Assembly (NCBI GenBank): GCA_015178975.1
Contig: WHVD01000001.1
Span: forward strand, 1,736,001 to 1,800,000
From: Hysterangium stoloniferum
Taxonomy: Eukaryota; Basidiomycota; Agaricomycetes; Hysterangiales; Hysterangiaceae
Length of the DNA: 64,000 nucleotides
Direction: 5' to 3'
Part shown: in pieces, positions 1 to 64,000 of the stretch
Position numbering within the stretch: position 1 is the stretch's first letter
Layout: each line of letters begins with the position of its first letter
Made by a program: the position numbers and the translations under genes
Notes under the pieces: generated by a model
What the model saw: the letters and a program-made list of their open reading frames with translations, nothing else
What the model was told of the DNA's origin: nothing
Databases searched by the model: none

Positions 1-1020
1 GTAACAAAATCAGTTTCTTCTACAACATCATAAACCTTCCTCTCTCCCGACACCGTGTTAGAATTTTCCGCAAACAATGATGTGAGCATCATATGGAAGT
101 AGTAAGATCAATGGATGAGTATGTCAGAATGTGCATATATATGTCGCTCATGCACTTTTGGCTGTGTGGTGAAACTAAATCCAGAAGTTTCTGAAGAGGA
201 GCAATGGCTATTAGGACTAGTGGGCACCAAAGGAGATGGTGGATGGAGGTCCCTTTTAAAGGCAGATAGGGATGACAAACAGACTTAAAACAAAAGGGTT
301 CATGATGAGTATATCATATTATACCCATTTGAATGGTGTTTATTGCCATTGTTTGACTGTGATGATGGCGACGAAGTGGGACTTGGTAGAGAAGGATAAT
401 TATTTAAAGCTACTTACCATGTAGTGGAGCTTTAATTATAACAAAAATTCAACCATAAGTCGACCAATCTCATTCCAATCGAACGACTGGGGAGCTATCT
501 GAATGTTATTAGGTCATGTTTGGTGAGTGTCGCTCTCAGCAGCCTGCCCAGGACCTCCTCCCCACCTCTGAAACTCTTCTACAGCTCCCTAAGACTCTAA
601 TAGTCAACAGTATTTCCTCCGGCAGAGATTTTCTATCCCTCCGGCTCACGATACACCTGTCGGGCCACCATCCTGAGGCTTGACAACTCTGGAACATATC
701 TTCGGCACCTCCATCAGCCAGGTCATCGCAGCGTTATTCGGAGCATATTCTTATGTGCAAGGGATTGCATCAAATGATGCATGAGGTGAGGACAATTGAC
801 AGAATGCAATTTAAAAACTGCTGATCTTATGCAGCTTCACACAGTGGCATCAGGTGGCGATTCTGACAAAACACTGTCCAGCCAGGGTAACTGGTGGCTC
901 TCTGGGATGTGCTCACATTAAGACTCCACCGCCTTCGCGGGTGGGGTCCATAACCTGTTGAATGTGAGGAGTCGTCATATTAATATATTCCCTACTCACG
1001 TAGTTCTTCACAGCTCACCA
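1..1020. other. No recognisable gene; unassigned flank
   Basis: I see no open frame or motif I can name here. About 905-935 contains a short GC-rich inverted repeat around CCACCGCC and GGGTGG. The part at about 460-760 has some coding-like character on the plus strand, but it is broken by stops and I cannot place it in a family. Confidence 0.5.
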
Positions 1021-1265
1021 AATGGATCAAAAAAAAGGTGAGTATCTTTTGAGTTGACTGTTCATTCCTTTCACTTATTGTTCAAAACTACAGGGAAACC
1101 AACTAACAAGGAACAAAAATGAAGTGAGTATCGTTTGAGTTGACCCTTCATTCCTTTTGCTTATTATTCAAAACTACAGGAGTAGTCCATGATCATGAAT
1201 GAAGGGTAAGCATCCTTTGTCTTTACCATCCATTCCTTTTCTTATAATACATCTTCTCAGACATG
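1021..1265 (+). pseudogene. Intron-rich gene relic with repeated introns
   Basis: An ATG at 1022 is followed by three candidate introns, each with a clear donor and a CAG acceptor: 1038-1093 (GTGAGTATC...CTACAG), 1124-1179 (same donor and acceptor context) and 1206-1260 (GTAAGCATC...CTCAG). The first two are both 56 bp and differ at about six positions, so they look like copies of one another. The exons between them are only about 26-30 bp. Joined as written, the frame reaches a TGA just before the second intron. I therefore call it a relic, or a gene whose true start lies elsewhere. No protein family is recognisable from so little coding sequence. Confidence 0.4.
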
Positions 1266-1289
1266 TCAGGTGCGTATCAAATGGGAGAG

Positions 1290-1918
1290 GGGTGCAACAG
1301 CTAAGTGGCATATGTCATCAACCCTGGTCTCACATTATGCTGACCACTTGTTCAGGTAGTGGGTTAAAATCCCACAAAGCCACCAGGGAGTTTTAGTGGG
1401 TATTGCACTTGGTGTGGAGCCCCACAGTACCCGCATTGGGTCTGCATCACTGCATTTCTTCCTGGCCACATCCACACACATGTCATCCTGGGCCATGGCT
1501 TCTTTGGAGCCTACTACCAATGTTTCCTCCCTGACCTCCCCACCTCCTGCCCCTGTGGCACAGAAGACATCCAGTCCCACCTCCACACATCCTTTCTGAG
1601 TGCCCCCTTCACGAGGAACACCGCTACACCCTCTGCACTGCCTCTCAAGACATATCACTCCCCATTATCCTCGGCACCTACAAGGGCCTTGAAGCCCTAG
1701 CTGAGTTCATCGCCGCCTCTGACTCTTTCCAGAAAGCATAACCGGCCCACCATCCCCACCCTCCCCTTCCCTACATTTGACCCTCTTGCCCAGACCAACC
1801 AGCTATATACATATCCTGCCACCCCCACACCTACCATTAGGGTACTTTTTCTCCCAACTGCAATGTATCTTAGTTATGCGATGCGGTATATAAATGTATT
1901 AAACTAATAATAAAAAGA
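1290..1918 (+). mobile_element. LINE 3' tail, possibly a tRNA-headed SINE
   Basis: From about 1549 the plus strand encodes CPCGTEDIQSHLH, a Cys/His knuckle of the kind that ends fungal LINE polyproteins. It is followed, after frame changes, by residues resembling the LGTYKGLEALAEFIAAS terminus common in Agaricomycete non-LTR elements. The stretch ends in an A-rich tail (TTAAACTAATAATAAAAA) at about 1898-1917, as expected for target-primed insertion. Upstream, AGCTAAGTGG (1299-1308) and GGTTAAAATCC (1362-1372) resemble pol III A and B boxes, although their spacing is wider than usual. The element is truncated and its frame is broken. It is either a 5'-truncated LINE or a SINE that borrowed a LINE tail. 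Confidence 0.45.
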
Positions 1919-2535
1919 TGGAGGCATGTGATATATGTCTTTGACAATTGGAGTGGACTAATTCTGTTAGTACGTGTTCTTTGTAATGGGAATGTTTCCC
2001 CTTTTAAGCTCCACCATCATGGAGTCAGCTCCTGCTGCCTTTTGTCTCTTGCCACCATCGTCTGAGTGGCTGGCCCTCAAGGATTGCTCAGGCTTTCCTT
2101 GACTAATTTTCTTTTTCCCACCATCCCACCCTTTCCTGCTCCTTTATTGCCCTAAAACTCGTAAGATAGGGCTCATGCACATTTGACCCCATCACGTGGT
2201 CAAAGCGTGACAAAGGGTGACAAATGACCATTTTTCTAATTACTGCTTCAAACAAACCTTCTGTGACAAAAGGAAACCTAAAGTTGATGTAAAATTGTAA
2301 TTCAAAGAGGGTTTAGGTTTCCAATCACTCAATTTCAAGGGAGGAAAGAAGTTATTAGAGCTGGATCAATTTTAAACCAATTTAGGCTTGCATATCGGCA
2401 ATACCCATAGGTGTGCATCTTGACATGTCAAAGCTGTAAAAAAAACATGCTGGTGTGTACTACTAAGTGTTTATGGGGCGTCGTAGCTGGTGCTACACAA
2501 ATCTCAGGCATCATGCATGTCCTAAAAAGTGATCC
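1919..2535. other. Gene-free; left end of a DDE transposon
   Basis: There is no convincing ORF. At 2165-2202 a sequence starting AAGATAGGGCTCATGCAC and ending near CACGTGG is repeated almost exactly at 6284-6320 in the same orientation. Several GTGAC-like words follow it. It may be the terminal and subterminal region of the transposon whose transposase lies just downstream. Confidence 0.4.
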
Positions 2536-4335
2536 TTGAGCCCAGATGGTGATAAAGAAAATGTAAGTCAGTCAATTATAGTCAATAATGACATTAATAG
2601 TGCATCAATCAAACAGACCAGGCCATCTAAAACTCCAAGAATAGCCCAGGTCACACAGGTTGAATGGCAAGAAGTCTCTAGTAATCCCCTGCCACCTTGG
2701 AGGTTGCATTGTCACAATGTGTTCTTCCAGGTGATCACCCCAACAAAAGCACACCCACACCAGAAAACAATATTATCTCCAATCTCACTGATAGACGTCA
2801 ACCTCATACAGTTAGAGTTGAAGACATTGAAGACATTGAAGCTCCAAACACCCCCCACCACAACTGGAATGGCGAGGAGTCTTTCTGGATACATAAAGAT
2901 GAAGAGATCGGAGAAGGATGGGAGGCTGAGGATGAGGACTACAGTTTAATATTGATTGAGGATGAAGTGGAAGTGGAAACCATCTTCAACTCACAATGTG
3001 GCATGTATGTCTTCCCACCCTCATGCAAGGATGCGGCTGCAGCTTTCAAGGATATCACAAATATCCTGAAGCCTCCAAGGAAAAAAGGGTGTGGCTATAA
3101 AGATGCCGGTCTTGACAGAGTCACTCGGACATGGCTGGAAGGGATAAGGATGTTTCTGGCTGCATTCACTCACCTGGAAACAGACAATCCAGGATATCAA
3201 GGAAACTGGACAGAGGCTTCAAACTCCACTGTTACCATGCGTTGCGAGAGCAAATATCATGAAAAAAGCTTTGTGTATGGGCCCGTGCTTTTATACACGA
3301 CTGAAAGGAGATCCCCGAAAATCAATATGGCCGAGGAAACAAATCTGCGATTGATGACGATGACCTTGCACAAGAAATTCACTTACATCTCCAGGGAATT
3401 GGCAAATATATTAAGGTGGAAGATATAGTCCAGTACTGTATGCAACCCGAAATGCTTGCTCGCTTGAAGCGCACAAAAACGATTTCATTGGCAACAGCAT
3501 GGCACTGGCTAGAGAAAATGGGTTACCATTGGAAGAGGAATCACAGGGGCCAGTATGTCAATGGCCATGAATGTGCCGATGTTGTCAGCTACCAACAGAA
3601 TGTGTTCCTTCCAATGATGGAGCAGTATCAGCGCCATATGCAAGTATGGACTGAGGAGCATGGATGGGATTTGCCACCATGGATTATCCGTGCAGCAGTG
3701 GGATGGGTCCATGATGAGACTATTTTTCATGCACATGACCGCCACCAGACTGCATGGTACCACAAAGATGTGACACCAATACCCTACACCAAAGGAGAGG
3801 GGGTCTCATTGATGATTGCTGTTTTGTTTCAGCTGACTATGGGTGGCTTCATTCTCCTAATGGAAAGGAATCAGCACGTGTCATTTTTCATCCAGGGAAA
3901 AATCGGGAAGGGTACTTCACAAATGATGATATTCTTGCACAAGTGGACCATGCCATGATGATCTTGTCGAAATACTACCCAGATGAAGATCACTTTTTCA
4001 TTTACAACAATGCAACGACCCACCTCTCATGGTCAGCAGATTCCCTTTCAGCATTGAAAATGCCCAAAAATCCCTCAAAACCAGAAACAAATTTTGGTGT
4101 CCTCACCAATGTCGTCAGTGCTGATGGGCAATCACTTCATGAGCCTGATGGAAAGCTCTTGAAGCAAAAAGTTCAGATGCGGAATGGGTGATTCAATGGA
4201 GGGGAACAAGAATTGTATTTTCCTGAAGGTCACGAGAAGGCCGGTCTTTTCAAAGGTATGGCCATAATATTGACAGAACGTGGTTACAACGTGGCAGACA
4301 AGAGGGCACAATGAATCTTGAAGTGGGAATAATTG
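2536..4335 (+). pseudogene. Decayed DDE transposase (Agaricomycete DNA transposon)
   Basis: Three overlapping plus-strand frames (2697-3428, 3416-3958, 3754-4191), plus a further stretch to about 4335, together cover the middle of a transposase often annotated in mushroom proteomes as a DDE endonuclease. Visible landmarks in order are TAWHWLEKMGYHW (helix-turn-helix-like), WVHDETIFHAHDRH (first catalytic Asp), FVSADYGWLHSPNGKESA, GKNREGYFTNDD, FIYNNATTH and YFPEGHEKAGLFKGM. The usual family form of the fourth block is FDNATTH, so the second catalytic Asp appears replaced by Asn. At least two frameshifts and the loss of the C-terminal part make it inactive. No intact terminal inverted repeat pair was found. 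This is a plain DNA transposon relic; the exact superfamily is uncertain. Confidence 0.7.
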
Positions 4336-6283
4336 TGAAAGGATTATTCCGCTCTGCCTAAAATTCTCTCCCACAATCGTCATGGCTCCAATACGAAATG
4401 AATGCCTTGCCATGAGATAAAATAGATAATGATAGTCTCCCGCTCTTCCCGTGACAAAGCAGTTGCTGTACATTCAGGTAAATCTCTAACTCGCATGCTT
4501 CAGGTATAGTCCTGTGTCCCCACCTAGCCACTATCATATTGCATGATGTGAAGATGACTCAAGTCAATTGTGCATGTCTCTCACGAGACCGGGTATCGTT
4601 ATAAAACTCCAGATTGAAATCCTCGACTCTGTCGAAGTTGTAGACGCAAAACGAGGGACCTTCGTGGCCCTCTCGGAATTCCTATCATTTATGGAGGATC
4701 GGGTCTTGCTGCATAATCTTCCATGAGATTCACAAAGTGCTCTGCTTTCCATATTGGTGTGCAAGTGTTTCTGAATAAATCAGTCTATCCACATAATACT
4801 TATCAATGGTAGTCTCACGCTTGCAGTTGTTTGCAATTGAGACGGAAGAATCATCATTTAAATCAACAGCTACTCTTGCGCATATTGGGTCAAAGTATCG
4901 TCCTGAACTGTCAGAAATTCATTGGGTCACTGGTTTGACCCGTGGAACTTTGGGTGCAAGGCTGTTTCTCACTTTGATTTTTTTTCGTTGCTCTTGACTA
5001 CTAGCACCTCTACCCTTGTTTCCTGATGTACGGCTATCGAGATAAAGTATAAATCTATCGTCGTTTCTTCAACCAATTCACTCTCGATGGAATTCATTAT
5101 CGAGTTCAAGGTGTTTGTGTATATGTCTATTGAAACCAAGCCTCTTTTTGAAGTCTAGCGTATCTTCAACAAAACTGCTGATGAAAATCTTACACTTTAA
5201 AAACTATTTCACGGTCTCTCTCTCTCTCTCTGTATGGCCAAAGATGAGAGTGTGTAATATGCTTTCAGCGTCTGTTGATTTTTCTTTACTTGACAATTTC
5301 GGCAGAAAGATTGTCGTTACTGTGGCTGTGACTGGAATCGTGCCCACCGCTTTGGATAGCTTATATATATATATGAGGCTATGAACTGTTGAGTGACCTA
5401 AGCTCTTTTCCAACGGAACGTATTAGAGCACGGATAAGATACTTCCGTAATCAGTGTACTCAGACTAACGCAAGGGCAAGTATCTCCGCACCACCAGAAG
5501 TTGACTTCAACTCCGTAGAACAAATTCCTGAATACTTAGAACTAGAAGAAGCACCTGGTATCATACCTTCCAATCTACTACCAGCATACTAACCATACTG
5601 ACCTTCAAGTTCGGATAGACTCTCTCCATCGAATAACTTATTTTTAAGTACAGTTCCAAACTTCCACCCTAAGATTGGAACCGTAACTTCTCTTTCAACG
5701 AGTTGGTCGACTCAGGTCGACCTGGTAGGATGTATTGGGTCAGGTACTCCCTAGTGACACTTCTTTGCGTTAATACTGTTGGAATTCGACAAGCGTTCGG
5801 TTCGCTGGTGAATGAGCCAGCATTTCGCACTTGAAATGCCCTTGAAATTTTTTACTGCAAGTACAATTCATGTAATTTCAGGCAACATACTGATTTCAAG
5901 GACTGATCCATGCTCCAAGTTGGAGTAAGAAGAAAATGGCAAATAATGTAAATTTGATATGTAAGAGTGCTCAAGTACAGGTCTAAGGTAGAAGGTCAGG
6001 ACTCATCAGCATGCATAAGGTATGTAAGTATATACATACAAAAAGGTACGAAGGATGTTCACCCAGGTCTAGACCGTGAAAACCAGACCAATCAAAATGT
6101 CTACAGATGCACACAGTCAAATATTGAGCTCTTTGTCTTTGTCCATGTTTGGGTGAGTGGACCCCCGGTGGACATGAATCCAGGGGCCACAGGCTCCATT
6201 GCGCAAAACATGCTGATGGGGACATGAGCGAGCCCAACAGCATGCCAAACTAATAGTAAATACATGAAAAATCAATCTAAACT
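4336..6283. other. Unassigned sequence, no supported gene
   Basis: Only short chance ORFs are present. The stretch 5389-5592 (+) encodes 67 aa rich in Glu and Pro with no motif I recognise. A CT-dinucleotide run lies at about 5215-5230. A few bases on either side of 4330 mark where transposase-like coding stops abruptly. Confidence 0.4.
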
Positions 6284-6330
6284 AAGATAGGGCTCATGCA
6301 CATTCGACCCCATCACGTGGACTGTGACCA
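6284..6330 (+). repeat. Second copy of the 2165-2202 repeat
   Basis: AAGATAGGGCTCATGCAC followed by ACC CCATCACGTGG matches the left-end repeat at 2165-2202 in the same orientation, with a single base change in the first ~37 bp. It is probably the end of another copy, or of a short non-autonomous derivative, of the same transposon family. Confidence 0.5.
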
Positions 6331-7132
6331 AATGTGACCATGTCCCACAATCAATTAATGAGGTGATTACTAAAGTAGGTAGTAAAGGTATAATAGACTT
6401 ATGATACAGTGAAGTGCAATTAATAGAGCAATCCTCCATGAAGGAGAAATATAATGAATTAAGAAATTTTCGCAGCCTCCAGTTCTCGAAGGATTGTCTC
6501 AGGGATTATGCGATGTCCGCAGTACTTCTTTTTTCCCATACTGCCTGTTTCCCATTGAGACCTTTTCGATATGCATCCATAAACCACAGGGCTCGTGTTG
6601 CATATCTGCAGGCCAATGTTCAATGCTTTCTCTGCTCAGATCTCGTGCCACCCACCAACACATTGAAATAAGAGGTACGGCATCCAAAGATGTAATACAA
6701 TTCCGCTCTAAATGCCCTTGTGCACTCACTTGGGTGTCCATATTTCAGAGGATGAATATGTATGTGCTGTATATGTCGGAATGTTTACAGATACTCGGAA
6801 GTGCTGGGAGTTCCGGATATCCGGAGTCCAGAGAGTTCCAAAGATTGAGCATACATAAAGACAGAAGAGATACAAACTAATTTGAGATTAAAACTAAAGA
6901 GTAAGTACATGGCTATGGAAGACTATATAGATGTTCCAGTAATTGTACTACAAATCTAGAAGTATAATAAGACAGATTAGGATGAAGATTCAAAAATGGG
7001 AATACAACCAGAAAAATAAACAAGTGAATGAATAACTGTTAACCTGTCAGTTACTAAATACATATGGAACAAGGATGATGTTCAGAAATATGGAAACTAT
7101 AAATGTTCCATAGTCGGAAGTTGGGTCGGATT

Positions 7133-7196
7133 TTGAGGTGGATGTCATATCGGATATTGAGGTGGATGTCATATTGGATATTGAGGTGGATGTCAG
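7133..7196 (+). repeat. 24-bp minisatellite, about 2.7 units
   Basis: Units start at 7133, 7157 and 7181. The core TTGAGGTGGATGTCATAT is followed by a variable CGGATA or TGGATA. It lies inside the type C LTR fragment and is absent from the related copy at 28.5-29.0 kb, so it expanded after that insertion. Confidence 0.75.
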
Positions 7197-7232
7197 AAAG
7201 TCTGGGGTGGAAAGTTGGATCAGAGATGGGAG

Positions 7233-7316
7233 TCTGACTGGGGATCTGACTGGGAGTCTGACCGGGAGTCTGACTGGGAGTCTGACCAGGAGTCTGACCA
7301 GGAGTCTGACTAGAAG
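7233..7316 (+). repeat. 12-bp minisatellite, seven units
   Basis: Seven tandem units of the form CTGACTGGGAGT, with variants CTGACCGGGAGT, CTGACCAGGAGT and CTGACTAGAAGT, run without interruption. They give a chance Leu-Thr-Gly-Ser repeat in one frame, which I do not regard as a gene. Confidence 0.85.
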
Positions 7317-7571
7317 TCTCCTACTGAAGGGCAGAGTCCAATGAGTTCCAGGTCATAACAGGGGGTGTCTAAATGAGGGCAGAATACCAGAATGGGATTT
7401 GCCTTGAAGGGATGAGGGTTGGGTTCCAGTGGATTCCAGATCTTGATACTGGTCTGGAAGATGGTTTGGACCTAGAGATAATATCTGGGAAATACTCCGA
7501 AGAGCTTCCGGGAATGGATCTTCACAGCCAGAAGAAGTAGTGTGAGAGGTACCATGAAATATATTCTGAAA

Positions 7572-9680
7572 TACAGTGACTTACAAAATGTATCCTTTTG
7601 CAGTTTCAACTTGTATAGCTTATACCCCAGTAGATAAAATCATACGAATCACCAAAATATTTTCCAACATCCTCTATCATGCATAGTCCAAGGTACCATA
7701 ATGTCATTATGTAATACCCATATATGGTAATATTATGAATATTTTAATAGAGAGGGGTCATTGGATACCTTTTGTCACTGACAGGCTTTTGGCCAGAAAT
7801 TACTTATATTTAGTACTTGGGAGGGTGTTTATAATTACTATAATCTCAAATATTTACTAATAAAAGTCTTATTTTTACAAAACTCCATCTTTAAATAGTG
7901 ATATCTATTCTGAAACAATTATATCATCAAAAAACAACCATCAGAAATAGTTCTCCATATTACATCTTATACAACCCATAGTTATTTAACAAATTCCATT
8001 GTATATAATTTCCTTCCTTTTACAGATGCCTACTAATACTTTTATTAGTACTTTGTTTTTTATAAGTTGTAATGAAGTTATTTCCATGTAAAATATGTAA
8101 AATATTATTGGAAATTTTTCATACCACAGCTGTCTTTATTAAGTAAAACCCCCTATATATTCTGGGTATGTTGAATCAAGTAGAAATCTGTTTAGATTGA
8201 CAGATCTATTCCGAAGTAATACATATGTATTTAGAGGTGCCAATGATATACATATGCATGGAATGGACTATTTAAAGGTATCTATTTTTTAAAAGTATTA
8301 GTGTTTCAAACTACTAATTTTTTTTATTGTCTACTTGTGTCCAGAAAGATTCATTAGTTTGTAATGTATGAGAGAGTTTAAAACTTTCAATGTTTGAATC
8401 ACATCCCAGATGTTTAAATGACCTTTAGAGTATATTAGAATTTGGTATACTTAATAGTTTTCAGATATCCTCCTTGGTATAGCCCTCCTTTGCCTTTAAT
8501 ACATATGAAACCCTCCTAGGCATAGTTTGAATCAAATCCTGGCATACATTTGCATCAATCTTGTACCATTCCTCCACCACCCTCTCCCAAAGCTCTTTCA
8601 TCCCCTGGAGTGCATTCTCATACCCTGCCAACTTCCTCTTCAGGTGATTCCATAAGTGTTCAATGGGATTAAGGTCAGGAGACTGTGCTGGCCATGAGAG
8701 AACCCTGAAACCATTTTCTTGGAACCAATTCTGGGCCTTATTGCAGGTATGCTTAGGGTCATTATCCTGCTGGAAGATGACATCACCACCAAACTTCAGG
8801 GTTCCCTCAACCAGCCTGTCACTCAAGCCCTCCCCTGCCTTTTTCTACACCCACTTCCTACCATCTGACCCCAGCCTATTGATTTTTGTCTCATCAGACC
8901 ACACCACTTCTTCCAGTCCTCCACAGTCCAATCCTGATGTGCCAAAGCAAAGTCCATCCTCTCCTTCCTATGCTTCTTAGAAAGAAGAGGCCTTTTCTTC
9001 TTTACCACAGGTTTCACCCCAGCCACCTTGAGTCCATGATGTACTGTTTGAGGATTGAGTGACTGGTTGGTGATAATGCAAAGTGCCTTTGTTGCATCTA
9101 CAACTGTATCAGCCTTCCAGCTGATAAGATGTTGTGCAAAATGGATATTGGCTGTAAAGAGTTTGGAAGGATGACCACCAGAAGGCTTACAAAGGTGGGA
9201 ATGATGTTTAGAGTGAAGTCTTGAGATAGTAGCAAAGCCATATCCAGTAGAAACTGAAATATGTTTGGCAGATAGCGCATCAAGTAGAGAAAGGATTTCA
9301 TGCTGGGCAGCGGGGACAGAGGATGCATAGTTGAAAATAGAAGAATATCTTTGCTGTGAGAGCCCTTCTACTTATATGTACTTTAGCACAGCATGATCAC
9401 ATGACATGTTGAAAAATATAAACAAGTGCAAACAATCAACATTGTCATATGATTTTCATACAAAAGCCAAAGGTATCCAATGACCCCTCTCTATTAAAAT
9501 ATTTATATTGTTATCCCCGTATATGGATATTATATCATGACATTATGGTGCCTTGGACTATGCATGCATAATAGAGTATGTTGGCAAATATTTTGGTGAT
9601 TTGTATGATTTTATCTACTGGGGTATAAGCTATACAAGTTGAAACTGCAAAACATTGGATACATTTTGTAAGTCACTGTA
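7572..9680 (-). mobile_element. Tc1-type transposon with ~220-bp inverted repeats
   Basis: TA dinucleotides at 7572-7573 and 9679-9680 bound an element whose ends read CAGTGACTTACAAAATG inward from both sides. The terminal inverted repeats extend about 220 bp (7574 to about 7793; about 9455 to 9678) and are around 90% alike by eye. The minus strand between them encodes a Tc1-type transposase. The TA duplication and CAGT ends are standard for Tc1/mariner elements. The insertion is in a copia LTR and so post-dates it. Confidence 0.88.
8461..9330 (-). pseudogene. Tc1-type transposase, internally deleted
   Basis: The segment 8461-8826 encodes FQQDNDPKHT (second catalytic Asp) and WPAQSPDLNPIEHLWNHLK (third acidic position, DDE/D). 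The segment 8823-9026 encodes VKKKRPLLSKKHRKERMDFA and the region of the first Asp. The N-terminal helix-turn-helix part (SRLHSKHHSHL, with GGHPSKL) lies at about 9090-9300 in another frame. Compared with the second Tc1-type copy at 49.9-50.7 kb, about 50 residues between the first and second catalytic acids are missing: GTLKFGG runs straight into DVIFQQDND. Together with the frame changes this makes the gene non-functional. Confidence 0.82.
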
Positions 9681-10272
9681 TAGTCTGGATGGGCCCACAC
9701 TATATTTCAATTATTATTTCTATTTCTCTCTATTTTATCATATGCATATATTAGTTCAATGATCTATGTACTCCTGTGGGTACATAGACTCTTGTGGGCA
9801 CATGCATACACACTAGACCTATGTACTTTAGCACCTGTAATTAAAACTCAGACACTTTTACCCTACAATCACGACTTACCCAGACACCCCTGTAGTGTCA
9901 TGTAGGTTGTGACTGGGGTATCATCTCAGCCATCCTGAAAAGCTTACAGCTGAATCCACTATTGCTATCTAGCTTCACACTGAATAGTTGAAGCTCAAAC
10001 TACTGTCAGTTTGGACTCACACTTTGTAGCACTCATATTAAACTCTTTCTCTTTCAATTCATTGCTTAGTTGACTCACTTCTTGAAATTGTACTGCAAAG
10101 TCAATTCTATTCCTTTTAGTTGACTTAGTTGTCTTACAAGTGCTAAGTCAACCAGAATCATTTTATTTAATATATGTATTGTACTTGATAGTCAATATAT
10201 TGTCATGTTGTACCTAAACAGTCGATATTCTTTGTATATACATAGAACGGTTAGAACTTCCATGACTCTTCA

Positions 10273-10790
10273 GTGGTGATCCAGGCCAGACTATTCTTTT
10301 CCTATGAAGAAAACATTTTATTAAAGTAAAGACTTCTACATTAGCTACACATGATGACCACAGGTAAGGAACAGGCCGTGAAACCTTCAGGTCTCAAACC
10401 ACCTGGAAATGTTATGATGAGAAAGCCCTCACTGACTTCCCAAAAACAAACCTCTGTTGGAGGTTCCCCCCAAACCAAAGCTGAACCACCGACAGTCATC
10501 TCTCCCAGTCATTTAGGACCACATTCATGCCAGGAACTATCAAAAACACCAGAAAGAAACCCTTCACCTATCCATAATAACAATGTGATTTTGGAATTTT
10601 CCCCACATCAAGTAATGTTTCAATGCACCTAGCATGGACAACTGGTCTACAATGAACCTATGAATGACAAGTGGGACATGTAGTATGCCTCTCAGATTTT
10701 GGAGGAGGAAATTACAGTGATTGCACAGGACTACCAAATGAGATACCCCACCATGTCCCTGTCAATAATGACCTGGTTAGGTAGGAGGAT
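10273..10790 (+). mobile_element. Retroelement leader and gag-like fragment
   Basis: The stretch follows the copia LTR directly. TGGTGATCC sits where a primer-binding site would be, and an ATG at 10351 opens a Lys/Ser/Pro-rich frame to 10632. I see no zinc knuckle or other diagnostic motif, so 'gag' is inferred from position only. The element is broken and is cut off at about 10790 by an AT-rich repeat. Confidence 0.4.
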
Positions 10791-11394
10791 GGTCACACTT
10801 TATTGAATATACAAAATTTTACTGAATAATCCTCATATTTTTTAAGTGAGACTATTCCTTCTGGCCATGACAACTTATTCTATGAGTTTATATTTAATCA
10901 CCTGAAATTTCATCCTTAAAATATGCATGCCTTTTTAGAATACGCACAAATGACATAGTTACACAAAATTATTTGGATTAACCTAGATTATTTGGGTTAT
11001 GACTTAATCTTTGGATTAAACAAGATTATTTGGGTTATGACTTAATCTTTGGGTTAAACACGATTATCTGGGTTGTCACCAATGTATTCTCTTGCATACA
11101 AGCAAACTTTCAAATATATTTCATATAATTTAAATTTAGTTGGTTTAGAAAGTTAACCAGAACTATCTGGGGTACCAATCCCCATTGTGCAATTTATTCC
11201 AAAAGAATAATCAACAGATGATTGTTTGACTAAATTTTGTCAGATACAAGATAAATATTAATATTTCCTTATTCTCCAGAGTATCACCTGACGGACTGAA
11301 TTTGATTAAATATTAATTTTACAACAAACAATATAAATATATATTCGTTAGTGGATAAATAACTTTTAAAGCTTTGAGTTATTTTTATGACCAT
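10786..11394 (+). repeat. AT-rich repeat, inverted partner at 27.4-28.0 kb
   Basis: About 600 bp with GGAGGATGGTCACA at one end and CTTTTAAAG near the other. The reverse complement recurs at 27417-28019, with blocks such as AAGTGAGACTATT, GAAAGTTAACCAGAACTATC and AATATTAATATTTCCTTATT conserved. Inside, a unit of about 38-41 bp built on GATTATTTGGGTTATGACTT is repeated two to three times at about 10984-11075. There is no coding capacity. It may be a non-autonomous element or a long LTR relic. Confidence 0.6.
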
Positions 11395-11432
11395 GTCATA
11401 ACTGTGTTGCAACCCAACAGTCCCTGAGGATA
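11395..11432 (+). mobile_element. First ~38 bp of a D-type LTR
   Basis: TGTCATAACTGTGTTGCAAC and the following CCTGAGG match the first bases of the solo LTR at 50931-51671. The rest was displaced where the B-type LTR begins at 11433. A fossil remnant. Confidence 0.5.
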
Positions 11433-12132
11433 TGTTAGGGTATGTACATGGTGGGTTTCCAGAGAAACCCATGGGATATCTGGTAGGACTTGGCTTCAGC
11501 TTATAGGCTGTGCCCTCACGAAATTGTGTTGTCCAATTTCAGACAGGCAGATGGGAATCCTGGGGAGTCCGGGTGGGGTTCATGGGTCGAGGGGTTGTAG
11601 GTCGGAGGTTGTGGGTTGAGAGGTCGGGAGTTGAGATAAATAAGAGAGATAGATGTGTTGGAGCCTGTGGGCTCTGACTAGCACAAGCAGTGTAATTCAA
11701 GGAGGAGTTTAGAGTGGAAAATGTATTAGATAAAATGAGAATAGTAAACACCAAATTTGGTGTTAGGAATGGGACGGAACGGAGTGGAGTCTGAATCGTG
11801 ACAAATCATAAACCATAACGGGAAATGGAGCGGGAGTGGAGTCCAAATTGTGACAGGTCATTTGATTAAAACGGGAACAGGTCTCTGTTAGAGGGATGAT
11901 GGGCTTTCCGAGCAGGGTCCAGTGACTGACACATGGGATGAGGTTGGACATAGACAGGGACGGAGTCCAGTGGGTATTCCAATGACTGATACACGATGTA
12001 ACAAAGTCGAACGTGGACAAGTCTGATGTATGGAATCCGGCGGGAATTCCAGTAAACTGACAATTGGTGCGTATAGGGTGTGGGTGCGTATAAGTTAGTG
12101 CCTGGAGTCTGGTGGGAATTCCGGTCATAACA
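11433..12132 (-). mobile_element. B-type gypsy LTR (3' LTR position)
   Basis: 700 bp from TGTTAGGGTATG to ..CATAACA; read on the minus strand it starts TGTTATG and ends AACA. Directly beyond 12132 the plus strand reads GTACCCTCCCTTTA, which on the minus strand is a purine-rich tract of the kind that primes plus-strand DNA synthesis next to a 3' LTR. It therefore belongs to a minus-strand element whose interior lies to the right. The five bases outside it do not match those beyond 26548, so pairing with the LTR at 25015-26548 is an inference from type and order. A fossil. Confidence 0.7.
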
Positions 12133-13440
12133 GTACCCTCCCTTTATGCCGAAGTCCCAAAGAGGCTCTAGACCTCGATAAGGTTCTTGTCGGCTACGTG
12201 CATGTGTCAAAAGTCATGTCAGTTACACATATGTGTCAAAGAGTTATGTGATCTGGAAGGTAAGGTTCAGATGCAATGAGCCTATATAAAAATTTGAAAA
12301 AATGAAAATTTCTTCTTCTTTATTACCCCCATCTTTGACAAAATGGGTCCAAAGCCTATGCCAAGAAGACCTATGGCACCCACCACGCCCTCCATGGGCA
12401 CTCCATATCAGGTGCCACTCAGCATGGCTCAAATACTGGCACAGTGAGAGGAACAGCTGTTAGATTTAGTGACTCGGCACAGTAGTTACAAGTTGTGTAC
12501 CATTGTGGGTCCGTAGTGCGTGCTGGTGAAATTTGCATTCACTCGTTCATGTCTGTGTCTGTGTCTGAGCTCTCACACTTCTTGTGTCTCACATCCACCT
12601 CCCTTCTTCATTCTAACAACAGTGCCAACAATGTGAAGAGGCAGAAAAGGAGGTGAGGGAGGTCAAGGAGGCACTAGACAGGGAATCCCAGGTGGCATTG
12701 GCTGGGGAGGAAGAGGCTGAGAGGCAGAGGAAGAGAGATGAGGAGGAGGATGTGTGGGTGGCTGCGGAAAAAGCCTGGGCAGCTGCAGACAGGGCTGTGG
12801 TTGCCATGGGAAAGGTAAGTCCCAATGTTTCAACTTGTCGAGCTAACTGACTTGGTATTTTCAGTGCAAAGCAACAGAGGTGGAATCGGAGTCCGAGGGG
12901 AGCCAGAGAGCCCCCAAAAGGTAAGTCTCAGGTCCATGGGAAATCTGGGGAACTGACCATGATCAACAGAAGGAAAGGAAGGCGGCACCAGTCTGCCTAC
13001 TTCCAGTTGCAATGACCGGAACACTGAGGGTAATCAGAAGTCTGGGCAGGGACCGGGTTGCTACCAGTGTGTGCACCTCAAGGCGAGGTGCTCACTCATC
13101 CACGAGCAACCCACGGGGTCTGGGGCACAGGATGTTAGTGAGACAGATGGGATTTCTGAATTGGACGATGTTTTGGGGCGGATCGCTGAGGGCATTGAGG
13201 CCCAGAACGAGTTGCTCCGAAAAAGCAACAAAGTTCAAATTGTGGTGGCGAATGAACTCCATGGGCTCCACTTGGAATTTTGGAAGTTCCTAGTGGAGTT
13301 CGGTGGGTACATACATATATGAGGAGCCGCAAGCCGGGAGTTCTGAGGATGCCAGGTTGGATGAGGATGGGGTGCCCACAGAGGTAGTGGAGCTTCCTCA
13401 AGAGATGGCTGAGGTTGGGCAAAAGCATAGCCTCATAAAT
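12133..13440 (+). pseudogene. Antisense Zn-knuckle/coiled-coil gene carried in a gypsy element
   Basis: Between the purine tract of the B element and its integrase region, the plus strand (antisense to the retroelement) carries an intron-containing coding stretch. An ATG lies at 12342, an acidic and basic heptad-rich segment (EEAEKEVREVKEAL) at about 12625-12815, a good intron at 12816-12863 (GTAAGTCCC...TTTTCAG), a short exon, then a region with CYQCVHLKARC and RIAEGIEAQNELLRKSNK. Proteins with a short Cys cluster and this coiled-coil style are abundant in Agaricomycete genomes. A decayed version lies in the same place in a second element (about 15440-15740). I treat it as part of the fossil element; whether it was ever a working accessory gene is inference. 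Confidence 0.5.
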
Positions 13441-14165
13441 GTAGATTGAAGAATAAGATAAAAGTTTAATAATTTTTTGAAAGTAAAAGTAAAGCAGGAA
13501 AAAACATAAAAATCAAAGTCTGCGGGAAGTCCACTTAGGGACTTGAAAAACATGTCAGAACCTGTAAAAGCAAAGAGAGACATAGGGTGACAGGGAATAA
13601 TGAAAATGAGTCCAAACATAACATGGGTTCCATGGAGTGTGGTCAGAGAGACGATAGTGGTCCAGGTTTGAGTGGGTAAGCTGTGTGAAAGTCAGTAACG
13701 ATTTCCATGGCATTACCGAGTTCCGTGGCCAAAATCCATGAAGTCTCTTCATCAGTGCCCTTGTAACCTGCCTACTTGACCAAGTAAAGCAGTTTACAAG
13801 TGCATCAACACTTGTCAATGTTCGAACCTAAAATTTGTGAGATTTCACACTCGGGTTCTCTGTCAATAATGACCAGAGGAGGCGGAGATTGCACACAATC
13901 TGGGATAGTGTTAGCAGTACAAGGTTCTAACATAGAAACATGAAATACCGGGTGTACCGGGTGCATGCTATCCAGAAGCCATAGGGTCCAATAAACTGAA
14001 CCTACTTGTGCGATAATTTCAAATGGACCTAAATATTTTTCAGCAAGCTTTTTTGATGGATGGGTAGTCTGGAAGAATTGAGCTTTGACAAAAACACGAT
14101 CGCCAATTTTGAAGTTTGGTGGCAGAATCCGGTGTTTGTCTGCTGAATGTTGGTATTGCTCTTGG
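13440..14165 (-). mobile_element. Integrase-region fragment of the B gypsy element
   Basis: The last ~150 bp (about 14018-14165) are nearly identical to 19841-19988, the integrase C-terminal coding region of the large gypsy element, and in the same orientation. The remainder is consistent with the post-integrase part of the same polyprotein. It ends at 14165, where A-type LTR sequence starts. This fragment and 11433-13440 look like the downstream part of the element whose gag and pol lie at 19.8-25 kb. A broken fossil. Confidence 0.6.
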
Positions 14166-14174
14166 GTGGGTTTT

Positions 14175-15170
14175 CCAGGCCCCCGGACCCCGTCCTACAT
14201 GCTCCCGACCCTCTATATTGTATAGTAACAACCGGAGTTCCCACGGGAGCCCCCATGTCAACTTGTTTATGCCTGACTCTCTGTATGCACCCCACCTGTC
14301 TGCACCTAACCCTCTATGTCTCATACACCAGTCCTTGGACTCCACCGGACTCCGGACTCCACTCTATGTACACCCGACACTCTGTGTCTTATGTACCAGT
14401 CACCGGACTCCGACCGGACTCCTGGAACCCCCTCTAACAGAGCATAGAACCCCGCTCCTGTTATCTGTCTCTGCGTCTCACACACCAGTCATCAGAAAAC
14501 CCACCGGACTCCACCGGACCTCCTGCACATCAAGCCTGTCTATACCTGACACTATCCTGTGCACCAAGTCACCAGACTCCGACCGGACTTCCGGAACCCC
14601 TCTAACTGAGCCCCGCTCCAGTTATGGTTAAATGATCTGTCATGATTCGTTCTCCACTCCCGTTCCATTCCGTCCCTAATTCCCAGTTTAGTATTTACTT
14701 GTTTCGTTTTATGTTTAATAGTTCTGCCTCTCATTAATACCGGATTTGGTATTATTACATTTCACAGTCTATATAAGTCTGCTATATTCATGTACTTAGA
14801 ATCCAGTTTCAATCTCGAACTAGTTTTCCCCCAAACAAGTTTGATCCTTGAACAGTCTCTAGTCCTCTTGTCTGTCTGCACACTCGATTCCTGGAACTCC
14901 CACGGGAACTCCGGAATCTATATCTTCCTGTATGCATTCTGTCAGCTCGAAATATGGACACCTGAATGAGTGTACGAGGGCGCAGCATATAAGCTGAAGC
15001 CAAGTCCATCTCAGTTGTTCACCATATCTTTCTGGTAATTATTCTGATATCACCGTTCCTTGTACTAATAATCCCTGGAACTTTCCCGGGACCTATTGCC
15101 CGGGGACTCCGTGGGACTATTTCCCGGAAGCAAGTGTGTGTTCAGAATACTTACCGGAAACCTCCGCGGG
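14175..15170 (+). mobile_element. A-type gypsy LTR and leader, plus orientation
   Basis: 14175 to about 15070 is the inverted counterpart of the A LTR at 18880-19803 and lacks only the first ~30 bp. About 15071-15170 matches the reverse complement of 18741-18879, the leader next to that LTR. At about 15171 it is joined head-on to minus-oriented A LTR sequence. A fossil. Confidence 0.7.
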
Positions 15171-18100
15171 ACTGATAAGTCCGGTGGAGTCCAAGGACTG
15201 GTGTATGAGACATGGAGGGTTAGGTGCAGACAGGTGGGGTGCGTACAGAGAGTCAGGCATAAACAAGTTGACATGGGGGCTCCCGTGGGAACTCCGGTTT
15301 TTACTATACAATATAGAGGGTCGGGAGCATGTAGGATGGGGTCCGGGGGCCCGGAGGCCGGCGGGTTGTCCGGTTCCTGACAGTACCCTCCCCTTAAGGC
15401 CAAAGTCCCATAGAGGCCATAGGAACATGATACGTTTGTTGGTTACATGTATGTGTCAACGAGTTGTATGATCTGGAAGGGAAAATTTGACCAAGAGCAA
15501 GTGATGGTACAGACAGCTCTTGAAGACAGATAGTGGCGGAAGTAGAGACGGAGTCCAAAAGCAGGACAGAGAACCCACACAAAAGTGATGGGTCCACAGA
15601 AAGGTCTGGGAAACTGACCAAGTGACAGAAGCACAGAGTGCTAGCAGGAGTCTGGGCAGAGCCCAGGCTGTTGGCCATGTGCACACCTCAAAACAAGGTG
15701 CTCACTAGTGCGCAAACCCGTGGGAAAATAAATCCCGGGAAGCGGGATGGCACATGGAAAGGCCAGGGTCTTGGAGGAGATTGTAGACATACTGGATACT
15801 TGAAAGTAAGTTGAAACCTCTGAAAAAGGTCCAAAATCCAAAATGTCGAAAAATCCAGCAAGGGCTAAAAGTCCGGAAAAGTCCGGAACATAGTTTGGAA
15901 GATCTGAGGGGTCCGGGGGTTACGAGAGGTAGGAGACAGGTGATTAAAACATCCAGAGATGTCACAATGGACCGGGAGTTGCCCAAAGGCAAAGGGACAT
16001 GGCAGAGTGAGAGTGGTCAAAGGTCGCAGTGTCCACAGGCAGGGTAAGTGCCCAAGACATAAAAACCTGAAGGAACCAGATGTTGTGGAAAAGCCACAGG
16101 GGTTCCGAGGGCAGGTCAACCTTAAATCACAAGGAACAAACATGGGGAAAAGCCATGGATATTCCAATGGCAAGCAGGACTTGTCCAAAACTTTGAATGG
16201 TCTGTATCATGGGTTCCTGGATGAGAACCGGGAAATCAGGAGGTTCCGGGAACACAGTGGATGAGAACCAGGAAGTCCTAGGGTTCCGAGAATACATTGG
16301 TGACATCAAGAAGTTTGGATAGAACTGCAAATGGGCTGAAGGGTGTAGATCTGGGAGGTCCATGGGTTCTGGGATATATTATATGAGAACCGGGGACTCT
16401 GAGAATACCCTGGGTGAGACCCGGGAAGTCCGGGGGCTCCGGGAATGTGCTGGTGACGAAGAAGTCCTCAGCAGGATTGCCACAGAACTCGAGGAGTGAA
16501 CAACAACCCAAGAGCAAAGACAACTTGGAGGACAAGTCATCTAAGGGTCTGTAGAGTCCGAGAGTTCCATGGATAATGACCAGTTGGGGAAGTCCATGGG
16601 ACCCGAGGAAGTAATGCTCTTACAACAGGGAGCATAAAGGGGGTCGGGGTCCAGTGGAGTCTAGGTTACTACCACTGAGGTCCATGGATTCCGAGGAATA
16701 ACCCAAAAGGGTCATGATGGACAGGAGGCTGAAAGGATGGATACTTAACTCATCTGCCACTTAGTGGACTGAGAGTCGAGTGTGGTACAAAGAGCTAGAA
16801 AGGCAAAGAGAGACATAGGGTGACAGGGAATGATGAAGTGAGTCCAAAGGTGCAGAGTCCACGGATAGTGTGGCTAGAGAGAGGTTAGTGGGTAGAGAGG
16901 ATATGGGTTTCAACTTATGCAGGTTTACTATAGCATAGTCGTTACTCCAACATTTACAGGGGTCCACGGATAATGCATAATGCGGCTAGAGAGAGGTTAG
17001 TGGGTTTCAACTTATGCATGTAGGTTTACAATGGCATAGTCGTTACTCCCCTCTTTGGGATAGACGTCCCATCATCTAGACAAAATGTCGGGTTTTCCAT
17101 GGAGGCAGCTGGGTCGAAAACAGATGACTAAAAATTGAGTCAAAGGGTTGGTGCCAAAGGAGGTCAGGATTGCCAAAAGAAGGCTGTGGTGCCTGAAAAG
17201 GCCATGGATGCCTGAAAAGGCCTGAGGGTTGCCCGAAGGCCAAAAGAAAATGCCTGAAAGGCTGCATTAACTAATCTTGGCAAATGAAAACTCAACAAAT
17301 AGGTAGGATCCAAATAGTTTGGAAATCCCGGAAAGTCCGAAAATCCGAAGAATCTGAAAGGTCCAAGGGTTCCGAGGTTTCCGAAAAGTTCGGAAATATC
17401 CACGGAAACTGAAATCAAGTGAAAGAGTTGAAAGCCAAAAGAAAAGAGATGCCGAAAAGGTCAGAGATGCCCAGAAGGGCCATGGGTGCCGGAAAGGCCA
17501 TGGGTGCCTGAAAAGGCCAGGGGTGCCGAAAAGGCCATGGGTGCCAGTAGAGGATCACAAGGGCCATCGAGGCCACAGGTGCCGTTCGGGTCAGGGAAGT
17601 CTGAAAAGACCATGGGTGCCTAAAAAGGCCGAGGATGCCTAAAAAGGCCATGGAGGCCATGGAGGATCACAAGGGCTATCAAGACCACAAGTGCCAGAAA
17701 AGCCACGGAAGTCTGAAAAGACTCAGAGCAGACAAGACAAGTCAAATAAGAGGCATCGGGAATTCCGGAAAAGTTACTGCTCATTACCCAGAAATCAACA
17801 GATTTATAGCGGGTGAGACAGTGGTATCCTAGAAATAACCAAGCAACTTATCCAACACTGGTCAAGGTGACATCCAGATTTGTTCCACAAGGAAACAAAT
17901 AAAAGCTCCTCAGAGAAACTGAAAAGAGCCAGAAAATGTCCTGGAAGGGAACAGAAAGCCAGTCGCAGTTTGGAGTGTATCCAGGTTGCAAAAGACCGAC
18001 AGAAAATGTTGCATGAAATCTTCCTGACTCGGAATCCAATCTGCCGGGAAACCCGGAAAGTCCGGAGAGTCATTGTAGGAAAATACAGCAGGGCAGAGAG

Positions 18101-18740
18101 AGTCTGAAAGGTCGGGAAAAGGTCGGAGAATGAGTCGGAAAACAGAGACATGACAAGGAACATGCATGGGACAGACATGGACCAAAGGGTCAGTCGGAAA
18201 AGGGTCCAAACAAAAGTTCGGAAAAGTTCGGAAAGGTCCAGGAACCAGAAAAGGTCCGAGGACAAGGCAGATGGTGAGGGTAAGCAAGGCGATGTCGATT
18301 TGGAAATGTGAGCAATGGTTTTAGGAGGTATATCTGTAAAGAAAACCAAGCACTAGGTGACCAACACATTGCACACTTGAATCCATAGTATACCGTCAAG
18401 GTAACTGGCAGACAGAGCGCAAATCCAGAGGCCGGGGGAAATCCGACACTATGGTGACTAGTAGGGAAATAGCCTATCTAGAAAATCCGGAAGTAATCGG
18501 GAGTCAAGCAAACCAGGGGCAGGACAAAAGCAAGGATCGGGGCAGGGCACAAGAGTGAAGACACGATCAGCTTCAGCCATTGACTTATCTCTGCATCTGG
18601 AAGTCTGAACGAAGTCTGAAAACACAAGCAATTCTGTAAAAGAATAAGTAATGCGATGCCGATGTAGAACTGTGAACAAATGAATGTGGAATTTAAAACA
18701 TGGGGTCAGATAAGGTAAACGAGTGACAAGTTGTAGTTTC
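15171..18740 (-). mobile_element. Eroded A-type gypsy element interior
   Basis: 15171-15382 is the beginning (U3 side) of an A LTR on the minus strand. At 15383 it is followed by GTACCCTCCCCTTAA, the same purine-tract arrangement as at 12133. The interior keeps patches that match the large gypsy element in order: about 17035-17120 resembles 21060-21150 (RNase H/tether region), about 17460-17760 resembles 22600-22760 (Pro/Ala linker), and about 17760-17900 resembles 22745-22870 (protease region). About 15440-15740 keeps a remnant of the antisense gene described at 12133-13440. Heavy expansion of GGTGCC and AAAAGGCC words has blurred the rest. It is extensively broken, with many breaks, and old. 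Confidence 0.6.
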
Positions 18741-18879
18741 AATCTACTGTTAAGTTCCCGAACAAAGCTCCACGGATAGTCCCACGGAGGTTTCCGGTAA
18801 GTATTCCGAACACACACCTGCTTCCGGAAATAGTCCCACGGAGTCCCCGGGCAATAGGTCCCAGGAAAGTTCCAGGGGT

Positions 18880-19803
18880 TGTTAGTGCAAGGAACGGCGA
18901 TATCAGAATAATTACCAGAAAGATATGGTGAAACGACTGAGATGGACTTGGCTTCAGCTTATAGGCTGCACCCTCGTACACTCATTCGGGTGTCCATATT
19001 TCGAGCTGACAGAATGCATACAGGAAGATATAGATTCCGGAGTTCCCGTGGGAGTTCTGGGAATCGAGTGTGCAAACAGACAAGAGGACTAGAGACTGTT
19101 CAAGGATCAAACTTGTTTGGGGGAAAACTAGTTCGAGATTGAAACTGGATTCTATGTACATGAATATAGCAGACTTATATAGACTGCGAAATGTAATAAT
19201 ACCAAATCCGGTATTAATGAGAGGCAGAACTATTAAACATAAAACGAAACAAGTAAATACTAAACTGGGAATTAGGGACAGAATGGAACGGGAGTGGAGA
19301 ACGAATCATGACAGATCATTTAACCATAACTGGAGCGGGGCTCAGTTAGAGGGGTTCCGGAAGTCCGGTCGGAGTCTGGTGACTTGGTGCACAGGATAGT
19401 GTCAGGTATAGACAGGCTTGATGTGCAGGAGGTCCGGTGGAGTCTGGTGGGTTTTCCGATGACTGGTGTGTGAGACGCAGAGACAGATTACAGGAGCGGG
19501 GTTCTATGCTCTGTTAGAGGGGTTCCAGGAGTCCGGTCGGAGTCCGGTGACTGGTACATAAGACACAGAGTGTCGGGTGTACATAGAGTGGAGTCCGGAG
19601 TCCGGTGGAGTCCGAGGACTGGTGTATGAGACATGGAGGGTTAGGTGCAGACAGGTGGGGTGCGTACAGAGAGTCAGGCATAAACAAGTTGACATGGGGG
19701 CTCCCGTGGGAACTACGGTTGTTACTATACAATATAGAGGGTCGGGAGCATGTAGGATGGGGTCCGGGGGCCTGGAGGCCGGCGGGTTGTCCAGTTCCTG
19801 ACA
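18880..19803 (-). mobile_element. A-type gypsy LTR (5' LTR position)
   Basis: 924 bp, TGTTAGTGC at the low end and CTGACA at the high end; on the minus strand it starts TGTCAGG and ends AACA. The leader of the eroded A element lies at 18741-18879. At 19804 it abuts an inverted copy of integrase sequence rather than a target duplication. A fossil. Confidence 0.75.
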
Positions 19804-19804
19804 C

Positions 19805-19896
19805 AGACTACCCATCCATCAAAAAAGCTTGCTGAAAAATAATTTCAAATGGACCTAAATATTTTTCAGCAAGCTTTTTTGATGGATGGGTAGTCT
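19805..19896. repeat. Perfect 36-bp inverted repeat (fold-back junction)
   Basis: 19805-19840 is the exact reverse complement of 19861-19896, with a 20-bp spacer at 19841-19860. The right arm is normal integrase coding sequence of the gypsy element; the left arm is an inverted extra copy joining it to the end of the A LTR. This is a rearrangement signature rather than a regulatory hairpin. Confidence 0.95.
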
Positions 19897-22800
19897 GGAA
19901 GAATTGAGCTTTGACAAAAACACGATCGCCAATTTTGAAGTTTGGTGGCAGAATCCGGTGTTTGTCTGCTGAATGTTGGTATTGCTCTTGGGCAGACATT
20001 ATTGCAGTCCAGAGTTCCTTGTGGAGCTCGTGGAGGTCTGTGGTGAACTCTTGAGCACGGGCAGAGGTGAGATTTTGTTCTGGATGTACTGTAATATTTG
20101 GATTATATCCTTTATTTGCAAAGAACAGGGAAATGCCAGTAGTGGCCGAGGGTGCATTGTTGTAAGCAAATTCTGCAAGTGGTAACAAGGATTTCCAATT
20201 GTCCTGTTGATAATTGGAATATATGTGGAGATATTGTTCCAATGTCTGATTGACACATTCAGTTTGTCTGTCACCTTCTGGGTGATGTCCGGACATGAAA
20301 TGTAGTTTCATGTCCAAGGATTTCCCGAGGGATCTAAAGAAGTGAGACATGAACTCTGATCCTTGGTCAGAAGTTATGTGGGATGGAACTCCATGCTTGG
20401 AAAATATGTGGATAATAAAAAGTTCTGCTAACTGCACAGACGTAATTGTATCATGTGTAGGGATGAATATACCTTGTTTTGAGAATCTGTCAACAACGAC
20501 TACAATGGCAGAAAAGCCTTTGGAATCCAGTAGGTTTTCAATGAAATCCATAGAAAGAGAATTCCACAGGTGTTCCAGTACCAGGAGTTGTTTCAAAAGG
20601 CTGTATGGCTTGTGTCACTGAGATTTCAAGCAGGGACAAGTAGTGCAAGATTTACAGTAGTGCTTAACGAATCCATGGAGTCTGGGCCAAGTATATTCTC
20701 TTCTTATTAATGATAGAGTTTTGTTGTACCCAAAATGTCCTGAGAGTGGGTGATCATGTTTGTACTGAAGGATCCTGAGGCAGAGGCTGTCAGAGTTCGG
20801 TACATAGATCCGATCGTCAAGTCTAATGAAACCATGTTGATCAAGAGACCACCGGGGTTGATTGGGGTCCACAGGATTGTCAAGGTGTGCTTTAGTTATC
20901 GGGTCTAGTGGAATTGCCGATAGAATATCTTGATGTAACTTCTCAATATCCATAATGATAATTCCACGGACAATGGGATTGATGAGGAAAGTTGTGTGGA
21001 CCGATGTGGTAAGTTGCTGATTTGTGAAAATAGGTTTCAGGTTGTGTGGATTTACCGTGGCATAGTCATTGCTCCCCTCTTTAGGATAGACGTCCCATCG
21101 TCTAGTTAAAGTGTCGGGTTTGCCGCTGAGATGGCCAGGTCGAAAACGGATAGTCATATTGAAAGCTGATAGGTATTCAGACCTGCGGGCCTGCTGGCGG
21201 GTCAAAGGTTTTGTGGTAGAAAAGTATTCCAGGTTTTTGTGATCTGTTACAATGTCAATCGGAGTTCCCGAGCCCTCCAAATAGTGTCACCACATTTTGA
21301 AAGCTGAAAAAATTGCCAGGAGTTCCTTATCATGAACATTGTAATTGAGCTCTGCTCCAGTAAAAGTCCGGGACAGAAAAGCCACAGGGTGGACTTCTCT
21401 GTCAGAGTCCTGGATAGACAGAATGGCTCCAAGTGCATAGTCCATGGCATCTGTTTCGACAATGAGCGGGAGGTCCAGTTTCCAATACGACAGAATAGGA
21501 GCTGAAGAAAAAGAATTTTTTAAAAGATTGAAAACTTTTTGACACTTATCGTTAAAATTCCACAGAGTATCCTTATGTGTAAGATGGGTAAGGGGAACTG
21601 TGATGTCGGAATATCCATGGATAAACTGTCTGTAAAAATTGGCAAAGCCGAGGAAGGATTGTATATCTTTAACTTTTCGGGGTTCAGGCCAATCTTTGAT
21701 GACTTGCACTTTAGTTTCATCCATGCAGAGTCCGTTGGGTCCCATTATGAAGCCTAGGTATTCCACGGAGTCTGTGTCAAAAGTACATTTTTTACCATTT
21801 GCAAATAAACCATGTTGTCTGAGTCTCCAGAGAACTTCACAGGCCTGTTTGTCGTGTTCCACAGGGTCCTCAGAGTAGATAAGAATGTCATCCAAGTAAA
21901 CAATGACACATACATTGAGCATGTCAGAGAAAATGTCATTGATAAAATGCTGAAAAACAGATGGAGCATTGGTGAGTCCAAAGGGCATCACCAACCACTC
22001 AAAGGCCCCATAGCAGGTTCTAAAAGTGGTTTTCCATTCGTTGCCTGTGGAGATCCAGACCAAGTGATAGGCATATTTGAGATCTATTTTGGTATAAATC
22101 CGGGCATTCCGTGAGGCATCAAGCAGATCAGATATAAGTGGAAGTGGATACTTATCCTTTTTGGTGACAGCATTGAGTCCTCTGAAATCAACACATAGTC
22201 TAAGGGATCCATCCTTTTTTCTGACAAACAGAACAGGTGCTCCAAAAGGAGACTTTGAGAGTCTGATAAAACCTATGGACAAATGTTCATCCAGGAAATC
22301 ATGGATTGCGGAAAGTTCTGTGGACGAGAGCAGGTAAATATGTCTTAGGGGTGGCTGGGCGCCTTCTTCGAGATCGATTTTTAAGTCATATTCTCTGTGG
22401 GGCGGAAGCCGGTCAGCTTTCCGCTTGCTAAAAACATCCGCAAAGTCATGATATTTCTCTAGGATGCCTTCTAGGTCAGCAGCTTGCTCAGATTTGGATA
22501 CTGGGGTTGAAAAATGACCAGTTGCTTCATCAATTTTTAGGTTGATAGTGAACACCTGGGACCCATCCATTTTAGTAGCCCCAATAAAAGCTGCAGCATT
22601 AATCAGAGAAATAGGTGGAGGTGCTGTGGGTTCTGGGGAAGCCATGGGTGCCATAGGGATCACAGGAGTCCTCGAGACTGCAGGTGCTGGGAAGGCCATG
22701 GGTGCTGTGGAGGCTGTGTCAGGCACAGTTTCCTCGGCTGCCACGGGAGTCCGGAATGTTATACTGTTAGCTATCCAGTCAATCAACAGATTGTAGCGGG

Positions 22801-23291
22801 TAAGCCAGTTGTGTCCTAGGACAACTGAGCAACTTGAGTCTAACTGGGTCACATAGAAAGTGACCAATTGAGATGTTCCACATGGGAAACAGATGGATAA
22901 ATCACAAGCTTGGGTGACAACTGAATTACTTGTGCCATCGAAGAGGTGGAGGCTGACGGGATTTATCAGATAAGTTGACAACAAATTTTTTGCATGAATT
23001 TTGTATCTAAAAAACAATCAGTCAAGCTGGAATCTATGTATAAGAGCTGAAAAATGAATTTCAGAATCATATTAGACATAAGTTTAATGAAAAATGAATC
23101 AGAATGCGAAAGAGTGGATGTATTGAGACGGGTAAACTCTTGAATGCATGGAGAGGCAACACAACCCACAACCCACACGGAGTCCATGGGGTTGCTCACT
23201 CTTTTTTCGAGTCGGAAGCCGGTTTGTCCTTTGATGGGGTTTCTGTGGAGGTCTTGGCTGTTCTCCCCTTTGCAGAGTTTGCTTTTCCCAG

Positions 23292-23801
23292 TGTGAGGAG
23301 TATGCTTTTACCACAGTTTCATTAGGGTAAAACACTCCTTTTATTTTATTTATATTTTACACATTCCATTCATATTTTTCTCTCTTTTATATTCTTTGAA
23401 TATTGCATCATTTCATTAGTTCGAAGCATTGTGTATACTTGTGGGTGCACTTGGCACCAAATAGAACTCAGACACACTTTTACCCAAGAACCACCACTAG
23501 TAAGACATAAACTAGGTCTACTACGAGTGGTGATCAGGGTAACGTGTCAGCTACCACATAGGTAGCAATATCTGAACTATCTAACACTTCTGGCCTCGAA
23601 CTGTAACAGTCGAGGCCTTCACTCGATCCATCACACTCTTTGACTACTGTGTCATCTCATGCTTTCTCTCTCACTTTCTCTCATATCACACTGAATAGGT
23701 CGATTCCTCCTCTTCTACTCATTTCTTCGTATATAGAACGGTCTGAACTTCTACTCATTTCTTCGTATATAGAACGGTCTGAACTTCTACCACTCTTCAC
23801 A
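23292..23801 (+). mobile_element. Solo copia-type LTR with 5-bp target duplication
   Basis: 510 bp from TGTGAGGAGTATGC to CTCTTCACA, flanked by exact copies of CCCAG (23287-23291 and 23802-23806). It lies inside the gypsy element near the gag-pol boundary and is oriented against it. Same family as the LTR at 7542-10272. The perfect target duplication shows a clean solo LTR left by LTR-LTR recombination. Near its 3' end a ~30-bp unit ending ATAGAACGG is tandemly duplicated. Confidence 0.88.
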
Positions 23802-23957
23802 CCCAGTGGACATTCTGGGACTCAATGACCAGGTTTTCCCGCACAAGAGACAGAGGTTATTGTCCATACAATGTTGTCTTTCCTGTGGGGTCAATTTGCC
23901 ATCAGGTCCGAGTTTGCCTGTGAGGTTGGGTTTTCCAGTCTGCTTGCCAGACTGTTG

Positions 23958-24062
23958 ACCTTTGTTGTTGTTGTTGTTGTTGTTGTTTGAAGACTTTTTA
24001 TCGTTCTTCTTGTCGGATTGCATGGAGTTCTGGTTACTGGTTGACGAGTTGTTGTTGTTGGT
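23958..24062 (-). repeat. GTT/AAC triplet tract in the gag linker
   Basis: Two runs of GTT triplets (about 23964-23990 and 24049-24060) encode poly-Asn on the minus strand in the gag linker. Triplet slippage in a disordered linker is the likely origin. Confidence 0.7.
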
Positions 24063-25014
24063 TTTATTGGCCATGGACTTGTTTACCTTGTCTGTGGAGG
24101 TCTCGCGGGGGACTTCCACATGACATTCCCAATAATGTGTGTCCACATTTTGAGCTTTGAGGTGCATACAGGACAAGGTTTTTGGCTTGCCATCTTCTCC
24201 TTTCGAGACTTCGTCTTTAAGGCAGGATGGCAGACCGGCATAGAATTGGTGGCAGAGAATGGGATTGCCCCACTGACAATGAGCTGCAAGGTTGTTGAAT
24301 TGGACGATATAGTCTGTGATGCACTGCATGTCCTTCATATGAAGATTTGTGAGACTGTTCTCGGCTTCTCCTGTTGGGTCATATGGGCCAAAGTTGGTTT
24401 CAAGCTCCTCAACAAAAGCATCCCAATCTTCGAGCCAAAGCGGCTCTTCCTTGGAAAGTCTGCTAAAAGCCAGTTTGAACCATTTCAATGTGGATCCTGA
24501 CAAGTACGAAAGTGCATGGTTGACTTTTTGGGAGTCTGTGGAGAATGCAGTGGATTGATCACGGAAATTGAAGCAACATTTCATGGGGAAAGTCCAGAGT
24601 GTTTTTGGGTTGGAACCCATGAAGGGTTCTGGAGCATTGACTTTTGACCGTGGGGGTTCTGGATCTTTCTTTTTGCCTTCTCCGAGCATATGATTCATCA
24701 ACCTTTCTAAAGTGATTGCTAAATACTCACAGGTGGGATCCGAAAGCGGTGGTTGATCACTGGACAGAGGATTTTCAACACCTTTGCCCTTGTCAGGGGC
24801 CACAGACTCATCCTTGTGCTCGGATTCATCCTGGTTTTCCAGGACTTCTTCAATATGGGCTTCTTCCATGGCTTCCAGCTGGTTTGCGAGTGTCTGGCTG
24901 GTATACAAAGTTAACAGGGAATGAAGAGTCAACGGTCCAGGTAACAATGCCTGTGCATGCACTTTTCTTCTTGGTGGATATTGAAACAATCTGTGAGTCT
25001 CAGTCAGAAAATAC

Positions 25015-26548
25015 TGTTAGGGTACATACACAGCAATTTTCCAGAGAAACCCGTGGGATATCCAGTAGGACTTGGATTCAGCTTATAGGGTGCACCCTCA
25101 TGAGATTGTGTTGTCCAATTTCAGACAGGCAGACAGGAATGCTGGGGAGTCTGGGCAGGCTTCATGGGTCAAGGGGTCGTAGGTCAGAGGTCGTGTGTCG
25201 AGAGGTTGGGAGTCGAGATAAATAAGAGAGATAGATGTGTCAGAGCCTGTGGGCTCTGACTAGTGCCAGTGGTGTAATTCAAGGAGGAGTTTAGAGTGGA
25301 AAATGTATTAGATTACTGGGGGGAATCTAAGCCAATTTTCTGACTGGATTGTATGTACAATGTCTGCCAGACTATATAGACCGTGGAATGAATGACATAC
25401 CAAATCCAGTAATGATGAAACGAAACTAGCAAAACATAAAACAAGAATAGTAAACACCAAATTTGGTGTTAGGAACGGGATGGAACGGAGTGGAGTCTGA
25501 ATTGTGACAAATCATAAATCGTGACGGGAAACAGAGCAGGAGCAGAGTCTGAATCGTGACAGGTCATTTGACTAAAATGGGAATGGGGCTCTGTTAGAGG
25601 GATGATGGGTTTTCCAAGTGGGGTCCGGTGACTGACATGTAGGATGAGGTTGGACATAGACAGGGACAGAGTCCGGTGGGTATTCTGGTGACTGATACAC
25701 GATGTAATGAAGTCAAATGTGGACAGGTCTGACTACAGAGTCCAGCGGGAATTCTGGTAAACTGACAATCGGTGCATATAAGTTAGTGCCCAGAGTCCAA
25801 GGTACCTGTTAAGAACTGAAAACTGACTAATGTCGGTGGACCAATGGGGACCGATCAGAAGGACTTGGCTTCAGCTTATGTGCTGCGCCCTCGCAGTTAT
25901 CCGTCAGGTGTCCTTAAATTTCAGGTGGGCAAAGACTAGTCCTAATGAATACCTCTCGGTGAAGCTACTGATCGGAATTGAGGGATAAGTTGAGTGTCGG
26001 GCCAAGGGGGTCAGGGACCGAGAGGGGGCGAGCGCACGCGAAGGTGGAAAATGGGATACTTAGTATGATATCTCTATAGTTGTAAGAGGGTATTCTGAGT
26101 TGATATTCTGATTGCCTAGTAACTACAACTACAGCAGATTCATATACAATCATCAGGCATCTAGAAAACACTAACTAGGAAAAGAGCAGAAAGCGGTATT
26201 GACAAATAAGCTTGACTAGGAATGGGAAGGTTACAATTAGTTCGGAGGCCGTACATTAACCGAGAGCGGGATTACGAGAAAAGGAAAGAGTCCGAGAGTT
26301 ACAAGTATTTTTAGACATGTGTGAAACATAGAGTAGAACGGATCAACATAATGGAAAGGGATGTATCAGAGTTTAATCAGATAGTATGAGTATATTTTGA
26401 CAGGGGCATAAATGGAGTTTGATCACCATGAAAGCATACATCAGCGTTGGGCAACCAATGGTTTCCGATGCGAGGACTTGAATCATTGATAGGTGGCAAT
26501 AACCTCAGTGATGGTCGGGTTGCGACACGGTCGTAACAGTACCTAACA
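25015..26548 (-). mobile_element. B-type gypsy LTR (5' LTR position), interrupted
   Basis: It begins TGTTAGGGTACATAC at 25015, just 26 bp from the gag frame, and resumes after an inserted LTR to end CCTAACA at 26548. Blocks such as TGTCCAATTTCAGACAGGCAG match the B LTRs at 11433-12132 and 48073-48937. Position and type make it the 5' LTR of the gypsy element to its left. A fossil. Confidence 0.7.
25807..26538 (-). mobile_element. Solo D-type gypsy LTR with 5-bp target duplication
   Basis: 732 bp from TGTTAAGAACTG to CGTAACA, flanked by exact GTACC at 25802-25806 and 26539-26543. It is the opposite orientation of the same LTR family at 50931-51671. It sits inside the B-type LTR, so it is younger than that element. 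Confidence 0.9.
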
Positions 26549-27416
26549 GTAGATGCATCAGGAGGGATGTCAAACTGGCTGCAAAAAAGGAAAGAAAAAG
26601 ACCTAAAGTCCAATATCCTTGGTCCAGTCGGCTTATGAAGGAGGATTCAACTATCATTTATTGCAAAAGGGATCCTCCCAGTGGATACTCCAGTATAGGA
26701 ATCTCAGCATTACATGTCTATGGGTGCATAGGGAATTCAGAAGCCTCTAACCTTATCAAAATCAGGCTGGATGCTGGTGCCTACCTTTCCCTAATTTCAG
26801 AGGATTTCTATAAGGAACTAGAAGATCACCCCAAGCTCAAACAAGGACTCAACTGTGCCTCATTCAGCTTACTGGTAACACTAAGGTCTTAGGATACATC
26901 AACATCCCCATCTACCTTGAAGATGAAACCAGTACACTCCTTAAATTTATAGCTGAAATGTACATTGTCTGAGGTATGACCATACAAAGTCTTCTTGGGG
27001 AGGACTTCCACGTGAACTGTGAGGTCGGGACACTATGAGATCAGCCATTGGGCTCCAGATTGATTCTCCCAGGAAGAGTGGGTTCTATCCCAGCCAATTC
27101 CTCTAAAGAGCCACAGCCATTAACCTTCTTGATTAGGAAGCCTCCCTTTGAAGAATGAGCCAGCATTCACCTGAATTGACTTCCAAACCAGACAAAGGGG
27201 TGCATACTGAAAGAGTCACACGAGCCCTACAGGATTGCATTATAGAACCAGAATCAGCTTGATTAGTAGCAATCTATGTCAAAGACCTTACCAGTGACCA
27301 AATGGATAGCTGAGGGAATCATCTTGCAAAATGATGATGGAAGTATCCTAGCCACTCCCACCACTTCCATCTCTAAAGAAAGAGCCACGATACCTCTTGG
27401 AGGATAACCGAAAACT
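26549..27416 (+). mobile_element. Gypsy-type protease-region fragment
   Basis: The plus strand encodes IKIRLDAGAYLSLISEDFY, an aspartic-protease-like start (Asp-Ala-Gly in place of Asp-Ser/Thr-Gly), and further downstream SLLGEDFHVNCEVG, as found in retroelement protease to RT-leader regions. It is unlike the protease of the gypsy element at 19.8-25 kb, so a different lineage. It is broken, with several breaks, and lacks RT and integrase. Confidence 0.55.
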
Positions 27417-28019
27417 TTAAAAGTTGTTTATCCACTAAAGTATATATATTTATATTGTTTGTTGTAAAATTAATATTTAATCAAATTCAGCCTATCAGAT
27501 AATATTCTGGAGAATAAGGAAATATTAATATTTATCTTGTATCTGACAAAAGTTAGTCAAACAAACATCTATAGATTATCCTTTTGGGGATAAATTCCAC
27601 AACATGGATTGGTTGGCCAGATAGTTCTGGTTAACTTTCTAAACCAAATAAATTTAAATTATATGAACTACATTTGAAAGTTTGTATAATATACAAGAGA
27701 ATGCATCTCATCCCAAGGATTAAGTCATAACCCAAATAATTTTGGTTAACTATAATGTTTGTGGACATTTTAAAAGTCATGGAGATACTAGAGAATGTAT
27801 TTTATCCCAAAGATTAGGTAACAACCCAGATAATCTTGTATAACCATGACATTTGTGCATATTTTAAGGGAATGTACAAGTCTTAAAGATGAAATTTTGG
27901 GTTAATGAAATATAAATTTCTAAAACATGTAGTCATAGCCAGGAGAAATAGTCTCACTTAAAAATATGAGGAGTTTTTCATAAAATTTCATGTATTCAAT
28001 GAATTGTGACTATCCTCCA
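27417..28019 (-). repeat. AT-rich repeat, inverted partner of 10786-11394
   Basis: The reverse complement of the 10.8-11.4 kb copy, with many small differences and fewer copies of the internal ~40-bp unit. It ends with GACTATCCTCC at 28019, where B-type LTR sequence begins. Confidence 0.6.
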
Positions 28020-28173
28020 ACCCACGAACCCCACCTGGACTCCCTGGGATCCCCATCTGCCTGTTCGAAATTGGACAACACAATCTAGCAAGGGCGCAGC
28101 CTATAAGCTGAAGCCAAGTCCTACCAGATATCCCGCGGGTTTCTCCGGAAACCCGGCCTGTGTGTGTATCCTA
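28020..28173 (+). mobile_element. B-type LTR 3' fragment
   Basis: The last ~154 bp of a B LTR on the plus strand, including the shared ATAAGCTGAAGCC motif (28103-28115) and the terminal ATCCTAACA. A fossil fragment. Confidence 0.7.
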
Positions 28174-28485
28174 ACACTAGCCCCTATTCTCAAGGAATAG
28201 CTGTTTATTTGCTAAAAGAGTCATATATTGTTCTATTGAACCTTTCAAAAATCAAAATAAGCATTGATTTGAGTTGTTTAAGCTTAATAGTACAGCTCAT
28301 TACATCAGTATTTAAATTAGTGGACCTTTGCTTATTTTATTGTTGAAGCTCTGTGACACTATAGCATATATTGAGCTATCTGAGAGAAACCCCTAAATAC
28401 ATTACAGTGGTAGATACTATATTTGTAATAGGTTCGATCTTTTATATTAGTTGATTTACAAGCTTTGTGTCAATGTTAAGTGCCA
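28174..28485. other. AT-rich spacer, no gene
   Basis: No ORF or motif of note. GATACTATATTTGTAATAGG at 28411-28430 is repeated exactly at 29031-29050, flanking the C-type LTR. Confidence 0.5.
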
Positions 28486-29019
28486 TGTCAGGAACTTATT
28501 CTGGAACTATCGGAAAGTCACCGGGAAGTCGGAAACTCGTGGATAGGGTCAGGACATCGGCTTCAGCTTATGTGCTGCGCCTCTACGCAAACGCTCAATG
28601 TCCTTAATTTCAGAAGTAAAGTTTACGACGGAAGATATGGATATTCAGAGTTCCGAAGAGTTCCGAATATTGAGCATACAGAAAGACGGGAGGAGGAATA
28701 AGAAACTAAGTTGATATCAGATCTAAGGTAAAGTACAAAATCATGGAAACTAATATAAGTCTACTCGTTATTGTACTACAAACTAACGGAAGTGTTCTTA
28801 AAATGGAAATACAATAAGACATATTAGGAAGACAATATTCCGAAATGGGAATATAACAAACAAACGAGTGAATACTTGTCAACGGACAAATTACCAAATG
28901 CGGAACAAGGGAAGAATGCGGATGATATGGTAACTATGATGTTCCGTAGTCGGGGATCAGAAGTCGGAAGTCAGAGATCGGAAGTCAGATATTGAAACAT
29001 CCGGGAACGGGTTGTAACA
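28486..29019 (-). mobile_element. C-type gypsy LTR
   Basis: 534 bp from TGTCAGGAAC to GGTTGTAACA, with the shared motif on the minus strand at 28560-28572. Adjacent 5-mers (TGCCA / GTCGA) do not match, so this is not a clean solo LTR. Sequence beyond 29019 resembles the internal part next to the C fragment at 6712-7362. A fossil. Confidence 0.65.
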
Positions 29020-29104
29020 GTCGACTGAGATACTATATTTGTAATAGGAACTTGATATGATTTCTGGGAAATACTCTGAGGAGTCTCCAGGAACAGAACT
29101 TCAC

Positions 29105-29320
29105 ACACTTGTATTGTACTTTGATAGTCAATACACCCATATCATATCTAGAAGGTCAATACTCTTCATATGTACATACATATATTGAATGGTTGGAATT
29201 ACAATGACTCTTCACACTGGGACTTCCCATTCACTCTGCCTGAAATTGGACACAACAATCATGTGAGGGTGCAGCACATAAGCTGAAGCCAAATCCTACC
29301 TCCCACCTGGACTTTCCATC
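29105..29320 (+). mobile_element. Fragments of copia-type and B-like LTR ends
   Basis: 29105-29216 matches the last ~110 bp of the copia LTR (TTGTACTTTGATAGTCAATA ... GACTCTTCACA). 29240-29320 carries another plus-strand copy of the shared U5-like motif (29278-29290) and its TGAAATTGGACA block. Both are fossil fragments. Confidence 0.55.
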
Positions 29321-30047
29321 AGGACCCTACCTATAAGACCCAAGCTTAACAATTCCCAACTGCAGTGACCCAAGCCCTAATGCTTGTGATCCCTCACTAA
29401 CCCAAATCCCAGAAAAGTTAACACTGTGAATGATACACAATACTATGAAGAAGGCCATGGTAACCGGTCCAGAGCAGAAATGATTGAGGAAAATTTACCT
29501 GTTAATACTTCCGCCATCATGTGATCTCATGGTAAGCCCTCCCAAGATTACACCATCCATATGAGCCCATAACCAACCATCCATATATCCATTCCCATGT
29601 ATTCCACATGTTATACTTAGCTAAAAATAACTCAATATAATTTAACCTTATTATTTATATTGATTCTTAAGCTCAGAAAATAATATGATATAAATATGAT
29701 ATAATGGAAATAGCGACAAGTCACCCTAGCCTAGAGCATCTAGCTCAAGGCCAGGCAAGCTAACAAACATCTGAGATAGCTATTATAGACCCACTCAGTG
29801 TTAAAAATATCGTTCATTAAATAGCCGGGCTTGGTCTACTATACAAGCTAGCTAAGGTATGGTATGTACAGATTTCCCAGTTTCCTGATATTGGAGAACA
29901 TGTGTTGGAATTTAGAGCCCATCCGAGGTTTAAATTGACCGCCACTTCACTTTCATAGTCATTAAACATAATATTAGGTTATTACGGTCGCGCTAACTTC
30001 GTGGTCGCGAGCCACCCCTTTGTCCCCGATTACCATCGCCCAGTGAC
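29321..30047. other. Boundary between repeat block and gene cluster
   Basis: No supported gene. Base composition and word use change near 29.9 kb, from AT-rich retroelement debris to the more balanced sequence of the gene cluster. Confidence 0.4.
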
Positions 30048-31715
30048 TTAGTGACCTGATGACCGTTGTCGGGACCCGGAAGACTCATCCAGGGGCGTCA
30101 TAATGTGATGTTCACTCCAATCTGGTGAGTTGGCAGTTTGTCGATATTCCATGATATTCACTAGGAGCCGGCATCCCAATGTGCATGCTATGGTACTTTC
30201 CCATCTGAAATACATACTATTATTGATCTTGAACGAGTGAACCTAGTTGACACTCACAATATCGCGACTGGGGCCAATTCCCGCCCTTCCAGTGCATAGA
30301 CGCTACACGCAATGAACAGTGTCACAAAGATACTGGAAATATGAACTCGTTTATGTCTGCAGAATGGGACTTGGAGAAACGTGAGTGACGCACCCAACGA
30401 AGTAAATCACGCTTTAAAACCTTCGTTTGAGCCTTATTTCGAGGGAAATCGACCGGAAGTCGTGCTTACCTGTCTTTTAACATTTGTGTTAACAATGGAG
30501 AAATGTATCCATTTCGGTGGTGTTGAATGGCCTTTAGTATCATAAGGAAGCATAGGATTGTTTCGAGGATCAGCGACGGCAGTGCCCCAAACCAAAACCC
30601 CCGTGGTAATGTATCGACACCGCAGCCGGTGAGTCCGAAATGCATTCCAAACACTATCGTGGATATCAGTAATAAGTTGGACGTGTTCTTTCCTGGACAT
30701 AAGGACTCACCGATAGGTTTGTGAAAGCTCAGCAGAAGTATACTTGTAAGTACACCTAGCCCTATTATGATCGATAGTAGTATGAGTAACTTGACATTGC
30801 GTTCGTAAACGGCGTAGACCTTTTGTACTTGTAACTTAGTAAAGGGTATCGATGCTGTATTTACGAGAAAAACGCACCCGAAATAGCAAAATGACTTGAT
30901 GCAAAGCGTAAGGGAGTGGCAATTTCACTGCTTCGTTTGAACGTACCTTGCGCAGCTAGGATGGCAGCGATTGTGCTTTCGTGGCGCAAAGTCAATCAGA
31001 AGGTATTTTGAACATAAATCCATACTAACGAGAATAACTCCCACCAAAAAAAGACGTTACAACTAGTGTTCGACACGGCCGCGTCATTACGATATAAATA
31101 AAGGTTTTTTAAGATCCTTACAACTGAAAAGCGCATGAGATATTACAATGTCGTGTGAAGCAGTCGGAACATGACACACTTTGTCTGTGAGACTTCCACT
31201 AAATATGACTATGAAGTGCCGTCTGAGACGGTGAGACCTACAATGACAACAAAGTGCTCACTAGAAATATCGAAAATGGCGGAAAAGAGTCCTAAATAAC
31301 GGGTCTCAAGCGTTGTTTTAAAGACGCGCAGTAACTCAAAAAGCATATCACTCACGAAAAGATAAAGGTATTTCCCTAAGGTGCACCGTCGCTGCCATGT
31401 AGATTTCTGTAATGGGTAATAAATGGGAAACGACACCACCTCGGAATGACTTTGGAACACGCACTTCATGTGTAATGGTCAATCCTGAAGGCACAGAAAA
31501 TAATTCACATTAGTTCCCGTGTAGTTGAGATCATTAGAACCTATACCATAGTCATATATCATCACTGTTGCTGCTGCGACCCACGAATACTTGACGGCAT
31601 TATCTGAAATATATAGCAATGATGAATAGTCAACTCGACGACAAAAATTGTCTTCGGGGGGAATGCGGAACTCACAAGCCCACATCTGGGTCCGAACACT
31701 GCTGCTAACAGACAT
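30048..31715 (-). CDS. DUF6533-type membrane protein, 14 exons, 287 aa
   Basis: Exons, 5' to 3' on the minus strand: 31676-31715, 31547-31603, 31465-31484, 31356-31406, 31262-31304, 31178-31208, 31030-31062, 30947-30975, 30878-30894, 30711-30819, 30470-30653, 30394-30411, 30258-30332, 30048-30204. They total 864 nt in one open frame ending TAA. Every intron is GT..AG. The N-terminal SWVAAATVMIYDYG / LTITHE / WQRRCTLGKYLYLF core matches the fungal DUF6533 domain. Hydrophobic helices follow (TRYLGLFSAIF; WWELFSTIAAILAAQ then VILLFR and VYAVY; a Leu/Ile-rich helix; FWFGALPSLILETILCFLM; VIYFVGIFVTLF), then a conserved CTLGCRLLVNIMEYR and a polar tail. It is probably a multi-pass membrane protein of unknown function. 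Exons of 17, 18 and 20 nt are notable. Three paralogs confirm the structure. Confidence 0.85.
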
Positions 31716-33829
31716 CTTACCAATGCTGAGAATTGCTCGCTGGTTTTCGGCACTCTGGGATGCCTTAAGGTGCGATCACCCAAGTGCCACTGTGTGTAAC
31801 TTGAGGAAGAGAAGACTAATGTTATTCACGGTGTTCACGCAGAGGGAACACTGATACATCACTTATAAATAAGAGAGAATATGGTGTCATGTATCGCGAT
31901 ATGGAGCTTGTTCATGTAGATCGGCACGGGACTTGATATATAACCGCAGGAGATAATCTCGATTATCGACGTGGCATCTAAGTTAATCTCAAAACTGTTC
32001 CTTGAAAATGTCCAGATATTATTTTTGCTTGAGGTAGACATAGAGGCAGGAGATAATATATAGGCACAAATCGAACTCGTTGGTGGTATCTGCATTGGGG
32101 ATCACATAAGACATGCGGTGGCTATTCAATCATTGGTAGTGTATAAACCTCATTATTTATATGTCAAGCTTGTCCAAATGTCGATGTTTTATCGACTTCC
32201 ACAGAGTTTTGGCAAGAATGGCTTAAAATCAACAACAATATTCTGTGTGTAATACAGTAAATGTGGAGGAAAGGCCTCATATGCCGTTCTTTTATCTGGG
32301 TGTGATTAAGCAAAAATAATTTGTGGCATGTCCCGTGATTTCAACTCTTCTGTGTTTCCCAAGATCGCTATGACCCGCCGGTCTTTGTTCGGGAGTATTA
32401 TATAATAAAAATGATTGTTCGTAATATTATTGAATGTTGCTCAGATCGCTGTAGATTGTCACGTAGATTTCTGCCAGCCTTTATCCGAGATCACGTCGAG
32501 TTTTGTATGCGTTATTTGCTCACATGAACAGTCATGTTTACGCAAAGACTTTACTGATGTGTTTAATGATCATGTCTGATTTTCATACTTGATCAATTCC
32601 CCAGATATCTTCACGGTGTTTTGGAAGTAGAGAGGGAGAGTGCGATTCAAAGGATTTAGGACCCGGAGGCACGGAATTGACTAACCGGACTATCATATTA
32701 CATGTAAGAAAAACACAATAATATCTTATAAAAGGGCCAGATATCAAAATGCCGATTTTAAAGCTTTTGATCCTGACCGAAATGGATTTAACCTTGATCG
32801 GGAGACCGGGAAATGTGTGTATCTACGCTAATTAGCTTGTATAATTAGGCTAATCCGACATCTATTTGCCAGTCAATAGGGGTTCCGGAAGGTACCGTGT
32901 CTGCCGAGCCCAATTGGACTACGGCACCCCTAGATAGCTCTGGACAATGCACCTACTTTTCTGAGGATGTATCCGCATTCTTAGAAGCTGCCTAGTTGGC
33001 ATCCATCTTATTTCCAATGCTTCTTCACAACCATGTAACGATGACACCCAGTGGCAACTTATTGACCTGGGACTTTTTTTGAATATCTTCCGAAATTCTA
33101 CCGGCGTTTAGAATAGACCGTCACGACATTCGATGACCAGCTACTTAGTATTCATTGAATTTAGAGCGCCAAGAAGTCAAATGACTGCACGATATAGGTC
33201 AAAAACTTGGCCCTCGTTCGCTACGTGCTGTCCTTCATGCGATCTGATCACTGGATATTTTTTATTTGAGATGCTGTGGGTATACTAACTCGCTGTGTTT
33301 CTTCCCTTCTTCTTTTTCTTCTTCTTTTCTTCCTCAGAAGATCCACGTACAAGATGTGAAATTTGGTTGTCTTACCACAAATTACCTTACATAGAAACAA
33401 AACTTAAAGAACTTTAAAAAAAAAAAACACGTCACGTGCCGTGATAGATAGGGCATCCTAAAATGGAGGGATTTCCTTCAGGAGCCCACCGAGCCATCGG
33501 ATAACATAACGACGTGGCTTTCTAAATATAGCCCAGGCTCAAAATATGCAAGCACTTTGAATACTATTCTCAGTCGGATTATCATGGTTCAAAGTAGACA
33601 CACGCGCCCGACGTGTGAATTTTCATGCGTATGTTGCATGCACAAGCACATCTCTCCGTTCTAGTTCGTGTCGAATTCATCTTCATTCGGTTGAGTGTAA
33701 ACCGTGAGGGCAGACTATGCAAGCTGGGATTGTACCTCGATTCGTCATTTTAAAAGAAAAAAAGCCACGCCTTGACAAGGTAGACTGGTATTCAACGTAG
33801 ACAATTTAGCATCAGGCATTTGCAATAGA
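31716..33829. other. Intergenic, no supported gene
   Basis: The interval between two cluster genes. Only short chance ORFs; a CTT-rich run at about 33305-33335 and an A-run at about 33416-33427. No paralogous exon was found. Confidence 0.45.
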
Positions 33830-35601
33830 TTACATGATTACATTCTTATTAGGTGGGACCTCAGGACTGGACGCAATGGTGATCTCCACCCCACTTTGAT
33901 AATCTGGTAGCCTGTCGATACGGCAAAAAGATATGGGTGTAATCATTGTGTCGTGATAGGACTTTGATATTTCTGCCCTTTTCATAATATTCACTAGGAG
34001 CCGACATCCAATCGTGCATGATATTGCACTTTCCCATCTAAATTGCACGCTTTGCTATCGGTCTTGAGTTAGTGAAAACTAGTGTACACACCCTATGGCG
34101 ATCTGAGACCATTCTTCCCCTTTGATGAAATAGAAGGTACAGTCAATAAATAGCGCCGTAAAGATACTGGAAACATGGGGCTGGATAAGTATGCAGAATG
34201 GGTGAATGGCTTCAGAGAAGTATGATAGACACACCAAACGAAATAAACTATACTATAAAACTTCTGTTTAAGCACACGCTTCCGAGGGGAGCATTTCAAT
34301 GCTGTGCTTACCTATCATGTACCATTTCGGACAACAATGGAGATTTATATCCACTTCGGCAATTTTGAATTGCCTTCAGTATCATGAGGGAACATAACAT
34401 TGTTTCGTGGATCAGCGACGGCAGCATCCCAAACCAAAACGTCCGTGGTATTGCACTACTATTACAGCCGGTGAGTCCAGAAGGGGATTCAAGCCCGGCT
34501 GTACATATCAGCCACTAGCTGGAGGGATCTGCTGCATGATATGCAAGTACTCACCAGCAGGTATGTCAAGGCCCATGACAAGCAAAGATGCAAGTGCCCC
34601 CAGTACCAGCGAGGTGGCTAGTACCATAAGCAACTTGTTATTCCGTTCGTAAACGGCATAAACCTTTTGGATGGTGGCTGAAAAAAGATATAAATACTAC
34701 AGTAGAGACTTCAACTCACCCGACAAAGTAATATGACTTGGTGTGTCGAATGGGGAAGCGCCTTAGTGTGTTGTCTCGTGGTGAAAACCATGCAAGGCAA
34801 AACGGACCTTCAACGGATAGAACAGCAGCAAGGACACTTTGATGTAAAGGGACTCAGGGTGTGTATCCGGGCTTATAAATTCACACGAACGAGAGTATCC
34901 CCCACCAAAGGAAGTCATGGCAGCTGTCATTCGACATGATCACCTCATGAAGGCGGTGTGGACAAGAATTTATGATCCTTACAGCTACGGAATGCATGAG
35001 ATATCGAATAATGCATGCATAATGCTAGTCGGAACTTGGCACACCTTGTTTGTAAAATTCGCACTAAACATCACTGTGAATATTGTTGAGGTGGCAAGGA
35101 TTACAAGGCTATCAAGTTGGTCACCAGAAATGTCGAATATGGCTGTGAAGAGTCCTAGATAACGGGTCTAAAAAAACAATGAGGTGTCATTATTATTATA
35201 ATGCAATACAGCTACATAAATATACAGCTCACGAAAAAGTAGAGGCATTTTCCCAAGGACCACCGTCGTTGCCAGACAGATTTCTGTAAGATATTATACA
35301 TGATACATGACTTCTCGCCAGGGTGATCTATAACGCGCACTTCGTGCTTAATAGTCAATACTACAGGCCGCGTGGAGAAAAATATATCGGTTTCTAGCGC
35401 TGTTGCAATAATTTTGACTTTACCATAGTCGTATACCATTACCGTTGCTGCCGCCACCCAAGAAAGCTTGGTGACATTTTCTACAAAAAATTGGTCATTC
35501 GATTGACATTCAGCATGGTAATGTCGAATTGGCCGGAGGAAGATGTGCGACTCACGCAGTCTCAGCTTGATCAAGAAGCCTGAGGGGTTGGTATGATCCA
35601 T
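33830..35601 (-). CDS. DUF6533-type membrane protein, 14 exons, 307 aa
   Basis: Exons on the minus strand: 35556-35601, 35424-35480, 35341-35360, 35233-35283, 35125-35167, 35043-35073, 34891-34923, 34808-34836, 34720-34736, 34555-34663, 34312-34498, 34235-34252, 34092-34166, 33830-34037. The sum is 924 nt, open throughout, stop TAA. Intron positions and phases are identical to the 30048-31715 gene; only exons 1, 11 and 14 differ in length, by multiples of three except at the ends. Core motifs: TKLSWVAAATVMVYDY, WQRRWSLGKCLYFF, TRYLGLFTAIFDIS, FLWWGILSVLAAVLSVE, VILLCR, VYAVYERNNKLLMVLATS, FWFGMLPSLIHETML, CTIGCRLLVNIMKRAE. The tail is ~20 aa longer and ends VPPNKNVIM. A multi-pass membrane protein; function unknown. 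Confidence 0.85.
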
Positions 35602-37919
35602 GCTATCTGTGATGAGAGTGGTCAGATGATGCGGTGATAAATTTCAAGCACTAGTTGGACTTTGAAGGAGAAATAAAATTAAGGAGAATACTGGAAGGCA
35701 ACTGAAGTGCTAGCTGGAAGAGAAGACTAGATGAGAAACTATATCGTGTTGCTTGCTGCGACGTCGACAGAGCTTTACTTGGAGAGGACAATGATATACC
35801 GATACACAATGAGACTGGCGTCTAATGGTTCACTTGAAATCTTGAATCAGCCAACCTCTTGTCATGAGCGGTGATCATGACGCGCTAATCATTGCTGCGC
35901 CACCGTCACTTCTTGCTGGTCTAAGATGTTTTTCCCATTCTCCTTTAGGATTTGCACTATACGCAGTCATTACTTATACTTTGAAATTTCGATTCTTAGT
36001 GGACGATGCTTAGTAGAAATCGCATAGGATCTCAGTAAGAATTCCTTCAAGTAGTAGTATATGATATTACGACTGAATGTGACCCCTATCACATCAATGC
36101 AGGATCCTAATGGGCGTTACGGCGAATTTGACTCCCAAAAAGTTGCTCACTAAGGATCCATTGAGTTTTTGAGTTTTGGGTCCTTTCAAATGGGTACTTC
36201 GGACAACGGATGTTCCGTGGCCCTCCTACCTTTCCGTGTCTAGAGGGGAGATGTTATCTCGCATTTTGTATGCGTAGTCTATGCTCACAACGATCAAATA
36301 ATATATTATAAGAAGCCATCCTAAGATTAATGGACACGTTGTTTTATTCAGGACTTCTTTAAACCATTAGATATATCCACACAGCAGCTCAGCTATAAAT
36401 AGACAGAGAGTTTCGGGTTCAAATCAGTCTGTGGGTGACCCTGAGGTAATGATTGAGCAACGAGGTATATAAGAGTAGTGAGCTCATCGCCACAATTTAG
36501 TCTGTGTGATCATTCAGGAACTGTACCGGACTTCATACTGTTCGCAAGGAGCATAGAACAATCAGCCAAGGGGCCACATTGTCATCTTTCGGATAAGATC
36601 CACCAGAAGCTGGAGAGTACCCAACTCACCGCAGGAAAGATAATAATTCGGCATATATAATTTTTACCATGAACACAGTAAATAGAATGAGTGTACCTTG
36701 ATTTATAAAATATAAAAAATCCCCATTGTGTTCCAACTATATGATCTAGAATGCAGCATATCGGAGATTTGAAAATACGCCACGTCATGACTAGTGATAA
36801 ACAGTAACCATCATGGAATCCGAAAACAGAGTAGTATCCCGGATAATTCAGTGTATCGAGATTTGCAACCCGCTACGTGCTGATTGACTGGCATGGCAGT
36901 AAGGGATCTGAAAGACTCATTCATCGACCGGGTAATAGTGGTGATTTGATTTGCACTTCAGTATATGATACTACGCAACCTGCTGAGCGGCCCGATGGCG
37001 CGGTTCGGACGGTAGCACTTGAGAATGGCAATGAGAGTTAATAAGTAATGTAGAATTTCCGAGTCACTACAACCGTAGGTTGCCTTCGTATACAGTCCCG
37101 ACAAATACTCATTCAAGTGAATACAGCTCGGTACTGGAAGGACCCGCATGCGCTGAATCCCTCAAGATTCCTAGGGCGAATGGCCTATGGATGCCTTTTT
37201 GCCCCTTTCATGAGGTATGTCGCATAGCTCTACCTTATCTCACAGAAATAGTTAGCTGAGATGGCCATTAAGTCGTAGAGTATGCATTGGTCGTGGGTGA
37301 GTATTGCACGAAAAGAGAGATTCCTAGCCTCTATTCAACCTGTATATTTCCAGAGATGGGGATATTGTCTTACTGAGCTTATCTTTGTTCAATATGTTAC
37401 ATAACTCTCCATCTATTTAGTCGTAGCGATCTCGACGCTATTCTAAAAATGTTTCAAGTCGAATTGAAAAATCCCGAACTATATGCTCGTCCAACTCCTG
37501 TCGAAAGGAAGAAGAGCTACTTGCAACCCGTCAGGGTTGACAATGCCTTTGCTCAGTCAAGGTGTCCTTCGACCACTCGCAGAATATAGAAGGTTTTGAG
37601 TAGTCTAGTAGCATAGCAGAACAGAGCTTCAATTCTTGTCTTTTATCGTAACTATCTTTCATCCATTTTATTTTGTACTATTCATTTCGGTCTCTCTACA
37701 TTCTTCTAGAGCGATCATTTTCCTGTATCTTGCTTCCAAGCCGCCACCATCCACCATATCTCTGGGACCGTTCACATGAGGCTCTCTACTTGATTTACTC
37801 ATGTTTTTAGTATTTTTGCGGGGCTGCCTATTCACTGTACATCGTATTTCTTCAAAAAGGCTATATGGTCCATGGTCGCGATAGTGTGAATGGCAATCCC
37901 TTGGCTCAATATCAAAAAT
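35602..37919. other. Intergenic, no supported gene
   Basis: No paralogous exons or named motifs on either strand. Short ORFs only. Confidence 0.4.
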
Positions 37920-38140
37920 AAAATATGTGACACGATGTGATGTCGACTCCTAGTTACTATAAAAATCGAATGGGCTGAAGTGTCAAAATCCTATCTTGAC
38001 ACAAGAGTACATTTACTACCCCCATGGCCCTTTACCGAATCGGCAGGCTTCCAGCCTATCAAAATCGGCGGAAACCACCTGTGACACCCCCATGGATGAA
38101 TCTTACAGGTTCTACACTGCAGCAAGACAGTAATCATGCC
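37920..38140 (+). pseudogene. DUF6533-family last-exon remnant
   Basis: The plus strand reads ATGGGCTGAAGTGTCAAAAT, then CGAATCGGCAGGCTTCCAGC and GATGAATCTTACAGGTTCTA. These match the last exon of the plus-strand gene at 55641-57352 (EWAEVSKS, IDRLPAHQ, DESYRFHTA). Upstream exons are absent. It lies tail to tail with the minus-strand gene ending at 38322. Confidence 0.65.
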
Positions 38141-38321
38141 ACTTATTACAATGCCACGTCCACTGTATTTTCTAGTTTAAATACTACTCTCTCCTGCGAC
38201 ACCGTGGTGTTTATTTTTCATGGCGAATCAAAGTAGGTTCATTCCACACATATGTTGACTATTCTTTAGCACAAAACTATATATGGCGAATTATCTGTTA
38301 TATTGTGAATTGTAGACGCTC

Positions 38322-39991
38322 TCAAACTATCGAGCGCTCCTGATTCAGAGGTGCAAATGAGCTTCTTTGGCTACTTTCCGTATTCTCTCCTTGACGAATC
38401 TGAAGCCTATCACGACTCCGAAAAGCCATTGAAGTCATCACAGGAATTGTAGTACGACCTGCATCCGACCACTCCGTGACATTGACTAGAAGCCGACAAC
38501 CCATTGTGCAAGATATCACGCTTTCCCACCTGAGGGATATTTAATTTTGTCATAAAGCTTATCAAAATGCAAATTTTTGATGCTCACAACACCGCAATGT
38601 CAGAGAAGTTTGGGTATTTGAAGATACAGATTTGGTTGATGAACAGAGTTGCAAAAGTACTAAAATATATTATGTTAGTACTAATAGTCCGGAGTCGTTA
38701 ATGAAGAAATCTATACCCAAGAAAATAAATCGCACTAACGGTCCTTTATCGTTAGTGGATGTCCTTCGCCGAAATCGACATTGTTACCTATCTTTTACCA
38801 TTCTCTGTAGTAGTGGTGGACGAATCCCCTTCCTAAACATGCTGACCGCCTGGAATAGCATGACAAGACACAAGAGTGTCTCACCCATCAACGAAGGCAG
38901 GAGCCCAAACGCGAATTTGGTAGATAATCGGTCGTATCTACACCCGGTCAGTTCTGAAGGTAAACCATATCCTGTCAAGAATGCTGTCTCCAAACACGCA
39001 AACTGGAAATCGAAAAGATGTACGTGCCTGTAGGCATGTTTAATCCCATAATGAGCAAAGTCGAGATCCCACCCACACATAATGCTACGCCAAGTATGAG
39101 AACCAAGAAGGTATTTCCTGTATAAACGGCATATATCTGTCAATTTTACTGTTAGAAACAGCAATCAAATTCTACATGCAATGAACTGACGCGACATAGG
39201 AGGATGACTTGATGCGCCAGTCACAGCTATCAGCATAGTAAGGGCTTAATTGATAAGATGGCATTACCTTCCACAGATAAAACTGAACAAGTTATGCTAA
39301 GAGATCGTCATAAAAATGCATTCCTGGATCATGGGAGCACTAACGAGACGACATGCCACCACGTGAAAGCACTGCAGCTGGAGTCGATTATATAACATCA
39401 GGAGGACAAAAATCATCGTGTTTCATACAACTAAAAAACAGAGAGAGTGGTTTAAATAAAATTAATGACAAGAACAAAAATGACCTCAACCTTATCTCCG
39501 AGACCAGCACTAAATGTTACTTGAATGAAATGTGAGCTGAATGTTCGTCAAAATAGTCGGCTCCACACCTGAAATGTCGATAATGACGATAAAAACTCCA
39601 AAGTAGCGTGCCTAAAATGATTTATTTATCGTTCGCGTTTCCGTAGTATAAACCAACAGTCTCACGAAAATATAGAGTGATTTCCCTAAAGACCACCTAC
39701 GATTCCAAACGCCAACCTTAATTATCACTGTAAGCACAGTAGACACGAAGTTCAAAAGCTTAGACCTCGTACTTGGTGCTCAAAAGACAATACTACCCAG
39801 ATAGTCAGCTTATCACTACTCCTGGCGCCTGCGACTTGTACTTGTACTCACCATAATCATAGATCAGCACAGTTGCTGCAGCCAGCCATGAATATTTGAT
39901 CGCATAATCTGAAGCAATTAGTGCATTCACTGTTATGATTAAGGTCACACTCACAGCCAGCAATTTTGTCAACGACTCTAAAATCATCCAT
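38322..39991 (-). CDS. DUF6533-type membrane protein, probable, one junction unresolved
   Basis: Most exons of the family can be read on the minus strand from an ATG at 39991 (MDDFRVVDKIAG): YAIKYSWLAAATVLIYDY, a 20-nt exon, VWNRRWSLGKSLYIF, ARYFGVFIVIIDIS, FTWWHVVS, ITCSVLSVE, the 17-nt VILLCR exon, IYAVYTGNTFLVLILG, a large FAFGLLPSLMGETLLC exon (within 38784-38990), AIYFLG, a FATLFINQ exon, and the last exon with CTMGCRLLVNVTEWSD ending TGA at 38322. Two oddities: the junction between exons 6 and 7 has no GT donor in the required phase, and exon 10 is followed by GC rather than GT. It is either a working gene with a GC-AG intron and a shifted junction, or a recent pseudogene. Confidence 0.6.
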
Positions 39992-42020
39992 AATCAGATT
40001 ATGAGGTAGAGCACGAAAAAGGGAAGTAAAGGAGGTAGTGTTGAAATCAAATTTAGAAGCCAGCAATCGTACGAGATAAGTGAGCTCGTGGGTTGTTGAG
40101 GCAAATGGATAGTTTAAATATTTGAAAACTAACTGCTTATACGTAGACTGGGCTGCGATAAAGGTTTTGGATCGGAACCTTTTTCCGGTGAAAGGGTTCC
40201 TACATAGGTGTGCTAATGGTTCGCTTGCGCGGATTCGCATGGGGACAGGGCTGATGAGTCATTTGCAGTTCGTAAGGATGGTCAGACGGATGACTGTGGT
40301 CAGCGCTAGCATCCGTAATGGTAGTTACATAACATTTCGTTAAACACGATAGCCAAGGTATGTCCGACGATCTCCAGAAAGAATAAAGGGGCAAATTGTT
40401 GAAGTATAATAATCTTGCATTTGTCTTGTTAATAAAACTTGTACTTCAATAAGTAAATACTGTACAGTTGCTTACTAATACTAACGCTTTTTGTTCGCAT
40501 CCACGACGTACTGACGCATACCTGCGCCTTAATTCTAACACAAATTCCGACCATAGGTAATAGAACCAGAAAAATGACGTAAACAGTTACCTTTCTATTC
40601 ACAAAAGTACATGTGGTGACACCGAGTTGCACTGGCGCAGTGAAACCATCACGACCTAGATGGCCAGCGGTGTCCTGAAAACACGCAGAAACGAAAAAAA
40701 ATAGACAACATTATAATGTATCAGGCTTAAAGCATTTCAACATGTACTGCAAGACTAAATGCTAAATAATAAAACTATATTCAGTAATTTCACACGACAG
40801 CAAGCCCAGGGCAAATGACTGCCTACTATTGAGACGGGCGTGTGTGTATTTCGACTCTGCGTGAGCTCTCGGCCATACCCCGCTAAGATTATAACATGGA
40901 CGTCCAAGTAAGAATTTATGCCTGTTACTCTTATACAAGCATGCTCGATATAATTCTTGTTTTTTTATTTGTTGGCCACGAAAGTTATGGTACATACTTA
41001 TAAAATAAAGAAAATGAGTACTCGGCACAACTTGAACTGTTCGAAAGGACCATAAGATTTATCTGTTACAACGACAGTTATTGTGCTAAAATCCGGGTGA
41101 CAGCTGGCAAAAGATTGCATGCTTGAAATATTATGTTTTGTGGCTGCAGTGGGGCCATACCTGGTGCCACAATCATGGTGCAGACCACCATTCACAAGTA
41201 GTCTATAGGTGATTACCATTCCTCAAGTCGTGCTTTAATACAGTATTAGTGTTGATTCGGGCCACACGGCCACAAGGGGACCCACAGATCCTCAACCGGG
41301 CTGCTTGAATCCGCGCTCATCTACAAATAATTTGAAGATAGCAATATATAACAGAAGCTATTGGGGAAGGAGGACAACATCTTGTCACGGGGTCCCCCAT
41401 GTCTCGAGTTATTGCCCAGTGAGAAAGAGCACAGTAAGTATGCTCTTCCGTGTAAAGAATTGGAAAATATTTTCTTAAAATGGAGTAAAATATTCGTTTG
41501 GAGTAGCCCGTAATTGTTAATCTTCGTAAAGCCAGAGTCATCGATACTGGCTTTGCATTTAGTTGTGATCGGGCAAGAACAGCTTATGTTCCGTGCCCCC
41601 TACTCTTCCATATATGCTAGGTATCGCCCGGTGAATCTCCAGACTTGGTTTAAGAGTACATATAAAGAATATTTTATTTTTTCGTAACATCGTCGAAGGC
41701 GTACCTTGGAGCAGTTATAAAGCTCCGAGATACAACGGACATAAGCGGGTCACTTGAGCCACTTCATAGCACGAAGATTAAGCTCACGGACCCCTTTCTT
41801 CTTGCTCCGTTCCCAGCCACTGCTCGAAGCAGCCCAAGGGACATTCAGAGCTCCCGAGTGAGAGTAACTAGTCAAAGAATACCCACAACCAACTCAAACA
41901 TAAAGACGATTCGGAATATATATCTATTCTATATAAAATAGTATCAAATCTAGAGGATGCAGTGTGCCGGGAATGTAAACTATGCTACACGACTAACAAT
42001 CATATCCTACTGTGAAACAG
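39992..42020. other. Intergenic, no supported gene
   Basis: Several short ORFs, none with a recognisable motif and none matching the paralog exons. 41770-41830 has local C-rich runs. Confidence 0.4.
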
Positions 42021-42044
42021 CACGACCCCTATGAAGGGGTCGTG
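42021..42044. repeat. Perfect 10-bp stem-loop downstream of a gene
   Basis: CACGACCCCT, a 4-base loop ATGA, then AGGGGTCGTG: a perfect palindrome 8 bp past the stop codon of the minus-strand gene ending at 42053, within its likely 3' UTR. Function unknown; possibly chance. Confidence 0.6.
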
Positions 42045-42052
42045 ACGTTGAT

Positions 42053-43735
42053 TTACACCCCACTCTCATGAGCTGGTAGCCTGTCGTTACGGTAAAAAGA
42101 TATGGACGTAATCATCGTGTCATGATAGGATTTCGACACTTCTACCGATTCCATGATATTCACTAAAAGCCGGCATCCCATGGTGCATGGTATGGTACTT
42201 TGCCATCTGGAATAAAAAGAGAGAAGGAAGAAGAAAAGCTTTTATGACCTTGAGCAAATGAAACATACTGACACTTACAACATCGCCACCACAACCCAAT
42301 CGCGATTTTTGAGGAAATCCAAGGCAAAATTGACAAACAACACCAAAGAAATACTAGAAATAAGTGTGAAGATTAATGGGGACGGCCCCATGGAAGAGTG
42401 ATGGACATACCCAACGAAGTAAGTCGTACTAGACAGGTGGCTTTAAGCTCACAGTTTTAAGGGTAATATTTGAATGCCTATTTACCTGTCAAATATCATC
42501 ATTGACAACAATGGAGATGTGGATCCATCTCGATGATATTGAATGGCCTTCAGTATCATGAAAAAGCATAGAATTACTTCCTGGGTAAACGCCGCCAGCT
42601 TCGCACACCAAATATTCTGTGATATTAAAGTCCCAACGCAGTCGGCTGCCGTCCCAAATCAACAAATGGCTGGATATCTTTGCCTCTGGTGTCACATGAG
42701 TACTCACTTGGTTTCTTGAGAACTGCAAGGATCAACGACGCAACGACACCAAGTGCTAACGAGATTGTTAACACCATGAGCACTTTTTTATTCTGCCTAT
42801 AAACGGCGTAAACCTTTTGAGATGTTTAGTAAAGGACATCAACCGACGTTAACGTGATAAGCCCACCCGACATAGTTGAATGACTTGATGCAAAGTGTAA
42901 GAGTTATAATTTGTTGTTTCGTCTGAACTTACCTTGAACGGATACGACAGCGGCCGTTGTACTTTCGTTGTGCAAGAATATATAATTAGAAGGTATTTGA
43001 CTCAACCGACGCACACTAACGAGAATATCTCCCACCAAAGGAAGGCGCTACAGTTACTAGGTATTCAATATAACCCGCGTTATAACGATAGTGCAGGTAA
43101 GGGCAGCTTAAAAACCTTACGACTATAAAAAGCATAAGATGTAATAGAACGATAAATGAAGGAATTGGAATATGACATACTTTCTTTGTAAGATCCATAC
43201 TAAATATTACTACAAAAAGTCGCTCGAGATGGTGAGGACTGAAAAATATATTCAAGTGCTCACCATGAACGTCAAAAATAGCAGTGAATATTCCTAAATA
43301 ACGCGTCTAAACGATCTTCGTTATTATGAAGATATAATATAACTTTAAGCATGCAACTCACAAAAAGATATAGGCATTTTCCTAAAGACCATCGCCGTTG
43401 CCACATAGACTTCTGTGAGAGGTAATAAGTAATTAATGATAAACAACTTGTCTTACAGTTGCTTGGAAGCACGTACTTCATGTCCAATGGTCAATCCTGA
43501 AAGTACAAAACAGCTGCTCATTAGTTCCTAGCCTAGTTGCAATAATTCCGGCTTTACCGTAGTCATATACCATCACTGTTGCTGCCCCCACCCAGGAATA
43601 CTTAGTGACATTATCTAAACAATAATAATTGAACGATAGGTGTTCATCCGACAATATCGAAGTGGCTGAAGGGGACATTCAAGAGTTTGTAATTCACTCA
43701 CCAGCTCTGATCGCCGCCAAGCTGTTGCTATCCAT
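42053..43735 (-). CDS. DUF6533-type membrane protein, near-complete copy
   Basis: The exon series follows the family plan on the minus strand: 43702-43735 (MDSNSLAAIRA), 43558-43614 (DNVTKYSWVGAATVMVYDY), 43477-43496, 43362-43412 (KSMWQRRWSLGKCLYLF), 43264-43306 (TRYLGIFTAIFDVH), about 43181-43209, the FLWWEIFS exon near 43025-43060, 42933-42961, 42867-42883 (VIQLCR, 17 nt), 42708-42813 (VYAVYRQNKKVLMVLTIS), then later exons to a TAA at 42053. Two points are uncertain. The donor after exon 6 reads AT in the phase that would keep the frame, and exon 11 has a TGA close to its start unless a downstream acceptor is used. It may be a lightly damaged pseudogene. The C-terminal tail is short. Confidence 0.6.
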
Positions 43736-44879
43736 TTTAGTGTTGAGAATGACTTACTGTTGTGGAGGGGCGCACTTGGGGATCTTTTAAAAAAGTGAGA
43801 GAACAGTCATTGTTGAACATATTGTACTGCGCCGGCAATTTGTTCTCGACCTACCTCGATTTTGCTCCAATCGGAAGAGAGAAGTGAACGGAAATAGCGG
43901 GTCTGATTGATGTCAACATCTGAGTTGACGATAACCTGACATTCGCTGAGATCGATGAGTCCTACAGGCTCCACATTGCAACAGAACAGTAGTCGTGTAG
44001 ATTCCCTGTGATAAAATCAGTGACGCTAGCAATGCGATGACGACCAGAAACATCCGGAAGTCTATTGTAATACATTAGTCTCGCATCAGACTGGACATTA
44101 ATTAAGCGTCACTTCCGTGTCACGAGCTTGGTTTCCACACCGCGTATATAAGTAACCTTTTTTCATTTTTGCCCCTCAGTCGTTTTTACAGCCCTCCTCG
44201 GCAGCGACTGAGGTAAGCTTTGTTCCTTCATGACATCTATAGCTAACGTACCTAGCACGGGCGTTCGTTGCCCTGTCATAGTTTGTTACCTGTACACTAC
44301 ATTTTCTAGATTCGATACCGTTGAAAAACTGATACTCAGTGAACGGACGAGGGTATGCAATTCTTCCTGGACCACCAACTTGTTATAATGCATTTCTCTC
44401 CTCCCTAGTCTGTTCTCCTTTCTAATGTGCAGTGCCGATGACCGATGGGGTTCGTGAACGTGAACAACCGTAGTAAAAAGGGCGATGGAACCTACACGTG
44501 GCGACTCACTCGGAACTTACGACTTTTTATTTTTTTAATGTTTTAATACGTTCACTCTGCATACCCTTGCGATCCATGAGAAAATTAATGCTTAAGAGCC
44601 GTTTCAGGGGAGAATCATAATCAACTTGAAGATACTCTTACCGAAATTAAGTCCGAATCCTGTGAATTGTTGATGTTGGGGACAACCTGGAGATTAAAAT
44701 ATGGGTTGTGTATAGGAGATCAGAAAGCGACCAAAGTCCATCAATGCTATGATCCTCGCCAACCTCAGAAGTTGATTGACGCGCACTGTTGTTCAATATC
44801 AGATATATCCGTCCATATATGTATGACTAAGGAAATCGAAATTCCGAGAACATCCTGGCATGCAACAAATTAACGTCAA
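43736..44879. other. Intergenic with duplicated 3' flank of the gene family
   Basis: 43935-44020 (+) carries GATGAGTCCTACAGGCTCCA and GCAACAGAACAGTAG, a remnant of the last exon of the plus-strand paralog. 44290-44400 resembles the sequence just downstream of that gene (57360-57480: TTTAGATT.GATAC, ATTCTTCCTG). A GGATCTTTTAAAAAAGTGAG block at about 43780 is a promoter-proximal block shared with other copies. No complete gene. Confidence 0.5.
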
Positions 44880-47177
44880 CGTAGGTCTTAAGTACTATCT
44901 CAATACGCATGATGGTGATCCCACACGCCCTCCCATCACGCATGGGAAGGTCCTTTCCCGTCTGCAATACATATTCTGGCCACGATCATGAATACACACA
45001 ACTGAGAGTCCACGCATCCTACGACGAACTGGGCCCATTCCTGCTCATGGATAAAGTAAACGATGAACTCAATAAACAACACGGTACAGATGCTGGAGAA
45101 ATGAAGTGAAAAAGTATGCAGGATGGGAAAAGCGACGCCGAAGAAACGTGACGGACATACCTAACGAAATAAATGAGACTGGACGCTGCTTTTCAAGCCA
45201 ACGCTTTCAAAGGGAGCCTTTGGACGCTGCGCATACCTGTAGTGTACCCAACCATGATAAAAATTGAGCCCCATATCCATCTCTGTAATTCTGAGTGGCC
45301 CTCAATAACATGAAGGAGGAAAGTATTGTTTCATAGATCAGCGGTGGCAACATTCCAAACACAAACTTTGATAATATTACACCGATATGGAAGCAACCGG
45401 TGAATCCGAAAGGCGGCGCAGATTCTATCACATATTAACAAGAGGTTGGAAACCGCCGAAACCGAATATGTGTCCTATAACCTCAATGCCAGATCCGACG
45501 TCATAAAATACTTTCATTGCTGTGACCCGTCCGAGTTCTTCCTGGTATTGCTATTACTTACGCAACTTGTGATTGCCGAAGGTAACTTGTGGCTCAGGTC
45601 TCCCGCCAAACGTGTGTGTGGGAATCACTGAAGACAGCTGTGGAGACGCGGAGAACAAGGAAAAAGGGGAAATCGACCCTTAGCAAACGACCCAAATTTA
45701 TCAGAGATCGTGGCCTGATTCGCGCATTCGCTAGAGGTTGCAGGGAATTATTGCCGGTATGACTAGAGAGAATCTGACATATTTTATTCATAAAATATAA
45801 GGATTCGCCAACAGATATACGAAAACTCATGACAAGCAGACTAGCAAGTACTTCGAGTGCAAATACGATTCCTAGTACTATGGGCAAATTGTTATTCCGT
45901 CGATAAACGGCGTAAGCCTTTTGAGTTAGTGACTTAAATGATATTGATCTTGTGTTAATGAGAGAAGCCTACCCGACATAGCAGAATGACTTGGTGCAAG
46001 GGGTGAGAACATCAATCTGATATTTTCCTCGAAACACTATGTCGCGTTGAGCGTACCTTAATCATATATGACGACAGCAGCCGCACTTTCGTGTGGAAGG
46101 CGAATTAGAAGGGGATTTTAAATCATCAAGCTACGAGGATAGCTGCCACTAAAGGGCGGCTTTACAGCTCGTGTTCGACGTAACCGCGTCATCATTACAG
46201 TGCAAGTATTGGATTAATTTAGGATTCTTATAACTATCAGATATATTGAGATATGGAACGTGGATAAAACATTTGGAACCTGACACATTTTATTTAGAAT
46301 ATTTACACTAACACTTACTACGACTTGGGACAGTAAGGGTTACAATGGAATCGGAGCGCTCACCAGAAACGTTGAAAATGGCTGTGAATAGTCCTAGATA
46401 ACGGGTCTAAGCGATGCGAATCATGATGCAATATAATTCTGAGAAGAAGAGAGGAAGTATATAACTCACGAACGCGTCGCCACATGGATCTCTGTGACGG
46501 GTTATATATGAGAAACGACCTATCTCGCAGTTACTTTGAAACACGTACTTCGTGTTAAATGTTCAATCCTGAAAGTACAGAATGTATATTCATTATCTTC
46601 CGGTGGCGATAATTCCGGCTTTACCGTAGTCATATACCATCACTGCTGCTGCTATCCCCAAAGCCAAAGTACTCTTGGAGATAACGGTGTTGTTGGATAA
46701 CACCGTCAAGCTTTACAGCTATATTTGGACAGACAAAACACATACAGGGTCGAAATAACAAAGGAACCGCTTGGCAACAAAAGAACTGAGATACAACCTT
46801 TTGTTCCCTATGTCTCAGACTTCCTTTTGTTCCGTATTTCCTTTGTTCGTATTTCCCCATTGTTATCTTTAGTATATATAATGTAACTCTAACAACCTTA
46901 CACCTCAGTCCGTTATACACATATACGAGACTGAGGTGAGTCATTCTTCTCCTACATTTTTATTAATATTCACATGTTGTAGTTTATTATTAGGTACTTA
47001 ATCCTAGTCCGTTATACACATATACGAGACTGAGTTTATTATTAGGTTACTTTTCTAACAGGTGTCACCATCTGAAAAATAATCATCAACTATTGATATA
47101 CCGTCCAATAATATGAAAATGTCTGGAGGGTCAATGTAGAACTCACACTCTGATCGCTATCGAGCTCCTGCTATCCA
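44880..47177 (-). pseudogene. DUF6533-type gene disrupted by a solo LTR
   Basis: Start ATG at 47177 (MDSRSSIAIR), with exon 2 split by an LTR at 46691-47060. Readable remains include ALGIAAAVMVYDY, CKAAL.WQL, the 17-nt VILLCR exon near 45980, VYAVYRRNNNLPIVLGIVFA (about 45820-45915) and FVFGMLPPLIYETILS (within 45207-45431). Exon 3 contains a stop, exon 4 is largely deleted, the AAAVV exon runs into TAA, and the last exon near 44900-44960 is degenerate. Order and spacing follow the family plan, so this is a dead copy. Confidence 0.75.
46691..47060 (+). mobile_element. 370-bp solo LTR inside an exon
   Basis: From TGTTGGATAACACC to TTTTCTAACA, flanked by exact GGTGT at 46686-46690 and 47061-47065. 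It sits within exon 2 of the minus-strand DUF6533-type pseudogene. It has a TATA-like GTATATATAA at about 46872, and a ~30-bp unit (TCCGTTATACACATATACGA core) present twice, at about 46911-46940 and 47008-47036. A copia-like size; a relative lies at 49337-49526. A fossil solo LTR. Confidence 0.85.
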
Positions 47178-48072
47178 TGCTATCTGGGTTGAGAATGGTT
47201 CACTGCCAGTGGTATGGTGGTTAATTTGAAAGAACTTGGGGATCCTGTAAAAAGTGAGAGAACTGAAAAGCGTGGCCATCTGAGATGCCACCATGCACAA
47301 GTGGAAGAGAAGACTAAGCTGAGACAGCATGCTGATTGATATTGATATCGAGGTGTCAGCTGAGTATATAATAACATCACCAATGATTTAAAAAAAATCT
47401 ATGGCAAGTAGATTGACTATATGGACTGCAATTGCATTAAGTCTGTGATACTCGAACATCAGTAAAGTGGTTTAGCCGCTAGAGGTGCCAGCCATGATCC
47501 GGTTTGCTCCCGTCCCTTTTTTTGGCTGTAGAGGATAGGTGCTGGCTCCCAGAGGCTCTCAGAGTGCTCAAAGTGCAAAACATCAATAATATGTATTATT
47601 TTAACAGAATGTCCCAATACCACTTCTAGAGTATTTAAAGCAGAAATATAACAGAGTTTCATCCTTGGAACCTGAGATCTCTTCCTTATTTGTCTTATTG
47701 TTCTTGCTGCTCACTTGATTTGTAGTTCTGTCTTGTTGTGCTCCCTGCTTGCCTTGTTGTATGATAGAACAATAACTCTAAAATCTATATATGTTAGGGC
47801 CCAACAGCACCTGAGTTGAATCCCACTCCTCATCCCTCACATACATACATGTGTCACTGAATAATACTTATTTGTAAAACATCACTTTATCTCCTATGTT
47901 CTCACCATTTTCACTGTATCAGATGGTGTTTTTAATGAAAACCTTGTCAAGCACTTTACTATCTACAGCTTTCAGGTTATAATGGAAAACATCAACTCAA
48001 AAATACAGTTTGGTAGGTAGACTTGGTGTGAAATGAACTAATCCAAAATGTTTCCACATTTTCTATGCAATT
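47178..48072. other. Promoter flank of the pseudogene, then repeat debris
   Basis: 47178 to about 47456 is homologous to 52618-53060 (upstream region of another family copy) and contains the shared TATTATATACTCAG on the minus strand at 47361-47374. After about 47457 the homology stops and sequence of unknown origin, probably retroelement debris, leads to the LTR at 48073. Confidence 0.5.
47361..47374 (-). promoter_or_regulatory. Conserved TATA block upstream of a DUF6533-type copy
   Basis: TATTATATACTCAG on the minus strand, about 185 bp before the start codon at 47177. The same block stands before the fragment at 52617 and, on the plus strand, before the gene at 55641, surrounded by conserved sequence. 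It probably acts as the core promoter TATA element of the family. Confidence 0.5.
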
Positions 48073-48937
48073 TGTTAAGAGTCATGTGCAGAGCTTATCG
48101 GAGGGTTTCCATAGAAACCCACAGGAAAGCCAGTAGGACTTGGCTTCAGCTTATAGGCTGTGCCTTTGCAAGATCATCTTGTCCAATTTCAGATGGGCAG
48201 ATGGGAATCCCAGGGAGTCGGTTTGTGGGTTGAGAGGTTGAGGAGTCGATTGCGGGAATCCCCTGGAAGTCGAGGGGTCAGGTGGAGATGAGTCGGGGGT
48301 CGAGATAGATAGGTCGGAGGTCAAGTGATAGATGGGTTGAAGCCCATGGGCTCTGATGAGGTAAAGTGGTGTGTTTCAAAGAGGAGATTAGAGTGTAAAA
48401 TGTACTTGGATTACTGGGGGGAATCTAAGCTGATTTTCTGACTGGGTTGTATGTACAACATCTGCCAGACTATATAGACTGTGGAATGTATAACATACCA
48501 AATCCAGTAATAATGAAAACTAAACTAGCAAACATGAAATGAGATAAGTAAACACCAAACTTGGTGTTAGGAATGGAACAGAGCAGAGTGGAGTCCAAAT
48601 CGTGACAGGTCGTAAAACCATAATGGGAATGGGGTGGGAGCAGAGTCCAAATTGTGACAGGTCATTTGACCATAACAGGAATGGGGCTCAGTTAGAGAGC
48701 TGTCGGGTTTGCCAAGTGGGGTCCAGTGACTGGTGCATGGGACAGGGTCGGAGATAGACAGGAGTGGAGTCCAGTGGGTATTCTGGTGACTGATACATGA
48801 AGTGACGAAGGTTGAGCATGGACAGGTCTGACATCCAGAGTCCAGTGGGTATTCTGGTAAACTGATAATTGGTGCATGTAGGATGTGGGTGCATATAAGT
48901 TAGGGCCTGGAGTCCAGTGGGATTTCCAGTTGTAACA
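48073..48937 (-). mobile_element. Solo B-type gypsy LTR with 5-bp target duplication
   Basis: 865 bp from TGTTAAGAGTC to GTTGTAACA, flanked by exact CAATT (48068-48072 and 48938-48942). It contains the shared motif at 48142-48154. Clean solo LTR; a fossil. Confidence 0.9.
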
Positions 48938-49336
48938 CAATTCTCCCCAATTAGGTGTATTCCAATTGGATCTAGATTTACTGCCTTTTGTCCAGATTTG
49001 GGAGAGAGAGAGAGCATAGTTGAACAATATTTTCAACTTCAATAATGCCTCCCTTCCGATTGCACATATTTGTATCTTGGTCAATAGGATTGAGGCAATG
49101 GAAAATATGAGCATTTGCAAGAGAACACCAAAAAAAATATAAGAATTTTTTTTTGGAAATGTAGTTTCTAGCAATAAGACTTAATATATCTATCCTTAAA
49201 CGCTTTCTAAAAGTCTTTTTTTTTTTTGTTGTTGCTGAAAGGGATAGAAGCTTGAATGGCAGTTGCTTATGTAAGGGGGTACTGGATTTATGATGAACAA
49301 TTGTGATTTGAATTGTATTGTCAGCAATGTCCAGGT
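48938..49336. other. Unassigned sequence between two LTRs
   Basis: A 127-aa minus-strand frame covers part of this stretch. It is Lys- and Asn-rich, crosses GA- and T-runs, and has no motif I can name. I do not call it a gene. Confidence 0.4.
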
Positions 49337-49526
49337 TGTTAGAATGGTACATCATGAACAACAGAGTCCAAAGATCTATTTATAGGACAACAAAGGAGTT
49401 GTGTCACTCACCCTTTCCTTTGTTCTACCAAAGATATATAAGGAGTAGATGGTACTTGACTGTACTTTAGTCCATTATACACTAATACATGACTGATATA
49501 TACTATTAGGGTCCTGATTTTCAACA
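49337..49526 (+). mobile_element. Short copia-like LTR relic
   Basis: 190 bp from TGTTAGAATGG to TTTTCAACA with a TATA-like ATATATAAGG (about 49432). Its AGTCCATTATACAC..TACATGACTGA resembles the 30-b unit in the LTR at 46691-47060. Flanking 5-mers CAGGT / CAAGT match at four of five bases. A fossil, older than its relative. Confidence 0.6.
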
Positions 49527-49863
49527 CAAGTTGGCTCAGGTAATACAGTGGGGGACAAAACTGTTCCACTGATTTTTTATATGTCAAAGAATGTTGAATA
49601 ACTCAATGAGTACTTGACCAATTGACCTGAAATTTTTAATTTAGGTAGTCATATATGTTGGCTATATACCCTAATAATTCTATGACATAAGCATTATTTC
49701 TCAACAAACTATAAATCAAATACTATTGAAATCTCATTGGAACAGTTTTGTCCCTGGTATATAATCCAATACAAATCATATAGTCTAGTACTTGGTGTAA
49801 CCCCCCATTCTGTCTGGACCTTTTTTCATAACTCCTGAATACTCCTAGGCTCCACTTCATACT

Positions 49864-50708
49864 CTAGTAGCCTCTTCTTCTTGAAGTAATGCCAAAGGTG
49901 TTCAATTGGATTAAGATCAGCAGATTAAGGGGGCCATAACATGACATCAAAATCACTGCCATTAAGCCAATTGGTGGCCTTCTTGCTCTTGTGTTTGGGA
50001 TCATTGTCTTGCTGAAAGACAATATCCCCAGTCTTCTTCTTGTAATGCTTGAGAAATTCTTGAAGTTCATCCTCCAAAATGCTAACATAAAGTTCAGCAT
50101 CCATCCTTCCATCAATCTTGGTGGCATATCCTGGTCCTTCCCAGAACATACTTCCCCCCTCCAAACTTGACTGTGCCCTCAACCAGCCTATCACTGAGCC
50201 CCTCTCCTGCTTTTTTCCACACCCACTTCCTCCCATCTGACCCCAAATGATTGATTTTAGTCTCATCTGACCAAACAACCCTCTTCCAGTCCTCCAGAGA
50301 CCAGTTCTTGTGTGCCAATACAAAGTCCAGCCTCTCCCTTCTATGCCTTTTTGTGAGTTTAGGCCTTTTTCTCTTCACCACAGCCTTCATTCCAGCTTTC
50401 TTGAGTTCCCTACAAATTTTTCTTACAGAGATAGACTCCCCATTCATATCTTGTAGGACTTTAGAGGCCTGAGTGGCATGGTCAATCTTCTGGGAAGTGA
50501 TTTGTTGGATGATGTAATGGGTATCAGAGGGGGAAAGTTTGCATGGACGACCTCCAGCTGCTTTGGAGAGGGAGGAAGAATGTTTAGAGTGAATTCTGGA
50601 TATAGTAGAGACAGAAGGACCAGTGGTAGTAGCTACTTCATGTGCAGACTTGCCCTTGTCAAGTAGAGTAAGAACACAATCAAGTTGAGCAGGAGTGAGA
50701 GCTCTCAT
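49864..50708 (-). pseudogene. Tc1-type transposase, frame-shifted
   Basis: ATG at 50708 opens MRALTPAQLDCVLTLLDKGK, followed by a helix-turn-helix (STISRIHSKHSSSLSK, GGRPCKLSPSD) and VVWSDETKINHLGSDG with the first catalytic Asp. After FGGG the frame changes, probably at the run of seven C at about 50152. The second frame (within 49925-50323) continues with SMFWEGPGYATKIDGRMDAE and FQQDNDPKHKSKKA (second Asp). DLNPIEHLW, with the third acidic site, lies near 49900 after a stop. Length and order match Tc1 transposases of ~340 aa. Two or more lesions make it inactive. Confidence 0.88.
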
Positions 50709-50930
50709 GATGTAAACTGATGGGTTGTTGGAATGCTATCATTTGGAGAAGTGAACAGTTGTATATATACACAATTTGAACAGGTCACATGATTTTATTT
50801 GCATTTATTTGTGGATAATCAATAAGGTTATGTGCTAATCATGTGACAAGGAAAATGAGATTGCATTAGTATTTGATTTATAGTTTGATGACAAATAAGG
50901 CTTATGTCATAGAATTCTGAGGGTATATAG

Positions 50931-51671
50931 TGTTACAACCATGTTGCAACCTGACGGTCCCTGAGGTTATCACCTCCTATTGACAATTCAAGTCATCGTT
51001 CAAGTCCTCACATCGGAAGTCGTCAGTTTCCCGATGCTGACATATGCCTTCACGGTGATCAAACTCCATTTACACCCCCATCAAAATATACTTGTACTAT
51101 CTGGTTAAACTCTGATACGTCCCTTTATTATGATGATCTGTTCTACTCTATGTTTCACATATGTCTATATATACTTGTAACCCTCGGACTATTTCCTTTT
51201 CTCATAATTCCGCTCTTGGTTATCTCACAGCCTCTGAACTAATCGTAACCTTCCCATTCCTAGTCAAGCTTATTTGTCAATACTGTTTTCTGCTCTTCTC
51301 CTAGTTAGTATTTCCTAGATGCTGAATACTTGTATATGAACCTGTTGTAGTTGTAGTTACTAGGCAATCAGAATATCAACTCAGAATACCCTCTTATACC
51401 TCTAGAAGCCTCGTACTAAGCACTCCACTATCCACCTTCATGTGCACTCGCCCACTCTCGGTCTCTGACCCCTTGGCCCGACACTCGACTTATCCTTTGT
51501 TTCCAATTGGTAGTTTTGCCAAGAGGTATTTGTCAGGACTAGTCTTCGCCCGTCTGAAATTTAAGGACACCCAACAGATAATTGCGAGGGCGCAGCACAT
51601 AAGCTGAAGCCAAGTTCTTCCGATCGGTCCCGATCGGTCTACCGACATTAGTCAGTTTTCAGTTCTTAACA
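50931..51671 (+). mobile_element. Solo D-type gypsy LTR in a transposon inverted repeat
   Basis: 741 bp from TGTTACAACC to AGTTCTTAACA, flanked by exact TATAG (50926-50930 and 51672-51676). It contains the shared motif at 51599-51611, 60 bp from the LTR end. It interrupts the right inverted repeat of the Tc1-type element, so it is the younger insertion. Confidence 0.93.
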
Positions 51672-51793
51672 TATAGCCAACATATATGACTACCTAAATT
51701 AAAAATTTCACGTCAATTGGTCAAGTACTCATTGAGTTATTCAACATTCTTTGACATATAAAAAATCATTGGAACAGTTTCCCCGACTGCATA

Positions 51794-52203
51794 GCCATCA
51801 ATAGGTCAGAGGTCAATCACTGAAATAGTCAGACTGGCTTCTGCACATTCCTGTCTTCTCACATGTAGTTTTATGTTGGTGCTTCAAGAGGAACAAATTA
51901 GGGAAGAATGAAAGTATTATTCCAAGACAGGTATGATTGCTATGGAAGTGTTTAAGGACATTATTATTGATCTATAAGTATTCAGGCCCAATTGCAAAGA
52001 GAGACTGCCTCATGTATGTCTTTTAGATTGAATCATTTCAAAAAGTATATAAAAGTATAGAATTATAAGTAATTAATAAAATTTAAATAAGTTTCTGAAT
52101 TAGACAACATGTTTTGATAGATACTCAGAATTGCTGATACAGAGGAAGGTTGTAGGGTATGTGGGGGGCTTGCCTCCCCACGGGTTTAACCCTTGTATTC
52201 CTA
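51794..52203. other. Unassigned spacer
   Basis: No ORF or motif. AT-rich around 52020-52110. It ends where the left arm of the inverted duplication begins. Confidence 0.4.
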
Positions 52204-52617
52204 AGCGATGGAAATCCATCATGACCCAATATAACTCAGAAATATATCTCCCGACAAGATAAAGGCATTTTCCTAAACATCATCGGCGTTGCCACATAGA
52301 TTTCTGTGAAAGGTAATAGATGAAAAACGAATTATCTCGCAGATGCTTTGAAACACTTACTTCGTGTTCAATGGTCAAACCCGAAAGTACAACATATATT
52401 CATTATCTCCCGGCATAGTTGCGACAGTTCCGACTTTACCGTAGTCATGTACCATCACTTGTTGTGGCTACTAGCTAAGTAGGGTTGAAGATGATGGTGT
52501 CGCCATCTGAAAACACTAATGAACGATTGATATATCGTCTAACAATATAATATGCAAATGTCTGGGGTGAATGTGGAAATCACACACTCTGATCATTATC
52601 GAGGTACTGCTATCCAT
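52204..52617 (-). pseudogene. DUF6533-type 5' fragment
   Basis: ATG at 52617 (MDSSTSIMI), a damaged exon 2 (52440-52510, with a stop within TLLS), exon 3 (about 52355-52400) and exon 4 (about 52255-52310). It is cut off at ~52204, exactly at the outer edge of the inverted duplication. No downstream exons exist. It is the mirror copy of exons 1-4 of the gene at 55641-57352. Confidence 0.75.
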
Positions 52618-52952
52618 GCTATCTGTGTTGAGAATGGTTCACTGCCAGTAGTATAGGATTCCTGTAAAACGTGAGAGAACTGAAAAGCGCGGGCATCCGA
52701 GAAGCCACCGTGCGCAAGCGGAAGAGAACACCAAGGTGACATCTGTGTTAGATTTTCGGGTAAAGCGAGCAGCTGGAGTCGTATAGTGACTGGGGCACTA
52801 ATTCTCACATTAATTAGCGCCGTTGTTATTAGTATATAATCCCCGTAGTTACGCATGTGATACCCATGTGTTTATAACCAACAATATTACTCAGACAGTA
52901 TCGCGCTCGTCCTCTATAGGTCTGGTTATATTTTCGCTGAAAAGTTAACAAT

Positions 52953-52966
52953 CTGAGTATATAATA
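52953..52966 (-). promoter_or_regulatory. Conserved TATA block (fragment copy)
   Basis: TATTATATACTCAG on the minus strand, equivalent to the block at 55455-55468. It is displaced to about 340 bp from the fragment's ATG because an extra ~220 bp lies between them in this arm. Confidence 0.45.
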
Positions 52967-53029
52967 ACATCACCAACGATTTGAAAAAGAAATCTATGGC
53001 AGTTTAGATAGGCTATATGGATTGCAATT

Positions 53030-53392
53030 ACATGGAATCTGTGATGCTTGAAGTGCACATTACGTATAGGGGTACAGCCAATGCAGCATTGCCCCCCACA
53101 CTGGTCGGGAAAGCTATCACTCTTCGTCCGCAGCGATCAATGTGTTCGTCGGGGTTTGCCAGGAGAGATATGAACTGGCAGGAATATAGGCAATTTTCTA
53201 TGTACTCCCCGCTTCCGTATACGTAGGTATTGAGTTGGGAAAGATATCTTCAAGTGGGGTACAGTGTTGAGTGAGTTCCCAGGCCTGGTCCAAGAGTGGA
53301 CATGAAGGTGATCTGCTCGTAATATCGTCGAATTGCGCAGCCCTCTTTTGATCTAGATCCGAGAATACGCAGAGTTTTGCATATGCCATTTA
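53030..53392 (-). pseudogene. Conserved unrecognised ORF, left-arm copy
   Basis: 53198-53389 encodes MAYAKLCVFSDLDQKRAAQF, then SRSP.CPLLDQAWELTQHCTPLEDIFP; the rest of the homology (CLYSCQFISLLAN, AALAVPLY) continues to ~53030 in another frame. The right-arm copy (55066-55416) keeps one frame across all of it. Protein-level similarity between the arms suggests real past coding. No family recognised. Confidence 0.4.
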
Positions 53393-53489
53393 TACTAAAA
53401 CCGAACAAGAAGTGCTTAGTTACAGCCACATATGAATCTACATCTCTCAGACATCCATCCTCACACGGCTACCCAACCCCAATCTTCTA

Positions 53490-53700
53490 GAAGTAGACGG
53501 GCAGTGTGGGGTTAACCCAGTCCACATAGGACCCTAAGAACAACATTGGATGACCATCCATGAATCCAACTAAGAGTAAAAACACAATGATAATGCTGAC
53601 CGCCACGAACGAGGTCTCGTCAATCAGGAACTGCATTGGCATCTCAACTGGTTGATCACAGATCTTCTCATGCCATGATGAATGAATGGCTAAAAGGGTA
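53490..53700 (-). other. Conserved membrane-helix ORF, left-arm copy
   Basis: The minus strand encodes HEKICDQPVEMPMQFLIDE, TSFVAVSIIIVFLLLVGFM (one hydrophobic helix) and DGHPMLFLGSYVDWVNPT, ending LPVYF and a stop near 53495. The right arm (54637-54996) has the same helix and flanks, but its frame changes just after LSLGS. It looks like the C-terminal exon of a membrane protein. I cannot name the family, and no start codon or upstream exon could be fixed. Confidence 0.4.
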
Positions 53701-53865
53701 CAATAAAATGTAGGGTGGCTATGCTATGTGACCAATCTGCTTCTTAGCACGCTCTAATAAAAAGCTCAGGGACAAGATTCCCACTCCTGACTTTAGGCAC
53801 ATAGTTCTGCGGTGAGGGCAGTATAAACGCTGTTGATCACTATAGCAAAGAGTCCCGGACGAAAC

Positions 53866-54589
53866 AAGAACGAGGTTTGAAGCTGCGGTATTATGAACTA
53901 AATCAGATGGCCAAGCCATCCCAAGCATACTTGCACGTACTACACGGGCTAATGAATATCCAGTTCGTTAAGTGTCGTGGGTGCTGATTGAGATAAGTAT
54001 TAAAAGCGCTTGTATATTTTGGGAGTCTTGCGCTGCTAGTCAGACTTGGAGGATCAGCGTTGATGGATATATGACAGATGTCGGAGATGATCAAAGATAG
54101 ACAGTTCAGTTATTGTCCAGCGTACAACCTTCTTCACAAGCACATACATATCCTGCCTTCTTGACTTCTTCAAAGTACTTTGACCACCACAACTGATGGT
54201 CCCCCCAATATCGTCTTTATCGACTTGTCAGTTGCATATCGCCGGCGAGTCCGGGTACTTCGGGCATAACAACGAATTTGAAGTTCATAGGTTTAGCACG
54301 TCAAAACGCCAACAGAATGAGGTGCATTGCGTACATGGAAGTTCCGGCCTACCCTGGCTGCACGGAAGATGCGCTCCACAATTGCTGCAATGATCGTATA
54401 TTTTTTGACGAGACTCGAGTCCTGGGTATTGGAGATGCTGTCCAGAGTATATGTTTTCAGAGGTATACTAGAAGATCCACAACATACAAGAATTGAGGCT
54501 TCTAACTATACCCAGCGTCAAAACAAAGCTTTAAAAGATGCACGTGTACACATCCCAATATACATGTAGTTATTGGCCTCCCGAAAGAA
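53866..54589. other. Central spacer of the inverted duplication
   Basis: Single-copy sequence between the arms, about 720 bp, with short overlapping ORFs on both strands and no recognisable gene. Confidence 0.5.
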
Positions 54590-54636
54590 TTGGACAGTGA
54601 TCAAGAGCGTTTATACTATCCTCACCGCAGAACTAT

Positions 54637-54996
54637 GTGCCTAAAGTCAAGAGTGGGCATCTTGTCCCTGAGAATTTCCTAGAGCAGCTTAGGCACCCCA
54701 CATTTTATTGCCCCCTTCCATCCAGTCATTCATCATGGCATGAGCAGATCTGTGATCAACCAGTTGAGATGGTGATGCAGTTCATGTTTGACGAGACCTC
54801 GTTCGTGGCACTGAGCATTATCATTGTGTTTTCACTCTTAGTTGGGTTCGTGGATAGTCATTCAATGCTGTCCTTAGGGTCTGTGTGGATTGGGTTAGCC
54901 CCACACTGCCCATATATCTCTGGTAGAAAATTGTGGCTCGGTAGATGGATATTTGGAAAATTGATCAAGTATAGATTCGAATGTGGCTATAACTAA
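54637..54996 (+). pseudogene. Conserved membrane-helix ORF, right-arm copy
   Basis: A 119-aa frame including SSWHEQICDQPVEMVMQFMF, DETSFVALSIIIVFSLLVGF and VDSHSMLSLGS. Compared with the left arm it has lost one base after LSLGS, so its C-terminus differs. One transmembrane helix of about 17-19 residues is visible. The family is unknown. Confidence 0.4.
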
Positions 54997-55065
54997 TTAT
55001 GTCAGTAAAACCTTTGTGCAGTTGTAAGATTTTTTGTACCAACTTCCTGTTCGGTGTTAGTATAA

Positions 55066-55416
55066 GTGGCAGATGCAAAACACTGCGTATTCTCGGATCT
55101 AGATCAAAAGAGGGCTGCGCAATTCGACGATATTATGAGCAGATCACCTTTATGTCCACTCTGGGACCAGGCCTGGGAACTCACTCGACACTGTACCCCG
55201 CTTGAAGATATCTTTCCCGATTCAATATACATAGAACATGTATGCCTGTATTCCCTCCAGTTCATCTGTCTCCTGGCAAACACCCTTGATCGCCGCGGAC
55301 AGGGAGTGATAATTTGCCCGACCGACTTGTGGGGCGATGCTGAACTGGCTGTCCCTGTATACATAGCGTGCACTTCAAGCATCACGACTAAATGTAATTT
55401 CAATCCATATAGCTGA
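55066..55416 (+). CDS. Unrecognised conserved ORF, 116 aa
   Basis: MADAKHCVFSDLDQKRAAQF, then DDI.SRSP.CPL.DQAWELTRHCTPLEDIFP, CLYSLQFICLLAN, and LAVPVYIACTSSIT. Both arms of the inverted duplication keep these residues, with many silent-looking changes. This argues that it was, or is, coding. It could be a single exon of a longer gene: the sequence just upstream (55040-55065) offers an AG acceptor. The Cys-Val-Phe start recalls basidiomycete HNH-type proteins, but no His-Asn-His residues follow, so I do not assign a function. Confidence 0.35.
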   Translation: MADAKHCVFSDLDQKRAAQFDDIMSRSPLCPLWDQAWELTRHCTPLEDIFPDSIYIEHVCLYSLQFICLLANTLDRRGQGVIICPTDLWGDAELAVPVYIACTSSITTKCNFNPYS

Positions 55417-55454
55417 TCTACTTGTCATAGATTTTTTTCAATCGTTCGTGGTGT

Positions 55455-55468
55455 TATTATATACTCAG
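55455..55468 (+). promoter_or_regulatory. Conserved TATA block upstream of a DUF6533-type gene
   Basis: TATTATATACTCAG about 175 bp before the ATG at 55641. A second shared block, TCTCTCACTTTTTACCGGAT, lies at about 55557-55578, 60-85 bp before the ATG. Both recur before the copies at 47177 and 52617, and the second also before 43735. Confidence 0.5.
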
Positions 55469-55640
55469 ATGGTACCTCGATATCAATCAGACCGTTGTTT
55501 CAGCTTAGTCTTCTCTTCTATTTATGCAGGGTGGCATTTCAGATATCCATACTTTCAGTTCTCTCACTTTTTACCGGATCCCCCAGTCCTCTCAATTAAC
55601 CACCTACCACTGGCAGTGCACCATTCTCAACCCAGATAGC

Positions 55641-57352
55641 ATGGATGGCAGGAGCTCGATAGTGACTAGACTGTGTGAGTTCTACATTCACCCTCCAGAC
55701 ACATTCATATTGCTGGACTGTATAGTAATCGTTCATTATTATTTGTCAGATGGTGACGCCTTCATCGCTAACAGTACTTGGCTGGTAGTAGCAACAGTGA
55801 TGGTATATGACTTTGGTAAAGCCAGTACTCTCGCAACCACGCCAGGAGATAATAAATATATTTTGTGAACTCTCAGGTTTGACCATTGAACACGAAGTAC
55901 GTGTTTCAAAGCAACGCCGATGGTCTTTAGGAAAATGCCTTTATCTTTTCGTGAGATATATTTCTGAGTTATATTGGGTCATTGATGATGATGATTTCCA
56001 TCGCTTAGACCCGTTATCTAGGAATATTCAAGGTCATTTTCGACATTTCTGGTGAGCACTTCGATTCATTGTAACCTACCATCTCAAGCAGCAGTTGTAG
56101 TAAATTTTAGTGCAAATGTTACCAACACGGTGTGTCAGTTTCCGAGTTCTTCATCCGCGTTCAATATCTCACATATCCGACAGTTGTAAGGATCTTAAAT
56201 TAATCCCATACCTGCACCGTAATGATGACGCGGCTATGTCAAACACTAGCTGTACCGCCTTCTTTTGGTGGGAGCTATTCTCGTTAGTATGGTTGATGAT
56301 TGAAAATACCCTTCTAATTACCCTTCCACCCCGAAAGTGTAACTGCCGCCATCGTATCCGTCCAAGGTACGTTCAGCGGGACATGGGTGTTAGAAGAAAA
56401 CATCACATTGATGCTCTCACTGCACACTGCATCAAGTCATTCTACTATGTCGGGTGGGTTTCTCTCATTAATACAAGATCAATGTTATTTATTAAGCTAC
56501 CAACTTAAAAGGTTTACGCCGTTTATCGACGGAATAACAAGTTGGTTATAGTACTAGCAATTGTATTAGCACTAGCGGTACTTGCAAGTTTGCTCGTGAT
56601 GGGCCTTCATATGCCAGTCGGTGAGTTCTTATATTTCATGAAAACAATATTTACAACTTGTTTTTAATATGCGATAGGGGCAGCACCGCATTTGGGACTC
56701 ACCGGTTGCTTTTCTGTTAATGGAGTGCCACCAAAGTTTGCGTTTGGAGTGCTGCTGTTGCTGATCTACGAAACAATTCTTTGCTTCCTCATGTTATGGA
56801 AGGTTATTCAGAATTACCGAGATGGATATGGGTCTCTACTTTTATCGGGAATGGTACATGACAGGTAAGCATGGTATCCAACGTCTCCTCTTGAAAGCAT
56901 GGGCTTAAAAACCAGCTGTCTAGTCTCATTTACTTTGTTGGGTATGTCCGTCACATTTTTTCAGGGTCGCTTTTATCATTCTGTACACTTTTCACTCCAT
57001 TTCACAGTATCTTCACCGTTCTGTGTCTTGACTTCACCCTCTACAGCCTCCATAAACAGGAATGGGCCGTGTTCATCATAGCGTAAGTTAAACCAGTTTT
57101 GCTTATTCATGCTCAAGACTAGAATATGTATTTAGACGAGAATATACCATACCATGCGCGATGGGATGCCGACTCCTAGTGAATACCATGGAATGGGCTG
57201 AAGTGTCGAAATCCTCTCATGACACAATTGCTACGCCTATAACCTTTTACCCCATCGACAGGCTACCAGCTCATCAAAGTGAAGTAAAAATCACCACCGT
57301 AACTCCGGCCCTGGATGAGTCTTACAGATTCCACACTGCAATTGGGCAGTAG
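55641..57352 (+). CDS. DUF6533-type membrane protein, 13 exons, 310 aa
   Basis: Exons: 55641-55674, 55750-55815, 55877-55950, 56009-56051, 56101-56131, 56250-56282, 56338-56366, 56437-56453, 56512-56620, 56678-56864, 56924-56941, 57008-57082, 57136-57352; 933 nt, one open frame, stop TAG. Motifs: STWLVVATVMVYDF, LTIEHEVRVSKQRRWSLGKC, TRYLGIFKVIFDIS, CTAFFWWELFS, VTAAIVSVQ, VILLCR, VYAVYRRNNKLVIVLAIVLA, FAFGVLLLLIYETILC, LIYFVG, FTVLCLDFTL, CAMGCRLLVNTMEWAEVS. The third exon equals exons 3 plus 4 of the paralogs: one intron has been lost in frame, restoring a continuous EVR..RRWSLGKC core. A multi-pass membrane protein of unknown function. A conserved TATA block lies upstream. Confidence 0.85.
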
Positions 57353-58230
57353 ATTCCCCACACTACATTTTTTAGATTTGATACTGATTCTCAGTGACGT
57401 CACGGTAACGGATGAGGTATTTAATTCTTCCTGAGCGCTCCTTGCTTCTTCCCAGTCGTTCATCTCATTCCGAACGTCCGAGCTTATATAGAGTCGAACT
57501 GTTTTCAACAGATACTACTCTATATTGTGAGGCTGTGATGTTTGTTGTTTCATAGCAAATCGAGACACATTATTCCTATCTTCTGTTCTTACTATCATGT
57601 ATAAATATATATTGCGAATCATCTTTATGTTTGTATTTTTTTAACAGCTATTCTCACTTGGGAGGTCTGCATGTACCCCTTGACTGCTCCGAGTAGTGGG
57701 TGGGAGCGGGGAAAGAAGAAACAGGTCCGTGCTGTGTGAACCCATATGTACCCAGATGGACTTCCTGTAGCCTGAGGTTGGTCACTCCTGGTGACTTCTG
57801 TGTCTTTCTGTCATCTATTCCAACAGCCCATCACTTAATCTTTGTGCTATGAGGAGGCAGGTTCAGATTACAGAAAACTTGGAAAAGTACATTGTCTTGT
57901 GTGTTGCTGTAGCCCAAGAACTCAGCAATGCTTGTGTCCCTGAACCTCAACGTGATTGGACTACTTGGGATATTTAATTTGAACTGTTACATTCTTACCA
58001 CACGTCTTGATAGGAATTAGGTCGCATTGGAACTATATCAGATGTGTGATATGTTGCAAATAGTTTCTGAAATCCAAACCAGCCAAAACAGAGCTCTTTG
58101 TCTCAAATCCCACTTCGTACATTATGACCAATACCGGCTTACCATCACTTTCAGTCTTCGCTTCACAAAGTTTAACACTCTACCGCAAGGTGGCCTGATG
58201 ATTTCCTGCCTTTCATAATCATTGTGGTTT
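57353..58230. other. Gene 3' flank and unassigned sequence
   Basis: 57360-57480 is shared with 44290-44400 (duplicated 3' flank). 57640-57980 has a different, less AT-rich texture and no ORF of note. Confidence 0.4.
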
Positions 58231-58905
58231 GCCGACCATTAAGGTGCATAACAGTTGCAAGTCCCTTCGATTGACCAAATACTGATAAGCCCACGGGCAT
58301 GATCTTTGAGATGACAGAACGGGCGTACGTATTCCCTCATATCGTTTCTTCCTCTGCCCGTGACCGACGAAAACGAATCAAGGATACCGCGTAATTGACG
58401 TATGATATCGTCCATTCTGGTATCATCGACGGCTAATGAAGCATCCAGCAAAAAACACATCTAAGAGCCAATATGTATAATGGACGACTCTGAGTGTCAC
58501 TTTGTCACTTTCAGCACGCACCGTTGCCTCTTTCTCCGCTTCTTCTAATCGCCTTTCGACTTTGGCGATAGACTTATCTCGTTGTCGCATCCAAGATACG
58601 ACGTGTGCTTTAAGACCTTGGCTTGGTTTGTATGACCTTGCAACTGAAACAGAGAAGAGACAACGAACCAAAGGAAAAGAAAACAAGATCACAAAACCAC
58701 AGAGAGAAAGGAGCACAAGGTCGGTTGAAGGAACGAGAGGATGGAAAGAGAGGATGGAAAGATGGAAAGACAAATAGTGAGGACCAAGCTGACAGTCACA
58801 CCACCATAATTCCTACCATAACCCCTACCCATCATAGGCATTTGAGCGGCTGCAAAGCCTGACCCCCACCTAAGCAGATCTATAACAATGTATGTACTCA
58901 CTACG
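58231..58905 (-). other. Possible fragment of an unrecognised gene
   Basis: On the minus strand, about 58480-58640 encodes GLKAHVVSWMRQRDKSIAKV then ERRLEEAEKEATVRAESDK, a charged amphipathic stretch fit for a coiled coil. 58239-58460 holds a second frame (VDDTRMDDIIRQLRGILDSF). They may be exons of one gene, but no splice set keeps a convincing frame and I recognise no family. Confidence 0.25.
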
Positions 58906-59029
58906 TCTTACATAGGGTCAGGCCCCAATATCAAAACGGAAAAAAAAGTGGTTGATTGGACATAAGTAGGTTCCGGGTGTGTCGTTGATGGTATTCGACA
59001 CCGTCGTTCACCCGTCTTTCTTTTGTCAT

Positions 59030-59460
59030 TACAGGCATAGATGATCCTTTGGTGCAGTCGAAAGTTGCGGCGGCAAGTCACAGTGGGCCTGAACCGTCTG
59101 TGGAGTGGATGGCTATGATGGAGGTTATGGGATGTTCGTTATATGGTGAGTAATTACACGCATAGAAACATACATGTAATACATATATGTTTACTGTGAA
59201 CTTATTAATGACACATTGGACGAGTATGACGTACCTGAGGATGACTCGACTCTTCAAGGAATGGCCTCCCTCCTTGTCCATGGCACGAGCAAACGTCACT
59301 GTCGTCAAACTGTAAACTCAGACATATCCTTCTCCTTCTCCTCAACAATAGCTAGGTTCTCAACCGGCAGACTGGTACTGTCTGACACCAATGCCACCAA
59401 CGCCACCAACACCAACGCCATCAATGCCATCAAAGCTTCCCAGGTCATACTGCTATGTTG
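59030..59460 (-). pseudogene. Duplicated linker piece of a Ubp14-type protease
   Basis: 59205-59460 repeats, in the same orientation, the stretch 60475-60700 of the neighbouring protease relic. Shared words: EALM..LV, AIVEEKEKD or AAVEEKEKD, CHGQG, and ESSHPQVRHTR or ESSHLYVRHTR. Ubp14/USP5 proteins have a similar linker (LAIVEE..ED..) before the second zinc finger. A frame from an ATG at 59450 (MTWEALMALM) ends at a stop after 47 codons. It is probably the start of a second, truncated copy. Confidence 0.5.
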
Positions 59461-59589
59461 ATTAGTACCTACCTTGCACCCGGTCCAAAAAAAGCAGCGA
59501 AAAGGTCTCGAAGCGTAATCATCGATCTGGCACAGAGTGAAATGGATGAATAGGGTGGGGGATGAAAGAAGAATAACCACAGGTGATTA

Positions 59590-60880
59590 CATTTTGTAGG
59601 TACCCAGGTCAGGTGCAGAAAATGTACAACAAAGATGTCAGGGAAAGTCGCAACACGTGTACGTCGAAACACATCACGACCTAGTCGGTATCGGCTTATA
59701 GTACCGAGACGACACTATGAAGACTAACGTCTGCGGTAGAACCCCTGCCTCACACCGCGACCACGAATACTCAACAGCATGTTTACCAACACGTCCCCTA
59801 CGCACTCACGCAGCTTCACCCGCCCATACAACACCATCTCCTCTCCAAATCCGGGATGGGATACCTACGCTCAAATCATCATGCTCTTCCACACGATAGC
59901 GCGCACCCCCTTGCACTACATACACCGTGGCGTGACTCTTGCTCCACCTCAAAGCAGAAAATGACAGTAGGCTCCGGCTTCGGGACGTGTCTTTAATTTG
60001 TTGACGCAAGACTTCTAGAATATATATGCGAAGAACTCTTGCGCGTCTTGCTGTTTTGTCATCGAGATTTCCCCGTGGACTCTTCCGATGAGGGATTTGA
60101 ATATGGTGGGTTTGATGGGTTCTGGAATACGGGCAGTGACGTCGAGGATGGACCAGGGGATCACCATCGATGGGATTAATTTCATGGCCTCACCAGCACT
60201 TCGGCGGGTGTAGGGATACCGCGGTGAGACGAGAATGCGAGGGTGCGATAACCAGCCTGAGCGGATTCAGTCCGCTATTCTGCGCATCTGAAAGTCAAAA
60301 CAGGATATGGGGAGCTCTTCGGTGCAGGAACGGGCGTGGGTGAGAAAGGATAGGGGATGGAATGTGCAGAAGGCTGGAAGTGTGAATATCGATTAGAGGG
60401 TGAATGCCATGTGGCAGCTGTTTCCGAGATTGCGGAGTCCTGTCAGTCCTGCTGGGAAGACGGCTCGAAAACACTATACGAGTATGACGTACATAAAGAT
60501 GACTCGACTCTTTAAGAAATGACCTTCGACCTTGTCCATGACAAGCCCAGTATCTCACTGTCGCCATACACTCATTATTGTCCTTCTCCTTCTCCTCGAC
60601 AGCAGCAAAAAAAGGTTCTTAAGCGGCGGTCCGCTACTGTTATATCACCAACATCACTAAATCAATCATCAAAGCCTCCGAGCTGATACTCACATGCTCA
60701 CAGAACAAACAAACACAACCTACGCACTCGTGTCGGGTTCGGTTCCAGCTTGCTCTTCACATACACGGATAACCAAGCATCCCACAATGCAACTACACAT
60801 GCACCCAACATCGTCCCCCACACGCTCTCTATCAAGGCACGAGAGGCACACATCGATGTCTTCAGGTAGATCCTATTAGA
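59590..60880 (-). pseudogene. Ubiquitin-specific protease relic (Ubp14/USP5 type)
   Basis: Reading the minus strand downward: LPEDIDVCLSCLDRE near 60850 (as in the N-terminal zinc-finger variant of fungal Ubp14), the linker AAVEEKEKDN with WACHGQG (about 60540-60600), GLTGLRNLGNSCHMAFTL (catalytic Cys box, about 60400-60450), CFDFQMRRIAD.IRSGWLSHP, IKPTIFKSLIGRVHGEIS, TKQQDAQEFF (about 60030-60060), LRQQIKD, a VRYRVEEHDDLSVGIPSR patch (about 59850-59900), and TFPDIFVVH..LTWVPTK (about 59600-59660). Order and motifs fit free-ubiquitin-chain hydrolases. In-frame stops and frame changes break it at several places, and the catalytic His region is not seen. A dead host gene copy. Confidence 0.72.
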
Positions 60881-61359
60881 TCGCGTGGTTAGCACCTAAG
60901 CATAATAAGTGAAATCTCATTTCGATTGAAAGAAAGGAGGACATACTTCTTTGTCAAATAATTGTGGTGTTTCTCTCTGAAAAGATTTTGAAAGACGAGG
61001 ACTGGGAACGCGAGAAGGTCTGGCAAGAAGAATGAGTTGCAAGACATAGGACTCCAGCACATGTCACGCGATGTCACACAGTTGCGCGAAGAATTACTTT
61101 TATATATATATTTTTGAAAATTAATATTCACATATTCTTACATCTTCTGTTCACAATTGAATTGTGAGAAGAGAGACAGAGCTCCAGTAAATAAAGAGTT
61201 TTTATATATCAGAATGATATAGCTAGACGTGATGGAAAAATGTTCGATGGGTTTGGTGTCCGAGTTTAATCCTCCTCCCATATGCACGTAGGTAGCAGAA
61301 AATACCATACAATACTTATTCAAGGCGTTAATACTATTGAATAAGGACAACATCGACGC
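60881..61359. other. Unassigned, AT-rich
   Basis: Contains a TATATATAT run (about 61100) and short ORFs only. Confidence 0.4.
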
Positions 61360-61527
61360 TCACAGTTCTGGCTCAAATACAGTGTCCGGCCACACAGGGT
61401 CATTTATCCAACTGGGCTCCGCATCATAAGAAGCGCGCAACTGCAAATCGAGGACGGGTCCCCGAGGGGCTAGAAATATAACATGGAGAAGTAGGTTCAA
61501 ACAGGAATATGGTACGCGGTTCCACAT
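61360..61527 (-). CDS. Possible C-terminal exon, 55 aa
   Basis: A minus-strand frame from ATG 61527 to TGA 61360: MWNRVPYSCLNLLLHVIFLA, PRGPVLDLQLRASYDAEPSW and INDPVWPDTVFEPEL. It has a hydrophobic start and a Trp/Pro/acidic end, unlike the random ORFs around it. An upstream AG suggests it may be a terminal exon of a longer gene, the rest of which I could not trace. Family unknown. Confidence 0.3.
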   Translation of the reverse strand: MWNRVPYSCLNLLLHVIFLAPRGPVLDLQLRASYDAEPSWINDPVWPDTVFEPEL

Positions 61528-61687
61528 CTCCGGAGTGACTAGATTACTGTCAGGCTCTCACATTGATGAGGGGGGGAAGTGAAGCAAACAAATTCTGAGG
61601 CATTTCCACAACTACTGTTGCCCCCAGAGGTTTACTGCTGTCACGGGCATCCAAACCAAAATCATGGCTTAAGCCACAGCGTCATCA

Positions 61688-61743
61688 TGACGTCATAACA
61701 GCCGTCTAGCGACGCGGGGGAGCGGCGGGCCATTATGACGTCA
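61688..61743. promoter_or_regulatory. Two perfect CRE palindromes
   Basis: TGACGTCA at 61688-61695 and again at 61736-61743, centre to centre 48 bp, separated by GC-rich sequence. TGACGTCA is the consensus site of ATF/CREB-type bZIP factors. The direction of the regulated gene is unclear. Confidence 0.5.
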
Positions 61744-61997
61744 CTTCATTATGGCCGGTAACTTAACGACTCGTTACATGATAGGCGCTGACCTTCCGTC
61801 GGAGGTTTTAAACACCCATCGATTCTCACCTTACTCGACTGGGGACATTATATTCGTTATACCTCCGTTCCTCCGCTACACTTAACAAGCTTGAATGCTA
61901 GAACAGATCACTGGCGCCTATTCTCGCATTCGACGTGGGTCAGCAGGTCTAGAAAGAAGTGAGAATTTTGAGTACCAATTGTCATCCGCCGGAGGCC

Positions 61998-62390
61998 CAC
62001 TGAATTCCGTCAGGGCACCACGTCATACCCTTTAGCATACTTCCAACAAGTGTAATCAAAATGAAATACCTATTTAATTAGCGGACTGAAAGTCCCTGAT
62101 ATTCATGAGGTATAAGACTCGGTTTGCAAATACATTACTGTGTATGGACACTCTGACTTAACACAGTACAGAATTTAATATATAGTACAGCCACTGAATT
62201 CAGTCAGGGCCACCGCTTCATACTATTTAGCACATTTGCAACATATGTAATTAGCGGACTAAATGATCCTGATATTCACTATGCATAACGATTCGGTTTG
62301 CTAATACATTACTGTGTATTAACACTCTGACTTAACGAATATACCGCATTCCAAATGTGTAGATGTTCGAAGTACCCAATTTAATATATA
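61998..62390 (+). repeat. ~194-bp tandem duplication, two units
   Basis: Units start at about 61998 and 62191 with CCACTGAATTC.GTCAGGG and share TAATTAGCGGACT, CCTGATATTCA, AATACATTACTGTGTAT and ACACTCTGACTTAAC, ending with AATTTAATATATAG. Differences between the units indicate some age. A third unit begins (CAGCCACAG, 62392) but diverges at once. Confidence 0.8.
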
Positions 62391-62694
62391 GCCCAGCCAC
62401 AGTAGAGCTATCAGATAGTATCAGATTGATCAACAAGATGACGTTGGGTTTGAAAATCCGCAAGACGCTGGCTCCGAGAACGTTCACAGGCAGCCTTCCG
62501 TACCTGGCGCCTCCCTCACAACAATACGAACACAATCGACGTAACTTCTTAGAAGAACCGGGAAATGCATTATAAGGAAGTTTAAGTGTCGGGTCCTTGA
62601 ATTTCGCAGCGGCGTCACGGTGGTGGCTTACATCGTCATAACTCTCAAATGGCCCACCAGCTGTAACTTGGTCCATTGAATAAACAGCAGCCAA
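62332..62694 (-). CDS. Hypothetical ORF, 120 aa, doubtful
   Basis: MAAVYSMDQVTAGGPFESYD, then a polar region, and a hydrophobic ILLINLILSDSSTVAGLYIK segment. It overlaps the second tandem unit at its 3' end. No recognisable family, no supporting TATA or intron. Possibly a chance ORF. Confidence 0.2.
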   Translation of the reverse strand: MAAVYSMDQVTAGGPFESYDDVSHHRDAAAKFKDPTLKLPYNAFPGSSKKLRRLCSYCCEGGARYGRLPVNVLGASVLRIFKPNVILLINLILSDSSTVAGLYIKLGTSNIYTFGMRYIR

Positions 62695-63519
62695 AATACA
62701 ATGAACTTTATATCAAGTCACACCAAGTCTCAGTTCCTTCTGTGTCGAAGTCTCCCGGAGTTAGCCTGCGGTGTCAGTGAAGTTATCATATCAGCCCCTG
62801 CAAAACACCTACTTTTCTTTCAATTCAGGTCCATTGTAAGCCTGGCGCCCCAGTCTTACGCTTTCACTCATTGTTCCCGTTACGTGTTCACTCCTTGTTA
62901 TGTGTTCACCCTTTGTTTCTTGTTTCCTTTGTTCCACTCCTTTTGTTCTGGCACATGACCTCATACATGTATATAGCCTAGGTAGTTTTCTCTCTCTTTC
63001 CTTACCGTATGCTGTAACGTCCTGTATCCCGTCTCGGTTCCATCCATTTCATTACAAATCGACTGGTCAATAGCTCATCTTGTTAGTCTCGATACGGTTG
63101 ACAGCAATGCGCTTCATAAACCGATGCAAATACAGTTCAAAATGAGAATAGGGCGCTATGACTTGTGGCATTTAGTGTTCAAGGTCTCTGTAGATGCACG
63201 TGATTAGACGTTAATGTCTGTCATTCATTGATTCTTTTCTTTCAATCATTATGGGATAAAGGTCTACCACAAGTATGTGTATTACAGATCTAGTTCTGTA
63301 TTGAGGCGATGTGGGGCCTTTTAACTGAAGGTGTAACTTTCTATGGCATCTTGTATCAAGCCTTGCGGCTGTGTTCGACTGGCACTGACATCCCAATTCT
63401 TTCGATACCTTCGCAATTGACGGTGAAACCTATGACAAATCTATATGCCTACCCCAATAATTTACACTGTCGGAGTACGGGGCCTCCTCCCAGGTGGCTG
63501 TGGATACTCGCAAATTCCC
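62695..63519. other. Unassigned; promoter flank of the downstream gene
   Basis: Short ORFs only. 62838-63050 has LTR-like features (TGTAAGCC start, GTATATAGCC TATA-like block, T-rich TTTGTTCC runs) but no target duplication. Confidence 0.35.
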
Positions 63520-63526
63520 TATAAAA
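63520..63526 (+). promoter_or_regulatory. TATA box
   Basis: TATAAAA 80 bp before the ATG at 63600, with a CA-rich likely start region (CCAACTCACTG) between. Spacing fits a short 5' UTR. Confidence 0.65.
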
Positions 63527-63599
63527 GGCCAGCATCCCCCACTAACAAGGTCCAACTCACTGTAGTCAACGCAGTCAGCTAGAGCATTCGTCCTACATC

Positions 63600-63797
63600 A
63601 TGACCTCTTTCACCTATCTTTTCAGTCTCATTGCCCTACTCTCCCTCGCTTCTGCTGCTCCTGTCGTTGAATGGCAGAGCGTAGAGTCGCGTCAGACCTG
63701 CCCCTGCCCCCCCGGCCTCCCTGGCCTCCCTGGCCTCCCTGGCCTCCCCGGCCTTCCTGGCCTTCCTGGCATCCCCCGAGACGCCTCACTCGTGTAG
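63600..63797 (+). CDS. Small secreted collagen-like peptide, 65 aa
   Basis: Residues 1-20 (MTSFTYLFSLIALLSLASAA) form a textbook signal peptide. The predicted mature part has VEWQSVESR, then CPCPP (34-38), six consecutive Gly-Leu-Pro triplets (39-56) and one Gly-Ile-Pro (57-59), ending RDASLV. Gly-X-Y repeats are the mark of collagen-like polyproline helices; seven triplets is very short. The triplets are encoded by a nearly exact 9-bp GGCCTCCCT DNA repeat, so their number may vary between strains. A TATA box lies 80 bp upstream. The stop is TAG at 63795-63797; a downstream intron could alter the C-terminus (GTAGGG overlaps the stop). Probably secreted or wall-associated; role unknown. Confidence 0.6.
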   Translation: MTSFTYLFSLIALLSLASAAPVVEWQSVESRQTCPCPPGLPGLPGLPGLPGLPGLPGIPRDASLV

Positions 63798-64000
63798 GGC
63801 TACCCCGGTAGACGTCATTGCTCTCTTTGTCGAGAGCAACTGATCCCCTCACGGTTTCCCTGGTAGGTCGAAAGGTTTACTACCGGAAGAATGTCGCTGA
63901 TTTCAGCTTATTTTCAGATTGTATGAACAAGCATCATTTTCCGAATATTCTTTTAATCTCTCTTCCCTTGATATGAACATTTCTTGAACGTGTTTTTCCT
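63798..64000. other. 3' flank of the collagen-like peptide gene
   Basis: No further gene is visible before the window ends. Confidence 0.4.

Follow-up and report, generated by a model that had tools for sequence, protein, structure and literature searches.

A putative two-nucleotide exon in a cluster of DUF6533 membrane-protein genes of the basidiomycete Hysterangium stoloniferum

How is the reading frame kept in a family of finely divided fungal genes at a point where two short exons, of 29 and 33 nt, are separated by a gap of double length? The window considered here, a stretch of 64,000 nt from contig WHVD01000001.1 of Hysterangium stoloniferum, very probably contains a local cluster of fungal DUF6533 genes for multi-span membrane proteins, with about 15 exons per intact gene, one of which would be a constitutive exon of just 2 nt lying between those of 29 and 33 nt; our confidence, which is high, applies to the cluster and the exon taken jointly. 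The members of the cluster are as follows.

Gene A: 30048..31715, minus strand, DUF6533, 287 aa, 15 exons
Gene B: 33830..35601, minus strand, DUF6533, 307 aa, 15 exons
Gene E: 38322..39991, minus strand, DUF6533, 302 aa, 15 exons
Gene C: 42053..43735, minus strand, DUF6533, 276 aa, 15 exons
Copy F: 44880..47177, minus strand, decayed (ends as in the preliminary description)
Copy G: ~52240..52655, minus strand, 5' fragment only (ends by eye)
Gene D: 55641..57352, plus strand, ~310 aa, 14 exons

A preliminary description of this DNA had recognised a paralogous multi-exon DUF6533 family with conserved micro-exons of 17, 18 and 20 nt, which genome-wide counts and Pfam now support, and had rightly noted that the introns of A (31715-30048) and B (35601-33830) agree in all positions and phases and that the two genes encode 287 and 307 aa. 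Its figure of 13-14 exons is corrected here to 15, with sizes of 40/57/20/51/43/29/2/33/29/17/109/184/18/75/157 nt in A and 46/57/20/51/43/29/2/33/29/17/109/187/18/75/208 nt in B; the introns between them range from 51 to 72 nt in A and from 51 to 75 nt in B. Both genes are complete, as described, but completeness is not limited to them, since under the corrected model C, D and E also have an open frame from ATG to stop. The further copies were said to keep one plan, which holds for C and E (in the latter one intron is of GC-AG type, and the donor that precedes the 2-nt exon, GTTGAG, is weak) but not throughout: D lies on the plus strand and its intron after the 20-nt exon is reduced to a 15-nt in-frame remnant, F is decayed, with AG/TT/AT at the 2-nt site (slashes mark exon edges), and G is a fragment in which only the 20-nt and 51-nt exons can be aligned. 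The second exon of D was assigned by eye to 55750-55815; the start at 55759 in the computed model was rejected, there being no AG at that point. Packing about 290 codons into 14 exons with introns near 50 bp had been called extreme, which in itself it is not for basidiomycetes: the P450 genes of Phanerochaete chrysosporium, likewise a basidiomycete multigene family with short introns and many tiny exons, are reported to have introns of 45-55 bp and exons down to 6 bp (PMC1184071). An Rfam search of the window gave no match.

The profile comparison proposed in the preliminary description places all four proteins scanned above the curated cut-off of Pfam PF20151 (DUF6533), which is 24.1 bits, with scores from the corrected model of 41.3 for A, 52.0 for B, 48.8 for C and 39.9 for E. 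In the Pfam scan of A, B, C and E at E <= 10, DUF6533 was the one family to pass its curated threshold, and no known 7TM or GPCR profile did so. The hydrophobic segments of a Kyte-Doolittle plot overlap and give no clear count of helices; the product would most likely be a seven-span orphan protein, either receptor-like or a transporter. The DUF6533 protein SNB1 (Snowball) is described as an integral membrane protein, with seven predicted helices, but it is the product of a conserved single gene required for fruiting-body patterning (PMC10949477). DUF6534 proteins, which have been proposed as a new class of fungal GPCRs, resemble the present family as expanded and, in the present case putatively, seven-helix families of the Agaricomycotina but belong to a separate Pfam family (PMC12842992).

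The micro-exons of the earlier description are found at the following positions.

17-nt exon of A: 30878..30894, minus strand
17-nt exon of B: 34720..34736, minus strand
17-nt exon of E: 39191..39207, minus strand
17-nt exon of C: 42867..42883, minus strand
17-nt exon of F: ~45973-45989, read by eye
17-nt exon of D: 56437..56453, plus strand
18-nt exon of A: 30394..30411, minus strand
18-nt exon of B: 34235..34252, minus strand
18-nt exon of E: 38717..38734, minus strand
18-nt exon of C: 42411..42428, minus strand
18-nt exon of D: 56924..56941, plus strand
20-nt exon of A: 31465..31484, minus strand
20-nt exon of B: 35341..35360, minus strand
20-nt exon of E: 39773..39792, minus strand
20-nt exon of C: 43477..43496, minus strand

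The 17-nt exon has GT..AG junctions at all four places where it had been located exactly (A, B, C and, on the opposite strand, D), and it is also recognisable, as had been said, in E and F. Among 53 loci of the subfamily in the genome, counting for each exon only those loci that cover it, both flanking introns were called in 42 of 48 loci for the 17-nt exon, 44 of 48 for the 18-nt exon and 34 of 38 for the 20-nt exon, and wherever both introns were called none of the three had any other length. The earlier observation of these exons is confirmed.

The exon join at residue 83, before a conserved cysteine, that the earlier protein lengths imply is not supported. The 29-nt exon exits in phase 0, two extra bases are required ahead of the 33-nt exon, and the gap of ~115 nt between them contains a single AG/NN/GT, which splits it into two introns of normal size. 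We infer an additional exon, the fifteenth, of just 2 nt at these positions.

2-nt exon of A (TT): 31122..31123, minus strand
2-nt exon of B (CT): 34983..34984, minus strand
2-nt exon of E (TT): 39429..39430, minus strand
2-nt exon of C (TC): 43121..43122, minus strand
2-nt exon of D (TT): 56184..56185, plus strand

These two letters, mostly TT, would supply the first two bases of a codon, mostly for Phe, ahead of the conserved Cys. Because two nucleotides cannot accommodate the complexes of the 3' and the 5' splice site simultaneously, the flanking introns, of ~50-70 nt each, would presumably be recognised by intron definition and then removed sequentially. Were the 2 nt skipped, translation of A, B and C would terminate at residues 78-84, and the frame of C is open only with the 2-nt exon, inclusion of which removes the frameshift that was otherwise required.

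Several comparisons across the genome bear on this model. When GT/GC-AG exon chains were listed and scored in a way that did not favour tiny exons, the chain 29+2+33 (or 36) was best or tied best in most of the listed copies outside a clade that we call C113-type, and the top chain that includes a 2-nt exon scored above every chain lacking an exon of 1-2 nt in 24 of 29 loci; a different chain was higher in L077, L109 and L114, L078 gave a tie, and one locus had no open chain. With a profile aligner that penalised an extra intron and from which close relatives had been excluded, the 2-nt exon improved the score in 25 of 95 loci, among which are all five intact genes of the window (by just 2.1 in B); in 22 of the 25 it lies at residue 83, and none was called for in the other 70. 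The three calls at residue 82 (L098, L101, L107) were not accepted, the site there being CA/GTTGAT. In each of the 29 gaps there is a single AGNNGT with 40 nt or more to either side of it, as compared to 0.9-9.3% of shuffled gaps with AGNNGTR so placed, a comparison to be read with the fact that these gaps were selected for carrying the AG/NN/GT site. The two letters are TT in 19 of the 29. DUF6533 paralogs with 19-47% identity to B also carry the site, among them L001 (19%), L002, L081, L092 and L104, and in L084 F-C is encoded at this position within one uninterrupted exon. Over 60 pairs of copies with less than 45% protein identity, flanking-intron identity was 0.624 and 0.606, against 0.615 and 0.622 for shuffles; the 2-nt site is apparently persistent where its flanking introns are saturated and no more alike than shuffles. 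Within the 29-nt exon the codon-position bias is weak (0.43, 0.41, 0.51), and splice scores alone do not fix where that exon starts. Canonical sites on both sides, a need of the frame and conservation among homologs, the sequence marks of a conserved constitutive micro-exon, are thus all present, with the exceptions given, and the pattern strongly suggests an exon that is kept even in very distant copies and would be missed by ordinary gene finders.

Three other readings of the gap have to be weighed against this one. The join of the preliminary description, deduced from the lengths of 287 and 307 aa, ends a 31-nt exon at a donor two bases further on (AARGT/GTGTCA) and removes a single intron of ~115 nt, with no 2-nt exon; such a donor is present and keeps the frame in 13 of the 29 loci, including A and D (GTGTCA) and B (GTGCCA), and L118 has a GTGTGT donor and, by eye, a gap without AG/NN/GT. 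It is nevertheless impossible in the remaining 16, C and E among them, all of which 29+2+33 fits, its donor lacks a G at +5, and it accounts neither for the split length of the gap nor for AG/TT/GTAAG; overall we consider it improbable, although it may hold for A, B and D if these are taken by themselves. Less probable again is an upstream exon that is shortened by 10 nt at its start (to 19 nt, with TTTAG as acceptor), exits in phase 2 and is followed by one long intron: this chain is open in A, B, C and D of the window and in L033, L048, L058 and L027, but it is absent from the best chains listed for L037, L040, L047, L060, L068, L073, L074, L076 and the far paralogs, and it breaks the [GN]-L-x-[DN]-x pattern common to far copies. 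The mid-way position of AG/TT/GT in a double-length gap would also suit recursive splicing of a single intron, with the site as no more than a relay and none of its letters retained in the mRNA. A zero-nucleotide site of that kind has GT directly after AG, but two letters intervene in all 29 gaps, they are mostly conserved as TT, and their removal causes a frameshift with a stop within the next exon in 14 of the 29; we regard this as the most remote of the three.

A model with exons of 9 and 94 nt (proteins of 300 and 320 aa), on which the query for the genome search was built, was discarded after alignment of 32 copies, because the 9-nt donor is not conserved, the stretch that follows varies in length and not by threes, and the alignment has in its place a 29-nt exon whose phase-0 donor is conserved.

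In the C113-type clade AG/NN/GT is absent from 15 of 17 readable loci and the upstream exon exits in phase 2 in 14 of 17, so that the clade appears to have lost the site with the reading frame kept. A tree with the aligner's labels requires seven changes; among the seven rows labelled "other" outside this clade, L056, L069 and L075 retain AG/TT/GT, the others being the decayed copy F, L061, which carries a deletion, and L038 and L071, in which the site is not readable. A large subfamily of C24/C535/C542 type was examined at 21 loci, 12 of them set up with the two-base need (L090 has a need of 0, and eight lack an E6 donor or E7). An 8-nt exon fits seven of the 12 (L087, L097, L098, L101, L107, L091, L117) and an 11-nt exon fits L105 and L111; for L083 and L110 the sole option is CA/GTTGAT, and for L082 and L086 no canonical solution was found. 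L038, L045, L046, L053, L054, L057, L061 and L072, considered as processed intronless copies in which the spliced join would be visible, are instead deletions or partial copies, and none of the matches listed in the genome search ran from end to end of the gene in a single open frame.

The nearest published parallels are the 1-nt exons of plants, in APC11 of Arabidopsis (PMC4674806) and in VPS55 (PMC8831610), which as described there are similarly constitutive, below the size for exon definition, flanked by conserved sites on both sides and absent from annotation; loss by subfamily, as proposed here, is known for VPS55. Those exons are of 1 nt, in plants, in single- or few-copy genes and proven by RNA, whereas the DUF6533 exon is of 2 nt, in a fungus, in an expanded gene family and known here from sequence. 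A phrase search of the literature found no 2-nt exon, and in the P. chrysosporium P450 genes the shortest exon reported is of 6 bp (PMC1184071).

The occurrence of the exon at an identical codon and phase in subfamilies ~19-30% identical to B leads us to a broader proposal, whose chances we put as evenly balanced: that the 2-nt exon goes back to an ancestor of much of DUF6533, was retained during growth to well over a hundred genes, was lost through frame-compensated donor shifts and was lengthened to ~8 nt elsewhere, that no other conserved 2-nt exon, and none below 6 nt in fungi, has been described before it, and that it acts as a fidelity gate. If such a gate exists, sequential splicing would give the full-length protein and skipping a stop after the second helix. 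If the exon is real, DUF6533 gene models that omit the 2 nt are wrong or broken at that codon, as with gene C, which without them resembles a pseudogene, and the family would offer, in many natural copies within one genome that include carriers, losses and lengthened forms, a system for studying how the spliceosome handles an exon too short for the complexes of both splice sites.

The window holds a cluster of genes for DUF6533 proteins, together with several mobile or rearranged stretches:

30048-57352, both strands: DUF6533 cluster, with intact genes A, B, E and C (minus) and D (plus), the decayed copy F and the fragment G
49558-51780: Tc1/mariner-like element; its terminal inverted repeats span 110 nt and are 98% complementary
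53041-55385, centre near 54.2 kb: imperfect palindrome of four arm pairs, 79-94% complementary
19808-24989, minus strand: Ty3/gypsy-type retrotransposon-like ORFs (gag- and pol-like), recognised by eye

The transposase-like ORFs of the Tc1/mariner-like element are broken between frames. The palindrome, which lies between fragment G and gene D (these point apart), is an inverted duplication of the locus, and the first intron of F contains an insertion with a repeated motif (46600-47100, by eye). DUF6533 is described as basidiomycete-specific in the accessible text of PMC10949477, which also presents SNB1 (Snowball) as a seven-helix DUF6533 protein required for fruiting-body patterning; on the strength of that specificity a basidiomycete host is assumed. 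The preliminary description had suggested this family for the cluster, and a Pfam scan bears this out for A, B, C and E (E-values 4.6e-10 to 7.8e-14); the aligned residues of A-E are 0.42-0.61 identical in pairs. A profile search of the 111-Mb genome (554 contigs) gave at least 150 scored DUF6533 matches from 402 candidates, a lower bound.

Exon plans were compared with a purpose-written spliced aligner, which fits a profile to DNA with GT/GC-AG introns and penalties for frameshifts and stops, and was applied initially to 46 loci (the six copies of the window plus 40 that were fetched). Introns recur at gene B residues 16.1, 35.1, 42.0, 59.0, 73.1, 94.2, 104.1, 110.0, 147.1 (146.1 in some loci), 208.2, 214.2 and 239.2. 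The three micro-exons proposed previously are indeed conserved, both introns being found in 42/48 covering loci for the 17-nt exon, 44/48 for the 18-nt exon and 34/38 for the 20-nt exon, each with no other length. Genome-wide, the acceptor before the 17-nt exon is AAG, not CAG or TAG, in 39/43. In D (55877-55950) and its close relatives L047 and L058 no intron is called behind the 20-nt exon; what is left there in D, GTACGTGTTTCAAAG, is 15 nt long, keeps the frame and looks like intron sequence turned coding.

It is between the 29-nt and 33-nt exons that a further, fifteenth exon of only 2 nt is predicted. In an alignment of 32 copies spanning the 43-nt to the 33-nt exon, the 29-nt exon ends in phase 0 at the donor AAG/GTGTGT (variants are AAA/GTATGT in C, GAA/GCAAGT in L068 and AAG/GTTGAG in E) and the 33-nt exon starts with one base and then a conserved Cys codon, leaving the frame short of two bases. 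Midway in the gap stands the motif AG/TT/GTAAG (B has CT, and C has TC, in place of TT), and its two letters would open the codon before the Cys (gene B residue 83). When exon chains were listed without favouring small exons, 43+29+2+33 ranked first, alone or jointly, in most copies listed outside the C113-type clade (copies mostly on contig C113); in C the last exon of the 43+29+2 chain was 36 rather than 33, and E fell below the donor threshold. The aligner, given an optional 2-nt exon and leave-out profiles (relatives of >70% identity removed) on the 46 loci, nine more and 40 short DUF6533 loci, scored better with that exon in 25/95 loci, in 22 of them at the codon before the Cys, by 1.0-17.4 units (A 5.2, B 2.1, C 5.2, D 4.8, E 11.3).

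The protein lengths in the preliminary description instead imply a 31-nt exon joined directly to the 33-nt exon through a donor two bases further on. That donor is present in 13 of 29 loci and missing in the other 16, and we consider the direct join improbable. The best chain with the 2-nt exon beats every chain lacking a 1-2-nt exon in 24 of these 29 loci, ties in L078 and is lower in L077, L109 and L114; L035 has a stop and no open chain. In A, D, E, L033, L058, L077 and L078 the best 2-nt chain used a different start for the upstream exon, whose 29-nt length was chosen because of the alignment and the shared pattern. An upstream exon of 19 nt gives an open chain in some loci, and in those only, and is very unlikely indeed.

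The predicted 2-nt exon recurs across divergent copies. Each of the 29 gaps (95-137 nt) contains exactly one AGNNGT that is flanked on either side by 40 nt or more; AGNNGTR occurs in 0.9-9.3% of dinucleotide shuffles, a per-gap figure since the gaps were selected as carriers. A less biased count takes the tree rows that fall outside the C113-type clade, 28 in all: the region is present in 25 and the site in 24, the decayed F being the sole non-carrier; L056 and L075 keep the site in genes broken elsewhere. Another 40 DUF6533 loci, sampled in random order, yielded six canonical sites (L081, L092, L102, L104, L109, L114); many of the other 34 lack an intron here, are themselves too short, or belong to subfamilies with candidate 8- or 11-nt exons. 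Among 13 divergent carriers (60 pairs below 45% protein identity), intron identity is at shuffle level (0.624 vs 0.615; 0.606 vs 0.622), and far carriers share a pattern ahead of the Cys, e.g., GLSDNFC, GLSDTFC, GLGDKFC and GLSDKFC. The letters in the 29 loci are TT (19), TC (4), CT (2), AT (2), AC (1) and GT (1), encoding F (19), S (4), L (2), I (2), T (1) and V (1), and L084 encodes F-C within one unbroken exon. Loci of large DUF6533 subfamilies (L080-L111 type, L091, L115, L117) are also two bases short, modulo 3, at the codon before the Cys; exons of 8 nt or 11 nt are candidates there, in part with a GC donor or no canonical one.

Text searches of the literature for 2-nt exons and micro-exons of such size found no 2-nt exon, nor did those on micro-exons in fungi, mushrooms and Agaricomycetes, at listing level and outside subscription journals. 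The accessible portions of the sources report 1-nt exons in plants (PMC4674806, PMC8831610), an exon of 3 bp in Drosophila, one of 1 bp in mitochondria of Placozoa, one of 4 bp in MPC1 and a shortest exon of 6 bp in Phanerochaete P450 genes (PMC1184071).

Because both introns flanking the 2-nt exon are 46-74 nt long, with canonical ends in most loci, a natural model is that each would be recognised across the intron and the two removed sequentially, the same argument that the available text of PMC4674806 makes for the 1-nt exon of Arabidopsis APC11. Skipping the two bases is predicted to bring a stop after residue 81 (A), 84 (B), 78 (C) or about 152 (E), and within the 33-nt exon in 14/29 loci.

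The C113-type clade (22 rows, support 100/99) is without the site. Past the old acceptor its sequence reads TTCTAG or similar, and the GT is therefore lost in 15 of 17 modelled loci; it is retained in L042 and L044, which branch off deepest in the clade. In 14 of the 17 the upstream exon is open, 10-28 nt long, and leaves in phase 2, mostly at GTAATT (L043, L062 and L063 have no such exon). Judged from sequence, this phase-2 exit would supply the two bases, so that the clade may represent loss of the site with compensation.
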